This document shows, one piece after another, positions 1-64,000 of a stretch of 64,000 nucleotides of DNA. A program made the position numbers and the translations under genes. A model generated the notes under the pieces. That model ran no database searches. It was given only the letters and a program-made list of their open reading frames with translations, and had not been told where the DNA came from. The stretch's first letter is position 1, and every line of letters begins with the position of its first letter. Source of the stretch: Microbacterium sp. zg-Y1090 (GTDB lineage Bacteria > Actinomycetota > Actinomycetes > Actinomycetales > Microbacteriaceae); contig NZ_CP126742.1 in the NCBI RefSeq assembly GCF_030246945.1, positions 868,001-932,000 on the forward strand, read 5' to 3'.

Positions 1-1679
1 GCGCGGCCGCCGTGCCCGACAAGCCCCGCGTCTACCGCAGCAAGAGCCGCAACGCCCAGGAGGCGCACGAGGCCATCCGCCCGTCGGGCGAGCAGTTCCG
101 CACGCCGTCGTCGGTGGCATCCGACCTCGACCGCGACGAGGCGCGCCTGTACGACCTCATCTGGAAGCGCACCGTCGCCAGCCAGATGTCCGATGCCAAG
201 TACGAGACCACGACGGTCATCCTCACCGCCACCGCGGCCGGACGCAGCGCCGAGTTCACCGCGTCGGGCACGGTCTACACCTTCAAGGGCTTCCTCGAGG
301 CCTACGAAGAGGGTCGTGACGAGAAGCGCGGTGACGCCGACAAGGATGCCGACCAGTCGCTGCCCGCGCTCACCGTCGGCGACACGCTCAGCCTGCGCGA
401 CGTCGAGCCCAAGGGCCACGCCACGAGCCCCAAGCCCCGCTACACCGAGGCGAGCCTGGTCAAGGCGCTCGAGGAGAGGGGCATCGGACGCCCGTCGACC
501 TTCGCCAGCATCATCGACGTCATCCTCGACCGCGGCTATGTCACCAAGCGCGGCCAGGCGCTCGTGCCCAGCTGGCTGTCCTTCAGCGTCGTGCGCCTGC
601 TCGAAGAGCACTTCGCTGATCTGGTCGACTACGACTTCACCGCCGCTCTCGAAGACGACCTCGATGCCATCGCCCGCGGCGAGCAGCAGCGTGTGGCGTG
701 GCTGAAGGACTTCTACTACGGCTCGAAGGACCACGTGGGCCTGCGCCACATCGTCGACAACCTCGGCGATATCGACGCGCGCGAGCTCAACTCCACCCGC
801 ATCGGCGACGTGGCGACGCTGCGCTTCGGCAAGTACGGCCCCTACCTCGAGGTCCCCGACGCCAGCGGTGACCCCGAGGCCAAGCCCCGCATCGTCAACG
901 TGCCCGACGACCTGGCGCCCGACGAGCTCACTCCGCAGAAGGCCCAGGAGCTGATCGACGCTCCCGTCGCCGGCGACCGGGTGCTCGGGGAGAACCCCGA
1001 CAACGGCAAGCTGATCGTCGTCAAGGACGGCCGCTTCGGCCCGTACGTGCAGGAAGTCGAGCCGGTCGACCCGGATGCCGTCGACACCGAGACCGGTGAG
1101 GTGGCGGAGGAGCCGAAGAAGAAGACCACGCGCAAGAAGGCGGAGGCCGCACCCAAGCCCCGCACCGCGTCGCTGTTCAAGAGCATGTCGGTGGAGACCA
1201 TCGATCTCGACACCGCGCTGAAGCTGCTGTCGCTGCCGCGCGTCGTGGGTGTCGACCCCGAGAGCGGCGTCGAGATCACCGCCCAGAACGGCCGGTACGG
1301 TCCCTACCTGAAAAAGGGCACGGACTCTCGCACGCTGCAGAGCGAGGACCAGCTGTTCGACATCACCCTCGACGAGGCGCTCGCCGTCTATGCGCAGCCG
1401 AAGTACGGTGCGCGCAGCGCATCCAGCGCGCTCAAGGAGTTCGAGGCCGACCCCGTCAGCGGCAAGCCGATCAAGCTGAAGGACGGCCGCTTCGGGCCCT
1501 ACGTGACCGACGGCGAGACAAACGCGACGATCCCGCGCGGCGAGAACGTCGAAGAGGTCACGTTCGAGCGCGCCGTGCAGCTGCTGGCCGACAAGCGTGC
1601 CAAGGGGCCTGCGCCCAAGAAGCGCGCCGCGGCCCGCAAGACGACCACGACCCGCAAGCCCGCGGCCAAGAAGAAGTGA
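1..1679 (+). CDS. topA: DNA topoisomerase I, 3' part (5' end outside window)
   Basis: Type IA topoisomerase that relaxes negative supercoils. The frame is open from base 3, so the gene enters from the left; the GTG at 12 is internal. The visible part starts just after the active-site region, at the conserved KNAQEAHEAIRP-type motif (here SRNAQEAHEAIRPSG), so the catalytic tyrosine lies upstream of the window. The motif EERGIGRPSTFASII follows. Four C-terminal topoisomerase repeats then appear (RFGKYGPYLEV, DGRFGPYVQEV, NGRYGPYLKKG, DGRFGPYVTDG), and the protein ends in a Lys/Arg/Thr-rich tail, as in other actinobacterial TopA. There are no zinc-finger cysteines. Its stop overlaps the GTG of tmk, so the two are probably translationally coupled. 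Confidence 0.96.
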   Translation, partial: AAAVPDKPRVYRSKSRNAQEAHEAIRPSGEQFRTPSSVASDLDRDEARLYDLIWKRTVASQMSDAKYETTTVILTATAAGRSAEFTASGTVYTFKGFLEAYEEGRDEKRGDADKDADQSLPALTVGDTLSLRDVEPKGHATSPKPRYTEASLVKALEERGIGRPSTFASIIDVILDRGYVTKRGQALVPSWLSFSVVRLLEEHFADLVDYDFTAALEDDLDAIARGEQQRVAWLKDFYYGSKDHVGLRHIVDNLGDIDARELNSTRIGDVATLRFGKYGPYLEVPDASGDPEAKPRIVNVPDDLAPDELTPQKAQELIDAPVAGDRVLGENPDNGKLIVVKDGRFGPYVQEVEPVDPDAVDTETGEVAEEPKKKTTRKKAEAAPKPRTASLFKSMSVETIDLDTALKLLSLPRVVGVDPESGVEITAQNGRYGPYLKKGTDSRTLQSEDQLFDITLDEALAVYAQPKYGARSASSALKEFEADPVSGKPIKLKDGRFGPYVTDGETNATIPRGENVEEVTFERAVQLLADKRAKGPAPKKRAAARKTTTTRKPAAKKK

Positions 1680-2329
1680 CCACGCCCGAGTCCCGCACCG
1701 GCCTCTGGGTCACCTTCGAAGGCGGCGACGGAGCGGGCAAGACGACGCAGGCCGCGCTGCTCGAGCAGTGGCTGCAGCAGCAGGGGCGCACCGTGCTGCG
1801 CACCCGCGAGCCCGGCGGGAGCGACGTCGGGGTGCTGATCCGCGACATCGTGCTGCATCACCGTGGCGACATCGCTCCGCGTGCCGAGGCGCTGCTGTAC
1901 GCCGCCGACCGCGCGCACCACGTGGCGACGATCGTGCGCCCCGCCCTCGCCCGCGGCGAGGTCGTGATCCAGGACCGCTACCTCGACTCGTCGGTCGCCT
2001 ACCAGGGTGCCGGCCGGGTGCTCGACGCCGACGAGGTGCGGCAGCTGTCGCTGTGGGCAACCGAAGGTGCCCTTCCCGATGTCACCGTGCTGCTCGACCT
2101 CGACCCGGCGGACGCCCGCCGGCGGCTGGATGCCGACGACAAGCCGTTCGACCGGCTCGAGGCCGAGCGGTCCGACTTCCACCAGCGCGTGCGCGATGCG
2201 TTCCTCGCGCTGGCGTCGGCGGAGCCCGGCCGGTTCCTCGTCGTCGACGCGGGTCTGCCGGTCGACGAGATCGCCGCCCGGGTGCAGCGGCGCGTCGCTG
2301 CTGCGCTCTCGGCCGACGCCGCCGGCTAG
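1676..2329 (+). CDS. tmk: dTMP kinase
   Basis: Phosphorylates dTMP to dTDP in the cytoplasm for DNA synthesis. 217 aa, normal for the family. The P-loop FEGGDGAGKTTQ is near residues 14-25, followed by the TREPGG motif and the substrate motif DRYLDSSVAYQG. Start is the GTG that overlaps the topA stop (GTGA). The order topA-tmk-holB is a usual actinobacterial one, so these genes are probably cotranscribed. Confidence 0.97.
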   Translation: MTTPESRTGLWVTFEGGDGAGKTTQAALLEQWLQQQGRTVLRTREPGGSDVGVLIRDIVLHHRGDIAPRAEALLYAADRAHHVATIVRPALARGEVVIQDRYLDSSVAYQGAGRVLDADEVRQLSLWATEGALPDVTVLLDLDPADARRRLDADDKPFDRLEAERSDFHQRVRDAFLALASAEPGRFLVVDAGLPVDEIAARVQRRVAAALSADAAG

Positions 2330-2409
2330 CGGCACGCGCCCGGTGCCCGCGCCGGGCGGGCGCCCCTCCGCCGCTGTCAGTGTCAGCGCCCCCGGATAGG
2401 CTGGAGTCC

Positions 2410-3567
2410 ATGGATACCGCCCCGATCGTGCATGAGCTGCCGTGGGGCGAGGTCTGGGGGCAGGACGACGCGGTCGCGCAGCTGCGGGCCGCGGCGACCG
2501 ACCCGGCATCCATGACCCACGCGTGGCTGCTCACCGGGCCGCCCGGTTCGGGTCGGTCGGTGCTCGCACGCGCGTTCGCCGCCCAGCTCATCGCGGGCGA
2601 GGGCGAGGAGCACGTGATGCGGCAGGTGCTCGCCGGCACCCACCCCGACCTGACCACGCTGCGCACCGAGGGCGTCATCATCTCGATCAGGGAGGCGCGC
2701 GCCCTCGTCGAGCGCTCCTACTTCTCGCCGTCGCTGGGGCGCTATCGCGTGATCGTCGTCGAAGACGCCGACCGCATGACCGAGCGCACCTCGAACGTGC
2801 TGCTGAAGGCCCTTGAAGAGCCGCCCGAGCGCACCGTGTGGGTGCTGTGCGCACCGAGCGACGCCGACCTGCTGCCGACGATCCGCTCGCGGGTGCGCAC
2901 CCTGCGCCTGCGCGACCCCGAGGTCGCCGACGTCGCCCGCCTGATCGTGCAGCGCACCGGCGTCGACCCGGCCGTCGCCGAGCAGTCGGCCCGCCTCGCG
3001 CAGCGGCACATCGGCATGGCGCAGCGGTTGGCGACGGATGCCGCCTCCCGCGCCCGCCGCGAGCAGACGCTGCGTGCGGTGCTGGGCGTGCGCGGCGTGG
3101 GTGACGCCGTCGAAGTCGCCGGGCGCATCGTGCAGGCCGCGACAGAAGACGCCAAGGCGCTCACCGCCGAACGCGATGCCGGCGAACGCGCTGCGCTGCT
3201 GCGCACGCTCGGTGTCGCGGAGGGCGCCGCCGTGCCGCCGTCCGTCCGCGGTCAGGTCAACGCGCTCGAAGACGAGCAGAAGCGCCGTGCCACCCGCAGT
3301 CTGCGCGATGGCATCGACCGGGTGCTCACCGACCTGCAGTCGCTGTACCGCGACACCCTCATGCTGCAGTTCGGGCGCGAGACCGACCTCATCAACCTCG
3401 AGCTCGCCGACGACCTGCGCGCCTTGGCGTCGGCGTGGACGATGCAGCGCACCCTGACCGTGCTCGATCAGATCTCCGTCACCCGCAGCAATCTCGAGCT
3501 CAACGCCGCCCCGGCACTGGCGCTGGAGAGCATGCTCGTGACCGTCGCCAGCGGAAGGACCCCGTGA
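2410..3567 (+). CDS. holB: DNA polymerase III delta' subunit
   Basis: Clamp-loader subunit of the replicative polymerase, 385 aa. The N-terminal AAA+ domain begins WGEVWGQDDAV. The P-loop reads GPPGSGRS, with Arg where an ATPase has Lys, and the stretch between P-loop and AGTHPDL lacks the four cysteines of the usual zinc module. Delta' need not bind ATP, so a degenerate P-loop is tolerable. The SRVRTLRLR sensor-like region and a helical collar domain follow. The ATG at 2410 starts the homologous part; the frame is open further upstream but that is the shadow of tmk. It overlaps the next gene at GTGA (3564). Confidence 0.93.
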   Translation: MDTAPIVHELPWGEVWGQDDAVAQLRAAATDPASMTHAWLLTGPPGSGRSVLARAFAAQLIAGEGEEHVMRQVLAGTHPDLTTLRTEGVIISIREARALVERSYFSPSLGRYRVIVVEDADRMTERTSNVLLKALEEPPERTVWVLCAPSDADLLPTIRSRVRTLRLRDPEVADVARLIVQRTGVDPAVAEQSARLAQRHIGMAQRLATDAASRARREQTLRAVLGVRGVGDAVEVAGRIVQAATEDAKALTAERDAGERAALLRTLGVAEGAAVPPSVRGQVNALEDEQKRRATRSLRDGIDRVLTDLQSLYRDTLMLQFGRETDLINLELADDLRALASAWTMQRTLTVLDQISVTRSNLELNAAPALALESMLVTVASGRTP

Positions 3568-5117
3568 GCATTCGCCGCCGTCTCCTCCTCGTCGTCTCCG
3601 GCCTCGCCGCGATGACGCTCGCCCTCACCGGCTGCGTCGCCGCGATGATCCCCGATGACACCCGGCCCACGCCCGGCCCGAGCAAGGCGCCCGTCACCGA
3701 TGGCGTGCCCGCCGATCTCCTGCCGTTCTACGAGCAGACCGTCGACTGGCAGGAGTGCGACGGTGCCGACAGCGGGCTCTACGACTGTGCGACCGTCGTC
3801 GCGCCGCTGGACTGGGACGACCCCGACGCCGGTGAGATCGAGCTGGCCGTCATCCGCCGGCACGCCGACTCGGGCGAGCCGATCGGCTCGCTGCTGACCA
3901 ACCCGGGCGGCCCCGGCTCCAGTGGTGTGGAACTCATCCGCGACTCCGCGGCCTACGCGACCGGCGCCGCGCTGCGCGACGCCTACGACGTCATCGGGTT
4001 CGACCCGCGCGGGGTGGGGGAGTCCACGCCGGTGCGGTGCCTGGACGCCGAGGAGATGGACGCCTACCTCTACGACCTGCCGCAGAATCCGCGCGGCAGC
4101 GCCGAGTGGGAGGCCGAGCTCGACGAGCGCAACGCGGCGTTCGCCGAGGCGTGCGAGGCCAACAGCGACGGCATCCTGCCTTACATCACCACCGATCAGG
4201 CCGCCCGTGATCTCGACCTGCTGCGCGCGGTGCTGGGAGACGAGAAGCTCAACTACCTCGGCTACTCGTACGGCACGTTCCTCGGCGCCACGTACGCCAA
4301 GCTCTTCCCCGAGCGCGTCGGTCGACTGGTGCTCGACGGCGCGATCGACCCGGCGGTGTCGGGGCTCGAGGTGGGCACGACGCAGGGCGTCGGTTTCGAG
4401 TCGGCTCTCCGCGCGTTCATGGCCGAGTGCCTCGCCGGCAGCGACTGCCCGTTCCGCGGCACCGTCGACGACGCCATGGCCGACCTCGGCACGCTGCTGG
4501 CCAGCGTCGACGCGCGCCCGCTGCAGGCTTCCGACGGTCGCCAGGTGGGCGCCGACACCCTGATGACCGGCATCATCGCCGCGCTCTACTCCGAGGACAG
4601 CTGGCCGTACCTCACCGCGGCGCTCGCCGACGCGCTGCAGGGCGACCCCGAGCTCGCGCTGCAGCTGGCCGACTTCTACAACGGCCGCGAGGGCGGGGTC
4701 TACCTCGACAACTCCACGGAGGCCTTCCGCGCGTACAACTGCATGGATTACCCGGTGGCCGACCCCGCCGAGGACGCGGCATCCGAGGCGCTGCTCGCGG
4801 AGCAGGCACCGACCGTCGCCCCGTACTGGAGCGGTCCCGATTCGTGCGCCGTGTGGCCGTACGAGCCCACCGGCGTGCGTGAGCCGATCACGGCCGAGGG
4901 CGCCGCCCCGATCGTCGTGGTGGGCACCACCAATGACCCCGCCACGCCGTACGAGTGGTCGGTGTCGCTGGCCGATCAGCTCGCGTCGGGGGTGCTCGTC
5001 ACGCGCGTGGGCGAGGGGCACACGGGCTATAACAAGGGAGACGCCTGCGTCGACGACGCGGTGGAGCAGTATCTCATCGACGGGGTCGTGCCCGACGACG
5101 GACTGACCTGCGGCTGA
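3564..5117 (+). CDS. secreted alpha/beta hydrolase lipoprotein, tripeptidyl-aminopeptidase type (S33)
   Basis: 517 aa. An N-terminal signal with lipobox LTGC (Cys24) predicts a lipid-anchored extracytoplasmic enzyme. The oxyanion region NPGGPGSSG and the nucleophile elbow GYSYGT (Ser235) are typical of the SlpD/SlpE/TAP branch of family S33, which releases N-terminal tripeptides. The C-terminal TAP-like part carries the probable Asp (TNDPATPYEWS) and His (GEGHTGY). Start is GTG 3564, overlapping the holB stop; the frame is open upstream to 3435 but that is the shadow of holB. Physiological substrate is unknown. Confidence 0.9.
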   Translation: MSIRRRLLLVVSGLAAMTLALTGCVAAMIPDDTRPTPGPSKAPVTDGVPADLLPFYEQTVDWQECDGADSGLYDCATVVAPLDWDDPDAGEIELAVIRRHADSGEPIGSLLTNPGGPGSSGVELIRDSAAYATGAALRDAYDVIGFDPRGVGESTPVRCLDAEEMDAYLYDLPQNPRGSAEWEAELDERNAAFAEACEANSDGILPYITTDQAARDLDLLRAVLGDEKLNYLGYSYGTFLGATYAKLFPERVGRLVLDGAIDPAVSGLEVGTTQGVGFESALRAFMAECLAGSDCPFRGTVDDAMADLGTLLASVDARPLQASDGRQVGADTLMTGIIAALYSEDSWPYLTAALADALQGDPELALQLADFYNGREGGVYLDNSTEAFRAYNCMDYPVADPAEDAASEALLAEQAPTVAPYWSGPDSCAVWPYEPTGVREPITAEGAAPIVVVGTTNDPATPYEWSVSLADQLASGVLVTRVGEGHTGYNKGDACVDDAVEQYLIDGVVPDDGLTCG

Positions 5118-5188
5118 GCGGGCGCCGGTTCGCGGCGGCTCTTTCCGCCATGTAAGATCGATGATCGTGCACCGCGCAAGCGGAGTAC

Positions 5189-5264
5189 GCCACCTTAGCT
5201 CAGACGGCAGAGCGATTCACTCGTAATGAATAGGTCAAGGGTTCGATTCCCTTAGGTGGCTCCA
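5189..5264 (+). tRNA. tRNA-Thr(CGT)
   Basis: Full cloverleaf. Acceptor GCCACCT pairs with AGGTGGC. The anticodon stem ATTCA/TGAAT holds the loop CTCGTAA, giving anticodon CGT (codon ACG). The T arm reads AGGG-TTCGATT-CCCT. CCA is encoded at 5262-5264. A strong terminator follows directly. Confidence 0.97.
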
Positions 5265-5266
5265 AG

Positions 5267-5304
5267 AAAAACCCCCGGTAAATCAAGGATCTCCGGGGGT
5301 TTTT
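5267..5304 (+). terminator. rho-independent terminator after tRNA-Thr
   Basis: Perfect 12-bp stem, AAAAACCCCCGG (5267-5278) with CCGGGGGTTTTT (5293-5304) and a 14-nt loop; the T run is part of the 3' arm. It is symmetrical enough to work on both strands. Confidence 0.88.
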
Positions 5305-6069
5305 GCTTTGTCTCCTTCCGACTGAGACCCTCACGTGTAGCAAACCGTGTAGCAGGGCAGCTCGTCCCATGGGTGGCCTCGACCGCTGACCGCATGCGTG
5401 GGTTCGTGGCAGTATCGCAGCGATCGCACACAAAAACCGCTGATGAACCGGCAGTTCGTGATCATCGGTGGGTTTGCTGGGTGGGCAGATCGGCGAATCA
5501 TCGGGGGAATGGCAACCGACGAAGTTTAGGCGCGGCTAGGGCATGCTAGACCCCTACCGAGCCATCTTCGGCGTGTGTTGAGCCTGTCCCGTCATGTGCT
5601 GTCTGACGAGATATGGGCGGTCATCGGTCTGCTGTATCCGACGGCAACAGTAACGAGGGGCGACCTCTGCTGGATGGGGCGTAGTGGTCGAAGCGACGGC
5701 GTGGCTCTAGGTGGTGCTAGTTGGATGCTTCGGTTGAAGGCTGGCGGTGAGGGTGATCACGTTGGCTCTCCCTGACGCGGGCCCGACGATCCGGTTCAGG
5801 GCGCATTCCCTCGCCTCTGGCGGGCGGAGATCCTGGGCAAGAGTGTCATCTTGGTCAGCCTGGTCGTGTTGGTTTTCGCGATGCTGGGCGCGGCGTGGCG
5901 GGCCGATGGGTACACGGGTGTCGAGTTCGCGCCGGTGATCCTGATGGCGGTTCTCAGGGCTTTGGAGGCGGAGTGTGTATCCGTTGGGGTGTTCATGTGG
6001 ATCACGATGGGCCGGGTGCCTCTAGATCACAAACCCTTGAAACAGAACCGCGAGGGTACGTTGCTCTGC
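5305..6069. other. gene-poor scar downstream of tRNA-Thr
   Basis: Apart from the transposase scrap, no convincing gene is seen. The frame of the small HTH gene stays open back to about 5776 and includes a hydrophobic segment (ILVSLVVLVFAML), but no good start with a ribosome site supports an extended protein. The position directly 3' of a tRNA suggests the remains of an integrated element. No second copy of the tRNA-Thr 3' end was found by eye. Confidence 0.4.
5575..5775 (+). pseudogene. degenerate IS5-type transposase N-terminal fragment
   Basis: The translated stretch SRHVLSDEIWAVIGLLYP resembles the start of IS5/IS427-group transposases (LSDxxWAxIxPLLP). After a GDL that would correspond to the family's GRP motif, similarity stops and no DDE domain follows. 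No inverted ends were recognised. It sits in the scarred zone after tRNA-Thr. Similarity is judged by eye from about 20 residues, so the call is tentative. Confidence 0.35.
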
Positions 6070-6330
6070 ATGGAAACAACTCGGTGGTCCGCCGAGGACG
6101 CCGCCTACGCCAAAGCGCTAGGGGCCGTACTCGCAGGACACAAGGACGCCAGCGGGCTCAGCTTCAGCGACCTCGCGCAGATGACCGGTTTGTCACGCGC
6201 CCACTTAACGCGTGTGGTCTACGGGACCATCGATGCCCGCATTCAGGATCTTGAGCGCCTGTGCAAGGTGCTTGAGGTGGATTTGGTGCATGTGATCTCT
6301 GACCCGAGGCTTCGCCTGAAGCGCACGTGA
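6070..6330 (+). CDS. small XRE-type helix-turn-helix protein
   Basis: 86 aa. The middle carries a recognisable helix-turn-helix (LSFSDLAQMTGLSRAHLTRVVYG, residues about 36-58), followed by DLERLCKVLEVDLVHVIS, which is the usual final helix pair of Cro/CI-type domains. The whole protein is little more than the DNA-binding domain. Start is taken at ATG 6070; GAGGG lies about 15 bases upstream, which is rather far. It lies in the accessory scar beside tRNA-Thr and could be a leftover element repressor. Target is unknown. Confidence 0.6.
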   Translation: METTRWSAEDAAYAKALGAVLAGHKDASGLSFSDLAQMTGLSRAHLTRVVYGTIDARIQDLERLCKVLEVDLVHVISDPRLRLKRT

Positions 6331-6382
6331 CGGGAAAGCGCGCCGGGGTCCAGGCCTCACACGCTGGCTGCCGAGGGGGCGT

Positions 6383-6535
6383 CTACGACTGCCCTTGCTG
6401 GACCCATTCAGTGTGCTTCTTCATGGCGTGAGTGACGGCGAGCCGAATGACCCAATACGCGATGAGCAAACTGATGATGATGGCGAGGGTCCCGCCGGCT
6501 ACGTACATGATGAGGTAGAGGCGGGCGCTGTCCAT
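6383..6535 (-). CDS. small single-pass membrane protein
   Basis: 50 aa, starting MDSARLYLIMYVAGG. One long hydrophobic helix (residues about 6-33, GGTLAIIISLLIAYWVIRL) is followed by a charged tail (HAMKKHTEWVQQGQS). No family recognised. The frame is open further upstream, but the composition there looks non-coding and the ATG at 6535 begins the membrane-protein-like part. No strong ribosome site is visible, so this is a moderate call. Confidence 0.45.
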   Translation of the reverse strand: MDSARLYLIMYVAGGTLAIIISLLIAYWVIRLAVTHAMKKHTEWVQQGQS

Positions 6536-6759
6536 TCGCCGAGGGTATCGTGCGCTCGCCGAGCGTCCGTGTCGTAAGCGCACGGAGACGCGCGGTGAGC
6601 TGCGCCCGGCGCGGCGTCCGCGAAGGTCGCGTCCCATGGCTCCGGTAGACTCGGGACGCCACGTGCCGCCCGCCGGGGTCTGAATCCCGAGGGCGATCCA
6701 TGCCGTGGTGGTGCTCATCGCAGCCCCGCCGTATTAGCCGCTCGAGCGCTGGGAGACCC

Positions 6760-7152
6760 ATGAACGTCGCGCTCGACGCCATCCTCGAGATCTTCACCTG
6801 GGTCGGTCTCGGCGCGGGCGCGCTGGTGGGCCTGATCGCTCTGGGCCTCTGGGCCGCCGACGGATCATGGCTGCCCGCCCAGGCGGTCGTCGACCACGAG
6901 GACGGCCGCACCGTCGTGCGCTGGTTCGACGATGCCGGCGGCGTGGGCGCGGCCGACGCCGGCCACGCCGAGGCGGAGACGCTGGCGGGAGTCTCGACGG
7001 CCGACATCTGGTACCGACTGGGCGCCCGCGACCGGTTCCGGCTCACGCGCCGATCGCCTGCCGTGCGGGCCGCGGCCTGGCTGGCCGCAGGGCTCGCCGC
7101 CGTGGGGATCGCCGCGTTCGCGGCATCCTGGATCGTCCTCTTCGCCGCCTGA
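6760..7152 (+). CDS. membrane protein of unknown function, two membrane segments
   Basis: 130 aa. Hydrophobic segments lie near residues 6-32 (IFTWVGLGAGALVGLIALGLW) and 103-129 (AAAWLAAGLAAVGIAAFAASW). Between them is a soluble stretch with VVDHEDGRTVVRWFDDAG and DIWYRLGARDRFRLTRR, which may form a small beta domain. ATG 6760 follows GGGAGA at good distance. No family recognised. It lies 80 bases upstream of the MMPL exporter on the same strand, but that gene has its own operator-like site. Confidence 0.65.
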   Translation: MNVALDAILEIFTWVGLGAGALVGLIALGLWAADGSWLPAQAVVDHEDGRTVVRWFDDAGGVGAADAGHAEAETLAGVSTADIWYRLGARDRFRLTRRSPAVRAAAWLAAGLAAVGIAAFAASWIVLFAA

Positions 7153-7211
7153 GCGGTACTCCGGCGGGCCGACTCCGCCTCCTCGCCTGTCGCCGACTGG
7201 CGTTTCCGGAG

Positions 7212-7232
7212 ATTGCTAGATAAGCTAGCAAT
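7212..7232. promoter_or_regulatory. operator-like palindrome touching the MMPL start codon
   Basis: Perfect inverted repeat ATTGCTAG-ATAAG-CTAGCAAT. The right arm ends at 7232 and the ATG begins at 7233, so there is no room for a ribosome site between them. Size and AT-rich symmetry fit a TetR- or MarR-type operator. Binding here could block transcription or initiation. No regulator gene lies next to it. Confidence 0.55.
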
Positions 7233-9602
7233 ATGGCAAATGAGCGAAAAGTGCCGCGCTGGCTCCGCGTCTTCATCCCCGTCGTGCTGGTGCTGGTGTG
7301 GTTGGGTGCCGGCGCCATCGGCGGCCCTTACTTCGGCAAGGTCGACGAGGTCGCCGTCAACGACCGGTCGGCGTTCCTCCCGTCGAGCGCCGACGCCACC
7401 CAGGTCAACGAATTGCTGCCCGGGTTCCTCGGCGATGACAGCGTCCCGGCACTGGTGGTCATGTCGACCGACGACGGCGAGCTCAGTGAGGAGCAGCTCA
7501 CCGAGGTCAACGACCTGGCCGCCGGCATCGTCGATCTCGAGGGCGTCGTGGGCGATGTGTCGCCTGCGGTGCCGTCGGAAGACGGCGAAGCCGTGCAGGT
7601 CTTCGTGCCGCTGGACGCCTCGGCCGACATCGCCGAGGTCGTCACCGAACTGCGCGACTATCTCGCCGACGGCGCACCGCCGGGGGTCGAGACCTTCGTC
7701 ACCGGGCCCGCCGGATTCTCCGCCGACCTCGTCGAGGGGTTCCTGGGCATCGACGGGCTGCTGCTCGGCGTCGCGCTCATCGCCGTCTTCATCATCCTCG
7801 TCGTGGTCTACCGCTCGCCGCTCTTGCCGATCCTCGTGCTCATGACCTCGGTGCTGGCGCTCTGCGTGGCCGTACTGACGGTCTGGTGGCTCGCCAAGGC
7901 CGACATCGTCGTGCTGAACGGCCAAGTGCAGGGCATCCTGTTCATCCTCGTCATCGGCGCCGCAACCGACTATGCACTGCTGTACGTCGCGCGCTTCCGT
8001 GAGGCCATCGCGATGGGCAAGAAGCGGTGGGATGCCACCATCTCGGCATGGCGGGGAGCGTTCGAGCCCATCCTCGCCTCCGGCGGCACGGTCATCGCGG
8101 GTCTGCTCTGCCTGCTGCTGAGCGATCTGGCCACCAACCGCGCGCTCGGCCCGATCGCCTCCATCGGCATCGCGTTCGCCATGCTGTCGGCACTGACGTT
8201 CCTCCCCGCCCTGCTGGGCCTTGCCGGGCGGGCCGCCTTCTGGCCCTTCGCCCCGAAGCCCGATGCCCTCGGCATCCCCGAAGACTTCTCCCGTCCGCTC
8301 AAGGGCATCTGGCCGCGTCAGGCACGCCTGGTCGGGCGGCACCCGCGTGCCGTGTGGATCGTGTCGACCGTCGTGCTGCTGGCCGCCTGCGTCGGCGTGA
8401 CCCAGCTGAAGGCCGACGGCGTGCCCTCCAGCGAATTGGTGCTCGGCACCTCGCAGGCGCGTGACGGCCAGGTGGAGCTCGCCGAGCACTTCCCGGCCGG
8501 CTCCGGCAGCCCCGTGTACGTCGTGGCCCCCGAGGGCGACCTGACCGCGGCGGTCGAGGTGCTCACCGACGCCGACGGCATCGACTCGCTCGCCGTCGCG
8601 ACCGAGGATTCGCCCAACGGTCAGGCCGGCGTCGAGCTGGAAGGCGGGGAGGCCGTGTTCACGACCTTCGGCCCTCCCGGAACCCCGGCGCCCGAGCCCA
8701 CCGTCGTCGATGGCGACGTGCTGCTCTTCGCAACGCTGACCGACGCGGCCGACTCGCTCGCCGCCGAGGATGTGGTGCGCGATCTCCGCCAGGCGATGAA
8801 CGACGAGATCGGTTCGTCCGTGCTGGTCGGCGGCGAGACGGCCACCGACATCGACACCAACGACACCTCGATCCGCGACCGCACGCTGATCATCCCGATC
8901 ATCCTCGTGGTGATCCTGCTGATCCTCATCGTGCTGCTGCGGTCGGTGCTGGCACCGGTGCTGCTGATCATCACCACGATCATCTCGTTCGGGTCGGCGC
9001 TGGGCGTCAGCGCGTGGGTGTTCAACGGGATCTTCGACTTCCCGGGTGCCGACCCCTCGGTGCCGCTGTACGGGTTCGTGTTCCTGGTGGCCCTGGGCAT
9101 CGACTACAACATCTTCTTGATGACCCGCGTGCGGGAGGAGTCTCTCAAGCACGGCACGCGCCTCGGCATCCTGCGGGGACTCGTGGCCACCGGTGGGGTG
9201 ATCACGTCGGCCGGCCTCGTGCTGGCGGCCACGTTCGCCGCGCTGGGTGTGATCCCGATTCTGTTCCTGGCGCAGCTGGCGTTCATCGTGGCGTTCGGTG
9301 TGCTGCTGGACACCTTCGTGGTGCGCTCGCTGCTGGTGCCCGCGCTGGCGTTCGATATCGGCCGCGCCATCTGGTGGCCGTCGAAGCTGTGGCGCAACTA
9401 CCCGGGCGGCTCGCGCTACCTCGCGCGGACGTCGGCCGAGGGCGGCCCCGTGGTGGCGGTCCGTGCGGATCAGGTCGGTGACGGCCAGCGCCGTGGGGAC
9501 GGCGACACGGTCGCAGCCGTTGCGGCTACCGGCACCGGCGCGCAGAACGTCGCCGAATCGACGCGGCGACCGGTGACACGGCGGTCGCTGCGCCGGCGCT
9601 GA
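7233..9602 (+). CDS. MMPL/RND-family exporter
   Basis: 789 aa. Two halves, each with an extracytoplasmic loop followed by a cluster of membrane helices, as in MmpL and AcrB-like proton-driven exporters. The paired motifs GAATDYALLYVARFREA and LGIDYNIFLMTRVREE contain the Asp-Tyr pairs that carry protons in MMPL proteins. A charged tail of about 70 residues follows the last helix. Substrate cannot be told: actinobacterial relatives move lipids, siderophores or drugs. The start codon abuts a palindrome, so expression is probably ligand-controlled and the mRNA leader very short. Confidence 0.93.
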   Translation: MANERKVPRWLRVFIPVVLVLVWLGAGAIGGPYFGKVDEVAVNDRSAFLPSSADATQVNELLPGFLGDDSVPALVVMSTDDGELSEEQLTEVNDLAAGIVDLEGVVGDVSPAVPSEDGEAVQVFVPLDASADIAEVVTELRDYLADGAPPGVETFVTGPAGFSADLVEGFLGIDGLLLGVALIAVFIILVVVYRSPLLPILVLMTSVLALCVAVLTVWWLAKADIVVLNGQVQGILFILVIGAATDYALLYVARFREAIAMGKKRWDATISAWRGAFEPILASGGTVIAGLLCLLLSDLATNRALGPIASIGIAFAMLSALTFLPALLGLAGRAAFWPFAPKPDALGIPEDFSRPLKGIWPRQARLVGRHPRAVWIVSTVVLLAACVGVTQLKADGVPSSELVLGTSQARDGQVELAEHFPAGSGSPVYVVAPEGDLTAAVEVLTDADGIDSLAVATEDSPNGQAGVELEGGEAVFTTFGPPGTPAPEPTVVDGDVLLFATLTDAADSLAAEDVVRDLRQAMNDEIGSSVLVGGETATDIDTNDTSIRDRTLIIPIILVVILLILIVLLRSVLAPVLLIITTIISFGSALGVSAWVFNGIFDFPGADPSVPLYGFVFLVALGIDYNIFLMTRVREESLKHGTRLGILRGLVATGGVITSAGLVLAATFAALGVIPILFLAQLAFIVAFGVLLDTFVVRSLLVPALAFDIGRAIWWPSKLWRNYPGGSRYLARTSAEGGPVVAVRADQVGDGQRRGDGDTVAAVAATGTGAQNVAESTRRPVTRRSLRRR

Positions 9603-9612
9603 GCCGGAAGAG

Positions 9613-9714
9613 CGACGTTGTGCACGAGGGCCGCGGCTGATGCCGCGGCCCCTCGTGCGTCTGGCCGGCGCGCGCCGCGGCCCCTCGCGCGTCCCGCCGC
9701 CGTGCACAACGTCG
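9613..9714. repeat. nested inverted-repeat element with CGACGTTGTGCAC ends
   Basis: 13-bp perfect outer arms, CGACGTTGTGCAC (9613-9625) and GTGCACAACGTCG (9702-9714), enclose an inner GC hairpin at 9622-9658 (GCACGAGGGCCGCGGC facing GCCGCGG..CCTCGTGC with one bulge). A third, imperfect copy, CGACGCTGTGCAC, is at about 9774-9786. The inner hairpin may end transcription of the exporter gene; the repeated outer arms suggest a small structured repeat element. Confidence 0.6.
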
Positions 9715-9810
9715 TCGAAACGTTCCGAGGCGGCGCCGGCGCGGGCACACACCCCCGTCGGTGACCGGGTTGGCGACGCTGTGCACACCCGGGCGGCGTA
9801 GGCTCGCCAC

Positions 9811-10392
9811 ATGGGCAAGGCGCTGTTCATCGTCGACGTGCAGAACGACTTCACCGAGGGTGGGGCCCTCGGGGTGCCCGGGGGGGACGCCGTCGCGGCC
9901 GCGATCAGTCGTCACCTGGCCGATCACGCCGGCGAGTACGCCCTGATCGTGGCCTCCCGCGACTGGCACGCACCCGACGGTGACAACGGCGGCCACTTCG
10001 CCGCCGGCGAGCCCGACTTCGTCGACACCTGGCCGGTGCACTGCGTCGCGGGAACGCCGGGCGCCGAGTACGACCCGGCGCTCGTCACCGAGGCGGTGAC
10101 CCACCACGTGAAGAAGGGCCAGGGCGCCCCGGCCTACTCACTGTTCGAGGGGACCACCGACGACGGCGGCACGGTGGCCGAGCTGCTCACCGCGCACGGC
10201 ATCGTCGAGGCGGACGTGGCCGGCATCGCGACCGACTACTGCGTGCGGGCCTCGGCTCTGGATGCCATCGAGCACGGCGTGCGCGTGCGGGTGCTGACCG
10301 ACCTGATCGCGGGTGTCGCTCCCGCCAGCAGCGATGCGGCCCTGGCCGAGCTCGCGCACGCCGGGGCCGAGCTCGCGACGTCGGGAGTCTGA
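9811..10392 (+). CDS. pncA: isochorismatase-family amidase, nicotinamidase-like
   Basis: 193 aa, the usual size. Nicotinamidase turns nicotinamide into nicotinate for NAD salvage. The triad is present: Asp9 in IVDVQNDF, a Lys at 101/102 (HVKKGQG) and Cys144 in ATDYCVRAS, with the cis-peptide neighbourhood VAGIATDYC. The metal-site motif DWHAPDGDNGGHF, Asp followed by two His, matches nicotinamidases rather than plain isochorismatases. It stands alone, flanked by the repeat element and a convergent gene. Confidence 0.87.
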   Translation: MGKALFIVDVQNDFTEGGALGVPGGDAVAAAISRHLADHAGEYALIVASRDWHAPDGDNGGHFAAGEPDFVDTWPVHCVAGTPGAEYDPALVTEAVTHHVKKGQGAPAYSLFEGTTDDGGTVAELLTAHGIVEADVAGIATDYCVRASALDAIEHGVRVRVLTDLIAGVAPASSDAALAELAHAGAELATSGV

Positions 10393-10416
10393 CGACCGCG
10401 CCCCGAGCTGCCCGCG

Positions 10417-11004
10417 CTAGCGGGTGCCGCCGCCCTCGCGGCGGAGGTGGTGACGGGAGACGCTGTTCACCCAGCCGACGAACTGCCGCGCCTGAAGCCC
10501 GAACGCGGGGTCGACGGGCGCGACCCAGACCTGCTCCGGGCCGTCGATCGAGATGTAGAACTCCCTCCGGTCGACCTTCTTCCTGAGCATGGCGCCGGTG
10601 ATCATGCCGGCGGGCCCGAACAGCAGTCCGCCCGCCGCCGCGCGTGTCAGGGTGGAGCGTTCGCTGATCTCGCCGGCCGTCTCGAACGACGCGATGGCGC
10701 CGGCGACGGGCTGGCTGAGATCACCGCAGAAGATCCACTCACCCGACACGGTGAGACCGGCGAACGTATGCGGTTCCGCCAGAAACTGGGTCAGCGGCGT
10801 CCATGCCTCGCCGTCCCACCAGCGCAGACGGCCGCGCCCGTCGTCGTACCAGCCCATCGACTGCGTGCGGGAGAGCGGCGTGGGGGCGTGCAGCTCGACG
10901 GTGGTTCCGCTCATATCGGCGAAGTACTCGGTCCACGCCTCGCCGTCCCACCAGCGCTGGTAGCCCGCCCCGTCGTCGTACCATCCCGCTTCCGCGTTCC
11001 CCAT
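10417..11004 (-). CDS. DUF2510-repeat protein
   Basis: 195 aa. Two N-terminal copies of the short DUF2510 module (GWYDDGAGYQRWWDGEAWT and GWYDDGRGRLRWWDGEAWT), which is common in actinobacterial surface or membrane-linked proteins and has no assigned role. A glycine-rich hydrophobic hairpin (AAAGGLLFGPAGMITGAML) and a C-terminal beta-rich part (EFYISIDGPEQVWVAPVDP) follow. There is no signal peptide. It ends 24 bases from the convergent amidase stop. Confidence 0.75.
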   Translation of the reverse strand: MGNAEAGWYDDGAGYQRWWDGEAWTEYFADMSGTTVELHAPTPLSRTQSMGWYDDGRGRLRWWDGEAWTPLTQFLAEPHTFAGLTVSGEWIFCGDLSQPVAGAIASFETAGEISERSTLTRAAAGGLLFGPAGMITGAMLRKKVDRREFYISIDGPEQVWVAPVDPAFGLQARQFVGWVNSVSRHHLRREGGGTR

Positions 11005-11110
11005 GCGCAGATCGTAGCCAGTGCGCAGGCGTGCGGCAGGGGGTGCGCTGAAAGAGCGGCGGATGCCGGTGGCCCCGGCCGTCGCGGCATCCGCGCCCGC
11101 AGATACAGCA

Positions 11111-11146
11111 GCGCCGCGAGAGCCGGTAGATCGGCCCTCGCGGCGC
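11111..11146 (-). terminator. GC-rich hairpin between two minus-strand genes
   Basis: 10-bp stem GCGCCGCGAG (11111-11120) with CTCGCGGCGC (11137-11146), and an inner GCCG/CGGC helper stem. There is no T run. It lies just after the small acidic gene in the direction of transcription. Confidence 0.5.
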
Positions 11147-11162
11147 CGTGCTGAACGAGCGG

Positions 11163-11363
11163 TCAGCGTCCGGTCGGAGGCAGCTTGTCGACGCCGTGCC
11201 GATCGGGCTTGCCCGGCTCGGCTGCGGTCGCCGGTGACACGTCGTCCGTCGGGGCGGACCCGGTGTCGGGGTACTGCGGTTCGTCGATCTCGATCGCCGT
11301 GTCCCGCTCATCGGTCGGCGGAAGATGGTCAAGGGGCTGCTTGATGTCATCTCGGTCGCTCAT
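11163..11363 (-). CDS. small acidic, probably disordered protein
   Basis: 66 aa, starting MSDRDDIKQPLDHLPP. Rich in Asp, Glu, Pro and Thr, with no hydrophobic core. Two similar short pieces, LDHLPPTDERDT and VDKLPPTGR, lie near the two ends. No family recognised. The frame is open upstream, but composition changes at the ATG at 11363. Moderate confidence because of its size. Confidence 0.5.
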   Translation of the reverse strand: MSDRDDIKQPLDHLPPTDERDTAIEIDEPQYPDTGSAPTDDVSPATAAEPGKPDRHGVDKLPPTGR

Positions 11364-11653
11364 GGTCCCATCCTGCGTCGGCGGATGCCGTCTGCGCACG
11401 GGGTTGCGATCGGCACCCCATCCGTGGCACGGGGCGGGGATTCCGCTGCCGGCACGCACCCTGCGCCGGGCCCCGGGGCGATGCGCCGGCCGATGCCGGT
11501 GTGAGGGAACCGTAAGGATCCGCGGCTGCCCCGCATGGGTTGTGTGAGGACGGTCATCGCGCAGTCGCCGCGGGCGTTGGATCGGAATGCGCCCGCGAGT
11601 GAGGGCGTGCGATCAGCGCCCGCGCTGTCGCCGTCTCTGAGATGGAGCCCGCT
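11364..11653. other. intergenic region upstream of the kdp operon
   Basis: About 290 bases between the divergent small acidic gene and the first kdp-linked ORF. It must hold the kdp promoter and the KdpE site, but I cannot point to a convincing direct repeat or -35/-10 pair. Confidence 0.4.
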
Positions 11654-11737
11654 GTGCTTGACCTCGTCTACGTGCTGGGCACGGTCGCCGTGTTCGTCGT
11701 CGTCGGACTGCTGGGGAAGGCGGTGGAGAAGCTGTGA
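11654..11737 (+). CDS. tiny hydrophobic membrane peptide leading the kdp operon
   Basis: 27 aa from GTG 11654: one membrane helix ([17 protein letters not shown]) and a charged end KAVEKL. GGAG lies 6 bases before the GTG; an ATG 12 bases earlier is also in frame but has no ribosome site. Its stop overlaps the GTG of kdpF (GTGA), so it is coupled to the operon. It is too short for most gene finders. Its helix-plus-charged-end form recalls short ORFs seen before kdpF in other actinobacteria, as far as I recall. Role unknown; it may help assemble the pump. Confidence 0.6.
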
Positions 11738-11823
11738 TCGTGTTCCAGCTGCTCGCCGGCATCCTCGGTGTCGCGGCGATCGTGTACCTCGTGTTCGCCC
11801 TCGTGAAACCGGAGCGGTTCTGA
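11734..11823 (+). CDS. kdpF: K+-transporting ATPase KdpF subunit
   Basis: 29 aa single-helix stabilising subunit of the Kdp pump. It ends in the typical LVKPERF. GTG start overlaps the stop of the preceding peptide, and the stop overlaps the kdpA ATG by one base. Confidence 0.88.
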
Positions 11824-13496
11824 TGGCGTGGGTGTCGGCGCTGCTGTCGCTCGCCACCGTCGCGGTCATCCTCGGTGTGCTGTACCGGCCCTTCGGCGAC
11901 TACATGGCCTGGGTGTACACCTCACCGAAGGACACCAGGGTCGAAGCCGGCGTCTACCGGGTGATCGGCATCGACGCGAAAGCCGCGCAGACGTGGCCGG
12001 CGTACCTGCGAGCGGTGCTGGCCTTCTCGGCCGTCGGGCTGCTCCTCGTCTACGGGCTGCAGCGGCTGCAGCAGTGGCTCCCGTACTCGCTGGGCCTTGA
12101 CGCCCCCAGCGAGCACCTGTCGTTCAACACCGCGGCGTCGTTCGTCGGCAACACGAACTGGCAGTCGTACTCGCCCGAGCTCACCCTCGGCTACACCGTG
12201 CAGGCGCTGGGCCTGGTGGTGCAGAACTTCGTGTCGGCGGGCGTGGGCATGGCGGTCGCCATCGCCCTGGTGCGCGGCTTCGCGGCACGCCGGTCGGGCA
12301 CGCTCGGCAACTTCTGGGTGGACCTCACCCGCGGCACCCTGCGCATCCTGCTGCCGATCGCCGCGCTCGCCGCGGTCGTGCTGCTGATCGGCGGGGTGGT
12401 GCAGAACATCAACGGTTTCACCGACGTCACCACGCTCACCGGCGCGACGCAGTCGATCCCCGGCGGCCCGGTGGCCTCGCAGGAGGCCATCAAGCTGCTC
12501 GGCACCAACGGCGGCGGATTCTTCAACGCCAACTCGTCGCATCCGTTCGAGAACCCGAACGCGTGGACCAACGTCTTCGAGGTGCTCCTCATGCTCGTCA
12601 TCCCGTTCGCGCTGCCGCGCACGTTCGGCCGCATGGTCGGCGACAACCGCCAGGGGTACGCGATCCTCGGCGTCATGGCGACGCTGTATCTGGCATCGTT
12701 CGCGCTGCTGACCGCGTTCGAGACCGCCGGCAACGGCACCGCGCCGCAGCTGGCGGGGGCCGCGATGGAGGGCAAGGAGCAGCGCTTCGGCATCATCGGC
12801 TCGACGCTCTTCGCCACCACGAGCACCGGCACCTCCACCGGCGCGGTCAACTCCATGCACGACTCGTACACGGCGCTGGGCGGCATGATGCCGATGCTCA
12901 ACATGATGCTCGGCGAGGTCTCGCCCGGCGGAGTGGGGTCGGGGCTCTACGCGATCCTCGTGCTCGCGATCATCGGCGTCTTCATCGCCGGTCTGCTGAT
13001 CGGCCGCACCCCGGAGTACCTCGGCAAGAAGATCGGGCCGCGCGAGATCAAGCTCGCCGCCCTGACGATCCTCGTCATGCCGACCCTCGTGCTCACCGGC
13101 ACCGCGCTGAGCTTCGCCCTCCCCGGCATCCGCGAAGAGGTGGCATCCACGTCGATCTGGAATCCCGGCATCCACGGCATGAGCGAGGTGCTCTACGCCT
13201 TCACCTCGGCAGCCAACAACAACGGCTCGGCGTTCGCCGGGCTCACCGCGAACACCCCGTGGCTGAACACGGCGCTGGGCGTCGTCATCCTGCTCGGTCG
13301 TTTCGTGCCGATCGTCTTCGTGCTCGCCCTCGCCGGCTCGCTCGCGGCGCAGGACTCCGTGCCGACGACCGCGGGCACGCTCCCCACCCACCGCCCGCTG
13401 TTCGTCGGGCTCCTCAGCACCGTCACGGTGCTGGTCACCGCGTTGACCTTCTTTCCCGTACTCGCGCTGGGTCCCCTGGCGGAAGGGCTGATGTGA
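11823..13496 (+). CDS. kdpA: K+-transporting ATPase subunit KdpA
   Basis: 557 aa, many membrane helices. KdpA is the K+ channel-like subunit of the high-affinity KdpFABC pump. The four filter-loop regions are recognisable, for example [52 protein letters not shown] and [11 protein letters not shown]. It lies between kdpF and kdpB with one-base overlaps. Expected to be induced at low K+ through KdpD/KdpE encoded downstream. Confidence 0.97.
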
Positions 13497-15643
13497 TGTC
13501 CACACTGACCACCGCGCGTCCCGAGGCCGCGCCGAAGGCTGCTCCGCAGGGCGGGTTCTCGCCGGCACAGGTGCGCGCCGCCGTGCCCGGTGCGGTGCGC
13601 AAGCTCGACCCGCGCCTGCAGTGGCACAACCCCGTCATGTTCCTGGTGTGGGTGGGCGCCGCGCTCACCACCGTGCTGGCCGTGGCGGAGCCGTTCATCG
13701 GGGGACCGGCGCCCTCGGGCGGCACCCCCGTGCCGTGGTCGTTCACCGGCGCGATCGCGATCTGGCTGTGGCTCACGGTGCTCTTCGCCAACCTCGCCGA
13801 GTCCGTCGCCGAAGGCCGAGGCAAGGCGCAGGCCGAGACGCTGCGCAAGACCCGCACCAGCACGACGGCGCGGCGGGTGGATGCCTACGATCCGCTCACC
13901 GATCCCGCGGCCGAGCGAGCCGGCACGACCGATGTGGCATCGGCCGACCTGCGCCTCGGCGACATCGTCGTGGTGTCGCCGCCAGAGCTCATCCCCGGCG
14001 ACGGCGACGTCATCTGGGGCATCGCCTCGGTCGACGAGTCCGCGATCACGGGAGAGTCGGCTCCCGTCGTGCGGGAGTCCGGCGGGGACCGTTCGGCCGT
14101 CACCGGAGGCACCCGTGTGCTGTCGGACCGCATCGTGGTGAAGATCACCTCGAAGCCCGGAGAGACCTTCGTCGACCGCATGATCGCGCTCGTCGAGGGC
14201 GCCGCGCGGCAGAAGACGCCGAACGAGATCGCGCTGAACATCCTGCTGGCGAGCCTGTCGATCATCTTCGTCGTCGTCGCGCTGACGCTGAACCCCATCG
14301 CCTCGTACGCCGCCGCCCCGGTGAGCGTGCCGGTGCTGGTGGCTCTGCTGGTGTGCCTCATCCCGACGACCATCGGGGCGCTCCTCAGCGCGATCGGCAT
14401 CGCGGGCATGGACCGGCTGGTGCAGCGGAACGTGCTCGCCATGTCGGGCCGCGCGGTCGAGGCCGCGGGGGATGTGACCACCCTGCTGCTCGACAAGACC
14501 GGCACCATCACCTACGGCAACCGCCGCGCCAGCGCCTTCGTGCCGGTCGGCGATGTGCCGGCGCCCGATCTCATCCGCACCGCCGCCCTGTCGTCGCTGG
14601 CCGACCCGACGCCCGAGGGCGCGTCGATCGTCGAGCTCGCCCGGGCGGAGGGCATCGACGTCGGACGGGCGGCGCCGGGAGACATCGTGCCGTTCACGGC
14701 GCAGACCCGCATGTCGGGCCTGGACACCCCCGACGGCACGAGCATCCGCAAGGGCGCCGCCTCGGCGGTCATCGCCTGGCTCGAGCAGCAGGGGCAGCCG
14801 CCGACGGCGCCGGTGCTGGCGGAGGTGACCGCCGCCGTCGAGAGGATCTCGCAGACCGGCGGCACCCCGCTGGTGGTCGCCACGAGCACCCCGGATGCCG
14901 GTTCGCGCCTGCTCGGCGTCGTGCACCTGAAAGACGTGGTCAAGGAGGGACTGCCGGCGAAGTTCGCAGAACTCCGCTCGATGGGGATCCGCACCGTGAT
15001 GATCACCGGCGACAACCCGCTGACCGCCGCGGCGATCGCGGCAGAGGCGGGGGTCGACGACTTTCTCGCGGAGGCGACCCCCGAGGACAAGCTGGCCTAC
15101 ATCCGTGCCGAGCAGCAGGGCGGCAACCTCGTCGCGATGACCGGCGACGGCACCAATGACGCCCCTGCGCTCGCGCAGGCTGACGTGGGCGTGGCGATGA
15201 ACTCCGGCACGTCGGCGGCGAAGGAGGCCGGCAACATGGTCGACCTCGACTCCGACCCGTCGAAGCTCATCGACATCGTGCGCATCGGCAAGCAGCTGCT
15301 CATCACCCGTGGCGCGCTGACGACGTTCTCCATCGCCAACGACATCGCCAAGTACTTCGCGATCATCCCGGCGATGTTCCTCGGGGTGTTCCCGCAGCTG
15401 GCGGCGCTGAACATCATGGGCCTGCACTCACCGGCATCCGCCGTGCTCTCGGCGATCATCTTCAACGCGATCGTCATCGTGGTGCTCATTCCGCTCGCCC
15501 TGCGCGGCGTCTCCTACCACCCCGGCGGTGCATCGCAGACCCTCGGACGCAACCTCGCGATCTACGGCCTCGGCGGCATCGTCGCACCCTTCATCGGCAT
15601 CTGGCTCATCGACCTCGTCGTGCGCCTCATCCCTGGCTTCTGA
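13496..15643 (+). CDS. kdpB: K+-transporting P-type ATPase subunit KdpB
   Basis: 715 aa, the ATP-splitting subunit. Phosphorylation motif [12 protein letters not shown] with Asp333; the TGES-type actuator loop appears as [20 protein letters not shown] closes the P domain. The N-terminal 30 residues are a low-complexity extension ([16 protein letters not shown]). ATG 13496 overlaps the kdpA stop by one base. Start and length fit actinobacterial KdpB. Confidence 0.97.
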
Positions 15644-15662
15644 TTGCAGAGGAAGAACCCAC

Positions 15663-16271
15663 ATGAACACCTCCACCCGCAGCACCGCCCGCACCGTCGG
15701 GGTCGCCGTGCGCGCCATGGCGCTCTTCACGGTGCTGTTCGGCCTCGGCTACACCGCCGTGCTCACCGTCGTCGGCCAGCTGGCCCTGCCCGCCCAGGCG
15801 AACGGCTCGCTGCTGACCGACAGCGAAGGCGCGCCAGTCGGGTCGTCGCTCATCGGCCAGGGCTTCACCGATGCCGATGGGGTGCCGCTGCCGCACTACT
15901 TCCAGTCCCGGCCCTCCGCCGCCGGTGACGGCTATGACGCGGGGGCGTCGTCGGGGTCGAACCTCGGCCCCGAGAACGACGACCTCATCGCGGCGATCGC
16001 GGAGCGCCGGGACCAGGTGGCGGCGTTCAATGGCGTGGCCCCCGACGACGTCCCGGCCGACGCGGTGACCGCGTCGTCGTCGGGCCTGGATCCCCACATC
16101 AGCCCGGCGTACGCCGAGATCCAGATCGAACGGGTGGCCGCGGAGCGCGGCATCCCCGTCGCCGAACTCAGGGCGCTGGTGGGGGAGCACACAGACGGGC
16201 CGCAACTCGGGTACCTCGGTGACGCCACGGTGAACGTGCTGGAGCTTAACGTTGCCCTTGACCAACGATGA
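15663..16271 (+). CDS. kdpC: K+-transporting ATPase subunit KdpC
   Basis: 202 aa with one N-terminal helix (AMALFTVLFGLGYTAVLTVV) and an extracytoplasmic domain. Conserved pieces YFQSRPSAAG, SGSNLGPEN and ASSSGLDPHISPAYA are typical of KdpC, which stabilises KdpA-KdpB and raises nucleotide affinity. ATG 15663 follows AGAGGAAG. The frame is open upstream inside kdpB; that part is shadow. Confidence 0.95.
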   Translation: MNTSTRSTARTVGVAVRAMALFTVLFGLGYTAVLTVVGQLALPAQANGSLLTDSEGAPVGSSLIGQGFTDADGVPLPHYFQSRPSAAGDGYDAGASSGSNLGPENDDLIAAIAERRDQVAAFNGVAPDDVPADAVTASSSGLDPHISPAYAEIQIERVAAERGIPVAELRALVGEHTDGPQLGYLGDATVNVLELNVALDQR

Positions 16272-16292
16272 CGACGAGCGAGAAGGACGACC

Positions 16293-18818
16293 ATGACCAG
16301 ACGGGGGCGGCTGCGGGTGCTGCTGGGCGCCGCCCCGGGCGTGGGCAAGACGGTCACGATGCTCGAGGAGGGCCGGCGCCTCCGGGACGAGGGGCGCGAC
16401 GTCGTCATCGGCATCGTCGAGACCCACGGGCGCGCCGCGACGGCGGCGATGACCGAGGGGATGCCGGCGGTGCCCCGCGCCCGCGTCATTCACCGCGGCG
16501 TCGCCCTCGAGGAGATGGATCTGGATGCGGTGCTGCAGCGGATGCCGCAGGTCGCCCTTGTCGATGAGCTCGCCCACACCAACGCCCCCGGCTCCCGCAA
16601 CGCCAAGCGCTGGCAGGACGTCGAAGAGCTGCTGGCTCGGGGGATCGACGTCATCTCCACGCTGAACATCCAGCACATCGAGTCGCTCAACGACGTGGTC
16701 GAGCAGATCACGGGCGTGCCGCAGCGCGAGACGATCCCCGACAGCTTTCTGCGCAGCGCCGACCAGATCGAGGTCGTCGACCTCGCCCCGCAGGCGCTGC
16801 GCGATCGGCTCGCCGTCGGCGCGGTGTACCCCGCCGAGCGCATCGACGCCGCGCTGTCGAACTACTTCCGCCTCGGCAACCTCACCGCGCTCCGGGAACT
16901 CGCCCTGCTCTGGCTGGCCGACGAGGTCGACCAGGCGCTGCAGGGCTACCGGCAGGCGCACGGCATCGACAGCCGGTGGGAGGCCCGGGAGCGGGTGGTC
17001 GTCGCGCTCACCGGCGGGCCGGAGGGCGAGACGCTGCTGCGGCGGGGTGCCCGCATCGCAGCCCGCTCGGCAGGTGGCGAACTGCTCGCCGTGCACGTGA
17101 CCAGCCAGGACGGTCTGCGTTCAGGCAGCCCTGCCGCGCTCGCCGCCCAGCGCGCCCTCGTCGAGAAGCTCAACGGCACGTATCACCAGGTGGTGGGGGA
17201 GGATGTCCCGACCGCGCTGGTCGAGTTCGCCCGCTCGGTCAACGCCACCCAGCTGGTGCTCGGCGCGAGCAGGCGCGGTCGGCTCGCCGCTCTGCTCACC
17301 GGTCCCGGCATCGGCGCGACGGTGGTGCGGGAATCCGGCGACATCGACGTGCACATGGTCAACCACGCCGCCGCGGGTCGCAGTCCCGCGCTGCCGCCGC
17401 TGACCGGCGCGCTCACCGCGAAGCGTCGCCTCCTCGGCTTCGTGGTGGCGCTCGTGGCCGGGCCGCTGCTCAGCGCCCTGCTGTCGCTCTTCCGCAGCGT
17501 CGACTCGATCACCACCGACGTGCTGAGCTTCCAGCTGCTGGTGGTGGTCGTCGCACTGGTGGGCGGACTGTGGCCTGCCCTGTTCGCGGCGGTGCTCTCG
17601 GGAATCACCCTCGACTTCCTCTTCATCGAGCCGCTGTACACGGTGCACATCCACGAGCCGCACCATCTGCTCGCCCTCGTGCTCTACGTCGTCATCGCGA
17701 GCCTTGTGAGCTTCATCGTCGACCGGGCCGCCCGGTACACCCGGGCCGCGCGACGCTCGGCCGCCGAATCCGAGCTCATCCAGACCATTGCCGGCAGCGT
17801 GCTACGCGGCGAGAACGCGATCCAGGCGCTCGTCGACCGCATCCGCGAGGCGTTCCAGCTGCCCGGTGTGCGTCTCGTCGTCGACGGCGAGGTCGTGGCG
17901 CGGGCGGGGGAGCCGCTGCCCGACGGGCGGTTCACCGGCATCCCCCTCTCCGACGACGCGATGCTCGAATTGCACGGCGCCGACCTCGCGGCATCCGAGC
18001 GGCGTCTGCTCGCCGTCGTCACCGCGCAGCTGAGCGCAGCGCTGCAGACCGAGCGCCTGGAGAAGACCGCGCAGCAGATCGAGCCGATCGCGGCATCCGA
18101 TCGGGTGCGCGGGGCCCTGTTGTCGGCGCTCAGCCACGATCTGCGCCGTCCGCTCGCGGCGGCGTCGGCTGCCGTCGGAGGCCTGCGGGCGGCGGGTCCG
18201 GAGCTCGCCGCCGACGACCGGCAGGAGCTGCTCGACACGGCCGACGAGAGCCTCACCGCCCTCGGCACGCTGCTGACCGACCTGCTCGACGTCAGCCGAC
18301 TGCAGACCGGCGTGCTCACCATCGCCGACCTCGCCACCGACCCGGCCGAGGCGATCGCGCCCGCGCTCGACGAGCTGCAACTCGGCCCCGCCGACGTCAC
18401 GCTGGCGCTGCAGCACGGCGACGCCGTCGCCCACGCCGACCCGGTGCTGCTGCAGCGGGTGCTCGTGAACCTGCTGGCCAACGCGCACCGCTACGCGCCC
18501 GCGGGCGTGCCGGTGCACGTCAGCACCAGTACCTTCGGTGACAGGCTCGAGATCCGCATCGTCGATCGCGGGCCCGGCGTGCCGGCCGAGAAGAAGGACG
18601 ACATCTTCGTGCCGTTCCAGCGTCTGGGTGACACCGACAACTCCAGCGGGCTGGGGCTCGGTCTTGCGCTCTCGCGCGGGTTCGTCGAGGCGATGCGCGG
18701 CACGCTGACCTCGGAGGACACCCCCGGCGGCGGACTGACGATGGTGATCTCGCTGCGCGCGGCGAGCGAAGCGAATGCCGCGGCGAACGTCGCCGCCCAC
18801 GAGAGGGAGCGCACGTGA
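16293..18818 (+). CDS. kdpD: sensor histidine kinase KdpD
   Basis: 841 aa. An N-terminal KdpD sensory domain with P-loop GAAPGVGKT (residues about 10-18) is followed by a UspA-like domain (about 230-360). Four close membrane helices (about 375-480), a GAF-like stretch, the dimerisation domain with phospho-acceptor His615 (ALSHDLRRPLAA), and the ATPase domain (NLLANAHRYAP, DRGPGVP, GLGLGLALSRGF) follow. It senses K+ limitation or turgor and phosphorylates KdpE. ATG 16293 has GAGAAGGA upstream; an earlier ATG at 16268 is out of frame. Confidence 0.96.
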   Translation: MTRRGRLRVLLGAAPGVGKTVTMLEEGRRLRDEGRDVVIGIVETHGRAATAAMTEGMPAVPRARVIHRGVALEEMDLDAVLQRMPQVALVDELAHTNAPGSRNAKRWQDVEELLARGIDVISTLNIQHIESLNDVVEQITGVPQRETIPDSFLRSADQIEVVDLAPQALRDRLAVGAVYPAERIDAALSNYFRLGNLTALRELALLWLADEVDQALQGYRQAHGIDSRWEARERVVVALTGGPEGETLLRRGARIAARSAGGELLAVHVTSQDGLRSGSPAALAAQRALVEKLNGTYHQVVGEDVPTALVEFARSVNATQLVLGASRRGRLAALLTGPGIGATVVRESGDIDVHMVNHAAAGRSPALPPLTGALTAKRRLLGFVVALVAGPLLSALLSLFRSVDSITTDVLSFQLLVVVVALVGGLWPALFAAVLSGITLDFLFIEPLYTVHIHEPHHLLALVLYVVIASLVSFIVDRAARYTRAARRSAAESELIQTIAGSVLRGENAIQALVDRIREAFQLPGVRLVVDGEVVARAGEPLPDGRFTGIPLSDDAMLELHGADLAASERRLLAVVTAQLSAALQTERLEKTAQQIEPIAASDRVRGALLSALSHDLRRPLAAASAAVGGLRAAGPELAADDRQELLDTADESLTALGTLLTDLLDVSRLQTGVLTIADLATDPAEAIAPALDELQLGPADVTLALQHGDAVAHADPVLLQRVLVNLLANAHRYAPAGVPVHVSTSTFGDRLEIRIVDRGPGVPAEKKDDIFVPFQRLGDTDNSSGLGLGLALSRGFVEAMRGTLTSEDTPGGGLTMVISLRAASEANAAANVAAHERERT

Positions 18819-19504
18819 GGATCCTCATCGCCGACGACGACCCGCAGATCCTGCGGGCGCTGCGCATCACGCTCACCGCGAAGGGGTACGACGTCACGAC
18901 CGCCCTCGACGGCAGGCAGGCCATCGCCGCCGCCGTCGACCACCGGCCGGACATCCTGATCCTCGATCTCGGGATGCCGCAGCTCGACGGCATCGAGGTG
19001 ATCCACGCCGTGCGGGGGTGGTCGGCCGCGCCGATCCTCGTCGTCTCGGGGCGCGCGGGCGCCGCCGACAAGGTCGAAGCGCTGGATGCCGGTGCCGACG
19101 ACTACATCACCAAGCCCTTCGCCGTGGAGGAGTTGCTCGCCCGCATCCGCGCGCTCACGCGCCGGGTGCCGCACGACGACGCGTCACCCGTGGTGCGCCT
19201 GGGCGACGTGACGATCGACCTCGCCGCGCACAGCGTGGTGCGCACCACGCCCGACGGAGACCGGCAGATCCGGCTGACGCCCACGGAGTGGCAGTTCATC
19301 GAGATCCTCATCCGCAACGCCGGCAAGCTCGTGACGCGGCAGACGGTGCTGCGCACGATCTGGGGCACCGACCACGCCGAAGACACCGGCTACCTGCGGT
19401 TGTACGTCTCGCAGCTGCGCAAGAAGCTGGAGCCCGACCCGAGCGCGCCGCGGTACCTGCTCACCGAGCCGGGCATGGGGTACCGCCTCGACGGGGTGGG
19501 GTAG
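18815..19504 (+). CDS. kdpE: response regulator KdpE
   Basis: 229 aa OmpR-type regulator. The receiver domain has acidic pair DDD near residue 8, phospho-acceptor Asp51 (LILDLGMPQLDG) and Lys in DDYITKPF. A winged-helix domain ends LLTEPGMGYRL. GTG start overlaps the kdpD stop, so the pair is coupled. It should activate the kdp operon when K+ is short. Confidence 0.95.
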   Translation: MRILIADDDPQILRALRITLTAKGYDVTTALDGRQAIAAAVDHRPDILILDLGMPQLDGIEVIHAVRGWSAAPILVVSGRAGAADKVEALDAGADDYITKPFAVEELLARIRALTRRVPHDDASPVVRLGDVTIDLAAHSVVRTTPDGDRQIRLTPTEWQFIEILIRNAGKLVTRQTVLRTIWGTDHAEDTGYLRLYVSQLRKKLEPDPSAPRYLLTEPGMGYRLDGVG

Positions 19505-19518
19505 CGCCGCAGCCCGGC

Positions 19519-19782
19519 TCAGGCCGCGGGATCCTGCAGCCCCGCGTCGCGCCCGTGCGCGTCTTCGAACGCGCCGAGCTCTCGCCGGTAGGTGACGATG
19601 TTGAAGATGCCCAGCGGCACCAGAAGGAGGGGAGTCACTGCCGACAGCCAGCCGCCGATGCTCTGCGGGTCGCCGATCAGAACGGCAAGGCTCACCGCGG
19701 CCATGATGCCGCCGAGCACGCAGAACAAGACACCGGTCCTGCGTTTGGCGTCGATCTGAAGGCGCTGCTCGTGGAGGCTCAC
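19519..19782 (-). CDS. small membrane protein coupled to the MerR gene
   Basis: 87 aa from GTG 19782. Two hydrophobic helices (GVLFCVLGGIMAAVSLAVLIG and WLSAVTPLLLVPLGIFNIVTY) are flanked by charged ends. The GTG overlaps the stop of the MerR gene (GTGA), which decides the start and suggests one operon. No family recognised. Confidence 0.65.
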   Translation of the reverse strand: MSLHEQRLQIDAKRRTGVLFCVLGGIMAAVSLAVLIGDPQSIGGWLSAVTPLLLVPLGIFNIVTYRRELGAFEDAHGRDAGLQDPAA

Positions 19783-20216
19783 CCCACGAGTCTGGCACGA
19801 GACGGCGCTGGGCCATCCGGTTCGTACGGCGCCCACGCCGGCTCCCGCAGGGCGGGGCAGTGCTCCGGCGTCGGGTCGTTCGCGATCGTGATGAGGCGAT
19901 CGAGAGCGTCGCGGGCCGCGGCGAGTTCCACCATGGCGGTGGTGATGCGCTCGCGCTCCTGCGCCATCAGCTCGAACACGTCGGGCGACGCCTGTCCTGC
20001 CTCGATGCAGGGCATGAGCCGCAGGATGGTGCGGCTCGGCAGCCCCGCGGTGAACAGCTGCTGGATCAGCCGGACGCGCTCGACGGCTGACGCAGGGTAG
20101 ATCCGCTGGCCGCTGTCGGTGCGCTCGGAGGAGAGCAGCCCCTGCTCCTCGTAGTACCGCAGTGCCCGCGCGCTGACCCCGGCCTGACGCGCGACTTCTC
20201 CGATGCGCACCGGCAT
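19779..20216 (-). CDS. MerR-family transcriptional regulator
   Basis: 145 aa. N-terminal winged helix-turn-helix RIGEVARQAGVSARALRYYEEQGLL, then RIYPASAVERVRLIQQL and a coiled-coil dimer helix. The effector end contains PCIEAGQA and HCPALREPAW; only two Cys are present, with no metal-site pattern I can name. It is divergent from a short-chain dehydrogenase, the common layout for this MerR subgroup, so the dehydrogenase is the likely target. Its 3' end is coupled to a small membrane protein. Confidence 0.85.
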   Translation of the reverse strand: MPVRIGEVARQAGVSARALRYYEEQGLLSSERTDSGQRIYPASAVERVRLIQQLFTAGLPSRTILRLMPCIEAGQASPDVFELMAQERERITTAMVELAAARDALDRLITIANDPTPEHCPALREPAWAPYEPDGPAPSRARLVG

Positions 20217-20250
20217 CCTCCGCTCCTGTTGCACCCGCGTGAACGCGGAC

Positions 20251-20271
20251 TTGACGTTGACGTTGACGTCA
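20251..20271. promoter_or_regulatory. MerR-type operator/promoter candidate with triple TTGACG
   Basis: Three back-to-back TTGACG units (20251, 20257, 20263) are followed by CAGGTCTTAGC. The block contains the inverted repeat TGACGT-TG-ACGTCA (20258-20271). It lies between the divergent MerR and dehydrogenase genes. The exact -35 is ambiguous because the hexamer repeats. Confidence 0.5.
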
Positions 20272-20340
20272 GGTCTTAGCGTAGCCGTCGGCGAGCCGAA
20301 CCCGGCCGTCACCGCAGAAGCAGACGGAAGAAAACACGCA

Positions 20341-21060
20341 ATGAACGTCACACAGCAGATCGCCCTCGTCTCCGGAGCGAACCGCGGCATCGGTCGGCAG
20401 TTCGTCCTCGAACTTCTGGAGCGCGGCGTCGGCAAGGTCTATGCCACGGCCCGCCGACCCGAGACCCTCGACTTCGACGACGCGCGAGTGGTGCCCCTGC
20501 ACCTCGATCTCCTGGACCACGCGTCCGTCATCGCCGCCGCGGAAGCCGCGCCGGACGTGACGCTGCTGATCAACAGCGCCGGAATCTCCAGCGGCGCACA
20601 GCTCGTCACGAGTGATCTCGCCGAGATCCGCCGCGAGATGGACACCCACTTCTGGGGCACGCTCGACGTGATCCGCGCGTTCAGTCCTGTGCTCGCTACC
20701 AACGGCGGGGGAGCGATCGTGAACGTGCTGTCGGCACTGTCGTGGTTCGCAAGCCCCGGTGCTGGCGCATACGCGGCGGCGAAGGCCGCGGAGTGGAACA
20801 TGACCAACGGCGTGCGTCTCGAGCTCGCCTCGCAGGGCACCCTCGTGCAGGGCGTGCTGCTCGGCGCGGCGGACACCGACATGATGGACGGCTACGACGG
20901 CCCCAAGATCGATGCGCGTGAGGTGCCGCGCGCCGCGTTCGACGGCCTGGCCCGTGGGGAGATCGAGGTGATCGTCGATGACTGGACCGCGATGGTGAAG
21001 GCATCGGCGTCGGGCGACCCGGCCCCGTTCTACGAGAAGATCACCGCGCTGCTCGGCTGA
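20341..21060 (+). CDS. short-chain dehydrogenase/reductase
   Basis: 239 aa. The cofactor motif is SGANRGIGRQF near residues 11-21 and NSAGIS is the strand-4 motif. The catalytic set is Ser in LSALSWFASPGAGAYAAAKAA with Tyr-x3-Lys as YAAAK. An Arg pair after the second strand (TARRPE) suggests NADP(H). Substrate unknown. Divergent from the MerR regulator, which probably controls it. ATG 20341 is the natural start; the frame is open upstream across the control region. Confidence 0.9.
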   Translation: MNVTQQIALVSGANRGIGRQFVLELLERGVGKVYATARRPETLDFDDARVVPLHLDLLDHASVIAAAEAAPDVTLLINSAGISSGAQLVTSDLAEIRREMDTHFWGTLDVIRAFSPVLATNGGGAIVNVLSALSWFASPGAGAYAAAKAAEWNMTNGVRLELASQGTLVQGVLLGAADTDMMDGYDGPKIDAREVPRAAFDGLARGEIEVIVDDWTAMVKASASGDPAPFYEKITALLG

Positions 21061-21334
21061 TAGGGCTGCTGCGGCGATCGGGACCGGTGGCTCCGCGCGA
21101 GCGGAGGTTGCCGGTCCCGGCCGCCGCGACCAGTCCGGCCGCCGCGACCAGTCCGGCCGCCGCGACCAGTCCGGCCGCCGCGACCAGTCCGGCCGCCGCG
21201 ACCAGTCCGGCCGCGACGAGGGATGCCACGATGCCGGGCTGCGGAATCGTGCCGACGACGATCAGCCCCAGCGCGGCCCACAGCGCTATGGGCGACCAGC
21301 CGCTCTGCGTCGTGGCGTCGACAGCGCCGAGCAC
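21041..21334 (-). CDS. possible membrane peptide encoded across an 18-bp repeat
   Basis: 97 aa from GTG 21334. A hydrophobic helix (PIALWAALGLIVVGTIP) is followed by six-residue repeats GLVAAA that could extend a membrane segment, then a basic tail. The last 20 bases overlap the 3' end of the dehydrogenase on the other strand. No family recognised, and the coding sense may simply follow from the repeat. Weak call. Confidence 0.3.
   Translation of the reverse strand: MLGAVDATTQSGWSPIALWAALGLIVVGTIPQPGIVASLVAAGLVAAAGLVAAAGLVAAAGLVAAAGLVAAAGTGNLRSRGATGPDRRSSPISRAAR
21117..21217. repeat. tandem repeat, 18-bp unit, five full copies
   Basis: The unit CCGGCCGCCGCGACCAGT occurs five times without a mismatch (21117-21206), with a partial sixth copy after it. 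The unit is three codons short of a helix turn pattern and keeps frame (18 = 6 codons). Perfect copies mean recent slippage, so copy number probably varies between strains. Confidence 0.9.
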
Positions 21335-21399
21335 CAGCCCGAGTGCGCACGGACGATCCTCATCGTGTGGCGACAGTAGTGCGGCACGACGCTGGGCCT

Positions 21400-22008
21400 A
21401 TGGATGGAATACAGATTGGATACGCCAGGGTCTCGACCACGGATCAGGACCTCACCGCTCAACGCGACGCACTGCTGCGTTTGGGCGTCCACGACACGCA
21501 CATCTACGTCGACCACGGCATGACCGGCGCGAATCGCGCCCGACCGGGATTACGGGAGGCGCTTGCCGCGGTGCGAAGCGGTGACACTCTCGTCGTGACG
21601 AAACTCGACCGGCTCGCCCGGTCGCTGAGAGATGCGCGCGAGATCGCGGATGAGCTGACGTCGAAAGACGTCGCACTCAGCCTCGGCGGGAACCGGTACG
21701 ATCCCACCGATCCCGTTGGTCGACTGCTGTTCAACGTGCTCGCCATGGTGGCGGAGTTCGAGCGCGACCTGATCAGCATGCGCACCCGGGAGGGGATGGC
21801 GGTGGCGCGCGCGAAAGGGAGGCTGAAGGGAAAACAGCCGAAGCTGTCGAAGACGCAGCGGGCCCTGCTGTTCGAGGTGCACGATCGAGGCGACTACACC
21901 CAGAGCGAGATCGCGGAACTGTTCAGCGTCTCGCGCGCCACCGTTTACCGCGAGCTTCAACATCGCCGTGAGAAGTTCCTCGCATCCTGCGAAGCACACA
22001 TCTTCTAG
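21400..22008 (+). CDS. serine recombinase, resolvase/invertase type
   Basis: 202 aa, the normal short form. The catalytic domain has Ser12 in GYARVSTTDQDL, the Arg pair region TKLDRLARSLRD and the long E helix FNVLAMVAEFERDLISMRTREG. A C-terminal helix-turn-helix (YTQSEIAELFSVSRATVYREL) follows. It catalyses site-specific DNA breakage through a phosphoserine link. No res or inversion site was recognised. It marks the left side of the accessory region and could belong to a transposon, plasmid-like or resolution module. Confidence 0.92.
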   Translation: MDGIQIGYARVSTTDQDLTAQRDALLRLGVHDTHIYVDHGMTGANRARPGLREALAAVRSGDTLVVTKLDRLARSLRDAREIADELTSKDVALSLGGNRYDPTDPVGRLLFNVLAMVAEFERDLISMRTREGMAVARAKGRLKGKQPKLSKTQRALLFEVHDRGDYTQSEIAELFSVSRATVYRELQHRREKFLASCEAHIF

Positions 22009-22234
22009 CGCCCTTGGAGCCGCGTCGCTCAATTCGGGCGTCCGACCCGACACGGCCGCGGCCCGCTGGGATCGCTTTCCGGGCTACGCCCGGGGCACCG
22101 CTGCAGACATCCGCTAGCTCGCTGGGCCCGCCAACGGCCGCGCTACAGCAGCGGGAAGCCGGCGGGGACGGCTTGCATGTGCATGCCCTGTCGGCGCGAA
22201 GCGGGTCGGCTTGAAGTGGTGCAAGGATCGTGCC

Positions 22235-22771
22235 ATGAAAGGATTTCGTAGCGGTGAGCAGCGCATTCGGATCGCTAGCGAGGCTTTTGACGTCATCGAG
22301 TCCGAAGTTCGGCCGCTCCTTGCCGGAGGAAGTCGGTTGTGGTCGAAGGGATCCGGAGGCTACCCGACTCGCCTCCGACAGATGCTCAGCGGGCTTGACG
22401 ATGCCCACGATGTGACGTTCGCCACGAATGCTGCGATGCAGTCGCCGCGGCGCCAGCGCGTTGTGGAGCATGTCATCCCGATGAAGCGGATCGTCATCGA
22501 GATTGTCGACCCAAGGCAAGCGGATCCTCGTTCGAACACCCGCAATGACCCGATCGCAGGTGGCCCGGCGACGTCGCCGGAACACTTGATCTTGATCTAC
22601 GACCGGCTTCTGCAGAAGTGTTGGGTTACTCGTGAGGAGCACGATCGTCTGAATCGTGCCGGTGCCAGTCTTCAGTGGGACGCACCAGATGGTGACGGGT
22701 GGGCCCGCTATCGACGCGCGGAGGTTGTCGCCTATCGCCTCCCGCAGGGCGATCACGCCGTCCGCGATTGA
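22235..22771 (+). CDS. protein of unknown function
   Basis: 178 aa from ATG 22235, which has AAGGA 8 bases upstream; an earlier in-frame ATG at 22211 lacks one. A mixed helical protein with the notable pieces RVVEHVIPMKRIVIEIVD and LLQKCWVTREEHDRLNRAG. I know similar (E/H)HV(V/I)P...V and TxEEH patterns only from uncharacterised actinobacterial proteins; a His-Pro motif alone does not prove an endonuclease. It lies alone after the recombinase gene. Confidence 0.6.
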   Translation: MKGFRSGEQRIRIASEAFDVIESEVRPLLAGGSRLWSKGSGGYPTRLRQMLSGLDDAHDVTFATNAAMQSPRRQRVVEHVIPMKRIVIEIVDPRQADPRSNTRNDPIAGGPATSPEHLILIYDRLLQKCWVTREEHDRLNRAGASLQWDAPDGDGWARYRRAEVVAYRLPQGDHAVRD

Positions 22772-22926
22772 CCACCGTCATGCCGGATCCCTATCCGTGC
22801 GAAGCACGTTGATGGGGCGGTACCGTGCAGTCGAAACCCGTCGGAGACGTCGAACTCCCGCGACTGCAGAGCATCGCTGGGCTTTCCTGAGATGGTGATG
22901 GCTGCGAGGCCGATCTGCTGGCGCGG

Positions 22927-23295
22927 TCAGCCCTCGATGCCCGGGGGCGGCTCGCCGGTTACGCCGTCGATCACATGGCGATTGCCGAGGTCCCGGTCCA
23001 GCGCGATCTGAAGGCTGTCCTGGCACGCGTCGCCGGGTGAGCGCAGCGTGGAAGTGACGGTGATGATCGCCGTTTCGTCGTCCTCTTCAACCGTCGCGAC
23101 GGGATTTCCGTGACACGTGCCGATCACGACAGACTGCACATCGCCGCCGTTCGACCATCCGATGATCGGCTGTGGTCCACGCTTTTCGCTCGGCTCGGCA
23201 GATTCGCATCCGGTCACGAGCGCGAGCAGAGCAACGTTCGCCAGGACTATCCCGGCTCGACTCAAGGAGTTCGCCCGCAGCGCCACGCGAAACAC
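22927..23295 (-). CDS. small lipoprotein of unknown function
   Basis: 122 aa. A basic N-end, a hydrophobic stretch (IVLANVALLALVTGC) and lipobox VTGC with Cys30 predict a lipid anchor. The mature part contains WSNGGDVQSVVIGTCHGNP and TSTLRSPGDACQDSL, with two further cysteines that could pair outside the cell. No family recognised. It is isolated on the minus strand within the accessory zone. Confidence 0.65.
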   Translation of the reverse strand: MFRVALRANSLSRAGIVLANVALLALVTGCESAEPSEKRGPQPIIGWSNGGDVQSVVIGTCHGNPVATVEEDDETAIITVTSTLRSPGDACQDSLQIALDRDLGNRHVIDGVTGEPPPGIEG

Positions 23296-23597
23296 AATGC
23301 CACATCAGCGCCACAGGGAGAGCGACTGATGACCGCGCTTGCTGGCGCCACCGGTGCCGCATCGATCCACAATCGGGCACTGCGCGAAGCAGGAACGAGG
23401 CGTACAGGCCAGGAGTAGCGCGATTGACGCTACCTTGCGTGCGACGACTGGGCGGCTAACTGCTAATTGGGGATGCCGTTGATCGTGATGCGGCGGACGG
23501 GCTCGGTCGACATGGTCTGGGCGTAGGGGCTGGCCGCGCTCGACTCGAGGCGGCACGGGCTCAACCGGAACTGACCCCGCGCCGCCGCTGCCTGACC
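23296..23597. other. intergenic region without recognised features
   Basis: About 300 bases. Short open frames exist on both strands but show no ribosome sites or recognisable protein. No repeat or hairpin stands out. Confidence 0.4.
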
Positions 23598-24236
23598 CTA
23601 CGCGACGGCGGGAACTGCGCGCTCGAACCTATCGAGGATCTTCTCGAGCCGCTTGAGAGCATGCTCGCCCTTTCGCTGCGCAGCGAACTCGATGACGATC
23701 GCACGGTCGTACTCACCGAGTTCGGCGAGGTCCTTGAGGTGCTTCGTGGTCATCATCTCTGCGATGGAGTCGTGCCAGCCGTTGTAGCCCTCCCAAACCA
23801 CACCGTCGAGCGCCTTCGTACCGGCCTCGGAGAGTCTTGCGGACATCACCTTCCGCGTCAGCACGTTGTAGGCGCCGACCAATCGGGCCCAGGCCTCGAA
23901 CCGCTCGGACGGATCCTCGACCATGATGACGATGCTCTTCGAGAGCCGGTGCACTTTGGCCATGACCTTCTGCGTCGGCACGAAGGCCAAGACCACGCCA
24001 CCGTCCGCGACGGTGCCGGTACGTTCCGTGACGATCGGCAGCTTGGCGAGCTCCGCGTGATACTCCGCGTTCGACTTCTGAGGACAGACGACGGTGAGCC
24101 GTGCGCGGAAGTGATCCTTCACGTAGCGCGCGAGGGCCTTGCCGAGGGCGAAGCTGTCGAACTGGTCTGTCCACGGGACGTAGAGGTACTGGTGCTTGAC
24201 GTACTCGGGATCGCTCTCGCTCATCGCCGACGTCAC
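23598..24236 (-). CDS. protein of unknown function, island pair member
   Basis: 212 aa, soluble and charged. Visible pieces are YLYVPWTDQFDSFALGKALARYVKD and the C-terminal helix KGEHALKRLEKILDRFERA. A central beta-rich part (GVVLAFVPTQKVM, IVIMVEDPSERFEAW) might form a Rossmann-like fold. No family recognised. Its start overlaps the stop of the 87-aa gene, so the two are a coupled pair and probably partners. Confidence 0.6.
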   Translation of the reverse strand: MTSAMSESDPEYVKHQYLYVPWTDQFDSFALGKALARYVKDHFRARLTVVCPQKSNAEYHAELAKLPIVTERTGTVADGGVVLAFVPTQKVMAKVHRLSKSIVIMVEDPSERFEAWARLVGAYNVLTRKVMSARLSEAGTKALDGVVWEGYNGWHDSIAEMMTTKHLKDLAELGEYDRAIVIEFAAQRKGEHALKRLEKILDRFERAVPAVA

Positions 24237-24496
24237 CGAATCCTTCCGGGCTTCATCTCGATGCGGGTGCCGTCGCTAATGAGCTGCGCCCATTCGCTCA
24301 GCTCGGGATCGGTGACCTTGCCGTCGTAGCGCGCGAACAGGCGCTGCAGTGCGGGCTTGATCTCCGCGACCGGATGCCCGGTGTACTGCTGGCGCAGGCG
24401 GTCGAGGTCACGCGTCTGCTCACGCGCGACGCGGTCGACTCCCGCCTGGATTTCACGCCGCAGTGCGGCCTGGTCGATCTTCACGTTGATCTTCAT
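24233..24496 (-). CDS. small helical protein of unknown function
   Basis: 87 aa, starting MKINVKIDQAALRREI. Highly charged and helix-forming through residue 55, then KVTDPELSEWAQLISDGTRIEMKPGRIR. It could bind nucleic acid or its partner, but there is no clear motif. It is upstream of, and overlaps by four bases, the 212-aa gene. Confidence 0.6.
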   Translation of the reverse strand: MKINVKIDQAALRREIQAGVDRVAREQTRDLDRLRQQYTGHPVAEIKPALQRLFARYDGKVTDPELSEWAQLISDGTRIEMKPGRIR

Positions 24497-24623
24497 TGTG
24501 CTGGAACTGCCTTCTCGCCCGTTCGGGTCTATACCTGCGGAGCAGGAGCACTCTGGCGGATGCCGTCAGGCTGGCGAGGAGGGAAGGCCGGCCGATTTCG
24601 GGTCGATCGGCCTCCCCCGCTCA

Positions 24624-24758
24624 CTAGCCCTTGCCGAGCGTCGAGCCAGCCTTCGACTTGGCCGGCTTGCTCGACGAGTTGGACGCGAGCGTCCGTCCCG
24701 CCTTGCTCAGCGAGGCCTTCGAGGGCTTTCCAGACGACCGCGACGACGACTTCGCCAT
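24624..24758 (-). CDS. tiny Ser/Lys-rich basic protein
   Basis: 44 aa: MAKSSSRSSGKPSKASLSKA and on to SKAGSTLGKG. GAAGGAG lies 7 bases before ATG 24758, which decides the start. Very rich in Ser, Lys, Gly and Ala, like short basic proteins common in bacterial accessory DNA whose function is unknown. It could bind DNA non-specifically. Confidence 0.55.
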   Translation of the reverse strand: MAKSSSRSSGKPSKASLSKAGRTLASNSSSKPAKSKAGSTLGKG

Positions 24759-24821
24759 GGTGCGCTCCTTCCGCAGTGGAGGACGCAGATACACCCGAGC
24801 GGACAACGTGTCCAACTCGCG

Positions 24822-24841
24822 TAGAGGCCATTGAGCCTCTA
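24822..24841. repeat. short hairpin upstream of the basic-protein gene
   Basis: TAGAGGC-CATTGA-GCCTCTA, a perfect 7-bp stem with a 6-nt loop, 64-83 bases upstream of ATG 24758 on the minus strand, so possibly in its leader. Confidence 0.5.
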
Positions 24842-24868
24842 GAGTCGAGAGGTCCTACCAAGACACCT

Positions 24869-24925
24869 CGAGCCCTGATCTGCTGCAGGAGAGCCCTTCG
24901 CTCCCTCTCGGCAGATCGGGGCTCG
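24869..24925. repeat. long hairpin, 15-bp stem
   Basis: CGAGCCCTGATCTGC (24869-24883) pairs with GCAGATCGGGGCTCG (24911-24925), with one G-U pair if read as RNA and a 27-nt loop. No T run follows. It could be a terminator, part of a small RNA, or an origin-linked structure given the DnaA boxes nearby. Confidence 0.55.
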
Positions 24926-24999
24926 CTTGCATTCGGAGTCTAGACGACACCACCGACATCGCGCACGCTATACGCCCGCCTGAGCGCTCGAAAGCTGAG

Positions 25000-25152
25000 T
25001 TATACACAAAGGGCCCCCCTGATTGCGTTTAAACGCGTCACAGGCGCGTACAGGCGCGATTCCGGGCCATTTCCTGCGTGAGATAGACAACCCGAACTAC
25101 AACCGTGTCATTATCCACAGGCGAAGGCGTTGTCAAGATTTAGTTATCCACA
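25000..25152 (+). other. cluster of three DnaA boxes with iteron-like repeats
   Basis: Three exact matches to TTATNCACA in one orientation: TTATACACA at 25000, TTATCCACA at 25111 and at 25144. The last two are each part of the 12-base repeat TTATCCACAGGC, 33 bases apart (about three helix turns). Between the first two boxes are the palindrome GCGTTTAAACGC (25025-25036) and two ACAGGCGCG copies. The stretch is locally AT-richer and gene-free. It resembles an origin or DnaA-binding locus; no replication initiator gene is recognised beside it. Confidence 0.6.
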
Positions 25153-25399
25153 GGCAGATTCCTGTGGTCGGTGATGTCCTCGAAGTAGCCCTCGAGGTCG
25201 TCGGTGACAATCTCGGCTCCGATGCGCGTGATTAGTTGCTACGAGAAGCTCGCAACGTACCGCCGACGGCGCTCTTTCCTCTCGGCGCCGCCAGCCAATG
25301 CTCGCTATGCCCTCGTGCGATGCAAATGCAGGCGAGGTTTTTCCGAGAGATGTCGGCGGGCGAGTCCAGAATGGGTTCGATGACATCGAAGGGATCCGG

Positions 25400-26488
25400 A
25401 TGCACCTCCATCTGCGCGCAGAGAACGTCAACCTGAGCGAGAGCCACGCCAAGGCCCTCGACGACGAGTTCTTTCTCTCGCAGCCCGCCGCCTACTTTTC
25501 CTCGCGGATCGCATCGCTCCTAGCCGCAGAGCGCAGCTCCGCGGCTCCGACACCTGCCGATGCACCGGAGTTCTTTGCCGCACTCGGACTGACGAAGACC
25601 GACACGCTGCTGTCATTCGAGGACCAAGACAGGAAGCTGCAGGTAGCGGTCGAGGCGCTTAGCCTGCGCCACCACGCCGCCGAGGCACTGCTGCGGTTCA
25701 TGTACGCCGTAGCGGCGGCGAAGCCGAAGGCCGGCGATGCCCCGAGCACCTGGCTTGGTATCGCGGATAGCCCTACCGCCCTCATCGACTTGGTGCAGAA
25801 GACCATGGCCGCAGTGAACAGCGACGAGGAGCTGTTCCTGCGCTGCCTGTTCACCCCCGGCACACGCGTTGACGAGAATGCAGCCGCGGCAGCAGAAACC
25901 GCCGTGGCCTGGGTGAACCACGCAAGCTCCCTGCTCACCGGCGACGAGCTGTCGGTCAACGCTGCGCATAACAAGGTCAAGCACGGGCTTGCGGTGAGCG
26001 CTCGAGGAGACGTGCGCGTGGAGTTCATCACGACGCCGCCGGATGACCTCGGCCAGATTCCACTCAGCGCGTTCGGCGAAGGCAAGTCGCTACCCATCTT
26101 CGATCGGCCCATGCTCACCTACCTCAGCCGCCCTCACGTGAAGCCGAAGCAAGGTGTGGAGGCGGTCTCGCTGCGGGTGGATGTGCCGGTCGTGCTCGCC
26201 GAAGCCTGGATGATCGCGAACGTGTATGCCGCGATGTTCCACGCCCGCGCCCGCCGCCACTTCGGCGAGGTAATGCCGGACGGAGTGGCTCAATACCCCA
26301 CACTCGTCATTGGGCGGCTCCCCGAGCACGTGATTGGTGGGCGCCCGCTTGGCTACCGGTCGGCCGTGACGCTCCCGCCCGATGGCACCACGGCGCCCCG
26401 CGAGTCCGGCCTGTTCTTCCACGGCAGCTTCATCCCGATGGACGTCGACTACGGCAGCAAGATCGAAGGCGTGGTCGTCGACGGATAG
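25400..26488 (+). CDS. protein of unknown function
   Basis: 362 aa from ATG 25400, with AAGGGA about 6 bases upstream; the frame is open to an ATG at 25298 but the added part is unlike protein. Mostly helical: LSLRHHAAEALLRFMYAVAAA, a central NAAHNKVKHGLAVSARGD and a C-terminal part with RESGLFFHGSFIPMDVDYG. The piece HNKVKHG is seen in HEPN-like or abortive-type proteins, but that is only a hint. No signal peptide. It stands alone between the DnaA boxes and the catabolic cluster. Confidence 0.65.
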   Translation: MHLHLRAENVNLSESHAKALDDEFFLSQPAAYFSSRIASLLAAERSSAAPTPADAPEFFAALGLTKTDTLLSFEDQDRKLQVAVEALSLRHHAAEALLRFMYAVAAAKPKAGDAPSTWLGIADSPTALIDLVQKTMAAVNSDEELFLRCLFTPGTRVDENAAAAAETAVAWVNHASSLLTGDELSVNAAHNKVKHGLAVSARGDVRVEFITTPPDDLGQIPLSAFGEGKSLPIFDRPMLTYLSRPHVKPKQGVEAVSLRVDVPVVLAEAWMIANVYAAMFHARARRHFGEVMPDGVAQYPTLVIGRLPEHVIGGRPLGYRSAVTLPPDGTTAPRESGLFFHGSFIPMDVDYGSKIEGVVVDG

Positions 26489-26831
26489 ACACCAATCCGT
26501 GTTCAGCCTGGGGCCTCCGTTCGCGTAGAGCTTGGGCTGCGCGAATGCCGGTCCTTCGGCGGGCGTCAGGCTCAATGCGCCTGACATCCGCGCCCATGTG
26601 CGGACAGGGGTGCGAATGGCCGGCACGATGACATGCGCGCGAGCGGGTCCCCGATCGCGCGATCTGATGCCGTGGGCGGTCGTCGGCCACTTCGTATTTG
26701 TCCCGTTCAGAAAGTGACTGGCGAGTTGCCGGTTCGCCCTCAACTGCGCGTCGCACGGTCAACTGGGCAATTGTCCATGGCGCCCGTCGCGCGGGGCCTC
26801 CTGGTCGGGTCGAACGGGAGAGGTGCTAGTG
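26489..26831. other. intergenic region before the catabolic cluster
   Basis: About 340 bases with no convincing gene, hairpin or repeat. This may be the junction between the left accessory genes and the catabolic cluster. No copy of the tRNA-Lys 3' end was found here by eye. Confidence 0.4.
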
Positions 26832-27944
26832 CTAGCTCGCAGCCGCCACCGTGCACCCGCCGGTCAGACCGCGGGATACCAGCTCAGCCGCGGTGTCGAG
26901 AAGGCGGTTGTTCGCCTGGGTTTCGGCGATTGTGGCGCGCAGACCCTCGCCGGCGAAGCCCCGTACCGACAGTCCGTGAGCCTCGAAGACCTCAAGAGCG
27001 GCGGTCGTGTCGTCGCCGAGGGGGAACCACAGGAAGTTTGTCTCGGTCTCCGGCAGCTGCCAGCCCTGAGCCGAGAGTGCAGCGACGATGCGCTCCCGCT
27101 CGCCGATGAGCGCATCGACACGCACCTGCAGCTCGTCCTCCGCCTCGAGCGAGGCAAGCGCGGCGATCTGCGCGGGGGTTGTCACACCGAAGGGGATTGC
27201 CATCTTGCGCATCGCTGCGACGAGTAGGGCGGGCGCGATGGCGTAGCCGACGCGCATGCCGGCGAGGCCGTAGGCCTTGGAGAAGGTGTGGGCGACCACG
27301 ACGTTCGGGTGCGCGCGGAACGCGGCGATGCCGACTGCCGTGTCCGGGCGGCGGTTGAAGTGCACGTAGGCCTCGTCGAGGAGCACCGTAACGTGCGCGG
27401 GGACGGCGTCGAGGAACGCGGTCAGCTCTTCGGCGCCGACGGTCGTGCCGGTCGGGTTGTTCGGGTTACACACCATGATCAGGCTCGTGCGCTCGGTGAC
27501 GGCGGTGAGCATGGCGTCCAGGTCGTGTCCGTGGTCCGCGTTCAGGGGCACTTCCACAGGTACGGCGCCGGCGGTGCGGACGAGCATGGGGTACGCCTCG
27601 AATGACCGCCATGCGAACACGACCTCATTGCCGGGCGCCGAGGTTGCGCGGATGAGCTGCGAGACCACCTCGACCGATCCGGCACCGAAGACGATGTTCT
27701 CGGGGGCGACGTCGAACCGCGCCGCGACGCGGGCTGTGAGGGCCGTTGCTGCGAACTCGGGGTAGCGGTTCATTCCGGTCAGCGTGGCAGCGACCGCGTC
27801 GACGACCGCGGGCAGCGGCGGGTACGGGTTCTCGTTGGAGGAGATCTTGAAGCTCTCCTCCCCCTCCAGAACGGACGCCGGTCGGCCCTGCTTGTAGGCG
27901 GGAACGTCATCCAGTCCCTTGCGCATGCGTAGTGCTCCGCTCAT
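26832..27944 (-). CDS. PLP aminotransferase, HisC/aromatic type
   Basis: 370 aa, fold type I. Motifs: SSNENPYPPLP at the N-end, CNPNNPTG, DEAYVHF, and the PLP lysine K223 in FSKAYGLAGMRVGY. The group covers histidinol-phosphate aminotransferase and the closely related actinobacterial aromatic aminotransferase (Pat). The setting, with a ThDP enzyme, an aldehyde dehydrogenase and an oxygenase rather than his genes, favours a catabolic aromatic or similar amino acid aminotransferase making a 2-oxo acid. GGAGAG precedes ATG 27944. It is divergent from the reductase gene, with a GntR-type site between them. Confidence 0.88.
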   Translation of the reverse strand: MSGALRMRKGLDDVPAYKQGRPASVLEGEESFKISSNENPYPPLPAVVDAVAATLTGMNRYPEFAATALTARVAARFDVAPENIVFGAGSVEVVSQLIRATSAPGNEVVFAWRSFEAYPMLVRTAGAVPVEVPLNADHGHDLDAMLTAVTERTSLIMVCNPNNPTGTTVGAEELTAFLDAVPAHVTVLLDEAYVHFNRRPDTAVGIAAFRAHPNVVVAHTFSKAYGLAGMRVGYAIAPALLVAAMRKMAIPFGVTTPAQIAALASLEAEDELQVRVDALIGERERIVAALSAQGWQLPETETNFLWFPLGDDTTAALEVFEAHGLSVRGFAGEGLRATIAETQANNRLLDTAAELVSRGLTGGCTVAAAS

Positions 27945-27988
27945 CCGGGGCTCTCTCCTCTTCTGCGCATTTGACGCGCGGTAACGAC

Positions 27989-28008
27989 CAATTGATAATA
28001 ACCATTGT
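27989..28008. promoter_or_regulatory. GntR operator candidate, site C
   Basis: CAATTGAT-AATA-ACCATTGT. It shares AATTGAT-N4-ACCA with sites A and B and lies between the divergent aminotransferase and reductase genes. The right half is less symmetrical. Confidence 0.6.
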
Positions 28009-28048
28009 TGCGAATTGCGGGAACGCATGCTGCATAGGAGGAGAAGCG

Positions 28049-29008
28049 ATGGGGCCTGCAAGCACCGACGAGAGCATCGATCTGATCGTGCGCGACATGC
28101 GCTGGGAGGCGGATGACGTCCTCCGCCTGGGACTGGAGCGCCTCGACGGATCGTCCCTCCCGTCATGGGAGGCGGGCGCCCACATCGACCTCGTCCTCCC
28201 CGTGGGCGTCGAGCGTCAGTACTCACTCTCCTCTGACCCGTCGGACTCCTCGCGGTGGGAGGTTGCTGTTCTCCGGGAGGCTGTCAGCCGCGGCGGATCC
28301 CGCTTTATCCACTCAGAGCTGCGACCTGGCGCACGCGTCCAGGCCCGCGGGCCCGTAAACACGTTCCCGCTGACGGATGCCCAGGAGTACCTCTTCGTCG
28401 CCGGCGGGATCGGCATCACTGCCCTGCTGCCGATGATCGAGGCGGTCGCCCGGGCCGGCAAGCCCTTCCGCGTCGCCTACCTCGGGCGGCAGCGCGCGCG
28501 GATGGCCTACCTCGCGGACCCGCTTCTGCAGGGGCCACGTGTGACCGTCGTCGCCGCCGACGAGCACGAGCGCCTCGACCTGGACGCGTGGCTCGCGGCC
28601 CCCGCATCCGGTACCACCGTGTACGCCTGCGGCCCGGCGCGCCTGCTCGACACGCTCGAAGCGGCCAGCGCCAAGTGGCCCGGCGGGCTGCTGCGCGTGG
28701 AGCGGTTCCAGCCGAAGGTGTTCGCGGATGTCGCCGACGACTCGTTGTTCGAGGTGGAGGCCCGCCGCTCCGGCCTGCGGGTCACGGTCGAATCCACGTG
28801 CACGATCCTCGAGATGCTCGAGCAGGCTGGTGTTCCCGTGCCGAGCTCGTGCCTCGAAGGCGTCTGTGGCACATGCGAGACGACGATCCTCGACGGCGAG
28901 GCCGAGCACCGCGACAGCATCCTCGCCCCCGACGAACGCGCCGCTAACGAGACCATGATGATCTGCGTCTCCCGGTCGAAGCTTCCCACCCTCGTCCTCG
29001 ACATCTGA
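28049..29008 (+). CDS. oxygenase reductase (phthalate dioxygenase reductase type)
   Basis: 319 aa. An N-terminal flavin domain with RQYSLSSDPSD (binds FMN in this class), an NAD(P)H domain with VAGGIGITALLPMI and YACGPARLLD, and a C-terminal plant-type [2Fe-2S] domain with CLEGVCGTC followed by a fourth Cys in MMICVSRS. It passes electrons from NAD(P)H to the Rieske oxygenase encoded 16 bases downstream. AGGAGGAG lies just upstream of ATG 28049. This is a two-component oxygenase with no separate ferredoxin. Confidence 0.93.
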   Translation: MGPASTDESIDLIVRDMRWEADDVLRLGLERLDGSSLPSWEAGAHIDLVLPVGVERQYSLSSDPSDSSRWEVAVLREAVSRGGSRFIHSELRPGARVQARGPVNTFPLTDAQEYLFVAGGIGITALLPMIEAVARAGKPFRVAYLGRQRARMAYLADPLLQGPRVTVVAADEHERLDLDAWLAAPASGTTVYACGPARLLDTLEAASAKWPGGLLRVERFQPKVFADVADDSLFEVEARRSGLRVTVESTCTILEMLEQAGVPVPSSCLEGVCGTCETTILDGEAEHRDSILAPDERAANETMMICVSRSKLPTLVLDI

Positions 29009-29024
29009 TACCGGAGGCACAACC

Positions 29025-30227
29025 ATGGACACTGGAACCGCGTACGGGCTTCGTCCCGGCTCGCCACTCAACGACCTCGCCCAGGTGGGCCCCGGAACGC
29101 CCTACGGCGAGGTGCTACGCCGCTACTGGCAGCCCATCGCGAAGGCCGAGGATGCGACGACCCGGCCCATCAATGTGAAGGTGCTGGGCGAGGAGCTCGT
29201 CCTGTTCCGCACACGCAGAGGCGTGCCGGGGCTCCTGCACCCCCGCTGCATCCACCGCGGAGCCTCGCTGTTCTACGGCGGCGTCGAAGACGAGGGCATC
29301 CGCTGCTGCTACCACGGCTGGGTGTTCGACACCGAGGGGCACTGCCTGGAGCAGCCGTGCGAGCCGGAACTCGGTCTCCACCGCGACCGCGTGCGCCAGC
29401 CCTGGCACCCCGTGCAGGAGCAGTACGGCCTCATCTGGGCATACATGGGCCCGCCCGAGAAGAAGCCGATGCTGCCGCGCTACGACACGTTCGAGCACCT
29501 CGCCGACGACGAGGTGCTCATCGTCAACGACAAGGGCGTGGGCGGAGGCGGTCCTGAGATCCTCGATTTCAACTGGCTGCAGCACTGGGAGAACGTGATG
29601 GACCCGTTCCACGTGCCGATCCTGCATGCCCGCTTCAGCGGCAACCAGTTCACCCCCGAGATGGCCCTCATCCCCGAGGTGAGCTACGAGTACACGCCCA
29701 CCGGCGTCCGCTCAATCCAGATGCGCGAGCTCGGCGACGGCCGGCAGTTGCGCCGCGTGACGGAGGTCATGTTCCCGAACCTGCGCGTCGTCGCGTCGCC
29801 GAAGCTGGCATCGGGGCAGACGAACATGATCGGATGGGTCGTGCCGATGGATGACACGAACTTCCGCATCTTCACGGTGGCGCGCGACACCGACCCCGAG
29901 TTCCTTCAGAAGCTGCGCTCGACCCACGAGGGTAAGCCCTGGAAGGACCTCGCCGACCTCGAGCACCAGCGTCTCCCCGGCGACTACGAGGCCCAGAAGT
30001 CGCAGGGCGACATCTCGCTGCACACCGAGGACCACTTGACGACCACCGACCAGGGCATCGCGATGATCCGCCGCATGATGGCCAAGCAGATCCGCGCCGT
30101 CGCGGGCGGGGGAGACCCGGTGGGCGTCGTGTTCGACGAGGCCGACCGCGTCGTGCGCATCGAGGGCGGCAACTACTTCGAGGGTGCCGCCGAGGCGCCG
30201 CTGCTGGCCGACGCCGTCGAGGACTGA
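29025..30227 (+). CDS. Rieske non-heme iron oxygenase, catalytic subunit
   Basis: 400 aa, of the phthalate/vanillate type (alpha subunit only; no beta gene follows). Opening VGPGTPYGEVLRRYWQPIA is typical. Rieske centre: Cys75-X-His77, then Cys94-X2-His97 (RCCYHGW). Mononuclear iron site: Asp193-X2-His196-X4-His201 in MDPFHVPILH. Reactions in this class are ring hydroxylation, O- or N-demethylation, or related oxidations. It works with the reductase upstream. Substrate is unknown; the neighbours suggest an acid or amine derived from an amino-acid-like compound. Confidence 0.93.
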   Translation: MDTGTAYGLRPGSPLNDLAQVGPGTPYGEVLRRYWQPIAKAEDATTRPINVKVLGEELVLFRTRRGVPGLLHPRCIHRGASLFYGGVEDEGIRCCYHGWVFDTEGHCLEQPCEPELGLHRDRVRQPWHPVQEQYGLIWAYMGPPEKKPMLPRYDTFEHLADDEVLIVNDKGVGGGGPEILDFNWLQHWENVMDPFHVPILHARFSGNQFTPEMALIPEVSYEYTPTGVRSIQMRELGDGRQLRRVTEVMFPNLRVVASPKLASGQTNMIGWVVPMDDTNFRIFTVARDTDPEFLQKLRSTHEGKPWKDLADLEHQRLPGDYEAQKSQGDISLHTEDHLTTTDQGIAMIRRMMAKQIRAVAGGGDPVGVVFDEADRVVRIEGGNYFEGAAEAPLLADAVED

Positions 30228-30230
30228 CCC

Positions 30231-30722
30231 ATGCTGCCCAACTACCTGCCGCGCCCTCCCCGAGGAGACCGACCCCTCGTCGTCCTCGGCATCAGCGACG
30301 TCGTCGTGATCGAAGGTTCCGCCTCGGTGCCGGTGACGACGCACCGTGTGAGCGCGTGGGGCCGGTGGGTGCGCGATGTCGCGATCCCCGACGACGCGGC
30401 GGCGCGCATCGCCCGCCTCGCCGACCGCTACGAGGTCGTGTGGGCGTCGGAATGGGGTCACAACGCGCACACGGCGTTCGCCGCGGCGCTGCAGCTCCCC
30501 GACGAGCCCTGGCCGTTCCTGCCGGTGCAGTTCGACAAGATCGACCGCATCCGCGCCTACGCGAAGGGCCTCCCGTGGGCGTGGATCGACGGCCCCGTCG
30601 TGGACCTGCACGCGACGGACGGCGTGGACGACGGCATCGTCATCCGCGTCGACCCGGCGTCGGGCATCAGCGGCGTCGACCTCGAAGCCCTTGACGCGCA
30701 GCTCGCGGAGCTCGCCCGATGA
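30231..30722 (+). CDS. HAD-like protein lacking catalytic aspartates
   Basis: 163 aa. The overall pattern matches small HAD-fold proteins of the Swiss-army-knife repair type: PLVVL at strand 1, YEVVWASEW at motif II, a lone Lys (FDKIDRI), and WAWIDG at motif IV, then RVDPASGIS and a last helix. However, strand 1 reads LGISDVVV where active members read L-D-V-D-G-V, so both Asp are replaced (Gly and Ser). That makes phosphatase chemistry unlikely. It sits between the oxygenase and the amidohydrolase, 3 bases after one and overlapping the other, so it belongs to the pathway operon. Its role is open: substrate binding, regulation or a scaffold. Confidence 0.7.
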   Translation: MLPNYLPRPPRGDRPLVVLGISDVVVIEGSASVPVTTHRVSAWGRWVRDVAIPDDAAARIARLADRYEVVWASEWGHNAHTAFAAALQLPDEPWPFLPVQFDKIDRIRAYAKGLPWAWIDGPVVDLHATDGVDDGIVIRVDPASGISGVDLEALDAQLAELAR

Positions 30723-31936
30723 GCGCCGACTACGCCGGCCACGCCGGCCTCGGCGGACTCCGTGCCGACGCGGCGGGCATGCTGTCCGAGCTCGTGGCGC
30801 TGCGCCGCGATCTGCACCGGCATCCGGAGGTCGGCTTCGACCTGCCCCGCACGCAGGCCGCCGTGCTCCACGCCCTCGACGGGCTCGGGCTCGACATCAC
30901 GACCGGGATGTCGCTCGGATCGGTGACGGCGGTGCTGCGCGGTGGCCGCCCGGGACCGTCGGTGCTGCTGCGCGCCGACATGGACGCCCTCCCCGTCGTG
31001 GAGGAGACCGGCCTCGACTTCGCGTCCCACAAGGACGCGATGCACGCCTGCGGACACGATCTGCATGTGGCGGGCCTCGTCGGTGCGGCGCGGCTGCTCA
31101 GCGCGCGCCGTGACCGCATCGACGGGTCGGTCGTGTTTATGTTCCAGCCGGGCGAGGAGGCCGGCGGAGGTGCGCCGCGCATGATCGCCGAGGGCGTGCT
31201 GGATGCCGCGGGCGACCGTGTCGAGGCCGCCTACGGCATCCACGTGCTGCCGGGCCGGGCGGGGGAGTTCTTCACGAAGTCCGGTCCGCTCATGGGCGGC
31301 GCGAACATGCTGCGCGTGCGGGTCGTCGGTCGCGGCGGCCACGGATCGCGCCCGCACCAGGCCGTCGATCCGGTGCCCGTGCTGGCGCAGATCATCCTCG
31401 CGCTGCAGACCTACGTCACCCGCCGCGTATCGGTCGAGGATCCCGTCGTCGTGTCGGTCACGAAGCTGCGCGCGAGCGACGCCGTCAATGTCATCCCGGA
31501 TACCGCCGAGTGCGCCGCGACCGTCCGCACCCTGTCGCCGGCGACCCTCGCGCAGCTGCGGGTGGAGCTACCGAAGCTGGCCGAAGACATCGCCGCCGCC
31601 CACGGTTGCGTCGCCGAGGCCGAGTTCGAGGTCGCCTACCCCGTGACGGTCAACGACGCGGATGCCACCGCCGCCGCCCTCGGCGTGCTACGCGACGCGT
31701 TCGGCGCGGAGCGGGTGCGGGTGCTCGATGCGCCGATCATGGCATCAGAGGACTTCTCGTTCGTGCTGCAGGAGGTGCCGGGAGCGTTCGTGTTCCTCGG
31801 GGCGACTCCCGCGACGATCGCGCCCGAGGACGCTGAAATGAACCATTCGCCGCGCGCCGTGTTCGACGACGGCATCCTGGGAGATCAGGCCGCCGCGCTC
31901 GCGGCGCTCGCCTTGCGCCACGTCGCGCGCCGCTGA
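30719..31936 (+). CDS. M20D amidohydrolase (hippurate/IAA-amino acid hydrolase type)
   Basis: 405 aa. Metal-site motifs: ADMDALPVVEETGL, HACGHDLHVAGL and FQPGEEAGGG, with the dimer-domain motif GRGGHGSRPHQ and a C-terminal MASEDFSF. The group removes acyl groups from amino acids (hippurate, auxin conjugates) and also acts on some dipeptides. No signal peptide, so cytoplasmic. ATG overlaps the preceding stop. A close paralogue lies at 41469 in the same cluster; the shared openings (LRRDLHRHPEVG versus LRREIHADPELG) show duplication and divergence. Confidence 0.9.
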   Translation: MSADYAGHAGLGGLRADAAGMLSELVALRRDLHRHPEVGFDLPRTQAAVLHALDGLGLDITTGMSLGSVTAVLRGGRPGPSVLLRADMDALPVVEETGLDFASHKDAMHACGHDLHVAGLVGAARLLSARRDRIDGSVVFMFQPGEEAGGGAPRMIAEGVLDAAGDRVEAAYGIHVLPGRAGEFFTKSGPLMGGANMLRVRVVGRGGHGSRPHQAVDPVPVLAQIILALQTYVTRRVSVEDPVVVSVTKLRASDAVNVIPDTAECAATVRTLSPATLAQLRVELPKLAEDIAAAHGCVAEAEFEVAYPVTVNDADATAAALGVLRDAFGAERVRVLDAPIMASEDFSFVLQEVPGAFVFLGATPATIAPEDAEMNHSPRAVFDDGILGDQAAALAALALRHVARR

Positions 31937-32012
31937 GCCCGGTCACGCGGTCTGCCCACGCGTCGCGCAGGGTGCGCCACCTGAGCGGACCTCGCACGCG
32001 CGCCGCCGGCGG

Positions 32013-32753
32013 TCAGCGGCCGAGGGTGCGGTGCCGGACGATCGCGTCGCGCTGGATGTCGATGTTGCGGCTGCGGATTGCTTCGACGAGGTCGCGGTGG
32101 ATCTGCAGGCGCTCGTCGGTATCCGGGTGGAAGCCGAGCACATCGAAGGTGCGCGATTCGCCGACGCTCTCGGACTCGATGTAGTCGACGAGATTGAGGT
32201 AGAACGTGCGCAGCACGGCGTTGGGCGTGATCTGCGCGATGCGGCGGTGAAGGCGCCAGTTGCCGTGGAGCCCCGCGATTGGGTCGTGCCAGGTCTCGAC
32301 CACCTCGACGAGCAGCGCGTCGAGTTCGGCGAGGTCGGCGTCGGTGCGGTGCTCGGCGGCATCCCGCAGCACGGCCTCGTCGAGCGCGTCGAGCACTTCG
32401 ACGATGTCGTTCACGGTCGCGCCCTGCTGGCGCAGCGACAGCACGTCGTGAGCGAGGCGCAGTAACGGCGACTGCTCGGCGACGAAGATGCCGCCGCCGG
32501 GGCCAGGGCGCACCTCTATGACCCCACGGGCACGCAGCACGCGGAGCGCCTCGCCGAGGGTCGCGGAGGCCACGCCGTAGCGTTCGCACAGTTCGTGCTT
32601 CGTTCCGATGCGGTAACCCGGTTGCCGGTTTTCGCGCGCAATGAGGTCCTCGATCTCGCGAACGACGCCATCGGCAACCGATTGGCTGATCCGCGCTCTT
32701 CCGCCATGGAATGCGTGCTGCTCCGACGCGATCTCGCGGGAGAGGGATGACAT
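32013..32753 (-). CDS. GntR-family regulator, FadR subfamily
   Basis: 246 aa. Winged helix near residues 25-90: GTKHELCERYGVASATLGEALRVLRARGVIEVRPGPGGG. The all-helical C-terminal ligand domain has DALDEAVLRDAA, LHRRIAQ and HRDLVEAI, with His residues placed as in the metal-binding FCD type. Ligands in this subfamily are usually carboxylic acids. ATG 32753 has GGAGG upstream; the longer open frame is shadow. It is divergent from the ThDP gene, with site A between, so it probably controls itself and the cluster. Confidence 0.88.
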   Translation of the reverse strand: MSSLSREIASEQHAFHGGRARISQSVADGVVREIEDLIARENRQPGYRIGTKHELCERYGVASATLGEALRVLRARGVIEVRPGPGGGIFVAEQSPLLRLAHDVLSLRQQGATVNDIVEVLDALDEAVLRDAAEHRTDADLAELDALLVEVVETWHDPIAGLHGNWRLHRRIAQITPNAVLRTFYLNLVDYIESESVGESRTFDVLGFHPDTDERLQIHRDLVEAIRSRNIDIQRDAIVRHRTLGR

Positions 32754-32859
32754 TTTCGCCTCCGGATCAGGCGCCTGTGACAGGCGCAGGGTGAGACACA
32801 TCCTAGGGATTCTCGGGGGAGGGGCGTAGGGGAACGCGCCGCATCGAGACCTATTTGCG

Positions 32860-32879
32860 TAATTGATTGTAACCAATAG
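32860..32879. promoter_or_regulatory. GntR operator candidate, site A
   Basis: TAATTGAT-TGTA-ACCAATAG, 31 bases before the ThDP gene and 107 before gntR. Same design as site B: TAATTGAT, four bases, then AYCAAT. Confidence 0.68.
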
Positions 32880-32909
32880 GATGATCTCGATTGACCCCGA
32901 AAGGACCTC

Positions 32910-34595
32910 ATGACAGCCACCACGGGAGGCGACCTCCTCGCCGACGCGCTCATCGCCCAGGGAATCGACACCGTCTTCGGCATCCCCGGGGTCCAGCTCG
33001 ACGGCGCGGCCGACGCGCTCTACCATCGGGCCGACAGAATCGACTTCGTCTGCGCGCGGAACGAACAGGCCACCACGTACATGGCCGACGGATACGCGCG
33101 TTCGACAGGCAAGGTCGGCGTCGCGATGGTCGTCCCGGGCCCAGGTGTGCTGAACGCCCTCGCGGGCGTCGCGACGGGCTACTCGGCCAACTCGCAGACC
33201 CTCCTCATCGCGGGGCAGATTGACTCGCACGCGATCGGCAAAGGGCTCGGTGCCCTGCACGAGATCCCTGACCAGACCGGCATCCTCGAACGCCTTACGA
33301 AGTGGACCGGCACCGCCCGGTCGGCCGCCGAGGTTCCCGGCCTCGTCGCCGAGGCCTTCCGCCAGCTGAAGAGCGGCCGTCCGCGCCCCGTCGCGCTGGA
33401 GGTCCCGCCGGACGTGCTTACCGCGACGGCGGAAGCCGCAATCGCGGGCCTCGTCACACCGGCGCCCATCGTGCCCGACCAGCGCGACGTGGCCCGTGCC
33501 GCCGAACTGCTGCGCGCCTCGCGTCGCCCCATGATTGTCGTCGGTGGCGGTGTCATCGCGGCAGGCGCTTCGGCGGTGCTTCGCGAACTCGCCGAGTTGC
33601 TCGAAGCCCCGGTGCTCATGACCGAGAACGGCCGCGGCGCGCTCGACGCGCGTCACCGCCTTTCGTTCGACAGCCTCGCGTTGCGCACGCTCCGTGAGGA
33701 CGCCGACCTCGTGCTCGCCGTCGGCACGCGCTTTGTGTCGACATTCGGCACGCAGGTCGATACCAACGGCGCCCCCGTGATTCTCATGAACGCCGAGTGC
33801 GCTGATCTGGAAGGCCCGCGCGCCTCGGCCCTCGCGATCCTCTCCGACGCGCGTGTCGGTCTCGAAGCGCTCGTCGCCGAGATTGGCGCAGTGAGCCGCG
33901 AAGACCGCAGTGCGGAGTTCGCGGCGGTTCGGGCCTGGCTGGAGGAGCAGCTCGCCGACATCGCGCCGCAGCGCGAGTATCTTGGCGCGATCCGCCTGGC
34001 GCTGCCCGAAGACGGCGTCTTCGTGAGCGAGTTCACGCAGGTGGGCTACGCCGCGAGCATGTGCTACCCCGCCTACCAACCGCGCACGTACGTCGGCCCC
34101 GGCTACCAGGGCACGCTTGGCTACGGGTTTGCCACGGCGCTCGGGGTCAAGGCCGCCGACCCGTCGCGCGCGGTCGTGTCGGTCAACGGTGACGGCGGGT
34201 TCTCCTGGACCCTGCAGGAACTCTCGACGATGAAGCGCTACGGCCTCGGGCTCACGACCATCGTGTTCCACGACGGGTTCTACGGCAATGTCCGCCGCAT
34301 CCAGAAGAACCGCTATGGCGCCCGCTTCTTCGCGAGTGACCTCACGAACCCCGACTACCCGGCCCTCGCTGGTGCGTTCGGCATCGCCTCGGTGACCGCG
34401 CACGACCCGGCGTCTCTCGCGGGCGTACTGGCGGATGCCGTGACCGCCAACGAGCCGATCCTCATCGACGTGCCCGTCGGTGAGTTCCCCTCGCCGTGGC
34501 ACCTCATCCACGAGGGCGTGCCGCGCCCCGCGCCACTTCCGGCGGGCTCTCACCTCGCCCCGGCCCTGCAGGGACAGGGGGTCACCTCCGCATGA
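32910..34595 (+). CDS. ThDP-dependent enzyme, 2-oxo acid decarboxylase/acetolactate synthase-like
   Basis: 561 aa with the three-domain layout of the family. The activating Glu is E52 in ARNEQATTYMADGYAR. The cofactor motif starts GDGGFSWTLQELSTMK with Asp428. At the place of the usual Mg2+-ligand Asn there is His454 (FHDGFYGN). No clear FAD-binding pattern. Coupled (ATGA) to an aldehyde dehydrogenase, so decarboxylation of a 2-oxo acid to an aldehyde is the best guess, as in benzoylformate, phenylpyruvate or indolepyruvate decarboxylases. Acetolactate-type condensation is the alternative. GAAAGGA precedes ATG 32910. Confidence 0.85.
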   Translation: MTATTGGDLLADALIAQGIDTVFGIPGVQLDGAADALYHRADRIDFVCARNEQATTYMADGYARSTGKVGVAMVVPGPGVLNALAGVATGYSANSQTLLIAGQIDSHAIGKGLGALHEIPDQTGILERLTKWTGTARSAAEVPGLVAEAFRQLKSGRPRPVALEVPPDVLTATAEAAIAGLVTPAPIVPDQRDVARAAELLRASRRPMIVVGGGVIAAGASAVLRELAELLEAPVLMTENGRGALDARHRLSFDSLALRTLREDADLVLAVGTRFVSTFGTQVDTNGAPVILMNAECADLEGPRASALAILSDARVGLEALVAEIGAVSREDRSAEFAAVRAWLEEQLADIAPQREYLGAIRLALPEDGVFVSEFTQVGYAASMCYPAYQPRTYVGPGYQGTLGYGFATALGVKAADPSRAVVSVNGDGGFSWTLQELSTMKRYGLGLTTIVFHDGFYGNVRRIQKNRYGARFFASDLTNPDYPALAGAFGIASVTAHDPASLAGVLADAVTANEPILIDVPVGEFPSPWHLIHEGVPRPAPLPAGSHLAPALQGQGVTSA

Positions 34596-36055
34596 CCGGC
34601 GTACGCGGGCACTATATCGACGGCGCATGGACCGATCCTGTCGGCCGCGAGGTCATTGCCGTCGACAACCCGGCCGACGGGTCGATGGTCGGGGCGGTCG
34701 TCGCCGGGGACGCCGGCGACGTCGAGCGCGCCGTGACCGCCGCCCGTCGTGCGTTCAACCCGTGGGCTGCGCGCCCGATGGCGGAGCGCATCACATTTGT
34801 CGAGGCGCTAGCCGGGGGGCTCGAACGGCACCGCGACCGTCTCGCCGAGACGCTGACCGCCGAGATGGGAGCGCCGATCGCCTTCGCCCGCACGGCGCAG
34901 GTGGGGGTCGCGATCGGCGACCTCCTGCACCTCATCGCCGCAGCGAAGGCGCACATCGACCGTGAATCGGTGTCGAACAGCCTCGTCGTGACGGAGCCGG
35001 TGGGTGTCGTGGCGGCGATTACCCCGTGGAATTTCCCTCTGCATCAGATCATGCTCAAGATCGGTGCGGCGATGCTCGCCGGGTGTACGACCGTGCTGAA
35101 GCCCAGTGAGATGGCCCCGCTCAACGCCGCGATCGTCGGCGAGATCCTCGATGAGATCGCCCTTCCCGCCGGTGTCGTGTCGATCGTTTTCGGCGACGGC
35201 CCGCGGGTCGGATCGTCTCTCGTGGAGCATCCCGACGTCGACATGGTGACCTTCACCGGCTCGCGCGGGGTCGGGGAGTACATCGCGCGCGCCGCCGCGG
35301 CGACAATCAAGAAGGTTGCTCTGGAGCTCGGTGGCAAGTCGGCTGCGGTCATCCTCGACGACGCGCCCGTCCACGACTCGGTCGCCGGAGTGCTGCGCTC
35401 GTGCTTCGCGAACACCGGGCAAACGTGCGCGGCGCTCACGCGCGTGCTCGTCCCTGAGTCGCTGCGCGACGAGTGGGAGCGGGCGGCGGTCACCGAGGCG
35501 GCGCGCTGGCAGCCGGGCGATCCCAGTGCGTCCGGCACCGCGATGGGTCCGCTCGCGTCGTCGTTGCAGCGCGCCCGCGTGCTGACGCACATGGCCGCAG
35601 CGCAGGAGGACGGCGCGCGCCTGCTTGTCGGCGGTCCAGAGCCGCTCAATCTGCCGGGCGCGTACGTGCGCCCGACCATCTACTCGGACGTTACGCCGGA
35701 AATGCGGATCTTCCACGAGGAGGTCTTCGGCCCGGTGCTCACGATCACGGGCTACGACGTGCTGGAGGATGCGATCACCCTCGCGAACAACAGCATCTAC
35801 GGTCTCTCCGGCGGGGTGTGGTCGGCTGACCGTCGCCGCGCCCTCGACGTGGCGCTCCGTCTGCGCACGGGGACCGTGGGAATCAACGGCGCCGGTCTCG
35901 ACGTCGGCGCCCCGTTCGGCGGCTACAAGCAGTCCGGATTGGGCCGAGAAGCAGGAAGCCGCGGGTTCGAGGAGTTCCTCGAAGTGAAGGCCGTCATGGG
36001 AGCAGCGGAGCTTCTCGACGACGGACGGGCTGAGAAGACTCGGTCCGTCAGATGA
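34592..36055 (+). CDS. aldehyde dehydrogenase
   Basis: 487 aa, NAD(P)-dependent ALDH superfamily. VAAITPWNFPLHQ binds the cofactor, FTGSRGVGEYI follows, the general base is E245 (LELGGKS) and the nucleophile is C279 (NTGQTCAA). EEVFGPVLTI and GGYKQSGLGRE close the fold. It should oxidise the aldehyde made by the ThDP enzyme to a carboxylic acid. ATG 34592 overlaps the previous stop. Substrate range cannot be told from sequence. Confidence 0.93.
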   Translation: MTGVRGHYIDGAWTDPVGREVIAVDNPADGSMVGAVVAGDAGDVERAVTAARRAFNPWAARPMAERITFVEALAGGLERHRDRLAETLTAEMGAPIAFARTAQVGVAIGDLLHLIAAAKAHIDRESVSNSLVVTEPVGVVAAITPWNFPLHQIMLKIGAAMLAGCTTVLKPSEMAPLNAAIVGEILDEIALPAGVVSIVFGDGPRVGSSLVEHPDVDMVTFTGSRGVGEYIARAAAATIKKVALELGGKSAAVILDDAPVHDSVAGVLRSCFANTGQTCAALTRVLVPESLRDEWERAAVTEAARWQPGDPSASGTAMGPLASSLQRARVLTHMAAAQEDGARLLVGGPEPLNLPGAYVRPTIYSDVTPEMRIFHEEVFGPVLTITGYDVLEDAITLANNSIYGLSGGVWSADRRRALDVALRLRTGTVGINGAGLDVGAPFGGYKQSGLGREAGSRGFEEFLEVKAVMGAAELLDDGRAEKTRSVR

Positions 36056-36093
36056 CGTCAATACGTAATACCCGCGAAACATCCATATCCACA

Positions 36094-36113
36094 TAATTGA
36101 TACCAATCAATTA
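36094..36113. promoter_or_regulatory. GntR operator candidate, site B
   Basis: TAATTGATACCAATCAATTA: perfect 8-bp arms around ACCA, the best-formed of the four related sites. It lies 44 bases upstream of the binding-protein gene that heads the transporter operon. Confidence 0.72.
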
Positions 36114-36156
36114 GCCCGTAGGGTGTGCCTCGACGCACCCAGAGAAAGGACCCTCC

Positions 36157-37731
36157 ATGCGAAGAGGACCTATCGCGCTGGCCGGGATGCTGGGCGTCAG
36201 CGCTCTCGCGCTTTCCGCCTGCAGCACCGCCGGCGAGCCCGCCGCGAACGACGACACGCCAAAGGTGATCACCGTCGCTCTCGCGGCTGACCCGGGCGAA
36301 CTGAACCCAATTACCAACGCCACCGAGGCCGGCCAGATCGTCAGCGCGTACGCTTACGAGACGCTCGTCGACTTCACCTCCGGCAAGGATGCCGCTGGGG
36401 CTCTCGCCGAAAGCTGGACCGAATCGACCACCGAGGTGTCCTTCACGCTGAAGGACGGCATCCTCTGCGCCGACGGCACCCCTCTCACCGCCTCCGACGT
36501 CAAGGCGAGCTTCGAGTACGCCGCCGCCGAAGAGACCGGCTCCCCGTTCAAGGGCGTCTACTTCCCGGCCTCCGGTCTCACGATCGAGGCCGACGACGAC
36601 GCCCGCACCGTGACCTTCACGAGCGAGCAGGCCCAGTCTTTCCTCCTCGGCACGATCGGCCTCATGCCCGTCGTCTGCGCCGCCGCGGTCGAAGACCCGT
36701 CGGCGCTCGCGACCACGTCGCTCGGCACCGGGCCTTACGCCCTCGCCGACTCGGCGCCGGGCCAGAGCTACACGTTCGAGCTGCGCGACGACTACACGTG
36801 GGGCCCCCGCGGCGTCACGAGCGAGACCGAGGGCCTTCCCGCCACGGTCACGATCGAGATCGTCGAGAACGAGACCACGATCGCGAACATGCTGCAGTCG
36901 GGTGACGTGCAGGTGGGCACCGTCGCCGGCGCCGACCGCGACCGCCTCGACGCGCTCGACCTGAACGCGCTGCAGGTGCCCGACCGTCCGGGTCTGGTGT
37001 TCTTCAACCAGAACGACGGCCGTCCCACGGGCGACCCGGCCGTGCGCCAGGCGCTCGCGTCGGCGATCGACCGCGACGCCGTCGGCAAGGTCTCCACGGG
37101 CGGCCGTGGCACCGAGCTGAAGACGCTCGTCAGCTCGTTCTCGTCGGTGTGCACCACGGCCGACGCGACCGCCGTCATCCCGGCGTTCGACGCCGCTGCC
37201 GCCGGCGCCGCGCTCGACGCCGCGGGCTGGACCCTCTCGGGCGACGTCCGCCGCAAGGACGGCAAGAACCTCGAGCTCGTCCTCCTCTACCCGGGCAACG
37301 TCGACGAGTCGGTCGTCTCGGGCATCGAGCTCATCCAGCAGCAGCTCGCCGAGGTCGGCGTCACGGCGACCCCGACCCCGTCGCCCGCCTACACCGACGT
37401 CATCTTCGGCGGCGGCGACTGGGACCTGATCTGGGCCCCGATCGCCACGACCCTCCCCAACACCTGGGCGGGCATCATGTCGGGTGAGTTCCCGCCCAAC
37501 GGCGGCAACTGGACCTTCAACACGAACGAGGAGTTCTTCGCGCTGACCGCCCAGGCCCAGGCCCTGGCCGGCGAGGAGAGCTGCGACGCGTGGACCGCCG
37601 CTCAGGAGTCGCTCATCGCGGATGCCGCGGTGCTGCCCTTCTACGAGTCGACCGGCACCTTCTACGGCGACGGGGTCACCTTCGACCTCTCGTCGACGGG
37701 TCTGATCGTCCCGACGAGCCTGCGAGGCTGA
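36157..37731 (+). CDS. ABC substrate-binding lipoprotein, family 5 (oligopeptide type)
   Basis: 524 aa. Signal with lipobox LSAC (Cys22). It resembles DppA/OppA: LAADPGELNPITNATEAGQIVSAYAYETL at the start, SWTESTTEVSFTLKDGILCADG, LGTGPYAL and VRQALASAIDRDAVGK. Captures peptides or related amphoteric compounds outside the membrane and delivers them to the permeases encoded next. Four more Cys in the mature part could form two disulfides. GAAAGGA precedes the ATG. Confidence 0.92.
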   Translation: MRRGPIALAGMLGVSALALSACSTAGEPAANDDTPKVITVALAADPGELNPITNATEAGQIVSAYAYETLVDFTSGKDAAGALAESWTESTTEVSFTLKDGILCADGTPLTASDVKASFEYAAAEETGSPFKGVYFPASGLTIEADDDARTVTFTSEQAQSFLLGTIGLMPVVCAAAVEDPSALATTSLGTGPYALADSAPGQSYTFELRDDYTWGPRGVTSETEGLPATVTIEIVENETTIANMLQSGDVQVGTVAGADRDRLDALDLNALQVPDRPGLVFFNQNDGRPTGDPAVRQALASAIDRDAVGKVSTGGRGTELKTLVSSFSSVCTTADATAVIPAFDAAAAGAALDAAGWTLSGDVRRKDGKNLELVLLYPGNVDESVVSGIELIQQQLAEVGVTATPTPSPAYTDVIFGGGDWDLIWAPIATTLPNTWAGIMSGEFPPNGGNWTFNTNEEFFALTAQAQALAGEESCDAWTAAQESLIADAAVLPFYESTGTFYGDGVTFDLSSTGLIVPTSLRG

Positions 37732-37741
37732 GTAGTTCCGC

Positions 37742-38755
37742 ATGACAACCGACACGACCGTGTCCTCGGCGCCCGCCGTGGCGGCTCCTTCGCGGAGCCG
37801 CCACGGCGGCCCTTGGGTCGTCTTCCTCGTCCGACGGCTGATCCGGTCGCTCGTGGCGATGTGGGTCATCGTCACGGCGGCGTTCCTCGTGCTGCGTGCC
37901 GCCGGGGGCGACCCCGTGCGCGCCGCGCTGGGCGCCACGGCCGACGAATCCGTCGTGCAGGCCCGTCGTGAGCAGCTGGGGCTCGACCAGCCCCTCATTG
38001 TCCAGTACGTCGACTACCTCCTCGGCCTCCTGCGCGGCGACCTCGGCGCGTCGCTGATCACGGGCCGCGAAGTGACCGACCTGGTCGCCCAGCGCATGCC
38101 CGCCACCCTCGAGCTCGCCGCGCTGTCGTTCGTCGTCATCCTCCTCGTGGCCGTGCCGCTCGGCCTGTTCGTCGCGATCCTCACGCAGGGCGGACGCCGC
38201 CGCGGCGCCGAAGTCGCCTTCACCGGCGTCACCGCGTTCATCGCCGCAATCCCCGAATACCTCCTCGGCGTCGTGCTCATCATCGTGTTCGGCATCACGG
38301 CGCACCTGCTGCCGGTGGCCGGCCGCGGCGGCCCCGAGTCGTACATCCTCCCCGTCGCGGCGATGTCGATCGCGGCCTCGGCATCCATCGCCCGCATCGC
38401 CCGCATCGAGGCGCTCGCGACCCTGGGGGACGACTACGTGCGCACGGCGCGCTCCAAGCGCCTGCCGGCCGCGCTGGTCTACTTCAGGCATGCGCTCCCG
38501 AACATGCTGACCGCGACGCTCACGATCGGCGGCACCATGCTCGGCACGATGGTCGCCAGCGGCGTGCTCGTCGAGCAGGTCTTCAACTGGCCGGGCCTCG
38601 GCACCGCGTTCGTCGGGGCCATCACGGCCAAGGACTACGGCATCGTGCAGGGTCTCGCCCTCGTCTACGCCGCGATCATCCTGACGATCAACCTCATCGT
38701 CGACATCGTCCTGTCGCTCCTCGACCGACGCACCACCCTCATGGAGACGTCATGA
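37742..38755 (+). CDS. ABC transporter permease, DppB type
   Basis: 337 aa, about six membrane helices. Contains the usual N-terminal helix, GDPVRAALG, a loop with RREQLGLDQPLIVQYVDYL, and the coupling motif region EALATLGDDYVRTARSKRL. Partner of the permease half of the next gene, with which it overlaps (ATGA). Eleven bases follow the binding-protein stop. Confidence 0.93.
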   Translation: MTTDTTVSSAPAVAAPSRSRHGGPWVVFLVRRLIRSLVAMWVIVTAAFLVLRAAGGDPVRAALGATADESVVQARREQLGLDQPLIVQYVDYLLGLLRGDLGASLITGREVTDLVAQRMPATLELAALSFVVILLVAVPLGLFVAILTQGGRRRGAEVAFTGVTAFIAAIPEYLLGVVLIIVFGITAHLLPVAGRGGPESYILPVAAMSIAASASIARIARIEALATLGDDYVRTARSKRLPAALVYFRHALPNMLTATLTIGGTMLGTMVASGVLVEQVFNWPGLGTAFVGAITAKDYGIVQGLALVYAAIILTINLIVDIVLSLLDRRTTLMETS

Positions 38756-40665
38756 CCCCTCGTCGACGCCGCCTCGCCGTCCAGCCGATGGCCGTCATCA
38801 CCGCCCTCATGCTGGCTTTCATCGTCTTCTTCGCCGTCTTCGCCCCCATCTGGTGGGGCGAAGAGGCCGTGCTGGCCAACCCCGACGCCATCGCGCTGCC
38901 GCCCTCGGATTCGCATCCGCTCGGCACCGACAACCTGGGCCGCGACATCCTCGTTCGCACGCTCGTCGCGACGCGCCTGTCGCTCCTGATGGCCCTCGCC
39001 GCCACCGCCCTCGGCGCCGTCGCCGGACTCCTGGTGGGCGCGCTGCCGGCCGTCATGGGGCCTCGGGCGCAGCGCGCCTTCTCGAACATCATCGCGACGT
39101 GGCTCGCGTTCCCCGTGCTGCTGGTCGCGATGCTCACCGTGATCCTGCTCGGCCCGGGCTCGGCGACCGCCGTGCTCGCCCTCGCGCTCACGATGACGCC
39201 GTCGTTCGCGCGTCTCGCGCAGACGCTGTCGGCGCGGGTCGCGGGCTCCGAGTACCTCGCGGCGGCGCGGATGCTGGGGGTCTCGCGTGGCCGCCAGTTC
39301 ACGCACTACATCCTCCCGAACATCGCCGAGCCCGTCATCGTCAACGTGACGACGTCGATCGGCGGCGGCCTGCTCGCGCTGTCGAGCCTCAGCTTCCTCG
39401 GGATCGGCGTGCAGCCGCCCGAGTTCGACTGGGGTCGCATGTTGTCGGAGGGCTTCGCGCAGGTGTACGTGTCGCCTGTCGCGGCGATCGGACCGGGTGT
39501 CGCGGTCGTGTTCTCGGGCCTCGCATTCAGCATGCTCGGCGAGTCGCTCGCGGCGCACATGCGTCACCGCAGCGGCCGCACGGTGCGCTCGCCCCGTCGC
39601 CTGGGGGCCGCACCCCGTACGCTCGTGCCGGCCGCGCCGGCGCCCGCCGAGCAGCCGCTCCTGGACGTGCAGGGCCTGTGCATCTCGTTCCCCGGCGAAG
39701 ACGGCTGGATCCGCACGGTGCAGGACGTGTCGTTCCGCGTGGGTCGCGGCGAGCTCGTCGGCGTCGTCGGCGAGTCGGGCAGCGGCAAGAGCGTCACGAT
39801 GATGTCGATCGCGCAGCTTCCTCCCGCCGGTGCCATCGTCACAGCCGAGCGCATCACGTTCGAGGGCGACGAGCTGGCAGGGCTCTCGCCCGAGCGGGCG
39901 GGCAGAGCGCTGGGCACCCGCATCGGCGTCGTCTTCCAGGACTCGCTCACCGCGCTCAACCCCGCCCTCCGGGTCGGCACGCAGCTCGGCGAAGTGCCGC
40001 GCGTGCACGGCGGCGCGAGCCGCGCCGAGGCGCGCGCCGCCGCCGTCGCCGCGCTCGACGCGGTCGACATCCCGGATGCCGAGCACCGTGCGGGCCAGTT
40101 CCCGCACGAGTTCTCCGGCGGGATGCGCCAGCGCGCGCTCATCGCGATGTCGCAGATTGGCGCACCCGCCCTCGTGATCGCCGACGAGCCGACGACCGCT
40201 CTCGACGTGACGGTGCAGCGCCGCGTGCTGCAGCTGTTGCGGCGCCAGTGCGAAGACAACGGCTCGGCGGCGCTCGTCGTCTCGCACGACATCGCGGTGC
40301 TCGGCGAACTGTGCCGCCGCATCCTCGTGATGTACGCCGGACGCATCGTCGAAGACGTTGATGCCACTCTGCTGGCATCCCCCGAGAAGCTCGCGCACCC
40401 GTACACGCGGGCACTCGCGGCGTCGCTGCCCGACCTTGACACCGACCGCACGAAGCCGCTCGCGACGATCGCCGGCGAGCCGCCGGACCTGTCCAGGCCG
40501 ATCGCGGGCTGCGCCTTCGCAGCGCGCTGCCTGTTCGCGACCGAACGCTGCCGCACGGAGGCGCCCGTCCTGCGCGAGCATCCGCACGGCGGCCGCGTGG
40601 CCTGCTGGCACCCGCAAGACGGCGTCTCGGTGCCGCTCACGACCCGCGCGGAGGTGGCTTCCTGA
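38752..40665 (+). CDS. fused ABC permease (DppC) and ATPase (DppD)
   Basis: 637 aa, about the sum of two usual subunits. Residues 1 to about 285 form a DppC-like permease (SHPLGTDNLGRDILVRTL, EYLAAARMLGVSRGRQF). After a Pro/Ala/Arg linker, an ATPase begins near 300: Walker A GESGSGKS (about 342-349), Q loop VFQDSLTALNP, signature FSGGMRQRA (about 452-460) and Walker B LVIADEPTTALD. The C-terminal oligopeptide-transporter cap has CAFAARCLFATERC with its Cys pattern. The fusion is continuous without frameshift. Confidence 0.92.
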   Translation: MTPRRRRLAVQPMAVITALMLAFIVFFAVFAPIWWGEEAVLANPDAIALPPSDSHPLGTDNLGRDILVRTLVATRLSLLMALAATALGAVAGLLVGALPAVMGPRAQRAFSNIIATWLAFPVLLVAMLTVILLGPGSATAVLALALTMTPSFARLAQTLSARVAGSEYLAAARMLGVSRGRQFTHYILPNIAEPVIVNVTTSIGGGLLALSSLSFLGIGVQPPEFDWGRMLSEGFAQVYVSPVAAIGPGVAVVFSGLAFSMLGESLAAHMRHRSGRTVRSPRRLGAAPRTLVPAAPAPAEQPLLDVQGLCISFPGEDGWIRTVQDVSFRVGRGELVGVVGESGSGKSVTMMSIAQLPPAGAIVTAERITFEGDELAGLSPERAGRALGTRIGVVFQDSLTALNPALRVGTQLGEVPRVHGGASRAEARAAAVAALDAVDIPDAEHRAGQFPHEFSGGMRQRALIAMSQIGAPALVIADEPTTALDVTVQRRVLQLLRRQCEDNGSAALVVSHDIAVLGELCRRILVMYAGRIVEDVDATLLASPEKLAHPYTRALAASLPDLDTDRTKPLATIAGEPPDLSRPIAGCAFAARCLFATERCRTEAPVLREHPHGGRVACWHPQDGVSVPLTTRAEVAS

Positions 40666-41465
40666 TGGCAGAGCTCGTCATCGATGACCTGACGGTCACG
40701 TTCGGGCACGGCGCCAAGGCGATCAACGCCGTCGACGGCGTGTCACTCACCGTGCCCAGCGGCACCATCGTGGGCCTCGTCGGCGAGTCGGGGTCGGGTA
40801 AGTCGACCGTCGCGCGCACCGTCGCCGGCCTCCAGAAGGCCACTGCCGGACGCATCTCGCTCGACGGCAGTGACCTGCTCGACGCCAAGGCGTCGCGCCG
40901 CGAGCGCGCCCGTGACGTGCAGATGATCTTCCAAGACCCGTACTCGTCGCTCAACCCCCGCATGACCGTGGGCGAGACGATCGGCGAAGCGCTCGCCATC
41001 CACTCGGGCCGTTCGGCGGCAGGACGCAAGGCCTCGGTGCGCGAACTGCTGGAGCTCGTGCGCCTGAAAGCGTCGGCGGCCGACCAGTACCCCTCGCAGC
41101 TGTCGGGCGGCATGCGCCAGCGTGTCGCGATCGCGCGGTGCCTGGCCGTCAAGCCCCGCCTGATCGTCGCCGACGAGATTACGTCGGCACTCGACGCCTC
41201 CGTGCAGGGGGCGGTGCTGAACCTCATCCGCGACCTGCAGCGCGACCTCGGCCTATCGATGCTCTTCATCACCCACAACCTCGCTGCCGTCCGCTACATC
41301 GCCGACACCACTGCCGTCATGCGGACGGGAAGGATCGTCGAGGTCGCGGGAGCCGAAATGATCGTGTCGGCGCCCACCCACCCGTACACCCGGAGCCTCG
41401 TCGCGGCCATCCCCCGCATCGAGCACGCCGGCACCGACCACCTGCTCACCTCTGGAGAGGACTGA
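40665..41465 (+). CDS. ABC transporter ATPase, DppF type
   Basis: 266 aa. Walker A GESGSGKST near residues 39-47, Q loop IFQDPYSSLNPRMT, signature LSGGMRQRVAIAR, Walker B LIVADEITSALD. The second ATPase of the importer, one-base overlap with the fused gene. It lacks the Cys-rich cap of DppD, as expected for DppF. Confidence 0.92.
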   Translation: MAELVIDDLTVTFGHGAKAINAVDGVSLTVPSGTIVGLVGESGSGKSTVARTVAGLQKATAGRISLDGSDLLDAKASRRERARDVQMIFQDPYSSLNPRMTVGETIGEALAIHSGRSAAGRKASVRELLELVRLKASAADQYPSQLSGGMRQRVAIARCLAVKPRLIVADEITSALDASVQGAVLNLIRDLQRDLGLSMLFITHNLAAVRYIADTTAVMRTGRIVEVAGAEMIVSAPTHPYTRSLVAAIPRIEHAGTDHLLTSGED

Positions 41466-41468
41466 TCC

Positions 41469-42653
41469 ATGACCCTCGTCGACGACGCGCGCGCGCTGCT
41501 CCCCGACCTCGTGCGGCTGCGCCGCGAGATCCACGCCGACCCCGAGCTCGGACTCACGTTGCCACGCACGCAGGCCCGCGTCGTCGCGGCCCTCGAAGGT
41601 CTCGGCCTGGAGATCACGCTCGGCACGGGCCTCGACTCGGTCGTCGCGGTGCTGCGCGGTGCGCACCCCGGGCCGTCGGTGCTGCTGCGGGGCGACATGG
41701 ACGCCCTCCCCATCGTCGAGCAGACCGACCTCGACTTCCGTTCGGAGAACGGCGCGATGCACGCGTGCGGCCATGACTTGCACGCCGCGGGCCTCGTGGG
41801 CGCTGCGCGCCTGCTCGCCGCGCGACGCGACGAGCTGCATGGCGATGTCGTGTTCATGTTCCAGCCCGGCGAGGAGCTGGGAAACGGCGCCGAGATCATG
41901 GTCGACGAAGGGGTGCTCGATGCCACGGGCACCCGGGTGAGCGCCGCGTACGGCCTGCACGTCGTTCCCGGTATCAAGGGCGTCTTCTCGACGCGGCCCG
42001 GTCCCATCATGGCGGGCGCTCTCGAACTCGAGGCGACGATCATCGGCAAGCCCGGCCACGCGTCGCAGCCGCACTTCGCGGTCGACCCGGTGCCTGCCGC
42101 CGCCGAGATCGTCACGGCCCTCCAGAGCTACGTCACGCGCCGTCACTCGGTGAGCGACCCCGCCGTCGTCACCGTCACGAAGCTCGCCGCCGGGGGCGAT
42201 GCCTTCAACGTCATCGAGGGCACCGCGTACCTCGGCGGGTCGGTGCGCGTCGTGTCGGAAGACGCCCTCGCGCGCGTGAAGACGGAGATCCCCGCCCTGA
42301 TCGCCGCGATCGCCCAGGCGCACGGGTGCACGGCGGAGGTCAGGCTCGATCTGCTGTGCCCTCCGACGACGAACGACGTCGCCCTCGGCGAAGCGGCGCT
42401 CGGAGAACTCGCCCGCGTCTTCGGGCAGGAACGCGTCTGGACCACTCCCGCTCCCGTCATGGGCTCAGAGGACTTCAGCTACGTGTCGCGCGAAGTGCCG
42501 GCCGTGTACTTCTACCTGCGGTCGACGCCCGACCACCTCGATCCCGAGACGTCGGCGCCCAACCACACGCCCTTCGCGCTGTTCGACGACAGTGTGCTCG
42601 GCGACCAGGCGGCCGCGCTCGCCGCGCTCGCGCTCAGCCACCTGCAGCGGTGA
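41469..42653 (+). CDS. M20D amidohydrolase, second copy
   Basis: 394 aa. Motifs GDMDALPIVEQTDLDF, HACGHDLHAAGL, FQPGEELGNG, GKPGHASQPHFAVDPV and MGSEDFSY. Paralogue of the gene at 30719. Cytoplasmic. It follows the importer by 3 bases and overlaps the carboxypeptidase gene (GTGA), so it should act on what the importer brings in: N-acyl amino acids or dipeptides. Confidence 0.9.
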   Translation: MTLVDDARALLPDLVRLRREIHADPELGLTLPRTQARVVAALEGLGLEITLGTGLDSVVAVLRGAHPGPSVLLRGDMDALPIVEQTDLDFRSENGAMHACGHDLHAAGLVGAARLLAARRDELHGDVVFMFQPGEELGNGAEIMVDEGVLDATGTRVSAAYGLHVVPGIKGVFSTRPGPIMAGALELEATIIGKPGHASQPHFAVDPVPAAAEIVTALQSYVTRRHSVSDPAVVTVTKLAAGGDAFNVIEGTAYLGGSVRVVSEDALARVKTEIPALIAAIAQAHGCTAEVRLDLLCPPTTNDVALGEAALGELARVFGQERVWTTPAPVMGSEDFSYVSREVPAVYFYLRSTPDHLDPETSAPNHTPFALFDDSVLGDQAAALAALALSHLQR

Positions 42654-44023
42654 GTACTCTCACGCGGCACCGCCTGGGCGACCGGGAGTACGCGTGCCAC
42701 GTCGAGTCGTGGAACCTCGAGATCGATGACCGTGTCGTCGCCGACGCGTGGACCTTCGGCTACGTCACGGAGCCCATCGACCGCGCACGGCCGGTGCTGT
42801 TCCTGTTCAATGGCGGCCCGGGCGTCGCATCGATGTGGCTGCACCTGAGCGGGCTCGGCCCGTTCAAGGCCGACACCCCGGTCGATCTTGACGCCCCGGC
42901 GTCCGCCACGTCGCCCCTCGTGCCGAGTGCGCACACGCTGCTCGATGAGGTCGACCTCGTGTTCGTCGACCCTGCGAACACCGGATTCTCGCGCTTGGCC
43001 GACGGCGCCGAGCCGTCGGAGGCCACCGGCGTCGACCGCGACGCCGCGCTCACCGCCCAGGTGATCCGCCGCTGGCTGCGCCGCCACGGGCGCTTCGCCT
43101 CTCCCGTAGCACTGCTCGGCGAGAGCTACGGCACCGTGCGCGCGCCGCTCACGGCCACCGCCCTGCGGCAAGACGGCATCATCGTCACCCGCATCGCCCT
43201 GCTCGGACAGTGCCTCAACACCCAGGAGGTCAACCAGCGGGCGGGGAACGCCGCCGGCTACGTCGCCGCCCTCCCGTTCCTGGCCGCCACCGCCTGGTTC
43301 CACGGGCGGAGCGCCCACGCCGACCTGACGCTCGACGAGGTGACCCGCACCGCTCACGCCTTCGCCGTGCGCGACTACGCGCTCGCGCTGGGCGAGGCCG
43401 AGCCCGCAGGCGCCGTCGTCGACACGCTCGCCGGGTTCACGGGGCTCACGCCCGCGCAGCTGCGCTGCCGGCGCCTGCGCGTCGACAAGGAGGAGTTCCG
43501 CCGCATCCTCCTCGCTGACGCCGGCCGCACGGTCGGCCTCACCGACACCCGGTACACGATCGCCGCCGGCGACGAGCGCGAGCCGTACCTGGATGCCGCC
43601 GACGTGCGACTCGCCCCCGTGTTCACCGCCGCGCTGCACGAGCTGTTCACGGGGCCGCTCGGGCTGTCGGTCGAGCGGGATTACCGCCCCGCCGTCTCGT
43701 CGCACCGGTACTGGAACTACCTCGAGGCGTCGGCCCTCCACCGATTCGACGCGAGCCCCACGCCGTCGCCGTTCGCCGTGTTCGACTATCCCGCGCACCT
43801 GAGCGCCCTCTTCCGCGCCGACCCGCGCACCCGCGTGTTCATCGGCACGGGGCACTTCGACGCCCTGACGACCGTCGGCGCCGTCGAGCACCTGAAGGCC
43901 CAGTACGGCCTCCCCGCCGACCGCATCAGCGAAGGCCGCTACCCCGCGGGTCACATGATGTACTCCGACCCGGCGAGCCTCGCCGCGCTGTCGGCCGATC
44001 TGCGCGCGTTCCTGCGCGACTGA
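42650..44023 (+). CDS. serine carboxypeptidase, family S10, cytoplasmic
   Basis: 457 aa from GTG 42650, which overlaps the previous stop. Motifs: FLFNGGPGVASMWLH (oxyanion region), VFVDPANTGFS, nucleophile Ser159 in GESYGT, and a probable Asp404 (GTGHFDALT) and His435 (PAGHMMY). No signal peptide, unlike eukaryotic S10 enzymes, so it should work on imported material. The family removes C-terminal residues at acidic pH or acts as an acyltransferase. Confidence 0.88.
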   Translation: MSTLTRHRLGDREYACHVESWNLEIDDRVVADAWTFGYVTEPIDRARPVLFLFNGGPGVASMWLHLSGLGPFKADTPVDLDAPASATSPLVPSAHTLLDEVDLVFVDPANTGFSRLADGAEPSEATGVDRDAALTAQVIRRWLRRHGRFASPVALLGESYGTVRAPLTATALRQDGIIVTRIALLGQCLNTQEVNQRAGNAAGYVAALPFLAATAWFHGRSAHADLTLDEVTRTAHAFAVRDYALALGEAEPAGAVVDTLAGFTGLTPAQLRCRRLRVDKEEFRRILLADAGRTVGLTDTRYTIAAGDEREPYLDAADVRLAPVFTAALHELFTGPLGLSVERDYRPAVSSHRYWNYLEASALHRFDASPTPSPFAVFDYPAHLSALFRADPRTRVFIGTGHFDALTTVGAVEHLKAQYGLPADRISEGRYPAGHMMYSDPASLAALSADLRAFLRD

Positions 44024-44039
44024 CGCCCTCCCCGCCGGT

Positions 44040-44090
44040 CTCGTGCGCCACCGCACGAGGAAGGGCCCGGACGCCGCGGCGTCCGGGCCC
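44040..44090. terminator. double hairpin between convergent carboxypeptidase genes
   Basis: First stem CTCGTGCG-CCAC-CGCACGAG (44040-44059). Then a perfect 28-base palindrome at 44063-44090 whose arms are GGGCCCGGACGCCG and its complement. It probably serves both converging transcripts. Confidence 0.75.
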
Positions 44091-44112
44091 CCGTGGCCGA
44101 GGTCTGTTCGGG

Positions 44113-45585
44113 TTAGACCTCGACGGGGGTGTGGTCGGTCGCGTCCGCGTAGAATGCGTGCAGGTCGGTCACCATCTGGGCGATGACGACCTCGTCGACG
44201 AACGTCATGTGCCCCGACTCGTAGAAGCGGAAGCGGATGTTCTCGCGCAGGTCGGGCGCCAGGTACAGGCGCGAGATGTCGACCTCCGACGAGAAGAACG
44301 GGGTCGCGAGGTCGTACACGCCGCCCATGACCGCGACCTTCAGGTTCGGGTTGCGACGGATCGCGGCCGACAGGTCGAGGCTCACATCGGGCACGAACTG
44401 GGGAGCGTCGATGCCGGGGGCCTTGTGCTTCCAGTCCCACGCGCGAGAGATGGGCATGTTGTAGAGGTGGCGGTAGTGCAGCTCGCTCGTGTAGCCGAGG
44501 TCGCCGGCGACGTGCTCACGGAACGTCGACAGGTGCGCGCTGTTCACGCCGGCGGTGGCGGCGTCGTCGGTCGCCGGGTCGTGCGAGCCGTTGCCCACGA
44601 CGTACTGGTGCTCGGCGACGAAGCGGGTGTCGAAGCGGCCGACGACACGGCCCTGATCCTTCAGCAGCGCGTAGCGGAACGGCTCCATGCCGATTCGGAA
44701 GTGCGCCGCCAGCACGGCGTCGACCTCGAGGCCCGTGAACGCGGCGTACCGCTCGGCGACGGTGCGCTCGAAGTCTGTGTCGATGCGGTCGCCCAGCTGC
44801 AGTGCGCGGGCGTAGTCGCCCTGCGCGAAGTCGCGCGCGTCGGCCAGTAGCGTCTCGAGCGACGCTGCCTCCACGCGGCAGCGGCCGTGATGCCAGGCGG
44901 TCGCCGCGAACGAAGGCACCAGGTTGATGTACTCCTGATCGAAGCCCAGGTTGTTGAGGCCCCAGTTGAGCACGGTCGACAGCAGCACGACGCCGTTGAA
45001 GTCGAGTCCCTGGTTCTGGAGCTTGTGCACGAGCGCCGCCGAGCGGGTCGTGCCGTACGATTCGCCGAACAGGAACCGCGGGGTGTTCCAGTTGTTCGTG
45101 ATCGTCAGGTAGCGCGTGATGGCGCGCGCGAACGCATCAACATCCTGGTCGACGCCGTACAGCTGCGCCGCCGTCGTGTCACCGAGCAGACGCGAGTACC
45201 CGGTGCCCGGCGCATCGAGGAACACCATGTCGGTCTCGGCGAGCAGCGTATGCGGGTTCGGTCCGACCGTGTACGGAGCGGGAGGCGTGGCCGTGGGGGT
45301 CGCGGTGGGCGCGCGCATCGGGCCAAACCCTCCGATGTTGAGCCACAGGCTCGCAGAGCCGGGACCGCCGTTGAAGAAGAAGGTCAGCGGGCGCCGTGGT
45401 GCGCCGGCAAGGCGGTCGGCAGCGTACGCAAGGTAGAACATGCTCGCGAGCGGCGTGCCCTCGTCGTCGCGAACGATTATGGTGCCCGCCGTTGCGGTGT
45501 AATCGATACTTCCGGCCGCCAGGGTTATCGAGTGCCGGCTCGAGACGGCTTCCTCTGTGTGCGTGGCGGGCTCATAGTCGGTCAT
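44113..45585 (-). CDS. serine carboxypeptidase, family S10, second copy
   Basis: 490 aa. TFFFNGGPGSASLWLNIGGF, FLDAPGTGYSRL, Ser176 in FGESYGTTRS, a probable Asp in GGVYDLATPF and His in YESGHMTF. No signal peptide. Closer to the usual bacterial S10 pattern than the neighbouring copy. Convergent with the importer operon and with its own promoter; site D overlaps the likely promoter. Confidence 0.9.
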   Translation of the reverse strand: MTDYEPATHTEEAVSSRHSITLAAGSIDYTATAGTIIVRDDEGTPLASMFYLAYAADRLAGAPRRPLTFFFNGGPGSASLWLNIGGFGPMRAPTATPTATPPAPYTVGPNPHTLLAETDMVFLDAPGTGYSRLLGDTTAAQLYGVDQDVDAFARAITRYLTITNNWNTPRFLFGESYGTTRSAALVHKLQNQGLDFNGVVLLSTVLNWGLNNLGFDQEYINLVPSFAATAWHHGRCRVEAASLETLLADARDFAQGDYARALQLGDRIDTDFERTVAERYAAFTGLEVDAVLAAHFRIGMEPFRYALLKDQGRVVGRFDTRFVAEHQYVVGNGSHDPATDDAATAGVNSAHLSTFREHVAGDLGYTSELHYRHLYNMPISRAWDWKHKAPGIDAPQFVPDVSLDLSAAIRRNPNLKVAVMGGVYDLATPFFSSEVDISRLYLAPDLRENIRFRFYESGHMTFVDEVVIAQMVTDLHAFYADATDHTPVEV

Positions 45586-45592
45586 GCGCGCT

Positions 45593-45612
45593 CCAATGAT
45601 CCAAACGATTAC
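45593..45612. promoter_or_regulatory. GntR operator candidate, site D (weak)
   Basis: CCAATGAT-CCAA-ACGATTAC. Same spacing as sites A-C, with TGAT-N4-AC kept, but several changes. It lies 8-27 bases upstream of the minus-strand carboxypeptidase start. A possible promoter for that gene has TTGACC (complement of 45630-45635) as -35. Confidence 0.4.
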
Positions 45613-45825
45613 TATGAATAGGCTAGCGGGTCAACCTAGTTGGGTTGGACGTCGAAAGCCCGTAGAGAGCCCCGAGCTCGGCTCACCTCGGCGCACTCGC
45701 TGCGAGCGCACCCCATACAAATCGCCCGCCAAAGAGCTCGTACGCGAGTTTCATCGGCCGGCGACCGAAACGACGATGCACGCAGGCACCAATCGGTGGC
45801 CCACAACCCCTCTTGCGGAAAAACA

Positions 45826-46161
45826 ATGATCGCGTGTAAACCCGGTTACGTGGGCAAGAACGCCACCGACCGACGGAAGGCTCGTCGCAGAGAAGCTGCG
45901 GCGAAGGCTGCCGCGGCCGTTAAGGAACAGGTGCTCGTCGATCGATGGGGGAGTCGGCTCGGTGCTCTCGACCGCGTGAGTGCGATCTCGCGCAGACTCG
46001 ACGAGATGAGGGCGGAGGAGCTGCGCCTGCTGCTCGAGCGCGACGATCTCGTCGTCGCGCTCCGCGATGTCGACGTCCCCTGGACGCACCTCGCCGCGCG
46101 CACGGGCCTCAGTCGCCAGGCGCTCATTAAGCGCCTCGTCGTCTCAGCGGACCGGGTCTGA
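45826..46161 (+). CDS. small helix-turn-helix protein beside the integrase
   Basis: 111 aa. A basic N-end with RRKARRREAAAKAAAAVKEQ, a helical middle, and a C-terminal helix-turn-helix (VDVPWTHLAARTGLSRQALIKRLV). Three bases before the integrase gene on the same strand, so it may help regulate integration or excision, though it lacks a typical excisionase pattern. The start is uncertain; the frame is open to 45640. Confidence 0.6.
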   Translation: MIACKPGYVGKNATDRRKARRREAAAKAAAAVKEQVLVDRWGSRLGALDRVSAISRRLDEMRAEELRLLLERDDLVVALRDVDVPWTHLAARTGLSRQALIKRLVVSADRV

Positions 46162-46164
46162 GTC

Positions 46165-47388
46165 ATGGGCAGCATCCACTCGTATACGACCGCCGCCGGA
46201 CGGCGATACCGGATCAGCTACCGCAAGCCGAACGGGCAGCAAGCGACGTTGCGCGGGTTCCGGACGAAGCACGAGGCGGAGATCCGACTCGCCGAGGTGG
46301 AGATCTCGAAGAACCGCGGTGAGTTCGTCGATCCCTCGGACTCGAGAACCCCGCTCGGATTGCTGGGGACCGAGTGGCTCGCGTCGCGACAGGCGGATCT
46401 CAAGCCGTCGACGTTCCGCAGCGTCGACTCAGCCTGGCGCATCCATGTGCGTCCGAAATGGGAGCGGCGCGCGGTCGGCGGCATCCGCCACTCGGAGGTC
46501 CAGGCGTGGGCCTCGGAGCTCGCCAAGACGCACAGCCCGACGACGGTGCGCCGCGCGCACGAAGTGCTCGCCGGCATCCTCGACGTCGCCCTCCGCGACC
46601 GGCGCATCGCTTCGAACCCCGCCCGCGGCATCAAGCTGCCACGGAAGGTCGCGAAGTCGCGCGCGTACCTCACTCATCAGCAGGTCGCCGACCTTGCGCG
46701 CGAGTCGTCGCAACCCGAGCTGGTCGTGTTCCTCGCCTACACGGGCCTTCGCTGGGGTGAGGCGACCGGGCTGCGCGTCAAGCACGTCGACCTTCGGCGG
46801 CGGCGGGTGAGCGTCGAAGAGAACGCGGTGGAGGTGGGAAGCGCCATCCAGGTCGGCACGCCGAAGACCCACGAGAAGCGCCAGGTGCCCTACCCGCCGT
46901 TCCTGGCCGGCACGATGGAGCGGCTCGTCACCGGCCGCGGACGCGACGAGCTGGTGTTCGGGGACGGAAAGAGTCACCTCCGGCGGCCGAAGTCCACGAG
47001 TGGCTGGTTCCACGGCGCGGTGACGCGCGCGCAAGCCTCCGCCGACCAGGCGATCGCGGACGCGCTCGTAGCCGGCCGACAGCCGCCATCATCGTTCCCG
47101 CGTGTGACTCCGCATGACCTCCGCCACACTGCCGCATCGCTCGCCATCTCGGCGGGTGCGCACGTGAAGGCGGTGCAGCGGATGCTGGGTCACGCATCGG
47201 CGGTGATGACACTCGACACCTACGCCGACCTTTTCGACGACGACCTCGATACCGTGTCGGAAGCGCTGGGGTCAGCGGCCGCTGCATCCGACGTGCCCGC
47301 GATCCTGTCCGAGGCGATGGCGCGTGACAACGCCCTGACAAGGGCGTCTGACAACGCCCCTGACAACGCCTCTGACAACGGCGCGTGA
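46165..47388 (+). CDS. tyrosine recombinase (phage-type integrase)
   Basis: 407 aa. N-terminal AP2-like arm-binding domain (RRYRISYRKPNGQQATLRGF), SAM-like core-binding domain, and a catalytic domain with Arg in AYTGLRWGEATGL, HDLRHTAASL, GHASAVMTLDTY and the nucleophile Tyr in TYADLF. The C-terminus ends in repeats of DNA(P/S)D encoded by TGACAAC repeats. It lies directly before tRNA-Lys, whose 3' end faces it: the classic layout of an element integrated into a tRNA gene. Confidence 0.95.
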   Translation: MGSIHSYTTAAGRRYRISYRKPNGQQATLRGFRTKHEAEIRLAEVEISKNRGEFVDPSDSRTPLGLLGTEWLASRQADLKPSTFRSVDSAWRIHVRPKWERRAVGGIRHSEVQAWASELAKTHSPTTVRRAHEVLAGILDVALRDRRIASNPARGIKLPRKVAKSRAYLTHQQVADLARESSQPELVVFLAYTGLRWGEATGLRVKHVDLRRRRVSVEENAVEVGSAIQVGTPKTHEKRQVPYPPFLAGTMERLVTGRGRDELVFGDGKSHLRRPKSTSGWFHGAVTRAQASADQAIADALVAGRQPPSSFPRVTPHDLRHTAASLAISAGAHVKAVQRMLGHASAVMTLDTYADLFDDDLDTVSEALGSAAAASDVPAILSEAMARDNALTRASDNAPDNASDNGA

Positions 47389-47448
47389 CAACAAGCGACA
47401 GCCTTCCGCGCCGAGAAACCGCGTACGGATGTTGTCAAATTGTTGTCA
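47325..47448. repeat. phased TGACAAC repeats, likely integrase arm sites
   Basis: TGACAAC at 47325, 47349, 47361, 47373 and 47386, plus a variant TGACAAG at 47336: steps of 11, 13, 12, 12 and 13, about one helix turn. Two inverted copies, GTTGTCA, follow at 47431 and 47442. They cover the 3' end of the integrase gene and the gap before tRNA-Lys. Confidence 0.7.
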
Positions 47449-47521
47449 CGGGGTGATTTCCGAGACCTTCGACGGGCCGCGATCCCAGTGTTTACAAGGG
47501 ATCGGAGGGTATGATATGCAG

Positions 47522-47594
47522 TGGGCCCCGTGGGGCTCGAACCCACGACCCGCGGATTAAAAGTCCGATGCTCTACCGACTGAGCTAGAGGCCC
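47522..47594 (-). tRNA. tRNA-Lys(TTT)
   Basis: Acceptor GGGCCTC with GGGGCCC (one T-G pair), D arm GCTC/GAGC, anticodon stem TCGGA/TCCGC with loop CTTTTAA, anticodon TTT, T arm GTGGG-TTCGAGC-CCCAC. CCA is not encoded. The 3' end at 47522 faces the integrase and is the likely attachment site. Confidence 0.96.
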
Positions 47595-47617
47595 TCGACT
47601 CCCAGCCTAGTAGGCCG

Positions 47618-49090
47618 TCAGCGGTTGCCGTGCCCGTTGCCGCTGTTGTTGCCGGGGCCCCGGTTGGGGTTGGCGTTGCCGCTGTTATTGCCGGGGCCCG
47701 CGTTCGGGTTCGCCTGCGCGGGGCCACTCGGCCGCTCGGCGGGTGCGTCCACAGGCGTCACGACGACGGGCTCGGAATCGACGGCCGAGACGGGAGCAGG
47801 CGCCTCCACCTCTTCGGCGACGATGGCGGGGTCGATCGGTGCGGGCTCAACAGGTGCCGGGTCCTGCTGCACGATGGGCGCCGGGTCGGGCGAGACATTG
47901 GCGGCGCCGAACACGGCGGAGATCAGAGAGACCGACATCACCGCGAGCACGGCGACCGCGGCGGCAGCCGCATAGACGCGGCGCGGGTAGCGGGCGGCCG
48001 GCCGCGCGATCGGCACGAGGCCGGGCACGGAGAGGACCGCGTCGTCGGCGCGCCGTGCCGACACGGCCCACGACGCCCGCCGGGGCGCGGGGGTGGTCGG
48101 CAGCTGCAGGGCAGCGGTCGTGACGTTCGCGGCCGCCGCGCGGGCGCGGTCGCGACGTGTCGCCGCGGGAGTCGCGGACGCGGCGGCTTGCATCGGCATG
48201 GTGATGGCCGGCGGGGTCAGGACGCCCGTTCCGGGCGCGTCGGGCACCGTCAGGCGGGCGGCCGCGCAGGCCACCTCCAGGGCGCTCGGGCGGTCCTCGG
48301 GACGCATCGCCGTCATCGCCTGCAGCAGGTCACGCCACGGCGCCGGGAGCGATGCCGGAATCGCGGGCGGGTCGATGAGGCGAGCCGTGAGCGCACCGAT
48401 CCCGGAGGCGTCGGAGTAAGGGCGCCGGCCCGTGAGTGCCTCGATGAGAAGGATGCCGAGGGCGTAGATGTCGGCCGCCGGGGTGGGCGTCTCGCCGCGG
48501 GCCTGCTCCGGCGCGAGATATGCGGCCGTGCCGATCACCAGTCCCGGGTCGGTCGCCCGCGTCGTCTGCTCGAGATAGGCGATGCCGAAGTCGGCGACCT
48601 TGGCGCGCCACCGTCCGTTCGACAGCGGCGAGCGCCACAGCAGCACGTTGGAGGGCTTCACATCGCGGTGGACGACGCCCGAGGCGTGGGCGACGTGCAG
48701 GCCCTCCGCGATGTCGAGCGCGATGCCCGCGAGCTCCCGGGCATCCAGGTCGCCCTGGTCGAGCCTCCCGCGCAGGGTGAGACCGGGCACGTACTCCATG
48801 ACCAGGTAGGCGACATCGTCTTCGGTGTGGCCGATGCGCGCGTCGAACAGGGTGACGAGGCACGGGTGGTTGAGCGAGGCCAGCAGCAGCATCTCGGCGC
48901 GGGCGCGCTCCACCGAGCCCAGCCCGTCGACCTGACGGTGCATCACCTTGACGGCGACGGTGCGCTGCAGGTGCACGTCGTCGGCACGGAAGACGCGCCC
49001 CGCCCCGCCGGCGCCGATCTCCTCGCGCAGCCGGTAGCGGCGCTCCAGCACCGTGCCCTCGGCGATCTCGGTCGCGCTTGCGTGGATCAT
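47618..49090 (-). CDS. Ser/Thr protein kinase with one membrane helix
   Basis: 490 aa. Kinase domain about 12-270: GAGGAGRVFRAD glycine loop, Lys in VAVKVMH, catalytic loop HRDVKPSNVLL, DFGIAY and APE-type motif YLAPEQARG. A juxtamembrane stretch, one helix (YAAAAAVAVLAVMSVSLISAVFG) and a low-complexity Pro/Asn/Gly tail (PNAGPGNNSGNANP) follow. No PASTA repeats, so it is not PknB-like. ATG 49090 has GGAGG upstream; a slightly longer start at 49105 is possible. Confidence 0.92.
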   Translation of the reverse strand: MIHASATEIAEGTVLERRYRLREEIGAGGAGRVFRADDVHLQRTVAVKVMHRQVDGLGSVERARAEMLLLASLNHPCLVTLFDARIGHTEDDVAYLVMEYVPGLTLRGRLDQGDLDARELAGIALDIAEGLHVAHASGVVHRDVKPSNVLLWRSPLSNGRWRAKVADFGIAYLEQTTRATDPGLVIGTAAYLAPEQARGETPTPAADIYALGILLIEALTGRRPYSDASGIGALTARLIDPPAIPASLPAPWRDLLQAMTAMRPEDRPSALEVACAAARLTVPDAPGTGVLTPPAITMPMQAAASATPAATRRDRARAAAANVTTAALQLPTTPAPRRASWAVSARRADDAVLSVPGLVPIARPAARYPRRVYAAAAAVAVLAVMSVSLISAVFGAANVSPDPAPIVQQDPAPVEPAPIDPAIVAEEVEAPAPVSAVDSEPVVVTPVDAPAERPSGPAQANPNAGPGNNSGNANPNRGPGNNSGNGHGNR

Positions 49091-49199
49091 GGCCCTCCAG
49101 CCCATCGTCGGCGGCCTATCCCGCGGTTCGATCTTTACGACGCTAACGAAGTCGATTCCGGCGCATCGATGCTTGACGAATCCGCCGAAACATGAGATA

Positions 49200-49228
49200 G
49201 CCCCCGGTGACATCGCTGCACCGGGGGC
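49200..49228 (-). terminator. hairpin after the fasciclin gene
   Basis: GCCCCCGGTG with CACCGGGGGC, a perfect 10-bp stem with a 9-nt loop, 49 bases past the fasciclin stop in its direction. No T run. Confidence 0.7.
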
Positions 49229-49276
49229 CTCACCGTTCCTCACAGGCCGCGGATTCCCCGCCGCGACCCGTTCGAC

Positions 49277-49936
49277 TCACTGTGCCGGAGGCATCAGGAC
49301 CGTGTCGATGAGATAAACGGTGGCATTGGAGGTCTGCACGCCGCCGCAGATGACCATCGCGTCGTTGACCATCCACTCGTCGCCCGACCCGGTCACTTCC
49401 AGCTCCTCGCCCTGCAGCGTGGTGTGGGTGCCGGCGATGTCCGCCGGGTCCACCTGGCCCTCGACCACGTGGTAGGTCAGGATCGACGTCAGCGTGTCGG
49501 AGTCGGTCTTGAGGGAGTCGAGCGTCGCCTGGTCGATCTTCGCGAACGCGTCGTCGACGGGGGCGAACACGGTGTACTCGCCGTTGTTGAGCGTCTCGAC
49601 GAGGTCGACATCGGGGTTGAGCTCACCGCTGACCGCGGCGGTCAGCGTGGTCAGCAGCGGGTTGTTGGATGCCGCGACAGCCACCGGCTCCTGCGACATG
49701 CCCTCGATCGAGCCGGCGCCGTCCGGAACGGTCTCGGCGTAGTCCTCGCAGCCGGCGCCGACGAGCATGGCACCGGCATCCATCGCCTCGGGCGTGGTGG
49801 TCTCCGACGACTCCGGTGCCATCGACGCCGTGTCGTCGCTCTCGGTGTCGCTGCCCATCGAGCATGCCGACAGTGCGAAAGCGCCGGCGACCATGAGAGT
49901 CAGAGCTGCGGTGGTCTTCTTCTTGGTGCTGAGCAT
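49277..49936 (-). CDS. fasciclin-domain lipoprotein (MPT70/MPT83-like)
   Basis: 219 aa. Lipobox LSAC (Cys25), an acidic Ser/Thr/Glu linker, then one FAS1 domain ([52 protein letters not shown]). Mature Cys in VGAGCEDY and VICGGVQ could form a disulfide, as in MPT70. Divergent from dipZ and near sigK-rskA, and preceded by a SigK-like promoter: the layout known from the mycobacterial SigK regulon. Confidence 0.9.
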
Positions 49937-49983
49937 GATGTCCTCCGGTTTTGGGGAGCCGCCAGGACTGCGGCCATGACTGC

Positions 49984-50011
49984 TGTTCGGAGCGGTGCGC
50001 CGATCGGATGG
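49984..50011 (-). promoter_or_regulatory. SigK-type promoter for the fasciclin gene
   Basis: On the minus strand CCATCC-N16-CGAACA, one mismatch from the mycobacterial SigK consensus CCATCC-N16/17-CGAATA. It would start transcription about 40 bases before the start codon. The -35 lies inside an inverted repeat GATCGGAT-N8-ATCCGATC (50002-50025). Confidence 0.68.
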
Positions 50012-50067
50012 AAAAAAATCCGATCCCTCTGTCGAGCCGAAGAACCCCCCGACGGAAACGGGGACAC

Positions 50068-51786
50068 ATGGAGCTCATCATCATCGGCCTGCTGGGAGGG
50101 CTGATCACCGGGATCTCGCCGTGCATCCTCCCGGTGCTGCCGGTCATCTTCCTCACCGGCGGCGCGCAGTCCGCGCGGTTCGAGGGGGACCCCACGACCA
50201 TCCCCGCGCGGCGCAGCCGTCCGTACCTCGTCATCGCGGGCCTGGTGACCAGCTTCACCCTGGTCACCCTCGCCGGATCGCTGATCCTCGGGGCGCTCAA
50301 CCTGCCGCAGGACGTCATCCGGTGGGTGGGGATCGCGGTGCTCGTGCTCATCGGCGTCGGCCTGCTCGTGCCACGGTTCGAGCAGGTGCTCGAGAAGCCG
50401 TTCCAGAGGCTGCCCCGCCGCGAAGTCGCCAACAGGGGGAGCGGCTTCGCGGTGGGGCTCGCGCTGGGCGCGGTGTTCGTGCCCTGCGCCGGTCCCGTGC
50501 TGGCGGCCATCATCGTCGCCGGGGCGACCGGGCAGATCGGCGTGGACACCGTCGCCCTCACGGCATCCTTCGCCATCGGCGTCGCCCTGCCCCTGCTGGT
50601 GTTCGCCCTCGCCGGGCGCGGCCTCATCGAGCGCATCAAGGCGTTCCGCACCCGCGAGCGCGGCCTGCGCATCGCCGCCGGGGTCGCCATGCTCGCCCTC
50701 GCCGTCGGCCTCGTCTTCAACGTGCCGCAGCTGCTGCAGCGCCTCGTGCCCGACTACACCGCCGACCTGCAGCGAGACCTCACCGAGAACGAGGATGCCG
50801 CGCGCGCCCTGAACCTGGGAGGCATCGTCACCGACGAGAACCGTGAGCTCGACAACTGCACCAACGGCGCCACCGAGCTCGAGTCGTGCGGCACCGCCCC
50901 CGGCATCCGGGGGATCGAGTCGTGGCTGAACACCCCTGACGGCGGTGGCATCGACCTGGCAGACCTGCGCGGGCAGGTCGTGCTCATCGACTTCTGGGCG
51001 TACTCGTGCATCAACTGTCAGCGCTCGATCCCGCACGTCGTGGCCTGGGACGACGCCTACCGCGACGCGGGCCTGCAGGTCATCGGCATCCATTCGCCCG
51101 AGTACGCCTTCGAGAAGGATGCCGGCAACGTCGCCGCCGGTGCGGCCGACTTCGGCATCGAGTACCCGGTCGCGCTCGACAACGCCCTGTCGACCTGGAC
51201 CAACTATCGCAACCGGTACTGGCCGGCCCACTACCTGATCGACGCCGAGGGCACCGTGCGGCACATCTCGTTCGGCGAGGGCAACTACACCGCGACCGAG
51301 GCGATGATCCGCGAGCTGCTGAAGGACGCCGATGCGGATGCCGCTCTGCCGGCGCCCACCGACGTCGCCGACCTCACCCCCGAGGCGGGGTCGACGACGC
51401 CCGAGACGTTCCTCGGGTCGGCGAAGGACGTCAACTACGGCGGGGACGAGCGCTACCGAGCCGGCACGCGCCCGTTCGCCTACCCCGGCGACCAGCCGGC
51501 CGACTCGTTCGCCCTGTCGGGGGAGTGGGACGTGCAGACGCAGTTCGCCACCCCGGCCGGCGACGAGGGCGGCATCCGTCTGCGCTTCACCGCCGAGGAG
51601 GTGCGGGTGGTGCTCGCCGGCGAGGGGCGGGTGCAGGTGCGCGTCGACGGTGAGGCGGCAGACGCCATCGAGGTCGGCGGCACGCCCCGGTCGTATGCGC
51701 TGATCGAGGCGGCGCCGACCCGTGACGGCGTCATCGAGATCACCGTGCCGGCGGGGGTGCAGGCGTATTCGTTCACATTCGGGTGA
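50068..51786 (+). CDS. dipZ: DipZ: CcdA-like membrane domain fused to thioredoxin domain
   Basis: 572 aa. The N-terminal part resembles CcdA ([16 protein letters not shown] and [17 protein letters not shown] each carry the conserved Cys), with about six helices to residue 235. Then an extracytoplasmic thioredoxin-like domain with CINC in [11 protein letters not shown], and a C-terminal beta-rich domain (about 440-572). It moves reducing power across the membrane to extracytoplasmic thiols. In mycobacteria dipZ belongs to the SigK regulon with fasciclin proteins. ATG 50068 is the natural start. Confidence 0.93.
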
Positions 51787-51823
51787 TCAATGCAAGCCAG
51801 GCGCGGACGAGGGGATGTGGTGC

Positions 51824-52423
51824 ATGCTGGACGAGATGGTCATCGACGGCGTGGATGTGCCGGAGGACGGGCCGGCGCGGGACCACGCCGCCGAACTCCT
51901 CGTTCGTGTTGCCGCCGGCGACCAATCCGCCTTCGCGCGGCTCTACGACATGCTGGCGCCGCGGGTGTTCGGTCTGATCGTGCGGGTGCTGGTCGACCGG
52001 TCGCAGAGCGAAGAGGTGCTGCAGGAGGTCTTTCTCGAAGTGTGGCAATCCGCTGCGCGCTTCGCTCCGAACAAGGGGCAGGGGAGGGCATGGGTCCTCA
52101 CCATGGCCCACCGCCGAGCGGTGGACCGGGTGCGGGCATCCCAGTCCAGCGCAGACCGCGACCTGAAAGCGGGCCTGCGTGATCTCGACGTCGCACACGA
52201 CGACGTCGCCGAGCAGGTCGAGCTGAAGGTGGAGGGGCAGAAGGTGGCAGGTGCGCTGTCGGCTCTTCCCGCACCTCAGCGCGAAGCGATCGAGCTGGCG
52301 TACTACGGCGGTTACAGTCAGAGCGAAATCGCCGTGCTGGTGGGCGCGCCGCTCGGAACGATCAAGACCCGGATGCGTGACGGACTGTCGCGACTGCGCG
52401 CCGCGATGGGGGTGACCGCATGA
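51824..52423 (+). CDS. sigK: ECF sigma factor SigK
   Basis: 199 aa. Region 2 (DQSAFARLYDMLAPRVFGLIVRVL, EEVLQEVFLEVWQSAARF) and region 4 (ALSALPAPQREAIELAYYGGYSQSEIAVLVG, GTIKTRMRDGLSRLR). AGGGGA lies 9 bases before ATG 51824; starts at 51815 and 51836 are in frame too. The next gene is its anti-sigma factor, overlapping ATGA. Neighbours fasciclin and dipZ support the SigK name. Confidence 0.9.
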   Translation: MLDEMVIDGVDVPEDGPARDHAAELLVRVAAGDQSAFARLYDMLAPRVFGLIVRVLVDRSQSEEVLQEVFLEVWQSAARFAPNKGQGRAWVLTMAHRRAVDRVRASQSSADRDLKAGLRDLDVAHDDVAEQVELKVEGQKVAGALSALPAPQREAIELAYYGGYSQSEIAVLVGAPLGTIKTRMRDGLSRLRAAMGVTA

Positions 52424-53823
52424 CCGAGCAGGACTTCGCCGAACTCGCCGCCGGTCACGCCCTCCATGCCCTCTCGCACGACGACGAGGCCGCCTACTGG
52501 GAAGCGCTCGCCGCCAACCCGGCGTGGGAGCAGATCGCGCAGGCGGATGCCGCTGCCGCCGCCGCCCTCGCCGACGCCGTGCGCCCGGTCGCGCCGCCGC
52601 TGACCGCGCGCTCGGTGCTGCTCGCTCGGGTCACCGCACTGGCACGGGAGCAGGCCCACCCCGCGCCGGCGGCGGCCGCGTTCGACGCCGCGGATGACGA
52701 CGTCGACGACAGCGGGCCCGTCACCCACGTGGTCGGGGTCGTGCCGCCGCCCCCCGCGGCACTGCGACCGCCGGCCGACCCGGTGGCGGCTGCGCCGCCG
52801 GTGCCGCCGGTACCGCCGCTTCCGCCGGTGCCGCCCGTGCCGCCCCTGCCGCCTGCCGCGGCAGCGTCGGGGGACGACGTCCCCGCCGCGCCGTCTCGGC
52901 GCCGCGATCGTGCCGCGGGCGAGACGACGGATGCCGCCGGTGCCGAACCCGAGACGCAGTTGCTGCCCGCGGCTGACCCGGCAGCGGCTGCCGTCGACGA
53001 CGAGCCCGCGGCGGAGCCGGCATCCGGTGCCGTCGACGACGAGCCCGTGACCGACCCGGCATCCGGTGCCGTCGACGATGTGCCCGTGACCGACCCGGCA
53101 TCCGGTGCCGTCGACGACGAGCCCGTGACCGACCCGGCATCCGGTGCCGTCGACGATCTGCCCGCGCCCGACCACGCCTCCGAGGATGGGCAGGCCGAGG
53201 CGACCGGCCCATCGCCGATCACCGGACCGAATCCGATGACGGGCCTCACGCGGCTGTTCGGGTTGCAGGCGGCCGCCACGTCACCGATATCCGTGCCGCC
53301 GGCATCCGGCGATGGCGCCGAGCCGCCGACGACGACCACGGCGATGCAGGCCGTCGTGCGGCAACGCTGGACGCGCGGGCTCATCGCGCTCGCCGCCTGC
53401 CTGACGCTGCTCGTGGGCGTGGGGTTCGGTGCGGGCGCCGTGCACAACTGGCTCAACCGCCCGGCATCCGTCGTGGCGCTCGACGAGGTCAGGGACGCCC
53501 CCGACGCGCAGTCGGCCACCGTCGTCATGGAGGGCGGCCTGACGATGACGGCGTACTGGTCGGCCGAGCAGGGCAAGGCGGTGCTGGTGACCGACGGGCT
53601 GCCGCCGATCCCCACCGACGAGACGTTCGAGATGTGGCTGATCCGCGACGACGAGCCCACCTCGGCGGGAACCTTCACCCCGCAGTCTGGCAGCCGTGCC
53701 ACCTCGGTGATCGACAGCGAGGTGCAGCCGGGCGACGTCTTCGCCATCACCGTCGAACCGGCCGGTGGGTCTCCGAACGGCGCGCCCACGAGTGATCCGA
53801 TCGTCGCCGTCCCCACCGCCTGA
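52420..53823 (+). CDS. rskA: anti-sigma-K factor RskA with long repeat linker
   Basis: 467 aa, roughly twice the usual size. The N-terminal anti-sigma domain (ELAAGHALHALSHDDEAAYWEAL) binds SigK. A Pro/Val run (about 105-145) and a 13-residue repeat (AVDDEPVTDPASG, about 191-255) make up the extra length. One membrane helix (about 321-343, GLIALAACLTLLVGVGFGAG) and an extracytoplasmic RskA domain (VVMEGGLTMTAYWSAEQGKAVL, ETFEMWLIRDDEPTSAGTF) follow. Regulated proteolysis of RskA should free SigK. Confidence 0.9.
   Translation: MTEQDFAELAAGHALHALSHDDEAAYWEALAANPAWEQIAQADAAAAAALADAVRPVAPPLTARSVLLARVTALAREQAHPAPAAAAFDAADDDVDDSGPVTHVVGVVPPPPAALRPPADPVAAAPPVPPVPPLPPVPPVPPLPPAAAASGDDVPAAPSRRRDRAAGETTDAAGAEPETQLLPAADPAAAAVDDEPAAEPASGAVDDEPVTDPASGAVDDVPVTDPASGAVDDEPVTDPASGAVDDLPAPDHASEDGQAEATGPSPITGPNPMTGLTRLFGLQAAATSPISVPPASGDGAEPPTTTTAMQAVVRQRWTRGLIALAACLTLLVGVGFGAGAVHNWLNRPASVVALDEVRDAPDAQSATVVMEGGLTMTAYWSAEQGKAVLVTDGLPPIPTDETFEMWLIRDDEPTSAGTFTPQSGSRATSVIDSEVQPGDVFAITVEPAGGSPNGAPTSDPIVAVPTA
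52990..53184 (+). repeat. 39-bp tandem repeat within rskA
   Basis: Five 39-base units (52990, 53029, 53068, 53107, 53146), each beginning GCCGTCGACGA. Units two and four are identical; the outer ones have diverged. The unit encodes 13 residues, so copy changes keep the frame. Confidence 0.88.
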
Positions 53824-53881
53824 CCGGCTCCGGCGCGGTGGTCGCGGCGCCCTCACGGGGAGCCGCGGGTAGCCTGGATTG

Positions 53882-54523
53882 ATGACCGACGACGCCGGCA
53901 ACCCGTTCCACAAGCCCGTCCGGCGGCCCTCCGACACGTTCGACCGGTTCTTCGCCGCCCAGGATCCGGCCGAGGTGTCGCGCGTCGCGCACGCCACCGC
54001 ACAGGCGCTGCTCACCCGCGTGCGCGCGGAGCAGGACGACGAGGTGGTGGAGCGCCTGGTGGGGTTCACCGATCGTCACGGCATCCACGACATCGCCGAG
54101 CTGTGGTCGCAGGCTCCCGCCCGGTCGCTGCCGGGCGCGCTGTGGCGGCTGTACCTGCTGCAGCTGATGATCCACGACGACCCTCAGACCGCGGCGCTGC
54201 TGTACGACCGGGGGCGGGTCGCCACCGCCACCGTCGACCCCGTGGTGGCCGGGGCGCCCACGCCCGCCGGGCCGGAGGAGCTCGTGACCCTGGTCGACAC
54301 CATCATGCGCGGGCTCTTCACCGGCGACTTCGCGGTGGCGCTGGAGCGCGCGGCGGCATTCTGCCGTGTGGAGGCGACGGGCGCCACGCACCTCGCCGAC
54401 GACTACGAGACGACCGAGTCCGACCGGGCGAGCGCGCTGACCACCCGCGCCCTGCGGCTGTCGACCTATGCCGGCGACCTGGCGTCGTGCGCCGCGCTCT
54501 GGCGCCGCGACACCCTGACGTAG
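53882..54523 (+). CDS. conserved-looking protein of unknown function
   Basis: 213 aa, soluble, helical. Starts MTDDAGNPFHKPVRRPSDTF; later VAHATAQALLTRVRAEQDDEVVERLVGF, PGALWRLYLLQLMIHDDPQ and a last helix ending AALWRRDTLT. No enzyme motif or signal seen. Regular actinobacterial composition suggests a core gene. An in-frame TTG precedes the ATG. Name and function not recognised. Confidence 0.75.
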   Translation: MTDDAGNPFHKPVRRPSDTFDRFFAAQDPAEVSRVAHATAQALLTRVRAEQDDEVVERLVGFTDRHGIHDIAELWSQAPARSLPGALWRLYLLQLMIHDDPQTAALLYDRGRVATATVDPVVAGAPTPAGPEELVTLVDTIMRGLFTGDFAVALERAAAFCRVEATGATHLADDYETTESDRASALTTRALRLSTYAGDLASCAALWRRDTLT

Positions 54524-54841
54524 GCCGCGGGGCGGCTCCCCCGTCGCTGAGACGAATTCTGGCGGACGAGACCGTGGGTAATGCCCGTCGTCTCGTCCGC
54601 CAGAATTCGTCTCACGGAGTCTCGCGGATCGGACGCCGCCGCCGGGGCATGAAAGTGCCGGGCCGCAGAACGCCTCTCGGCGCGAGGCCGCTCGCAGCGG
54701 CAGAAGATGGAGCCCGGGGTTACTGCGGCCCGGCTGCTCCAGTGTAACGGAGGCCCGCCGCCGGGCATTCCCGAATCGGGCGGATTGCACCGGATGCCAG
54801 GTCTGCGTACCCTGGCGCCCCGCGCGGCCTAGGCTCGCGTC
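54524..54841. other. intergenic region before the class IV PLP gene
   Basis: 318 bases. The only clear feature is the 67-nt hairpin. The rest, to 54841, shows no gene; open frames here have no ribosome sites. Confidence 0.5.
54548..54614. repeat. 67-nt TGAGAC hairpin element, copy 1
   Basis: A perfect 25-bp stem (54548-54572 with 54590-54614) around a 17-nt centre with GGTAAT. The ends are TGAGAC and GTCTCA, flanked by CGC and CGG. Same size and layout as the copy at 55772. It may stop transcription, but there is no T run. Confidence 0.75.
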
Positions 54842-55726
54842 ATGGCCTGGATCTTCGCCCTCACGATCGACCCCGTCGCTGCGGATTCCGCCGACGCCGA
54901 CTTCGCCGACACGTTCGCCGTCATCGATCCCGCAGCGCCCGCACTGAGTGTCGGCGAGCTGAGCACGCAGCGCGGCGACGGCATCTTCGAATCGATCGGC
55001 GTCGTCGACGGACATGCCCAGGAGGTCACCGCGCACCTCGAGCGGCTCGCCCACTCCGCACGCATCTGCGACCTCCCCGCGCCGCACCTGGGCCAATGGC
55101 GCCAGGCCGTCGAGATGGCCGCCGCCGCCAGCGGGCCGGGGGAGTCGGTCATCAAGCTCATCCTCAGCCGCGGCGTCGAGCACGGCCCCGCCCCGACGGC
55201 GTGGGTCACGGTGGCCACGGCGTCCGATTTCACCGCGGTACGGCGCGACGGCATCCGCGTGGTCACCCTCGACCGCGGCTACGCCCTCGACGTGCCGGCC
55301 CGCGCGCCCTGGCTGCTGCTGGGCGCGAAGACGCTGTCGTACGCGGTGAACATGGCCGCCATCCGCGAGGCCAAGCGTCGCGGCGCCGACGACGCGATCT
55401 TCACCACGTCCGACGGGTTCGTGCTCGAAGCCCCCACGGCGTCGCTGATCCTGCGCCGCGGCGACACGTTCGTCACGCCCGCGCCGAACGGCGGCATCCT
55501 GCACGGCACCACGCAGCTGAGCCTGTTCGCCCACCTCGAGCAGCAGGGATTCGCCACCGCCTACGAGACGGTGCCGGTGGCCGACCTGTCGACGGCGGAT
55601 GCCGCCTGGCTCGTCTCGAGCGTGCGGCTCGCCGCGCCGATCACCGCGGTCGACGGGGCGGCGCTGCCGACGGATGCCGAGTTCACGGCATCCGTCAACG
55701 AGTACCTGCTGAGCCCTCGGGACTGA
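54842..55726 (+). CDS. class IV PLP enzyme (aminodeoxychorismate lyase/branched-chain aminotransferase family)
   Basis: 294 aa. PLP lysine K163 in LLGAKTLSYAVNMAA, followed by GADDAIFTTSDGFVLEAPTASLIL and GGILHGTTQ, standard for fold type IV. Size and the RGDGIFES motif near residue 43 fit 4-amino-4-deoxychorismate lyase (PabC), which makes 4-aminobenzoate for folate. Branched-chain or D-amino acid aminotransferase remain possible. The gene is bracketed by two copies of the 67-nt hairpin. Confidence 0.8.
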   Translation: MAWIFALTIDPVAADSADADFADTFAVIDPAAPALSVGELSTQRGDGIFESIGVVDGHAQEVTAHLERLAHSARICDLPAPHLGQWRQAVEMAAAASGPGESVIKLILSRGVEHGPAPTAWVTVATASDFTAVRRDGIRVVTLDRGYALDVPARAPWLLLGAKTLSYAVNMAAIREAKRRGADDAIFTTSDGFVLEAPTASLILRRGDTFVTPAPNGGILHGTTQLSLFAHLEQQGFATAYETVPVADLSTADAAWLVSSVRLAAPITAVDGAALPTDAEFTASVNEYLLSPRD

Positions 55727-55771
55727 GCGCCGCTCCGCCCCGCGCCGCGCGCCGGCCCGCCGAGCGGGCGC

Positions 55772-55838
55772 TGAGACCTCATCTGACGGATGAGACGTCG
55801 GTAATCACCCGCTGTCTCGGCCCTCAGATGAGGTCTCA
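55772..55838. repeat. 67-nt TGAGAC hairpin element, copy 2
   Basis: Outer 15-bp perfect stem (55772-55786 with 55824-55838), then an interrupted inner stem closing GAGAC/GTCTC around a 17-nt centre with GGTAAT. Total length, ends and centre match copy 1 while the arm sequence differs with matching changes on both sides. Confidence 0.72.
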
Positions 55839-55923
55839 CGGCGGCGGCGGGAGCTCACGGCGGCGGCGGAGGCCACGGCAGCGGAGGTCACGGAGACGAC
55901 AGCCACGCCGCCTCCGGCCGCGC

Positions 55924-56703
55924 TCACCCGAAGCGGCCGGAGACGTAGTCCTCGGTGGCCTTGACGGCGGGCGTCGTGAAGATGGTGTTCGTGTCGTCGT
56001 ACTCGATGAGCTTGCCCGGCTTGCCGGTGCCGGCGATGTTGAAGAACGCGGTCTTGTCCGACACGCGCGATGCCTGCTGCATGTTGTGCGTGACGATGAC
56101 CACCGTGTAGTCGTTCTTCAGCTCGGCGATGAGCTCCTCGATCGCGTAGGTCGAGATCGGGTCCAGGGCCGAGCAGGGCTCGTCCATGAGGATCACCTGC
56201 GGCGACACGGCGATCGCGCGCGCGATGCACAGACGCTGCTGCTGGCCGCCGGACAGACCCGAACCGGGCTTGTCGAGGCGGTCCTTGACCTCGTTCCACA
56301 GGTTCGCGCCGCGCAGCGACCGCTCGACGAGGTCGTCGGCGTCGGACTTGGAGATGCGCTTGTTGTTGAGCTTGACCCCCGCCAGCACGTTCTCCTTGAT
56401 CGACATCGTGGGGAACGGGTTGGGCCGCTGGAACACCATGCCCACCTGGCGGCGCACCAGCACCGGGTCGACGCTCGGCCCGTAGAGGTCGTCGCCGTCC
56501 AGCAGCACCTTGCCCTCGACGCGCGCGCCCGGGATGACCTCGTGCATGCGGTTGAGCGTGCGCAGGAACGTGGACTTGCCGCAGCCCGACGGGCCGATGA
56601 AGGCCGTCACGCTGCGCGGTTCGATCTCGAGGGAGACGCCCTCGACGGCGAGGAAGTCGCCGTAGTAGACGTTCAGATCGCTGACTTCGATGCTCTTGGA
56701 CAA
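55924..56703 (-). CDS. pstB: phosphate ABC transporter ATPase
   Basis: 259 aa. Walker [11 protein letters not shown] loop [12 protein letters not shown], signature LSGGQQQRL, Walker [14 protein letters not shown]. Typical PstB close VSGRFG. Start is TTG 56703 ([17 protein letters not shown]); no ATG or GTG suits better. Last gene of the pstS-C-A-B unit. Confidence 0.95.
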
Positions 56704-56741
56704 CTGGTTTCCTTCGGGTGGGAGCGTTCGGGGATGCCGCG

Positions 56742-57851
56742 TCAGCGGCCCATCTTGGGGGCGAAGATCCGCGCGATGAGGCGCGCGAAGAGGTTCAGCG
56801 CCATGACGATGACGATGAGCACCAGCGCACCCGCCCAGGCGCGGTCGACATATGCCCAGCCGGGGATGCCCTGGTTCATGTACTGGGTGTAGACGAAGAC
56901 CGGCAGCGACGCCATGCGGCCGTCGAAGAGGTTGTAGTTCATCGACGTCGCCATGCCGGCGGTGATCAGCAGCGGAGCCGTCTCGCCGATGACGCGCGAG
57001 ATCGACAGCATGATGCCGGTGGTGATGCCCGCCAGCGACGTCGGCAGCACGACCTTGACGATCGTGAGCCACTTCGGCACGCCCAGGGCGTACGACGCCT
57101 CGCGCAGCTCGTTCGGCACGAGTCGCAGCATCTCCTCGGTGGAGCGCACGACCACGGGGATCATCAGCACCGACAGTGCGACGGCGCCCATGATGCCCAT
57201 GCGGATGCCGGGACCGAAGAACAGCGCGAACAGCGCGAAGGCGAACAGGCCCGCGACGATCGAGGGGATGCCGGTCATGACGTCGACGAGGAACGTGATG
57301 CCGCGGGCGAGGCGCCGCCCGGCGCCGTACTCGATGAGGTAGATCGCGGTGAACAGGCCGATCGGGATCGAGATGACCGCAGCGGCCAGCGTGATCTGCA
57401 GCGTGCCCATGATGGCGTGCAGGGCGCCGCCGCCTTCGCCGACGACGTTGCGCATCGAGTGGGTGAAGAACTCCGCCGACAGACCCGCGATGCCGTTGGT
57501 GATGACCGTGATGGCCACCGAGATCAGCGGCACCATGGCGATGAGGAACGCGGCGGTCACGACACCGGTGACGAACCGGTCCATGCCCTTGCGGCGGCCC
57601 TCGATGAGCGAGGAGATCGTGGTGATGAGCGCCAGGTAGACCAGCGCCGAGACGATGGCCCACCCGGCGACGTTGAATGGGGAGCCGCCGGCGAGGGCGA
57701 TCACGCCGAACAGCAGCGCCATGAGGGCGGCGGCACCGACCAGGATCGCCCACGGCGCCCAGCGGGGCAGGCGTCCACTGGTCAGGCGCAGCGGGGCGCC
57801 GGCCGATACGGGGCGCGCCGACGGGGCGGGGGGAGCGGTGGTCACGGTCAT
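56742..57851 (-). CDS. pstA: phosphate ABC transporter permease
   Basis: 369 aa, about six to eight membrane helices with a 35-residue polar N-end. [15 protein letters not shown] and [17 protein letters not shown] (coupling loop), [16 protein letters not shown]. One-base-type overlap with pstC. Forms the membrane channel with PstC. Confidence 0.95.
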
Positions 57852-58807
57852 CAGTTCGCTCCCGAGAATTCCTTGCGGCGGCTGACGACCCAGCGCGCCA
57901 CCGCGTTGACGGCGAACGTGACCACGAACAGGATCAGGCCTGTCGCGATCAGCACGTTGATGTTGGTGCCGTAGGCCTCGGGGAAGGTCAGGGCGATGTT
58001 GGCGGGGATCGTGCTCGGGTTGGACGGCGTGAACAGTCGGAGCGTGACGACGCCGGTGGCCGAGAGCACCATGGCGACGGCCATGGTCTCGCCCAGCGCG
58101 CGGCCGAGACCCAGCATGGATGCCGAGACGATGCCGGAGCGGCCGAAGGGGAACACCGCCATGCGGATCATCTCCCAGCGGGTGGCGCCGAGGGCGAGCG
58201 CGGCCTCTTCGTGCAGACGCGGCGTCTGCAGGAAGATCTCGCGGCAGATCGCCGTGATGATCGGGACGACCATGACCGCCAGCACGATCGCCGCCGTGAA
58301 GATGGTGCGGCCCGTCTGCGAGACGGGGCCGGCGAAGAGCGGGAACCACCCCGCGTTGACCACCAGCCAGCTGTAGACCGGCTGCACGGCGGGGGCGAGG
58401 ACGAGGATGCCCCACAGGCCGAAGACCACCGACGGCACCGCCGCGAGCAGGTCGACCACGTAGCCGAGCGCCTGCGACAGCCGGCGAGGGGCGTAGTGCG
58501 AGATGAACAGCGCCACCGACACCGACAGCGGAACGGCCATCAGCAGCGCCAGGAACGAGGCCCACACGGTGCCGAACGCGAGCGGCCAGACGTAGTCCCA
58601 GAAGTCGGACTTCAGCAGCGACGCGGTCTCGCTCGTCGCCGTCAGACCGGGGAGGGACTGGACGATGAGGAAGATCGCGACCGCGGCGAGGGTCGCGAGG
58701 ATCATTGTTCCGGCGAACAGCGCGGTTCCCGAGAACCAGCGATCGCCCACGCGCTGCGGGGGACGGCCGGTGCGGGTCTTCGCGACCGCGGCGGGGGTGG
58801 TGGTCAT
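57851..58807 (-). CDS. pstC: phosphate ABC transporter permease
   Basis: 318 aa. [37 protein letters not shown] (coupling loop) and [15 protein letters not shown] are typical PstC. ATG 58807 decided by composition and GGAACC upstream; the open frame continues but is shadow. Partner of PstA. Confidence 0.95.
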
Positions 58808-58878
58808 GGGTTCCTGTTCTCGGGTATGGGGAACGCGGTGCTGCCCGGCCCGACCGGAGTCGGGCCGGGCAGCCGGTG

Positions 58879-59985
58879 TCACTCGGTGACGATCAGGTCG
58901 ATCGCGGCGTTGACCTTCTCGCGCAGCGAGTCGGAGATGGGGGCGTTGCCGGCGGCGGCGGCCGCGGCATCCTGGCCCTCGGGGCTCGCGACGTACTCGA
59001 GGTAGCCCTTGACGACCGGGGCGAGGGCGGGGTCGACGTAGTCCTGGCAGGCGATCATGTAGCTGATCAGCACGATCGGGTAGACGCCGGCGGCGTCGGT
59101 GGTGCGGTCCAGTGCGATGGCGAGGTCGCCGTCGGCGCGGCCCTCCTCGAACGGCGACGCGTCGACGACGGCCGCCGCGGCCTCGGGGGAGTACTCCACG
59201 AACTCGTCGCCCACCTTGATGGCGACCGTCGACAGCCCCTCCTCGGCGGCCCGGGAGGCGTCGGCGTAGCCGATGGTGCCGTTGCCGCCGGAGATGGCCG
59301 ACACGACACCGGAGGTGCCCTGGGCGGCCTCGTTGGTGCCGGGGGTCGACGGCCACACGCCGTCGGGCTCCCACGTCCACGTGTCGGGGGCGGCCTGGAA
59401 GAGGTAGTCGGTGAAGTTCTCGGTGGTGCCGGAGTCATCGGCGCGGTGCACGACCGTCACCTGCAGGTCGGGGAGCGTGACGCCGGGGTTCAGGGCGGCG
59501 ATCGCCGGGTCGTTCCAGTTCTCGATCGCGCCGGAGAACAGGCCGGCGAGCGTGGCGGCATCCAGGTTGAGCGTGTCGACGCCCTCGAGGTTGAAGATGA
59601 CCGCGATGGGGGAGATGTAGGTGGGCAGTTCGATGATGCCGCTGCCGTCGACGCAGCCGTCGAAGGAGCCGGTGAGCTCGTCGGTCTTGAAGGGGCGGTC
59701 CGAGCCGGCGAAGGCGACGGCGCCGGCCTGGAACGACTCGCGGCCCGCGCCGGAGCCCGAGGCGTCGTAGGTGACCTCGACGTCGGGGTTGGCGGTCTGG
59801 AAGCCGGCGGTCCAGGCCTGGACCGCGACCTCCTGCGAGGAGGCGCCGGCGCCGGCGATGGTGCCCGAGAGCGTGGCGTCCTCGCCGCTGGCGGCAGGGG
59901 TCTGCTCGTTGACGGCGCAAGCGGTGAGGGTCAGTGCGGCGACGGCGGTGACGGCGCCGAACTGGGCGAAACGGGAGAGCTTCAC
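58879..59985 (-). CDS. pstS: phosphate-binding lipoprotein PstS
   Basis: 368 aa from GTG 59985 with AAGGA upstream. Lipobox LTAC (Cys23). Phosphate-site motifs: GAGASSQEVAVQAW, YDASGSGAGRESF, FAGSDRPF and RADDSGTTENF. Captures phosphate outside the membrane. First gene of the unit and directly downstream of a PHO box, so induced by phosphate shortage. Confidence 0.95.
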   Translation of the reverse strand: MKLSRFAQFGAVTAVAALTLTACAVNEQTPAASGEDATLSGTIAGAGASSQEVAVQAWTAGFQTANPDVEVTYDASGSGAGRESFQAGAVAFAGSDRPFKTDELTGSFDGCVDGSGIIELPTYISPIAVIFNLEGVDTLNLDAATLAGLFSGAIENWNDPAIAALNPGVTLPDLQVTVVHRADDSGTTENFTDYLFQAAPDTWTWEPDGVWPSTPGTNEAAQGTSGVVSAISGGNGTIGYADASRAAEEGLSTVAIKVGDEFVEYSPEAAAAVVDASPFEEGRADGDLAIALDRTTDAAGVYPIVLISYMIACQDYVDPALAPVVKGYLEYVASPEGQDAAAAAAGNAPISDSLREKVNAAIDLIVTE

Positions 59986-60067
59986 TGTGTGTCCTTCGGG
60001 TTCGGAGTGGGCGCCCGGTGCAGGGCCCGCCCCGACGGTAGAGAGCAACTCTTACGAGAGTGCGCTT

Positions 60068-60089
60068 CCCGGGTGAACGAAAGGTGAAC
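60068..60089 (-). promoter_or_regulatory. PHO box upstream of pstS
   Basis: On the minus strand two 11-base direct repeats, GTTCACCTTTC and GTTCACCCGGG, fit the actinobacterial PhoP-box unit GTTCAYYYRSS. It lies 83-104 bases before the pstS start. Confidence 0.8.
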
Positions 60090-60123
60090 GGCTCCCGACC
60101 GCGAGCGGGTGCCCGCTCCCCAC

Positions 60124-61068
60124 TCAGCGCGGCAGCTTGGGGGAGTGCGTCTCGATCGCCACGATCCCCGACCCCGGATTCGTCGCCGACAGGTGCACGA
60201 CCGAGAACGCCGCGACCTCCAGGGCCGACGCACTGCCGAGGTACGACCCGCGCATCGTGCCGGTGGCCAGCGCGATCTCGGTGAGGATGTCCGGCAGCAC
60301 CGGCCCGTGGCTGCACAGCACCGTCGGTTTGCGCGCCCGCACCCGCTCTCCCACCACGGCCCGCGCGTCGGAACGGCCCTCCTCCCAGGCATCCTGGCTG
60401 ATCAGGGCGGTGCGCTCGATGCGCCGGTCGAGGGCTGCCGCCAGGGGCGTGACCGTCGCGACGCACCGCTCCGCCGGGCTCGTCACGATGCGACGCACTC
60501 CGAACGCCGACAGCGGCCCCACCAGCGCCGCCGCCTGCCGCGCGCCCTTGGGCGACAGCGGGCGCTTGGCGTCGGCCTTGTGCCAGTCCTCCCGCGCCAC
60601 AGCCTTGGCGTGGCGCAGCACGATGAGCGGAAACGTCTCGAGCACGCCGTCGTCGACCAGCCGCGCGAACCCGTCGAGGATCTCGATGTCGACCGGGTAG
60701 CTCAGCATCGACCGTGCCTTCTTGACGCTCACCCACTCCAGTGCCGCGATCTCCTTGTTCGGCACGAACTCCGACGCGCGGATCGCCGGCTCGGTCGCCT
60801 GCGCCGACCAGTAGTGCACGATCTTCTGCTTCTTGCTGGGCAGCACGTAGCGGGACACGCCCAGCGCGACGCCGAGGGACACCCGGATGCCGGTCTCCTC
60901 GTGGATCTCGCGCACCGCCGTCTCGGCAAGCGCCTCGCCGGGATCGACCTTGCCCTTGGGCAGGGTGACGTCGCGGTACCGCGTGCGGTGGATCAGCAGG
61001 ACGCGCAGCTTGCCGTCGACGACACGCCACACGACACCTCCGGCGGCGTAGACCGCGGTGTCGGTCAT
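60124..61068 (-). CDS. mutT1: MutT1-like Nudix hydrolase fused to histidine phosphatase
   Basis: 314 aa. N-terminal Nudix box [20 protein letters not shown] and a C-terminal histidine-phosphatase domain starting LIVLRHAKA with a second His in CSHGPVL. This fusion is known from mycobacterial MutT1, which cleans oxidised guanine nucleotides and diadenosine polyphosphates, and lies next to ppk there as here. ATG 61068 overlaps the ppk stop. Confidence 0.9.
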
Positions 61069-63233
61069 CGCACCGCCCGCACGCGCCGGCGGCGCTGCAC
61101 CAACGCCATCGTCTTGTCCTGCAGGTCGGCCAGCGGCCGCCCCTCGGCATCGAGATGGTGGCGCACCCACTCGCCGTCGGCCCTCAGATGCCACGAACTG
61201 GTGCGGTCGCTCATCGCGACGTCGAAGAGCGAGATGAGCTCCTTCGCGTGCGCCGGCTCCGTGACGCGCACGAGCGCCTCGACCCGGCGGTCGAGGTTGC
61301 GGTGCATCATGTCGGCGCTGCCGATGTACACCTGCGGCTCGCCGCCGGCTTCGAACGCGAAGATGCGGGAGTGCTCGAGGTAGCGGCCGAGGATGCTGCG
61401 CACCGTGATGTTGTCGCTGACCCCGTCGAGCCCGACCTTGAGCGAGCAGATGCCGCGCACCCAGACGTCGACCTTCACCCCCGCCTGGCTGGCGCGGTAC
61501 AGCGCATCGATGATCTGCTCGTCGACCATCGAGTTGACCTTGATGCGCACCGACGCCGGCTTGCCGTCGAGGGCGTTGCGGCGCTCCGCGTCGATCAGTC
61601 GCAGCAGCCCCTTGCGCAGGTGCAGCGGCGCGACCAGCAGCCGCTTGAACTTCTTCTCGATCGCGTAGCCCGACAGCTCGTTGAACAGACGTGTGAGGTC
61701 GCGCCCGACCTGCTCGTCGGTGGTGAAGAGCCCGAAATCCTCGTACAGGCGGCTGGTCTTGGGGTTGTAGTTGCCGGTGCCGATGTGGCTGTAGCTGCGC
61801 AGCGACCCGTCTTCCTCGCGGATGACGTGCAGCAGCTTGCAGTGGGTCTTGAGCCCCACGAGGCCGTAGACCACGTGCACGCCGGCCTTCTCGAGCTTGC
61901 GCGCCCAGACGATGTTGGCGGCCTCGTCGAAACGGGCCTTAACCTCGACCAGCACGAGCACCTGCTTGCCGGCCTCGGCGGCGTCGATGAGCGCCTTCAC
62001 GATGGGACTGTCCCCCGACGTGCGGTACAGCGTCTGCTTGATCGCGAGGACGTGCGGGTCTTTCGCGGCCTGCTCGAGGAACGCCTGCACGCTCGTGGTG
62101 AACGACTCGTACGGATGGTGCACCAGCACGTCGCCCTTGCGGATGGCGGCGAACAGGTCGGCACGGCCGTTCTGCTCGGCCGGCTGGAACGGCAGCGCAG
62201 TCACCGGCACGTGCGGCGGGAAGTGCAGGTCGGGCCGGTCGATGCGGGCGAGGTCGAACAATCCGCGCAGATCGAGCGGGCCGGGGAGGCGGTAGACCTC
62301 CTGCTGCGTGATGTCGAGCTCGTTGATCAGCAGGTCGAGGGTGAGGTCGTCCATGTCGTCGCCGACCTCGAGTCGGATCGGCGGCCCGAAACGGCGGCGC
62401 AGCAGCTCGGCCTCGAGCGCCTGGATGAGGTTCTCCGTCTCGTCCTCTTCGATCACGACGTCTTCGTTGCGGGTGAGGCGGAAGGCGTGGTGGTCGAGGA
62501 TCTCCATTCCGGGGAAGAGGTCCTTGAGATTGTGCGCGATGAGGTCTTCCAAGGGCAGATAGCGCACGGTGCGCCCGTCGGCGCGCACCTGCACGAACCG
62601 CGGCAGCATCGGCGGCACCTTCAGTCGCGCGAACTCCTGGCGCCCGGTGCGGGCGTTGCGGATGCGGATGGCCAGGTTCAGCGACAGCCCCGAGATGTAG
62701 GGGAAGGGGTGGGCCGGGTCCACCGCCAGCGGCATGAGAACGGGGAACACCTGTCCCTGGAAATAGTCGTAGAGCTGCGTGCGCTCCCCGTCGCTGAGCT
62801 CGTGCCACGACACGATGTCGATGCCGGCGTCGGCGAGGGCGGGGCGCACCAGCGTCGTCCACGCGTCGGCGTGCCGCAGCTGCAGCGCATGGGCCTCGGC
62901 GGAGATGTCGGCGAGCACGTCCTGCGGGGCGCGGCCGACGTTGGTCGGCACGGCGAGGCCGGTGATGATGCGGCGTTTGAGGCCGGCGACGCGCACCATG
63001 AAGAACTCGTCGAGGTTGCTGGCGAAGATCGCGAGGAAGTTGGCGCGCTCCAGCACGGGCAGCGACGGATCCTCCGCGAGCTCGAGGACCCGCCGGTTGA
63101 ACGCGAGCCAGCTGATCTCGCGGTCCTGGTAGCGGTTCTCGGGCAGTTGCGCGTCGTGCGTCTCGACGACCTGGTCGAAGTCGTCGTCGTCGGCGTCGCC
63201 CAGACCGGTGTCGAGTGCCTCGGTGTGGATCAT
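61065..63233 (-). CDS. ppk: polyphosphate kinase 1
   Basis: 722 aa. N-terminal [19 protein letters not shown] and [20 protein letters not shown]; the phosphorylated His is near residue 483 in [31 protein letters not shown] and RGICSL are conserved. Makes polyphosphate from ATP, reversibly. Coupled to mutT1 by ATGA. ATG 63233 ([10 protein letters not shown]) with an acidic N-end is the natural start; the frame is open upstream inside glnR. Confidence 0.95.
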
Positions 63234-63286
63234 CTGCCCATCATTGCAGGGCTGACGCAGCAGGGGAGAGCGGATGCCGCGGCGGG

Positions 63287-63985
63287 TCAGGCCTGCGAGC
63301 GCTCGCGCGGTGCGGGCACCTGGTCGTCCTCGTACACGTTGAAGCGGTAGCCCACGTTGCGCACGGTGCCGATGAGCTGCTCGAGGTCGCCGAGCTTGGC
63401 GCGCAGGCGTCGCACGTGCACGTCGACCGTGCGCGTGCCGCCGAAGTAGTCGTAGCCCCAGACCTCGCTCAACAGCTGCTCTCGCGTGAACACCCGAGAG
63501 GGGTGCGTGGCGAAGAAGTGCAGCAGCTGGAACTCCTTGTAGGTGAGGTCGAGCGGCTTGCCGTGCACCTTCGCCGAATACGACGACTCGTCGATCGTGA
63601 TGCCGGAGGTCTGGATGCGGGTGGACGTCTGCTCCGCCGACTGGCGGCCGACGGCCAGTCGCACGCGGGCGTCGACCTCGGCGGGGCCCGCGTTGACGAG
63701 GATGACGTCGTCGATGCCCCAGTCGGTCGAGACCGCGGTAAGGCCGCCCTCGGTGACGACCAGCACCAGCGGCGCGTCGAGGCCGGTGGTCGTGAGGATC
63801 TTGCACAGCGACTTCGCGCCCACCAGGTCGGTGCGCGCATCGATGAAGATCACGTCGGCGCTGGGAGCGTTGACGAGCTGGGCGGGTTCGGCCGGGATCT
63901 GTCGCACACGATGGCTCAGCAGTTCGAGCGCGGGCAGTACCGGAACGCCGCCTGGCGCGGAGCTCAGAACGAGAAGCTGGGCCAC
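63287..63985 (-). CDS. glnR: nitrogen regulator GlnR (OmpR-type orphan)
   Basis: 232 aa. An atypical receiver ([44 protein letters not shown]) with the pattern of Streptomyces GlnR, then a winged helix with [31 protein letters not shown] and [14 protein letters not shown], ending [10 protein letters not shown]. GlnR works without a known kinase and controls ammonium uptake and glutamine synthetase genes. GTG 63985 has GAGGA upstream. Lying near ppk and pst matches streptomycete gene order. Confidence 0.93.
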
Positions 63986-64000
63986 GTGAGGATCCTCCCC

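Follow-up and report, generated by a model that had tools for sequence, protein, structure and literature searches.

Palindromic sites at the control points of a Microbacterium catabolic cluster are candidate operators of its own FCD-type GntR regulator

Is a catabolic gene cluster of Microbacterium sp. zg-Y1090 held together by the one regulator gene that it carries? The question arises from a family of 20-bp sites in a 64,000-nucleotide stretch of its DNA (the window), which an initial annotation had read as linking four transcription units into one GntR regulon. We put at about 0.87 the probability that four such sites, A to D (Table 1), serve as operators for a repressor encoded in the cluster itself, an FCD-type GntR. 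Computation gave directly the sites, where they lie, how they are conserved and that they occur together with the GntR clade.

Results

The cluster probably breaks down a peptide-like nutrient. By PDB and family searches, its genes look compatible with a substrate such as an aromatic amino acid in amide or peptide linkage, which would be processed by transamination, decarboxylation and aldehyde oxidation. The best PDB match of the aminotransferase, 4r2n, is a putative phenylalanine aminotransferase; the protein was searched from 27941 and its start codon was read off the sequence. A Pfam search of the small protein encoded at 30231-30722 returned no match. The genes from 36157 to 44023 appear, from their spacing, to form one operon. 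A search of the window with 14-bp words found no att repeat for the tRNA-Lys region, and a search of open-licence PMC literature returned no paper title naming this cluster. In a Streptomyces relative (L058), kynureninase and tryptophan dioxygenase domains adjoin the neighbourhood.

Table 1. Features of the catabolic cluster and its candidate control sites
Feature	Position	Strand	Details
HisC/phenylalanine-type aminotransferase	26832..27944	-	NF002878 over cut-off; best PDB match 4r2n
Putative reductase-Rieske promoter	27971..27999	+	TTGACG (27971-27976), 17-bp spacer, GATAAT (27994-27999); by eye
Candidate operator A	27989..28008	+	CAATTGATAATAACCATTGT; aminotransferase/reductase divergent intergenic region
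Reductase operon	28049..31936	+	Four genes
Ferredoxin-type reductase	28049-29008	+	
Rieske oxygenase	29025-30227	+	
Small protein	30231-30722	+	
M20 amidohydrolase of reductase operon	30719-31936	+	
FadR/FCD-type GntR regulator	32013..32753	-	Pfam GntR and FCD over cut-off
Candidate operator B	32860..32879	+	TAATTGATTGTAACCAATAG; between gntR and ThDP gene
ThDP/ALDH operon	32910..36055	+	
ThDP enzyme	32910-34595	+	NF006122 over cut-off
Aldehyde dehydrogenase	translated from 34610	+	Aldedh 491.7 bits
GlnR-type box	36065..36080	+	GTAAT-ACCCGC-GAAAC; directly upstream of site C
Candidate operator C	36094..36113	+	TAATTGATACCAATCAATTA; perfect 8+4+8 palindrome; 43 bp before SBP start codon
Transporter operon (predicted)	36157..44023	+	Six genes
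SBP	start 36157	+	
OppB-like permease	37742	+	
Permease-ATPase fusion	38752	+	
ATPase	40665	+	
M20 amidohydrolase	41469	+	
S10 peptidase	about 42650-44023	+	
S10 carboxypeptidase-like gene S10b	44113..45585	-	Peptidase_S10 42.2 bits; behind site D
Candidate operator D, re-registered	45602..45621	-	CTATTCATAGTAATCGTTTG on - strand; 16 bp before S10b start codon
GlnR nitrogen regulator	63287..63985	-	GlnR_1st 150 bits, over cut-off

The regulator consists of an N-terminal winged helix (PF00392, 34.9 bits against a cut-off of 27) and a C-terminal FCD domain (PF07729, residues 116-241, 56.3 bits against 24.3). Three FCD histidines, H169, H219 and H241, are invariant in an alignment of 12 sequences, and by their spacing they may correspond to H134, H174 and H196 of TM0439. 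FCD domains usually have an aspartate four residues before the first metal-site histidine; the residue at that distance before H169 is asparagine, or methionine in one of the 12 sequences. The earlier reading had named this gene as the sole regulator of the cluster; no other regulator was found among the 19 window proteins, in or adjoining the cluster, that were Pfam-scanned.

A check of the sequence placed all four 20-mers where they had first been reported, A, B and C as in Table 1 and D at 45593-45612. Dyad symmetry and an ACCA/ATCA arm are seen in the sites. The perfect 8+4+8 palindrome formerly assigned to B belongs to C, in which all eight outer pairs are complementary, compared with five in B and four each in A and D. 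The consensus of 28 unique sites, YAATTGAT-TATA-ATCAATTR, shares with A, B and C a GT-AC spacing of 4 nt, and most arms (66%) have A where a TKGT/ACMA box has G. The central four bases had been described as free, but they are mostly TATA. With a matrix trained on A-C of the window alone, site D was as weak as described in its first frame (8.0), but a frame 9 bp further along scores 21.4; the original frame was dropped for 45602-45621, which overlaps it and has a half-site sequence in common with it.

These sequences are concentrated in the cluster. The core ATTGATNNNNAYCAWT, allowing up to two mismatches, gives 9 strand-matches in the window (palindromic places are counted twice), against a mean of 1.26 and a maximum of 8 in 100 window shuffles. 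The exact core occurs in the organism's own 3.07-Mb genome at A, B and C only, and with one mismatch at a single place elsewhere, 1030697. Among 23 candidate places scored in this genome (about 25 further listed places lie outside the scored set), the top four, with 21.4-35.8, are A, B, C and D in its new frame, and the one after them has 12.2. The sites do stand at the heads of transcription units, as claimed, but the number of units so headed is up to five, since A sits between two divergent ones, plus possibly gntR through B.

Promoter elements picked by eye fall close to the sites. The putative -10 of the reductase-Rieske operon lies inside A. In L047 and L049-L054, TTGACA is followed after 17-18 bp by TACTAT, which ends just ahead of the A counterpart. 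Site B probably fills the gap between a -35 (TTTGCG, 32854-32859) and a -10 (TAGGAT, 32877-32882).

The window-only matrix was scanned over 13 relative clusters from Microbacterium, Galactobacter, Leifsonia, Arthrobacter and Streptomyces, seven of which belong to closely related Microbacterium and do not count as independent. Such a scan of relatives had been proposed with the initial annotation, and the matches gather at the control points of the relative clusters. The best match in 37 of 39 control regions outscores all else in the same locus. The mean control-region score is 22.3, compared with 7.05 over 1000 matrices whose columns had been permuted (sd 2.0, highest value 20.1); these win a mean of 22.5 of the 39 regions, and none equals the true matrix on mean score or separation. 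AT-rich promoter DNA attracts any AT-rich matrix, therefore we preferred score and separation to the number of sites. As proof by itself, the site count is weakened by the 6 of 1000 permuted matrices that also reach 37.

Counterparts of A and B lie in the same regions in all 13 relative clusters (scores 18.0-34.5 and 16.0-29.0, respectively), and a counterpart of C was found in 11 (24.5-32.3). In the two of the 13 in which it was not found, the transporter begins 26-50 nt after ALDH (L055), or a gap of 82-106 nt is present that is not obviously internal to an operon (L057). Orthologs of S10b (72-77%) are present in 9 of the 12 cluster-bearing genomes examined, plus G022. In L067, S10b lies behind M20b on the same strand and has no site, and in L056, S10a lies behind operator A and needs no site of its own.

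The motif also accompanies relatives of the regulator. Of nine held-out GntR proteins with identities of 33-48%, seven reach at least 12.7 in their own locus under a pooled matrix, a cut picked after the scores were seen, whereas none of 22 weaker GntR paralogs does so (best 12.5; Fisher p 1.4e-5). The window-only matrix gives 5 of 9 at 14.9 or above, against 0 of 22 (best 9.7). One relative (G005, 48% GntR) has sites upstream of both its ThDP homolog and its aminotransferase homolog; near two of the nine (L021 and L022) no site was found.

The box next to site C departs from GTnAC-n6-GAAAC by a T in place of the last C of the a-site. GlnR-type boxes occur in 10 of 14 clusters, the window included, and of the 13 others, 9 have the exact GTNAC-N6-GAAAC ahead of their transporter. 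Several GlnR targets carry two contiguous boxes; the scoring here was of single strict ones. Among the 14, no box was found in two Streptomyces and one Arthrobacter, and the strict pattern fails in Leifsonia. The organism's own genome has the same box pattern ahead of amtB as well, at a distance of about 113 bp from the start codon. The product of 63287-63985, identified with GlnR_1st (presumably PF21695), matches PDB 8hih and 8hig over nearly its full length, and its N-terminal part matches 4o1h, 'Transcription regulator GlnR'. Because the box adjoins site C and the genome has a GlnR gene and a matching amtB box, GntR and GlnR probably both control the transporter unit.

Discussion

According to Suvorova et al. 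2015 (PMC4494728), FadR-subfamily sites have a GT-AC distance of 3 nt, or 2 in some groups. As in the regulons of LldR, PdhR and GlcC treated there, a wHTH and an FCD domain are found here with an AT-rich palindrome bearing partly TKGT/ACMA-like arms, and a probable local catabolic regulon with sites in divergons and weak extra half-sites nearby. In contrast, the spacing here is 4 nt, unusual for the subfamily, and the arms are mostly TGAT/ATCA rather than TGGT/ACCA around the mostly TATA centre. FadR/FCD membership by domain stands; the mismatch concerns the type of operator. A 4-nt spacing is given in the same paper for HutC-subfamily operators (NyGTMTAKACNy), but the regulator here carries FCD, not a chorismate-lyase-like domain. 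HypR of Streptomyces coelicolor is likewise an actinobacterial FCD regulator; as described in PMC6608401, it represses an amino-acid catabolic gene set, and its own promoter has a site covering the -10. Its motif, CTNTGC(A/C)ATGTCAC, and its genes both differ from those here. At S. coelicolor agl3EFGXYZ, a single ABC transporter operon is controlled by both GlnR and a GntR-family repressor, Agl3R, as proposed here; according to the review (PMC10704036) both repress a sugar transporter, whereas we propose GlnR activation of an Opp-type transporter.

Could the sites simply be conserved AT-rich promoter elements, such as -10 regions or UP-like DNA? They do fall at predicted promoters, and permuted AT-rich matrices often choose the same regions. 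However, A, B and C differ by eye in their place relative to -35 and -10, they share dyad symmetry and a constant 4-nt spacing, column permutation collapses the mean score, and the sites occur near this GntR clade and not near 22 other GntR genes of similar genomes, which makes the explanation highly improbable. Scarcely more credible is binding by a different regulator encoded elsewhere: the HutC-like spacing (PMC4494728) would suit it, but the motif stands beside the 33-48% GntR relatives elsewhere, some of which have no Rieske, reductase or ThDP homologs nearby, the exact sites of the genome are confined to the cluster, and the Pfam scan of 19 window proteins found no second regulator.

The regulator could instead be a local activator, or a repressor at some sites and an activator at others, as FadR-subfamily members can be according to position (HypR/FadR; PMC6608401). 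We regard this as unlikely, since A, B and D overlap core promoter elements predicted by eye, favouring repression, and none of the four sites is placed well ahead of a predicted -35. Somewhat less unlikely, yet still doubtful, is that D belongs by chance and the true regulon is A-C. Its first frame scores poorly, the relaxed exact pattern is expected about 0.4 times by chance in the genome (a base-composition estimate), and sites upstream of S10b reach just 10.1-15.5 (pooled matrix) or 7.2-11.8 (window-only) in seven Microbacterium, with none found upstream of M. album S10b. Against this, the re-registered D ranks fourth in the window with the window-only matrix and scores 23.9 with a pooled matrix built without it, 0 of 2000 column-permuted matrices reach 21.4 in its region, and a Leifsonia counterpart (L068) scores 25.9 pooled, or 13.8 at best window-only.

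On the preferred reading, repression by the cluster's own GntR, we infer from the DNA how binding, induction and GlnR action might fit together. A ligand-free GntR dimer would occupy the consensus operator and block RNA polymerase, since this operator lies on or right next to the -10 (A, D and probably C) or occupies the space between -35 and -10 (B). The dimer would thereby repress the aminotransferase, reductase/Rieske, ThDP/ALDH, transporter/M20 and S10 units. The inducer is likely to be a small acid formed from the substrate after its import; bound in the FCD pocket, it would release GntR from the DNA, so that uptake, hydrolysis, transamination, decarboxylation and oxidation are switched on together. 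GlnR probably also activates the transporter unit under nitrogen shortage, and full uptake would then require both the substrate and a need for nitrogen.

More tentatively, and with the odds somewhat against it, an FCD clade may recognise operators that are centred on TATA, have the 4-nt spacing of HutC sites and are often followed 9 bp downstream by a third half-site. The clade may travel through the Actinobacteria together with a so far undescribed pathway for the catabolism of peptides or acyl-amino acids, in which substrate, through GntR, and nitrogen shortage, through GlnR, jointly gate uptake. From the GlnR box we would predict that the cluster's substrate serves as a nitrogen source, and site A or C would make a simple reporter for finding that substrate. 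The proposed regulon joins at least four transcription units, so it groups the pathway genes, with the S10 peptidases of the cluster's edge among them, and its operator may be used as a search key for the same pathway elsewhere.

Predicted operator sites in the window and the genome

All four shared 20-bp sites proposed by the initial annotation are present where it placed them. Its perfect 8+4+8 palindrome had been assigned to operator B and proves to be operator C: complementary arm pairs number 8/8 in C, 5/8 in B and 4/8 in both A and D as first framed. When two mismatches are allowed, the window contains 9 strand-matches to the core ATTGATNNNNAYCAWT, whereas 100 shuffles average 1.26 and peak at 8 (0/100 reach 9); for three mismatches the figures are 30 and 16.3 (0/100 reach 30). 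Many equally good matches elsewhere would have spoken against a regulon; in the genome (3,068,413 bases) the exact core is confined to A, B and C, with a single further one-mismatch place at 1030697. A looser pattern, AWTSRTNNNNAYSAWT, matches exactly only at A, B, C and D as first framed, but it was devised post hoc, after D and the relatives were known, so its match at D is weak evidence for that site. A symmetric 20-bp matrix derived solely from sites A-C (window-only matrix) was used to score 23 of the candidate places listed in the genome; among these, A, B, C and a re-registered D scored 21.4-35.8 and the next 12.2. The best window match overlapping none of the four sites scored 7.8.

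Coordinates of operators, genes and neighbouring features
Feature	Sequence	Coordinates	Remark
Operator A	window	27989-28008	
Operator B	window	32860-32879	
Operator C	window	36094-36113	
Operator D, first frame	window	45593-45612	
Operator D, re-registered	window	45602-45621	
Third half-site, 9 bp downstream of operator	window	27998-28017; 45593-45621	
GntR gene (FadR/FCD type)	window	32013-32753 (-)	
Small conserved protein	window	30231-30722	Rieske operon
GlnR-type box GTAAT-N6-GAAAC	window	36065-36080	13 bp ahead of operator C
Phage-type integrase	window	46165-47388	adjoins cluster
tRNA-Lys	window	47521-47594	at cluster edge
GlnR gene	window	63287-63985	
Extra amidohydrolase (Amidohydro_3/1) gene	M. 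sufflavum L049	11975-13564	between small protein and M20; absent from window
Kynureninase and tryptophan 2,3-dioxygenase domains	Streptomyces L058	14614-17951	after cluster

Conservation of the sites in relatives

A contig scan relying on exact peptide words gave at least 12 loci with a GntR relative at 61-80% identity (Microbacterium album, M. sufflavum, M. paraoxydans, M. oxydans, three more Microbacterium, a Galactobacter MAG, Leifsonia Root4, Arthrobacter MYb23 and two Streptomyces); genome G022, from a separate genome search, supplied a 13th cluster. Homologs of the ThDP enzyme, aldehyde dehydrogenase (ALDH), transporter, Rieske, reductase and aminotransferase genes occur in 13/13. In the scan of relatives that the annotation had proposed, matches to the A-C matrix concentrate in the three syntenic control regions: the region-best match exceeds the best elsewhere in the locus in 37/39 cases, and the mean region score is 22.3, against 7.05 (sd 2.0, maximum 20.1) for 1000 column-permuted matrices. 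None of these (0/1000) matched the observed score or separation; 6/1000 reached the count of 37, the mean permuted count being 22.5 because promoters attract AT-rich matrices of any kind. Owing to close kinship, seven of the 13 loci (L049-L054, L059) together weigh little more than a single one. No operator C was found in L055 or L057 (2 of the 39 control regions). In L055 only 26-50 nt, according to which start codon is taken, separate ALDH from the transporter, which therefore probably shares operator B; in L057 these genes lie 82-106 nt apart without site C.

A pooled matrix, built without D, was applied to nine held-out GntR relatives (L019-L024, L113-L115; 33-48% identity, 110-210 bits) and to the 22 weaker GntR matches with assigned loci (L025-L046; <62 bits, with L034 at 40% identity over a partial stretch). 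At ≥12.7, 7/9 held-out loci had a match, against 0/22 (best 12.5; Fisher p 1.4e-5, the cut having been picked once scores were known); at about ≥16 the counts were 5/9 and 0/22 (p 7e-4). With the window-only matrix, 5/9 reached ≥14.9 and the best of the 22 was 9.7. In G005, sites lie upstream of the ThDP (31.3) and aminotransferase (24.9) homologs; matrix scanning found no site in loci L021 and L022.

Forty sites scoring >14 from 14 clusters, window included, comprise 28 unique sequences; their consensus, once symmetrised, reads YAATTGAT-TATA-ATCAATTR and carries 30.9 bits relative to this base composition. Its unusual feature is the 4-nt spacing. In 39% of 33 distinct contexts, close relatives included, an extra right-type half-site begins 9 bp downstream of where the second arm starts, against 3% at the mirror position; it may recruit a second dimer. 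For GntR-family sites, additional weak half-sites at a distance of 7-12 nt from the centre are already described (PMC4494728).

Operator D and the S10 genes

Site D had been called weak, which holds for its original frame (8.0); 9 bp away, the re-registered site scores 21.4 with the window-only matrix, the fourth-best window match after A-C; 0/2000 column-permuted matrices attain this in the D region. Orthologs of S10b, the peptidase gene behind D, were found at 72-77% identity in 9/12 contig-scan genomes with the cluster (G098-G105, G107) and in G022; the search of 15 genomes gave no match in the two Streptomyces or G005 and only a 30% homolog in Arthrobacter. The Galactobacter contig stops within S10b, its upstream region lying beyond the contig end. 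In seven Microbacterium the locus-best matches lie upstream of S10b, yet reach just 10.1-15.5 (pooled) or 7.2-11.8 (window-only). Leifsonia S10b is convergent to M20b, with an upstream site of 25.9 (pooled) or at best 13.8 (window-only), and its S10a is situated behind operator A. In M. album (L067), M20b precedes a codirectional S10b that has no site of its own (best 2.0). Sites thus occur at unit heads and none within units, which supports D as a true but weaker predicted operator.

Proposed regulatory mechanism and a GlnR-type box

Inspection by eye placed the -10 of the window reductase promoter (TTGACG-N17-GATAAT) within operator A. In L047 and L049-L054 a promoter (TTGACA, 17-18 bp, TACTAT) ends just ahead of operator A (by eye). 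Operator B occupies the spacer from TTTGC to TAGGAT/TACAGT-like hexamers (also by eye). This placement is compatible with repression: GntR on its operators would occlude the promoters. The FCD domain of GntR has three invariant histidines, and analogy with FCD proteins (PMC6608401) suggests a metal-held carboxylate as ligand.

The motif G[TA]NA[CT]-N6-GAAAC lies upstream of the transporter in 10/14 clusters (window, L047-L054, L059), and Leifsonia has GAAAC-N6-GTTAC there (by eye); the pattern search of the 14 clusters found no such box in Arthrobacter and the two Streptomyces. GTNAYN6GAAAC occurs eight times in the genome (reversed control, 1); one occurrence lies upstream of amtB, 113 bp from its start codon. 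Among GlnR targets, which PMC10704036 covers together with their box, amtB is a classic one. We infer that GlnR would act on the cluster transporter, a likely second regulatory input.

Distribution and function of the cluster

GntR at ≥60% identity was found in 1/97 other genomes (G022) among 98 relatives searched, and in 0/393 others of a 394-genome sample of the class, where up to seven candidates were scored per genome and the best reached 48%. This patchy distribution, with copies 61-63% identical in Streptomyces and Arthrobacter, suggests transfer between lineages. A search of the window for a 14-bp att repeat found none.

A gap similar to the one holding the extra L049 gene is seen in other Microbacterium loci. 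The small conserved protein has no Pfam hit; its orthologs in L049 and L058 show a weak HAD_SAK_2 match under cut-off. The tryptophan-related neighbours in L058 may reflect chance or hint at the substrate.

Besides an Opp-type transporter, the cluster encodes a HisC/Phe-type aminotransferase, a ThDP enzyme, an aldehyde dehydrogenase, a Rieske oxygenase, two S10 peptidases and two M20 amidohydrolases. A database search with the first M20 enzyme showed it to be related to hydrolases of N-acyl-amino acids and IAA-amino acids. The GntR regulon reading of the initial annotation is supported, with GntR as the predicted binder, and the evidence argues for a local FCD-GntR catabolic regulon of known type. 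Its enzyme and transporter set fits use of a peptide- or amide-bound amino acid, probably aromatic, as a carbon and nitrogen source.
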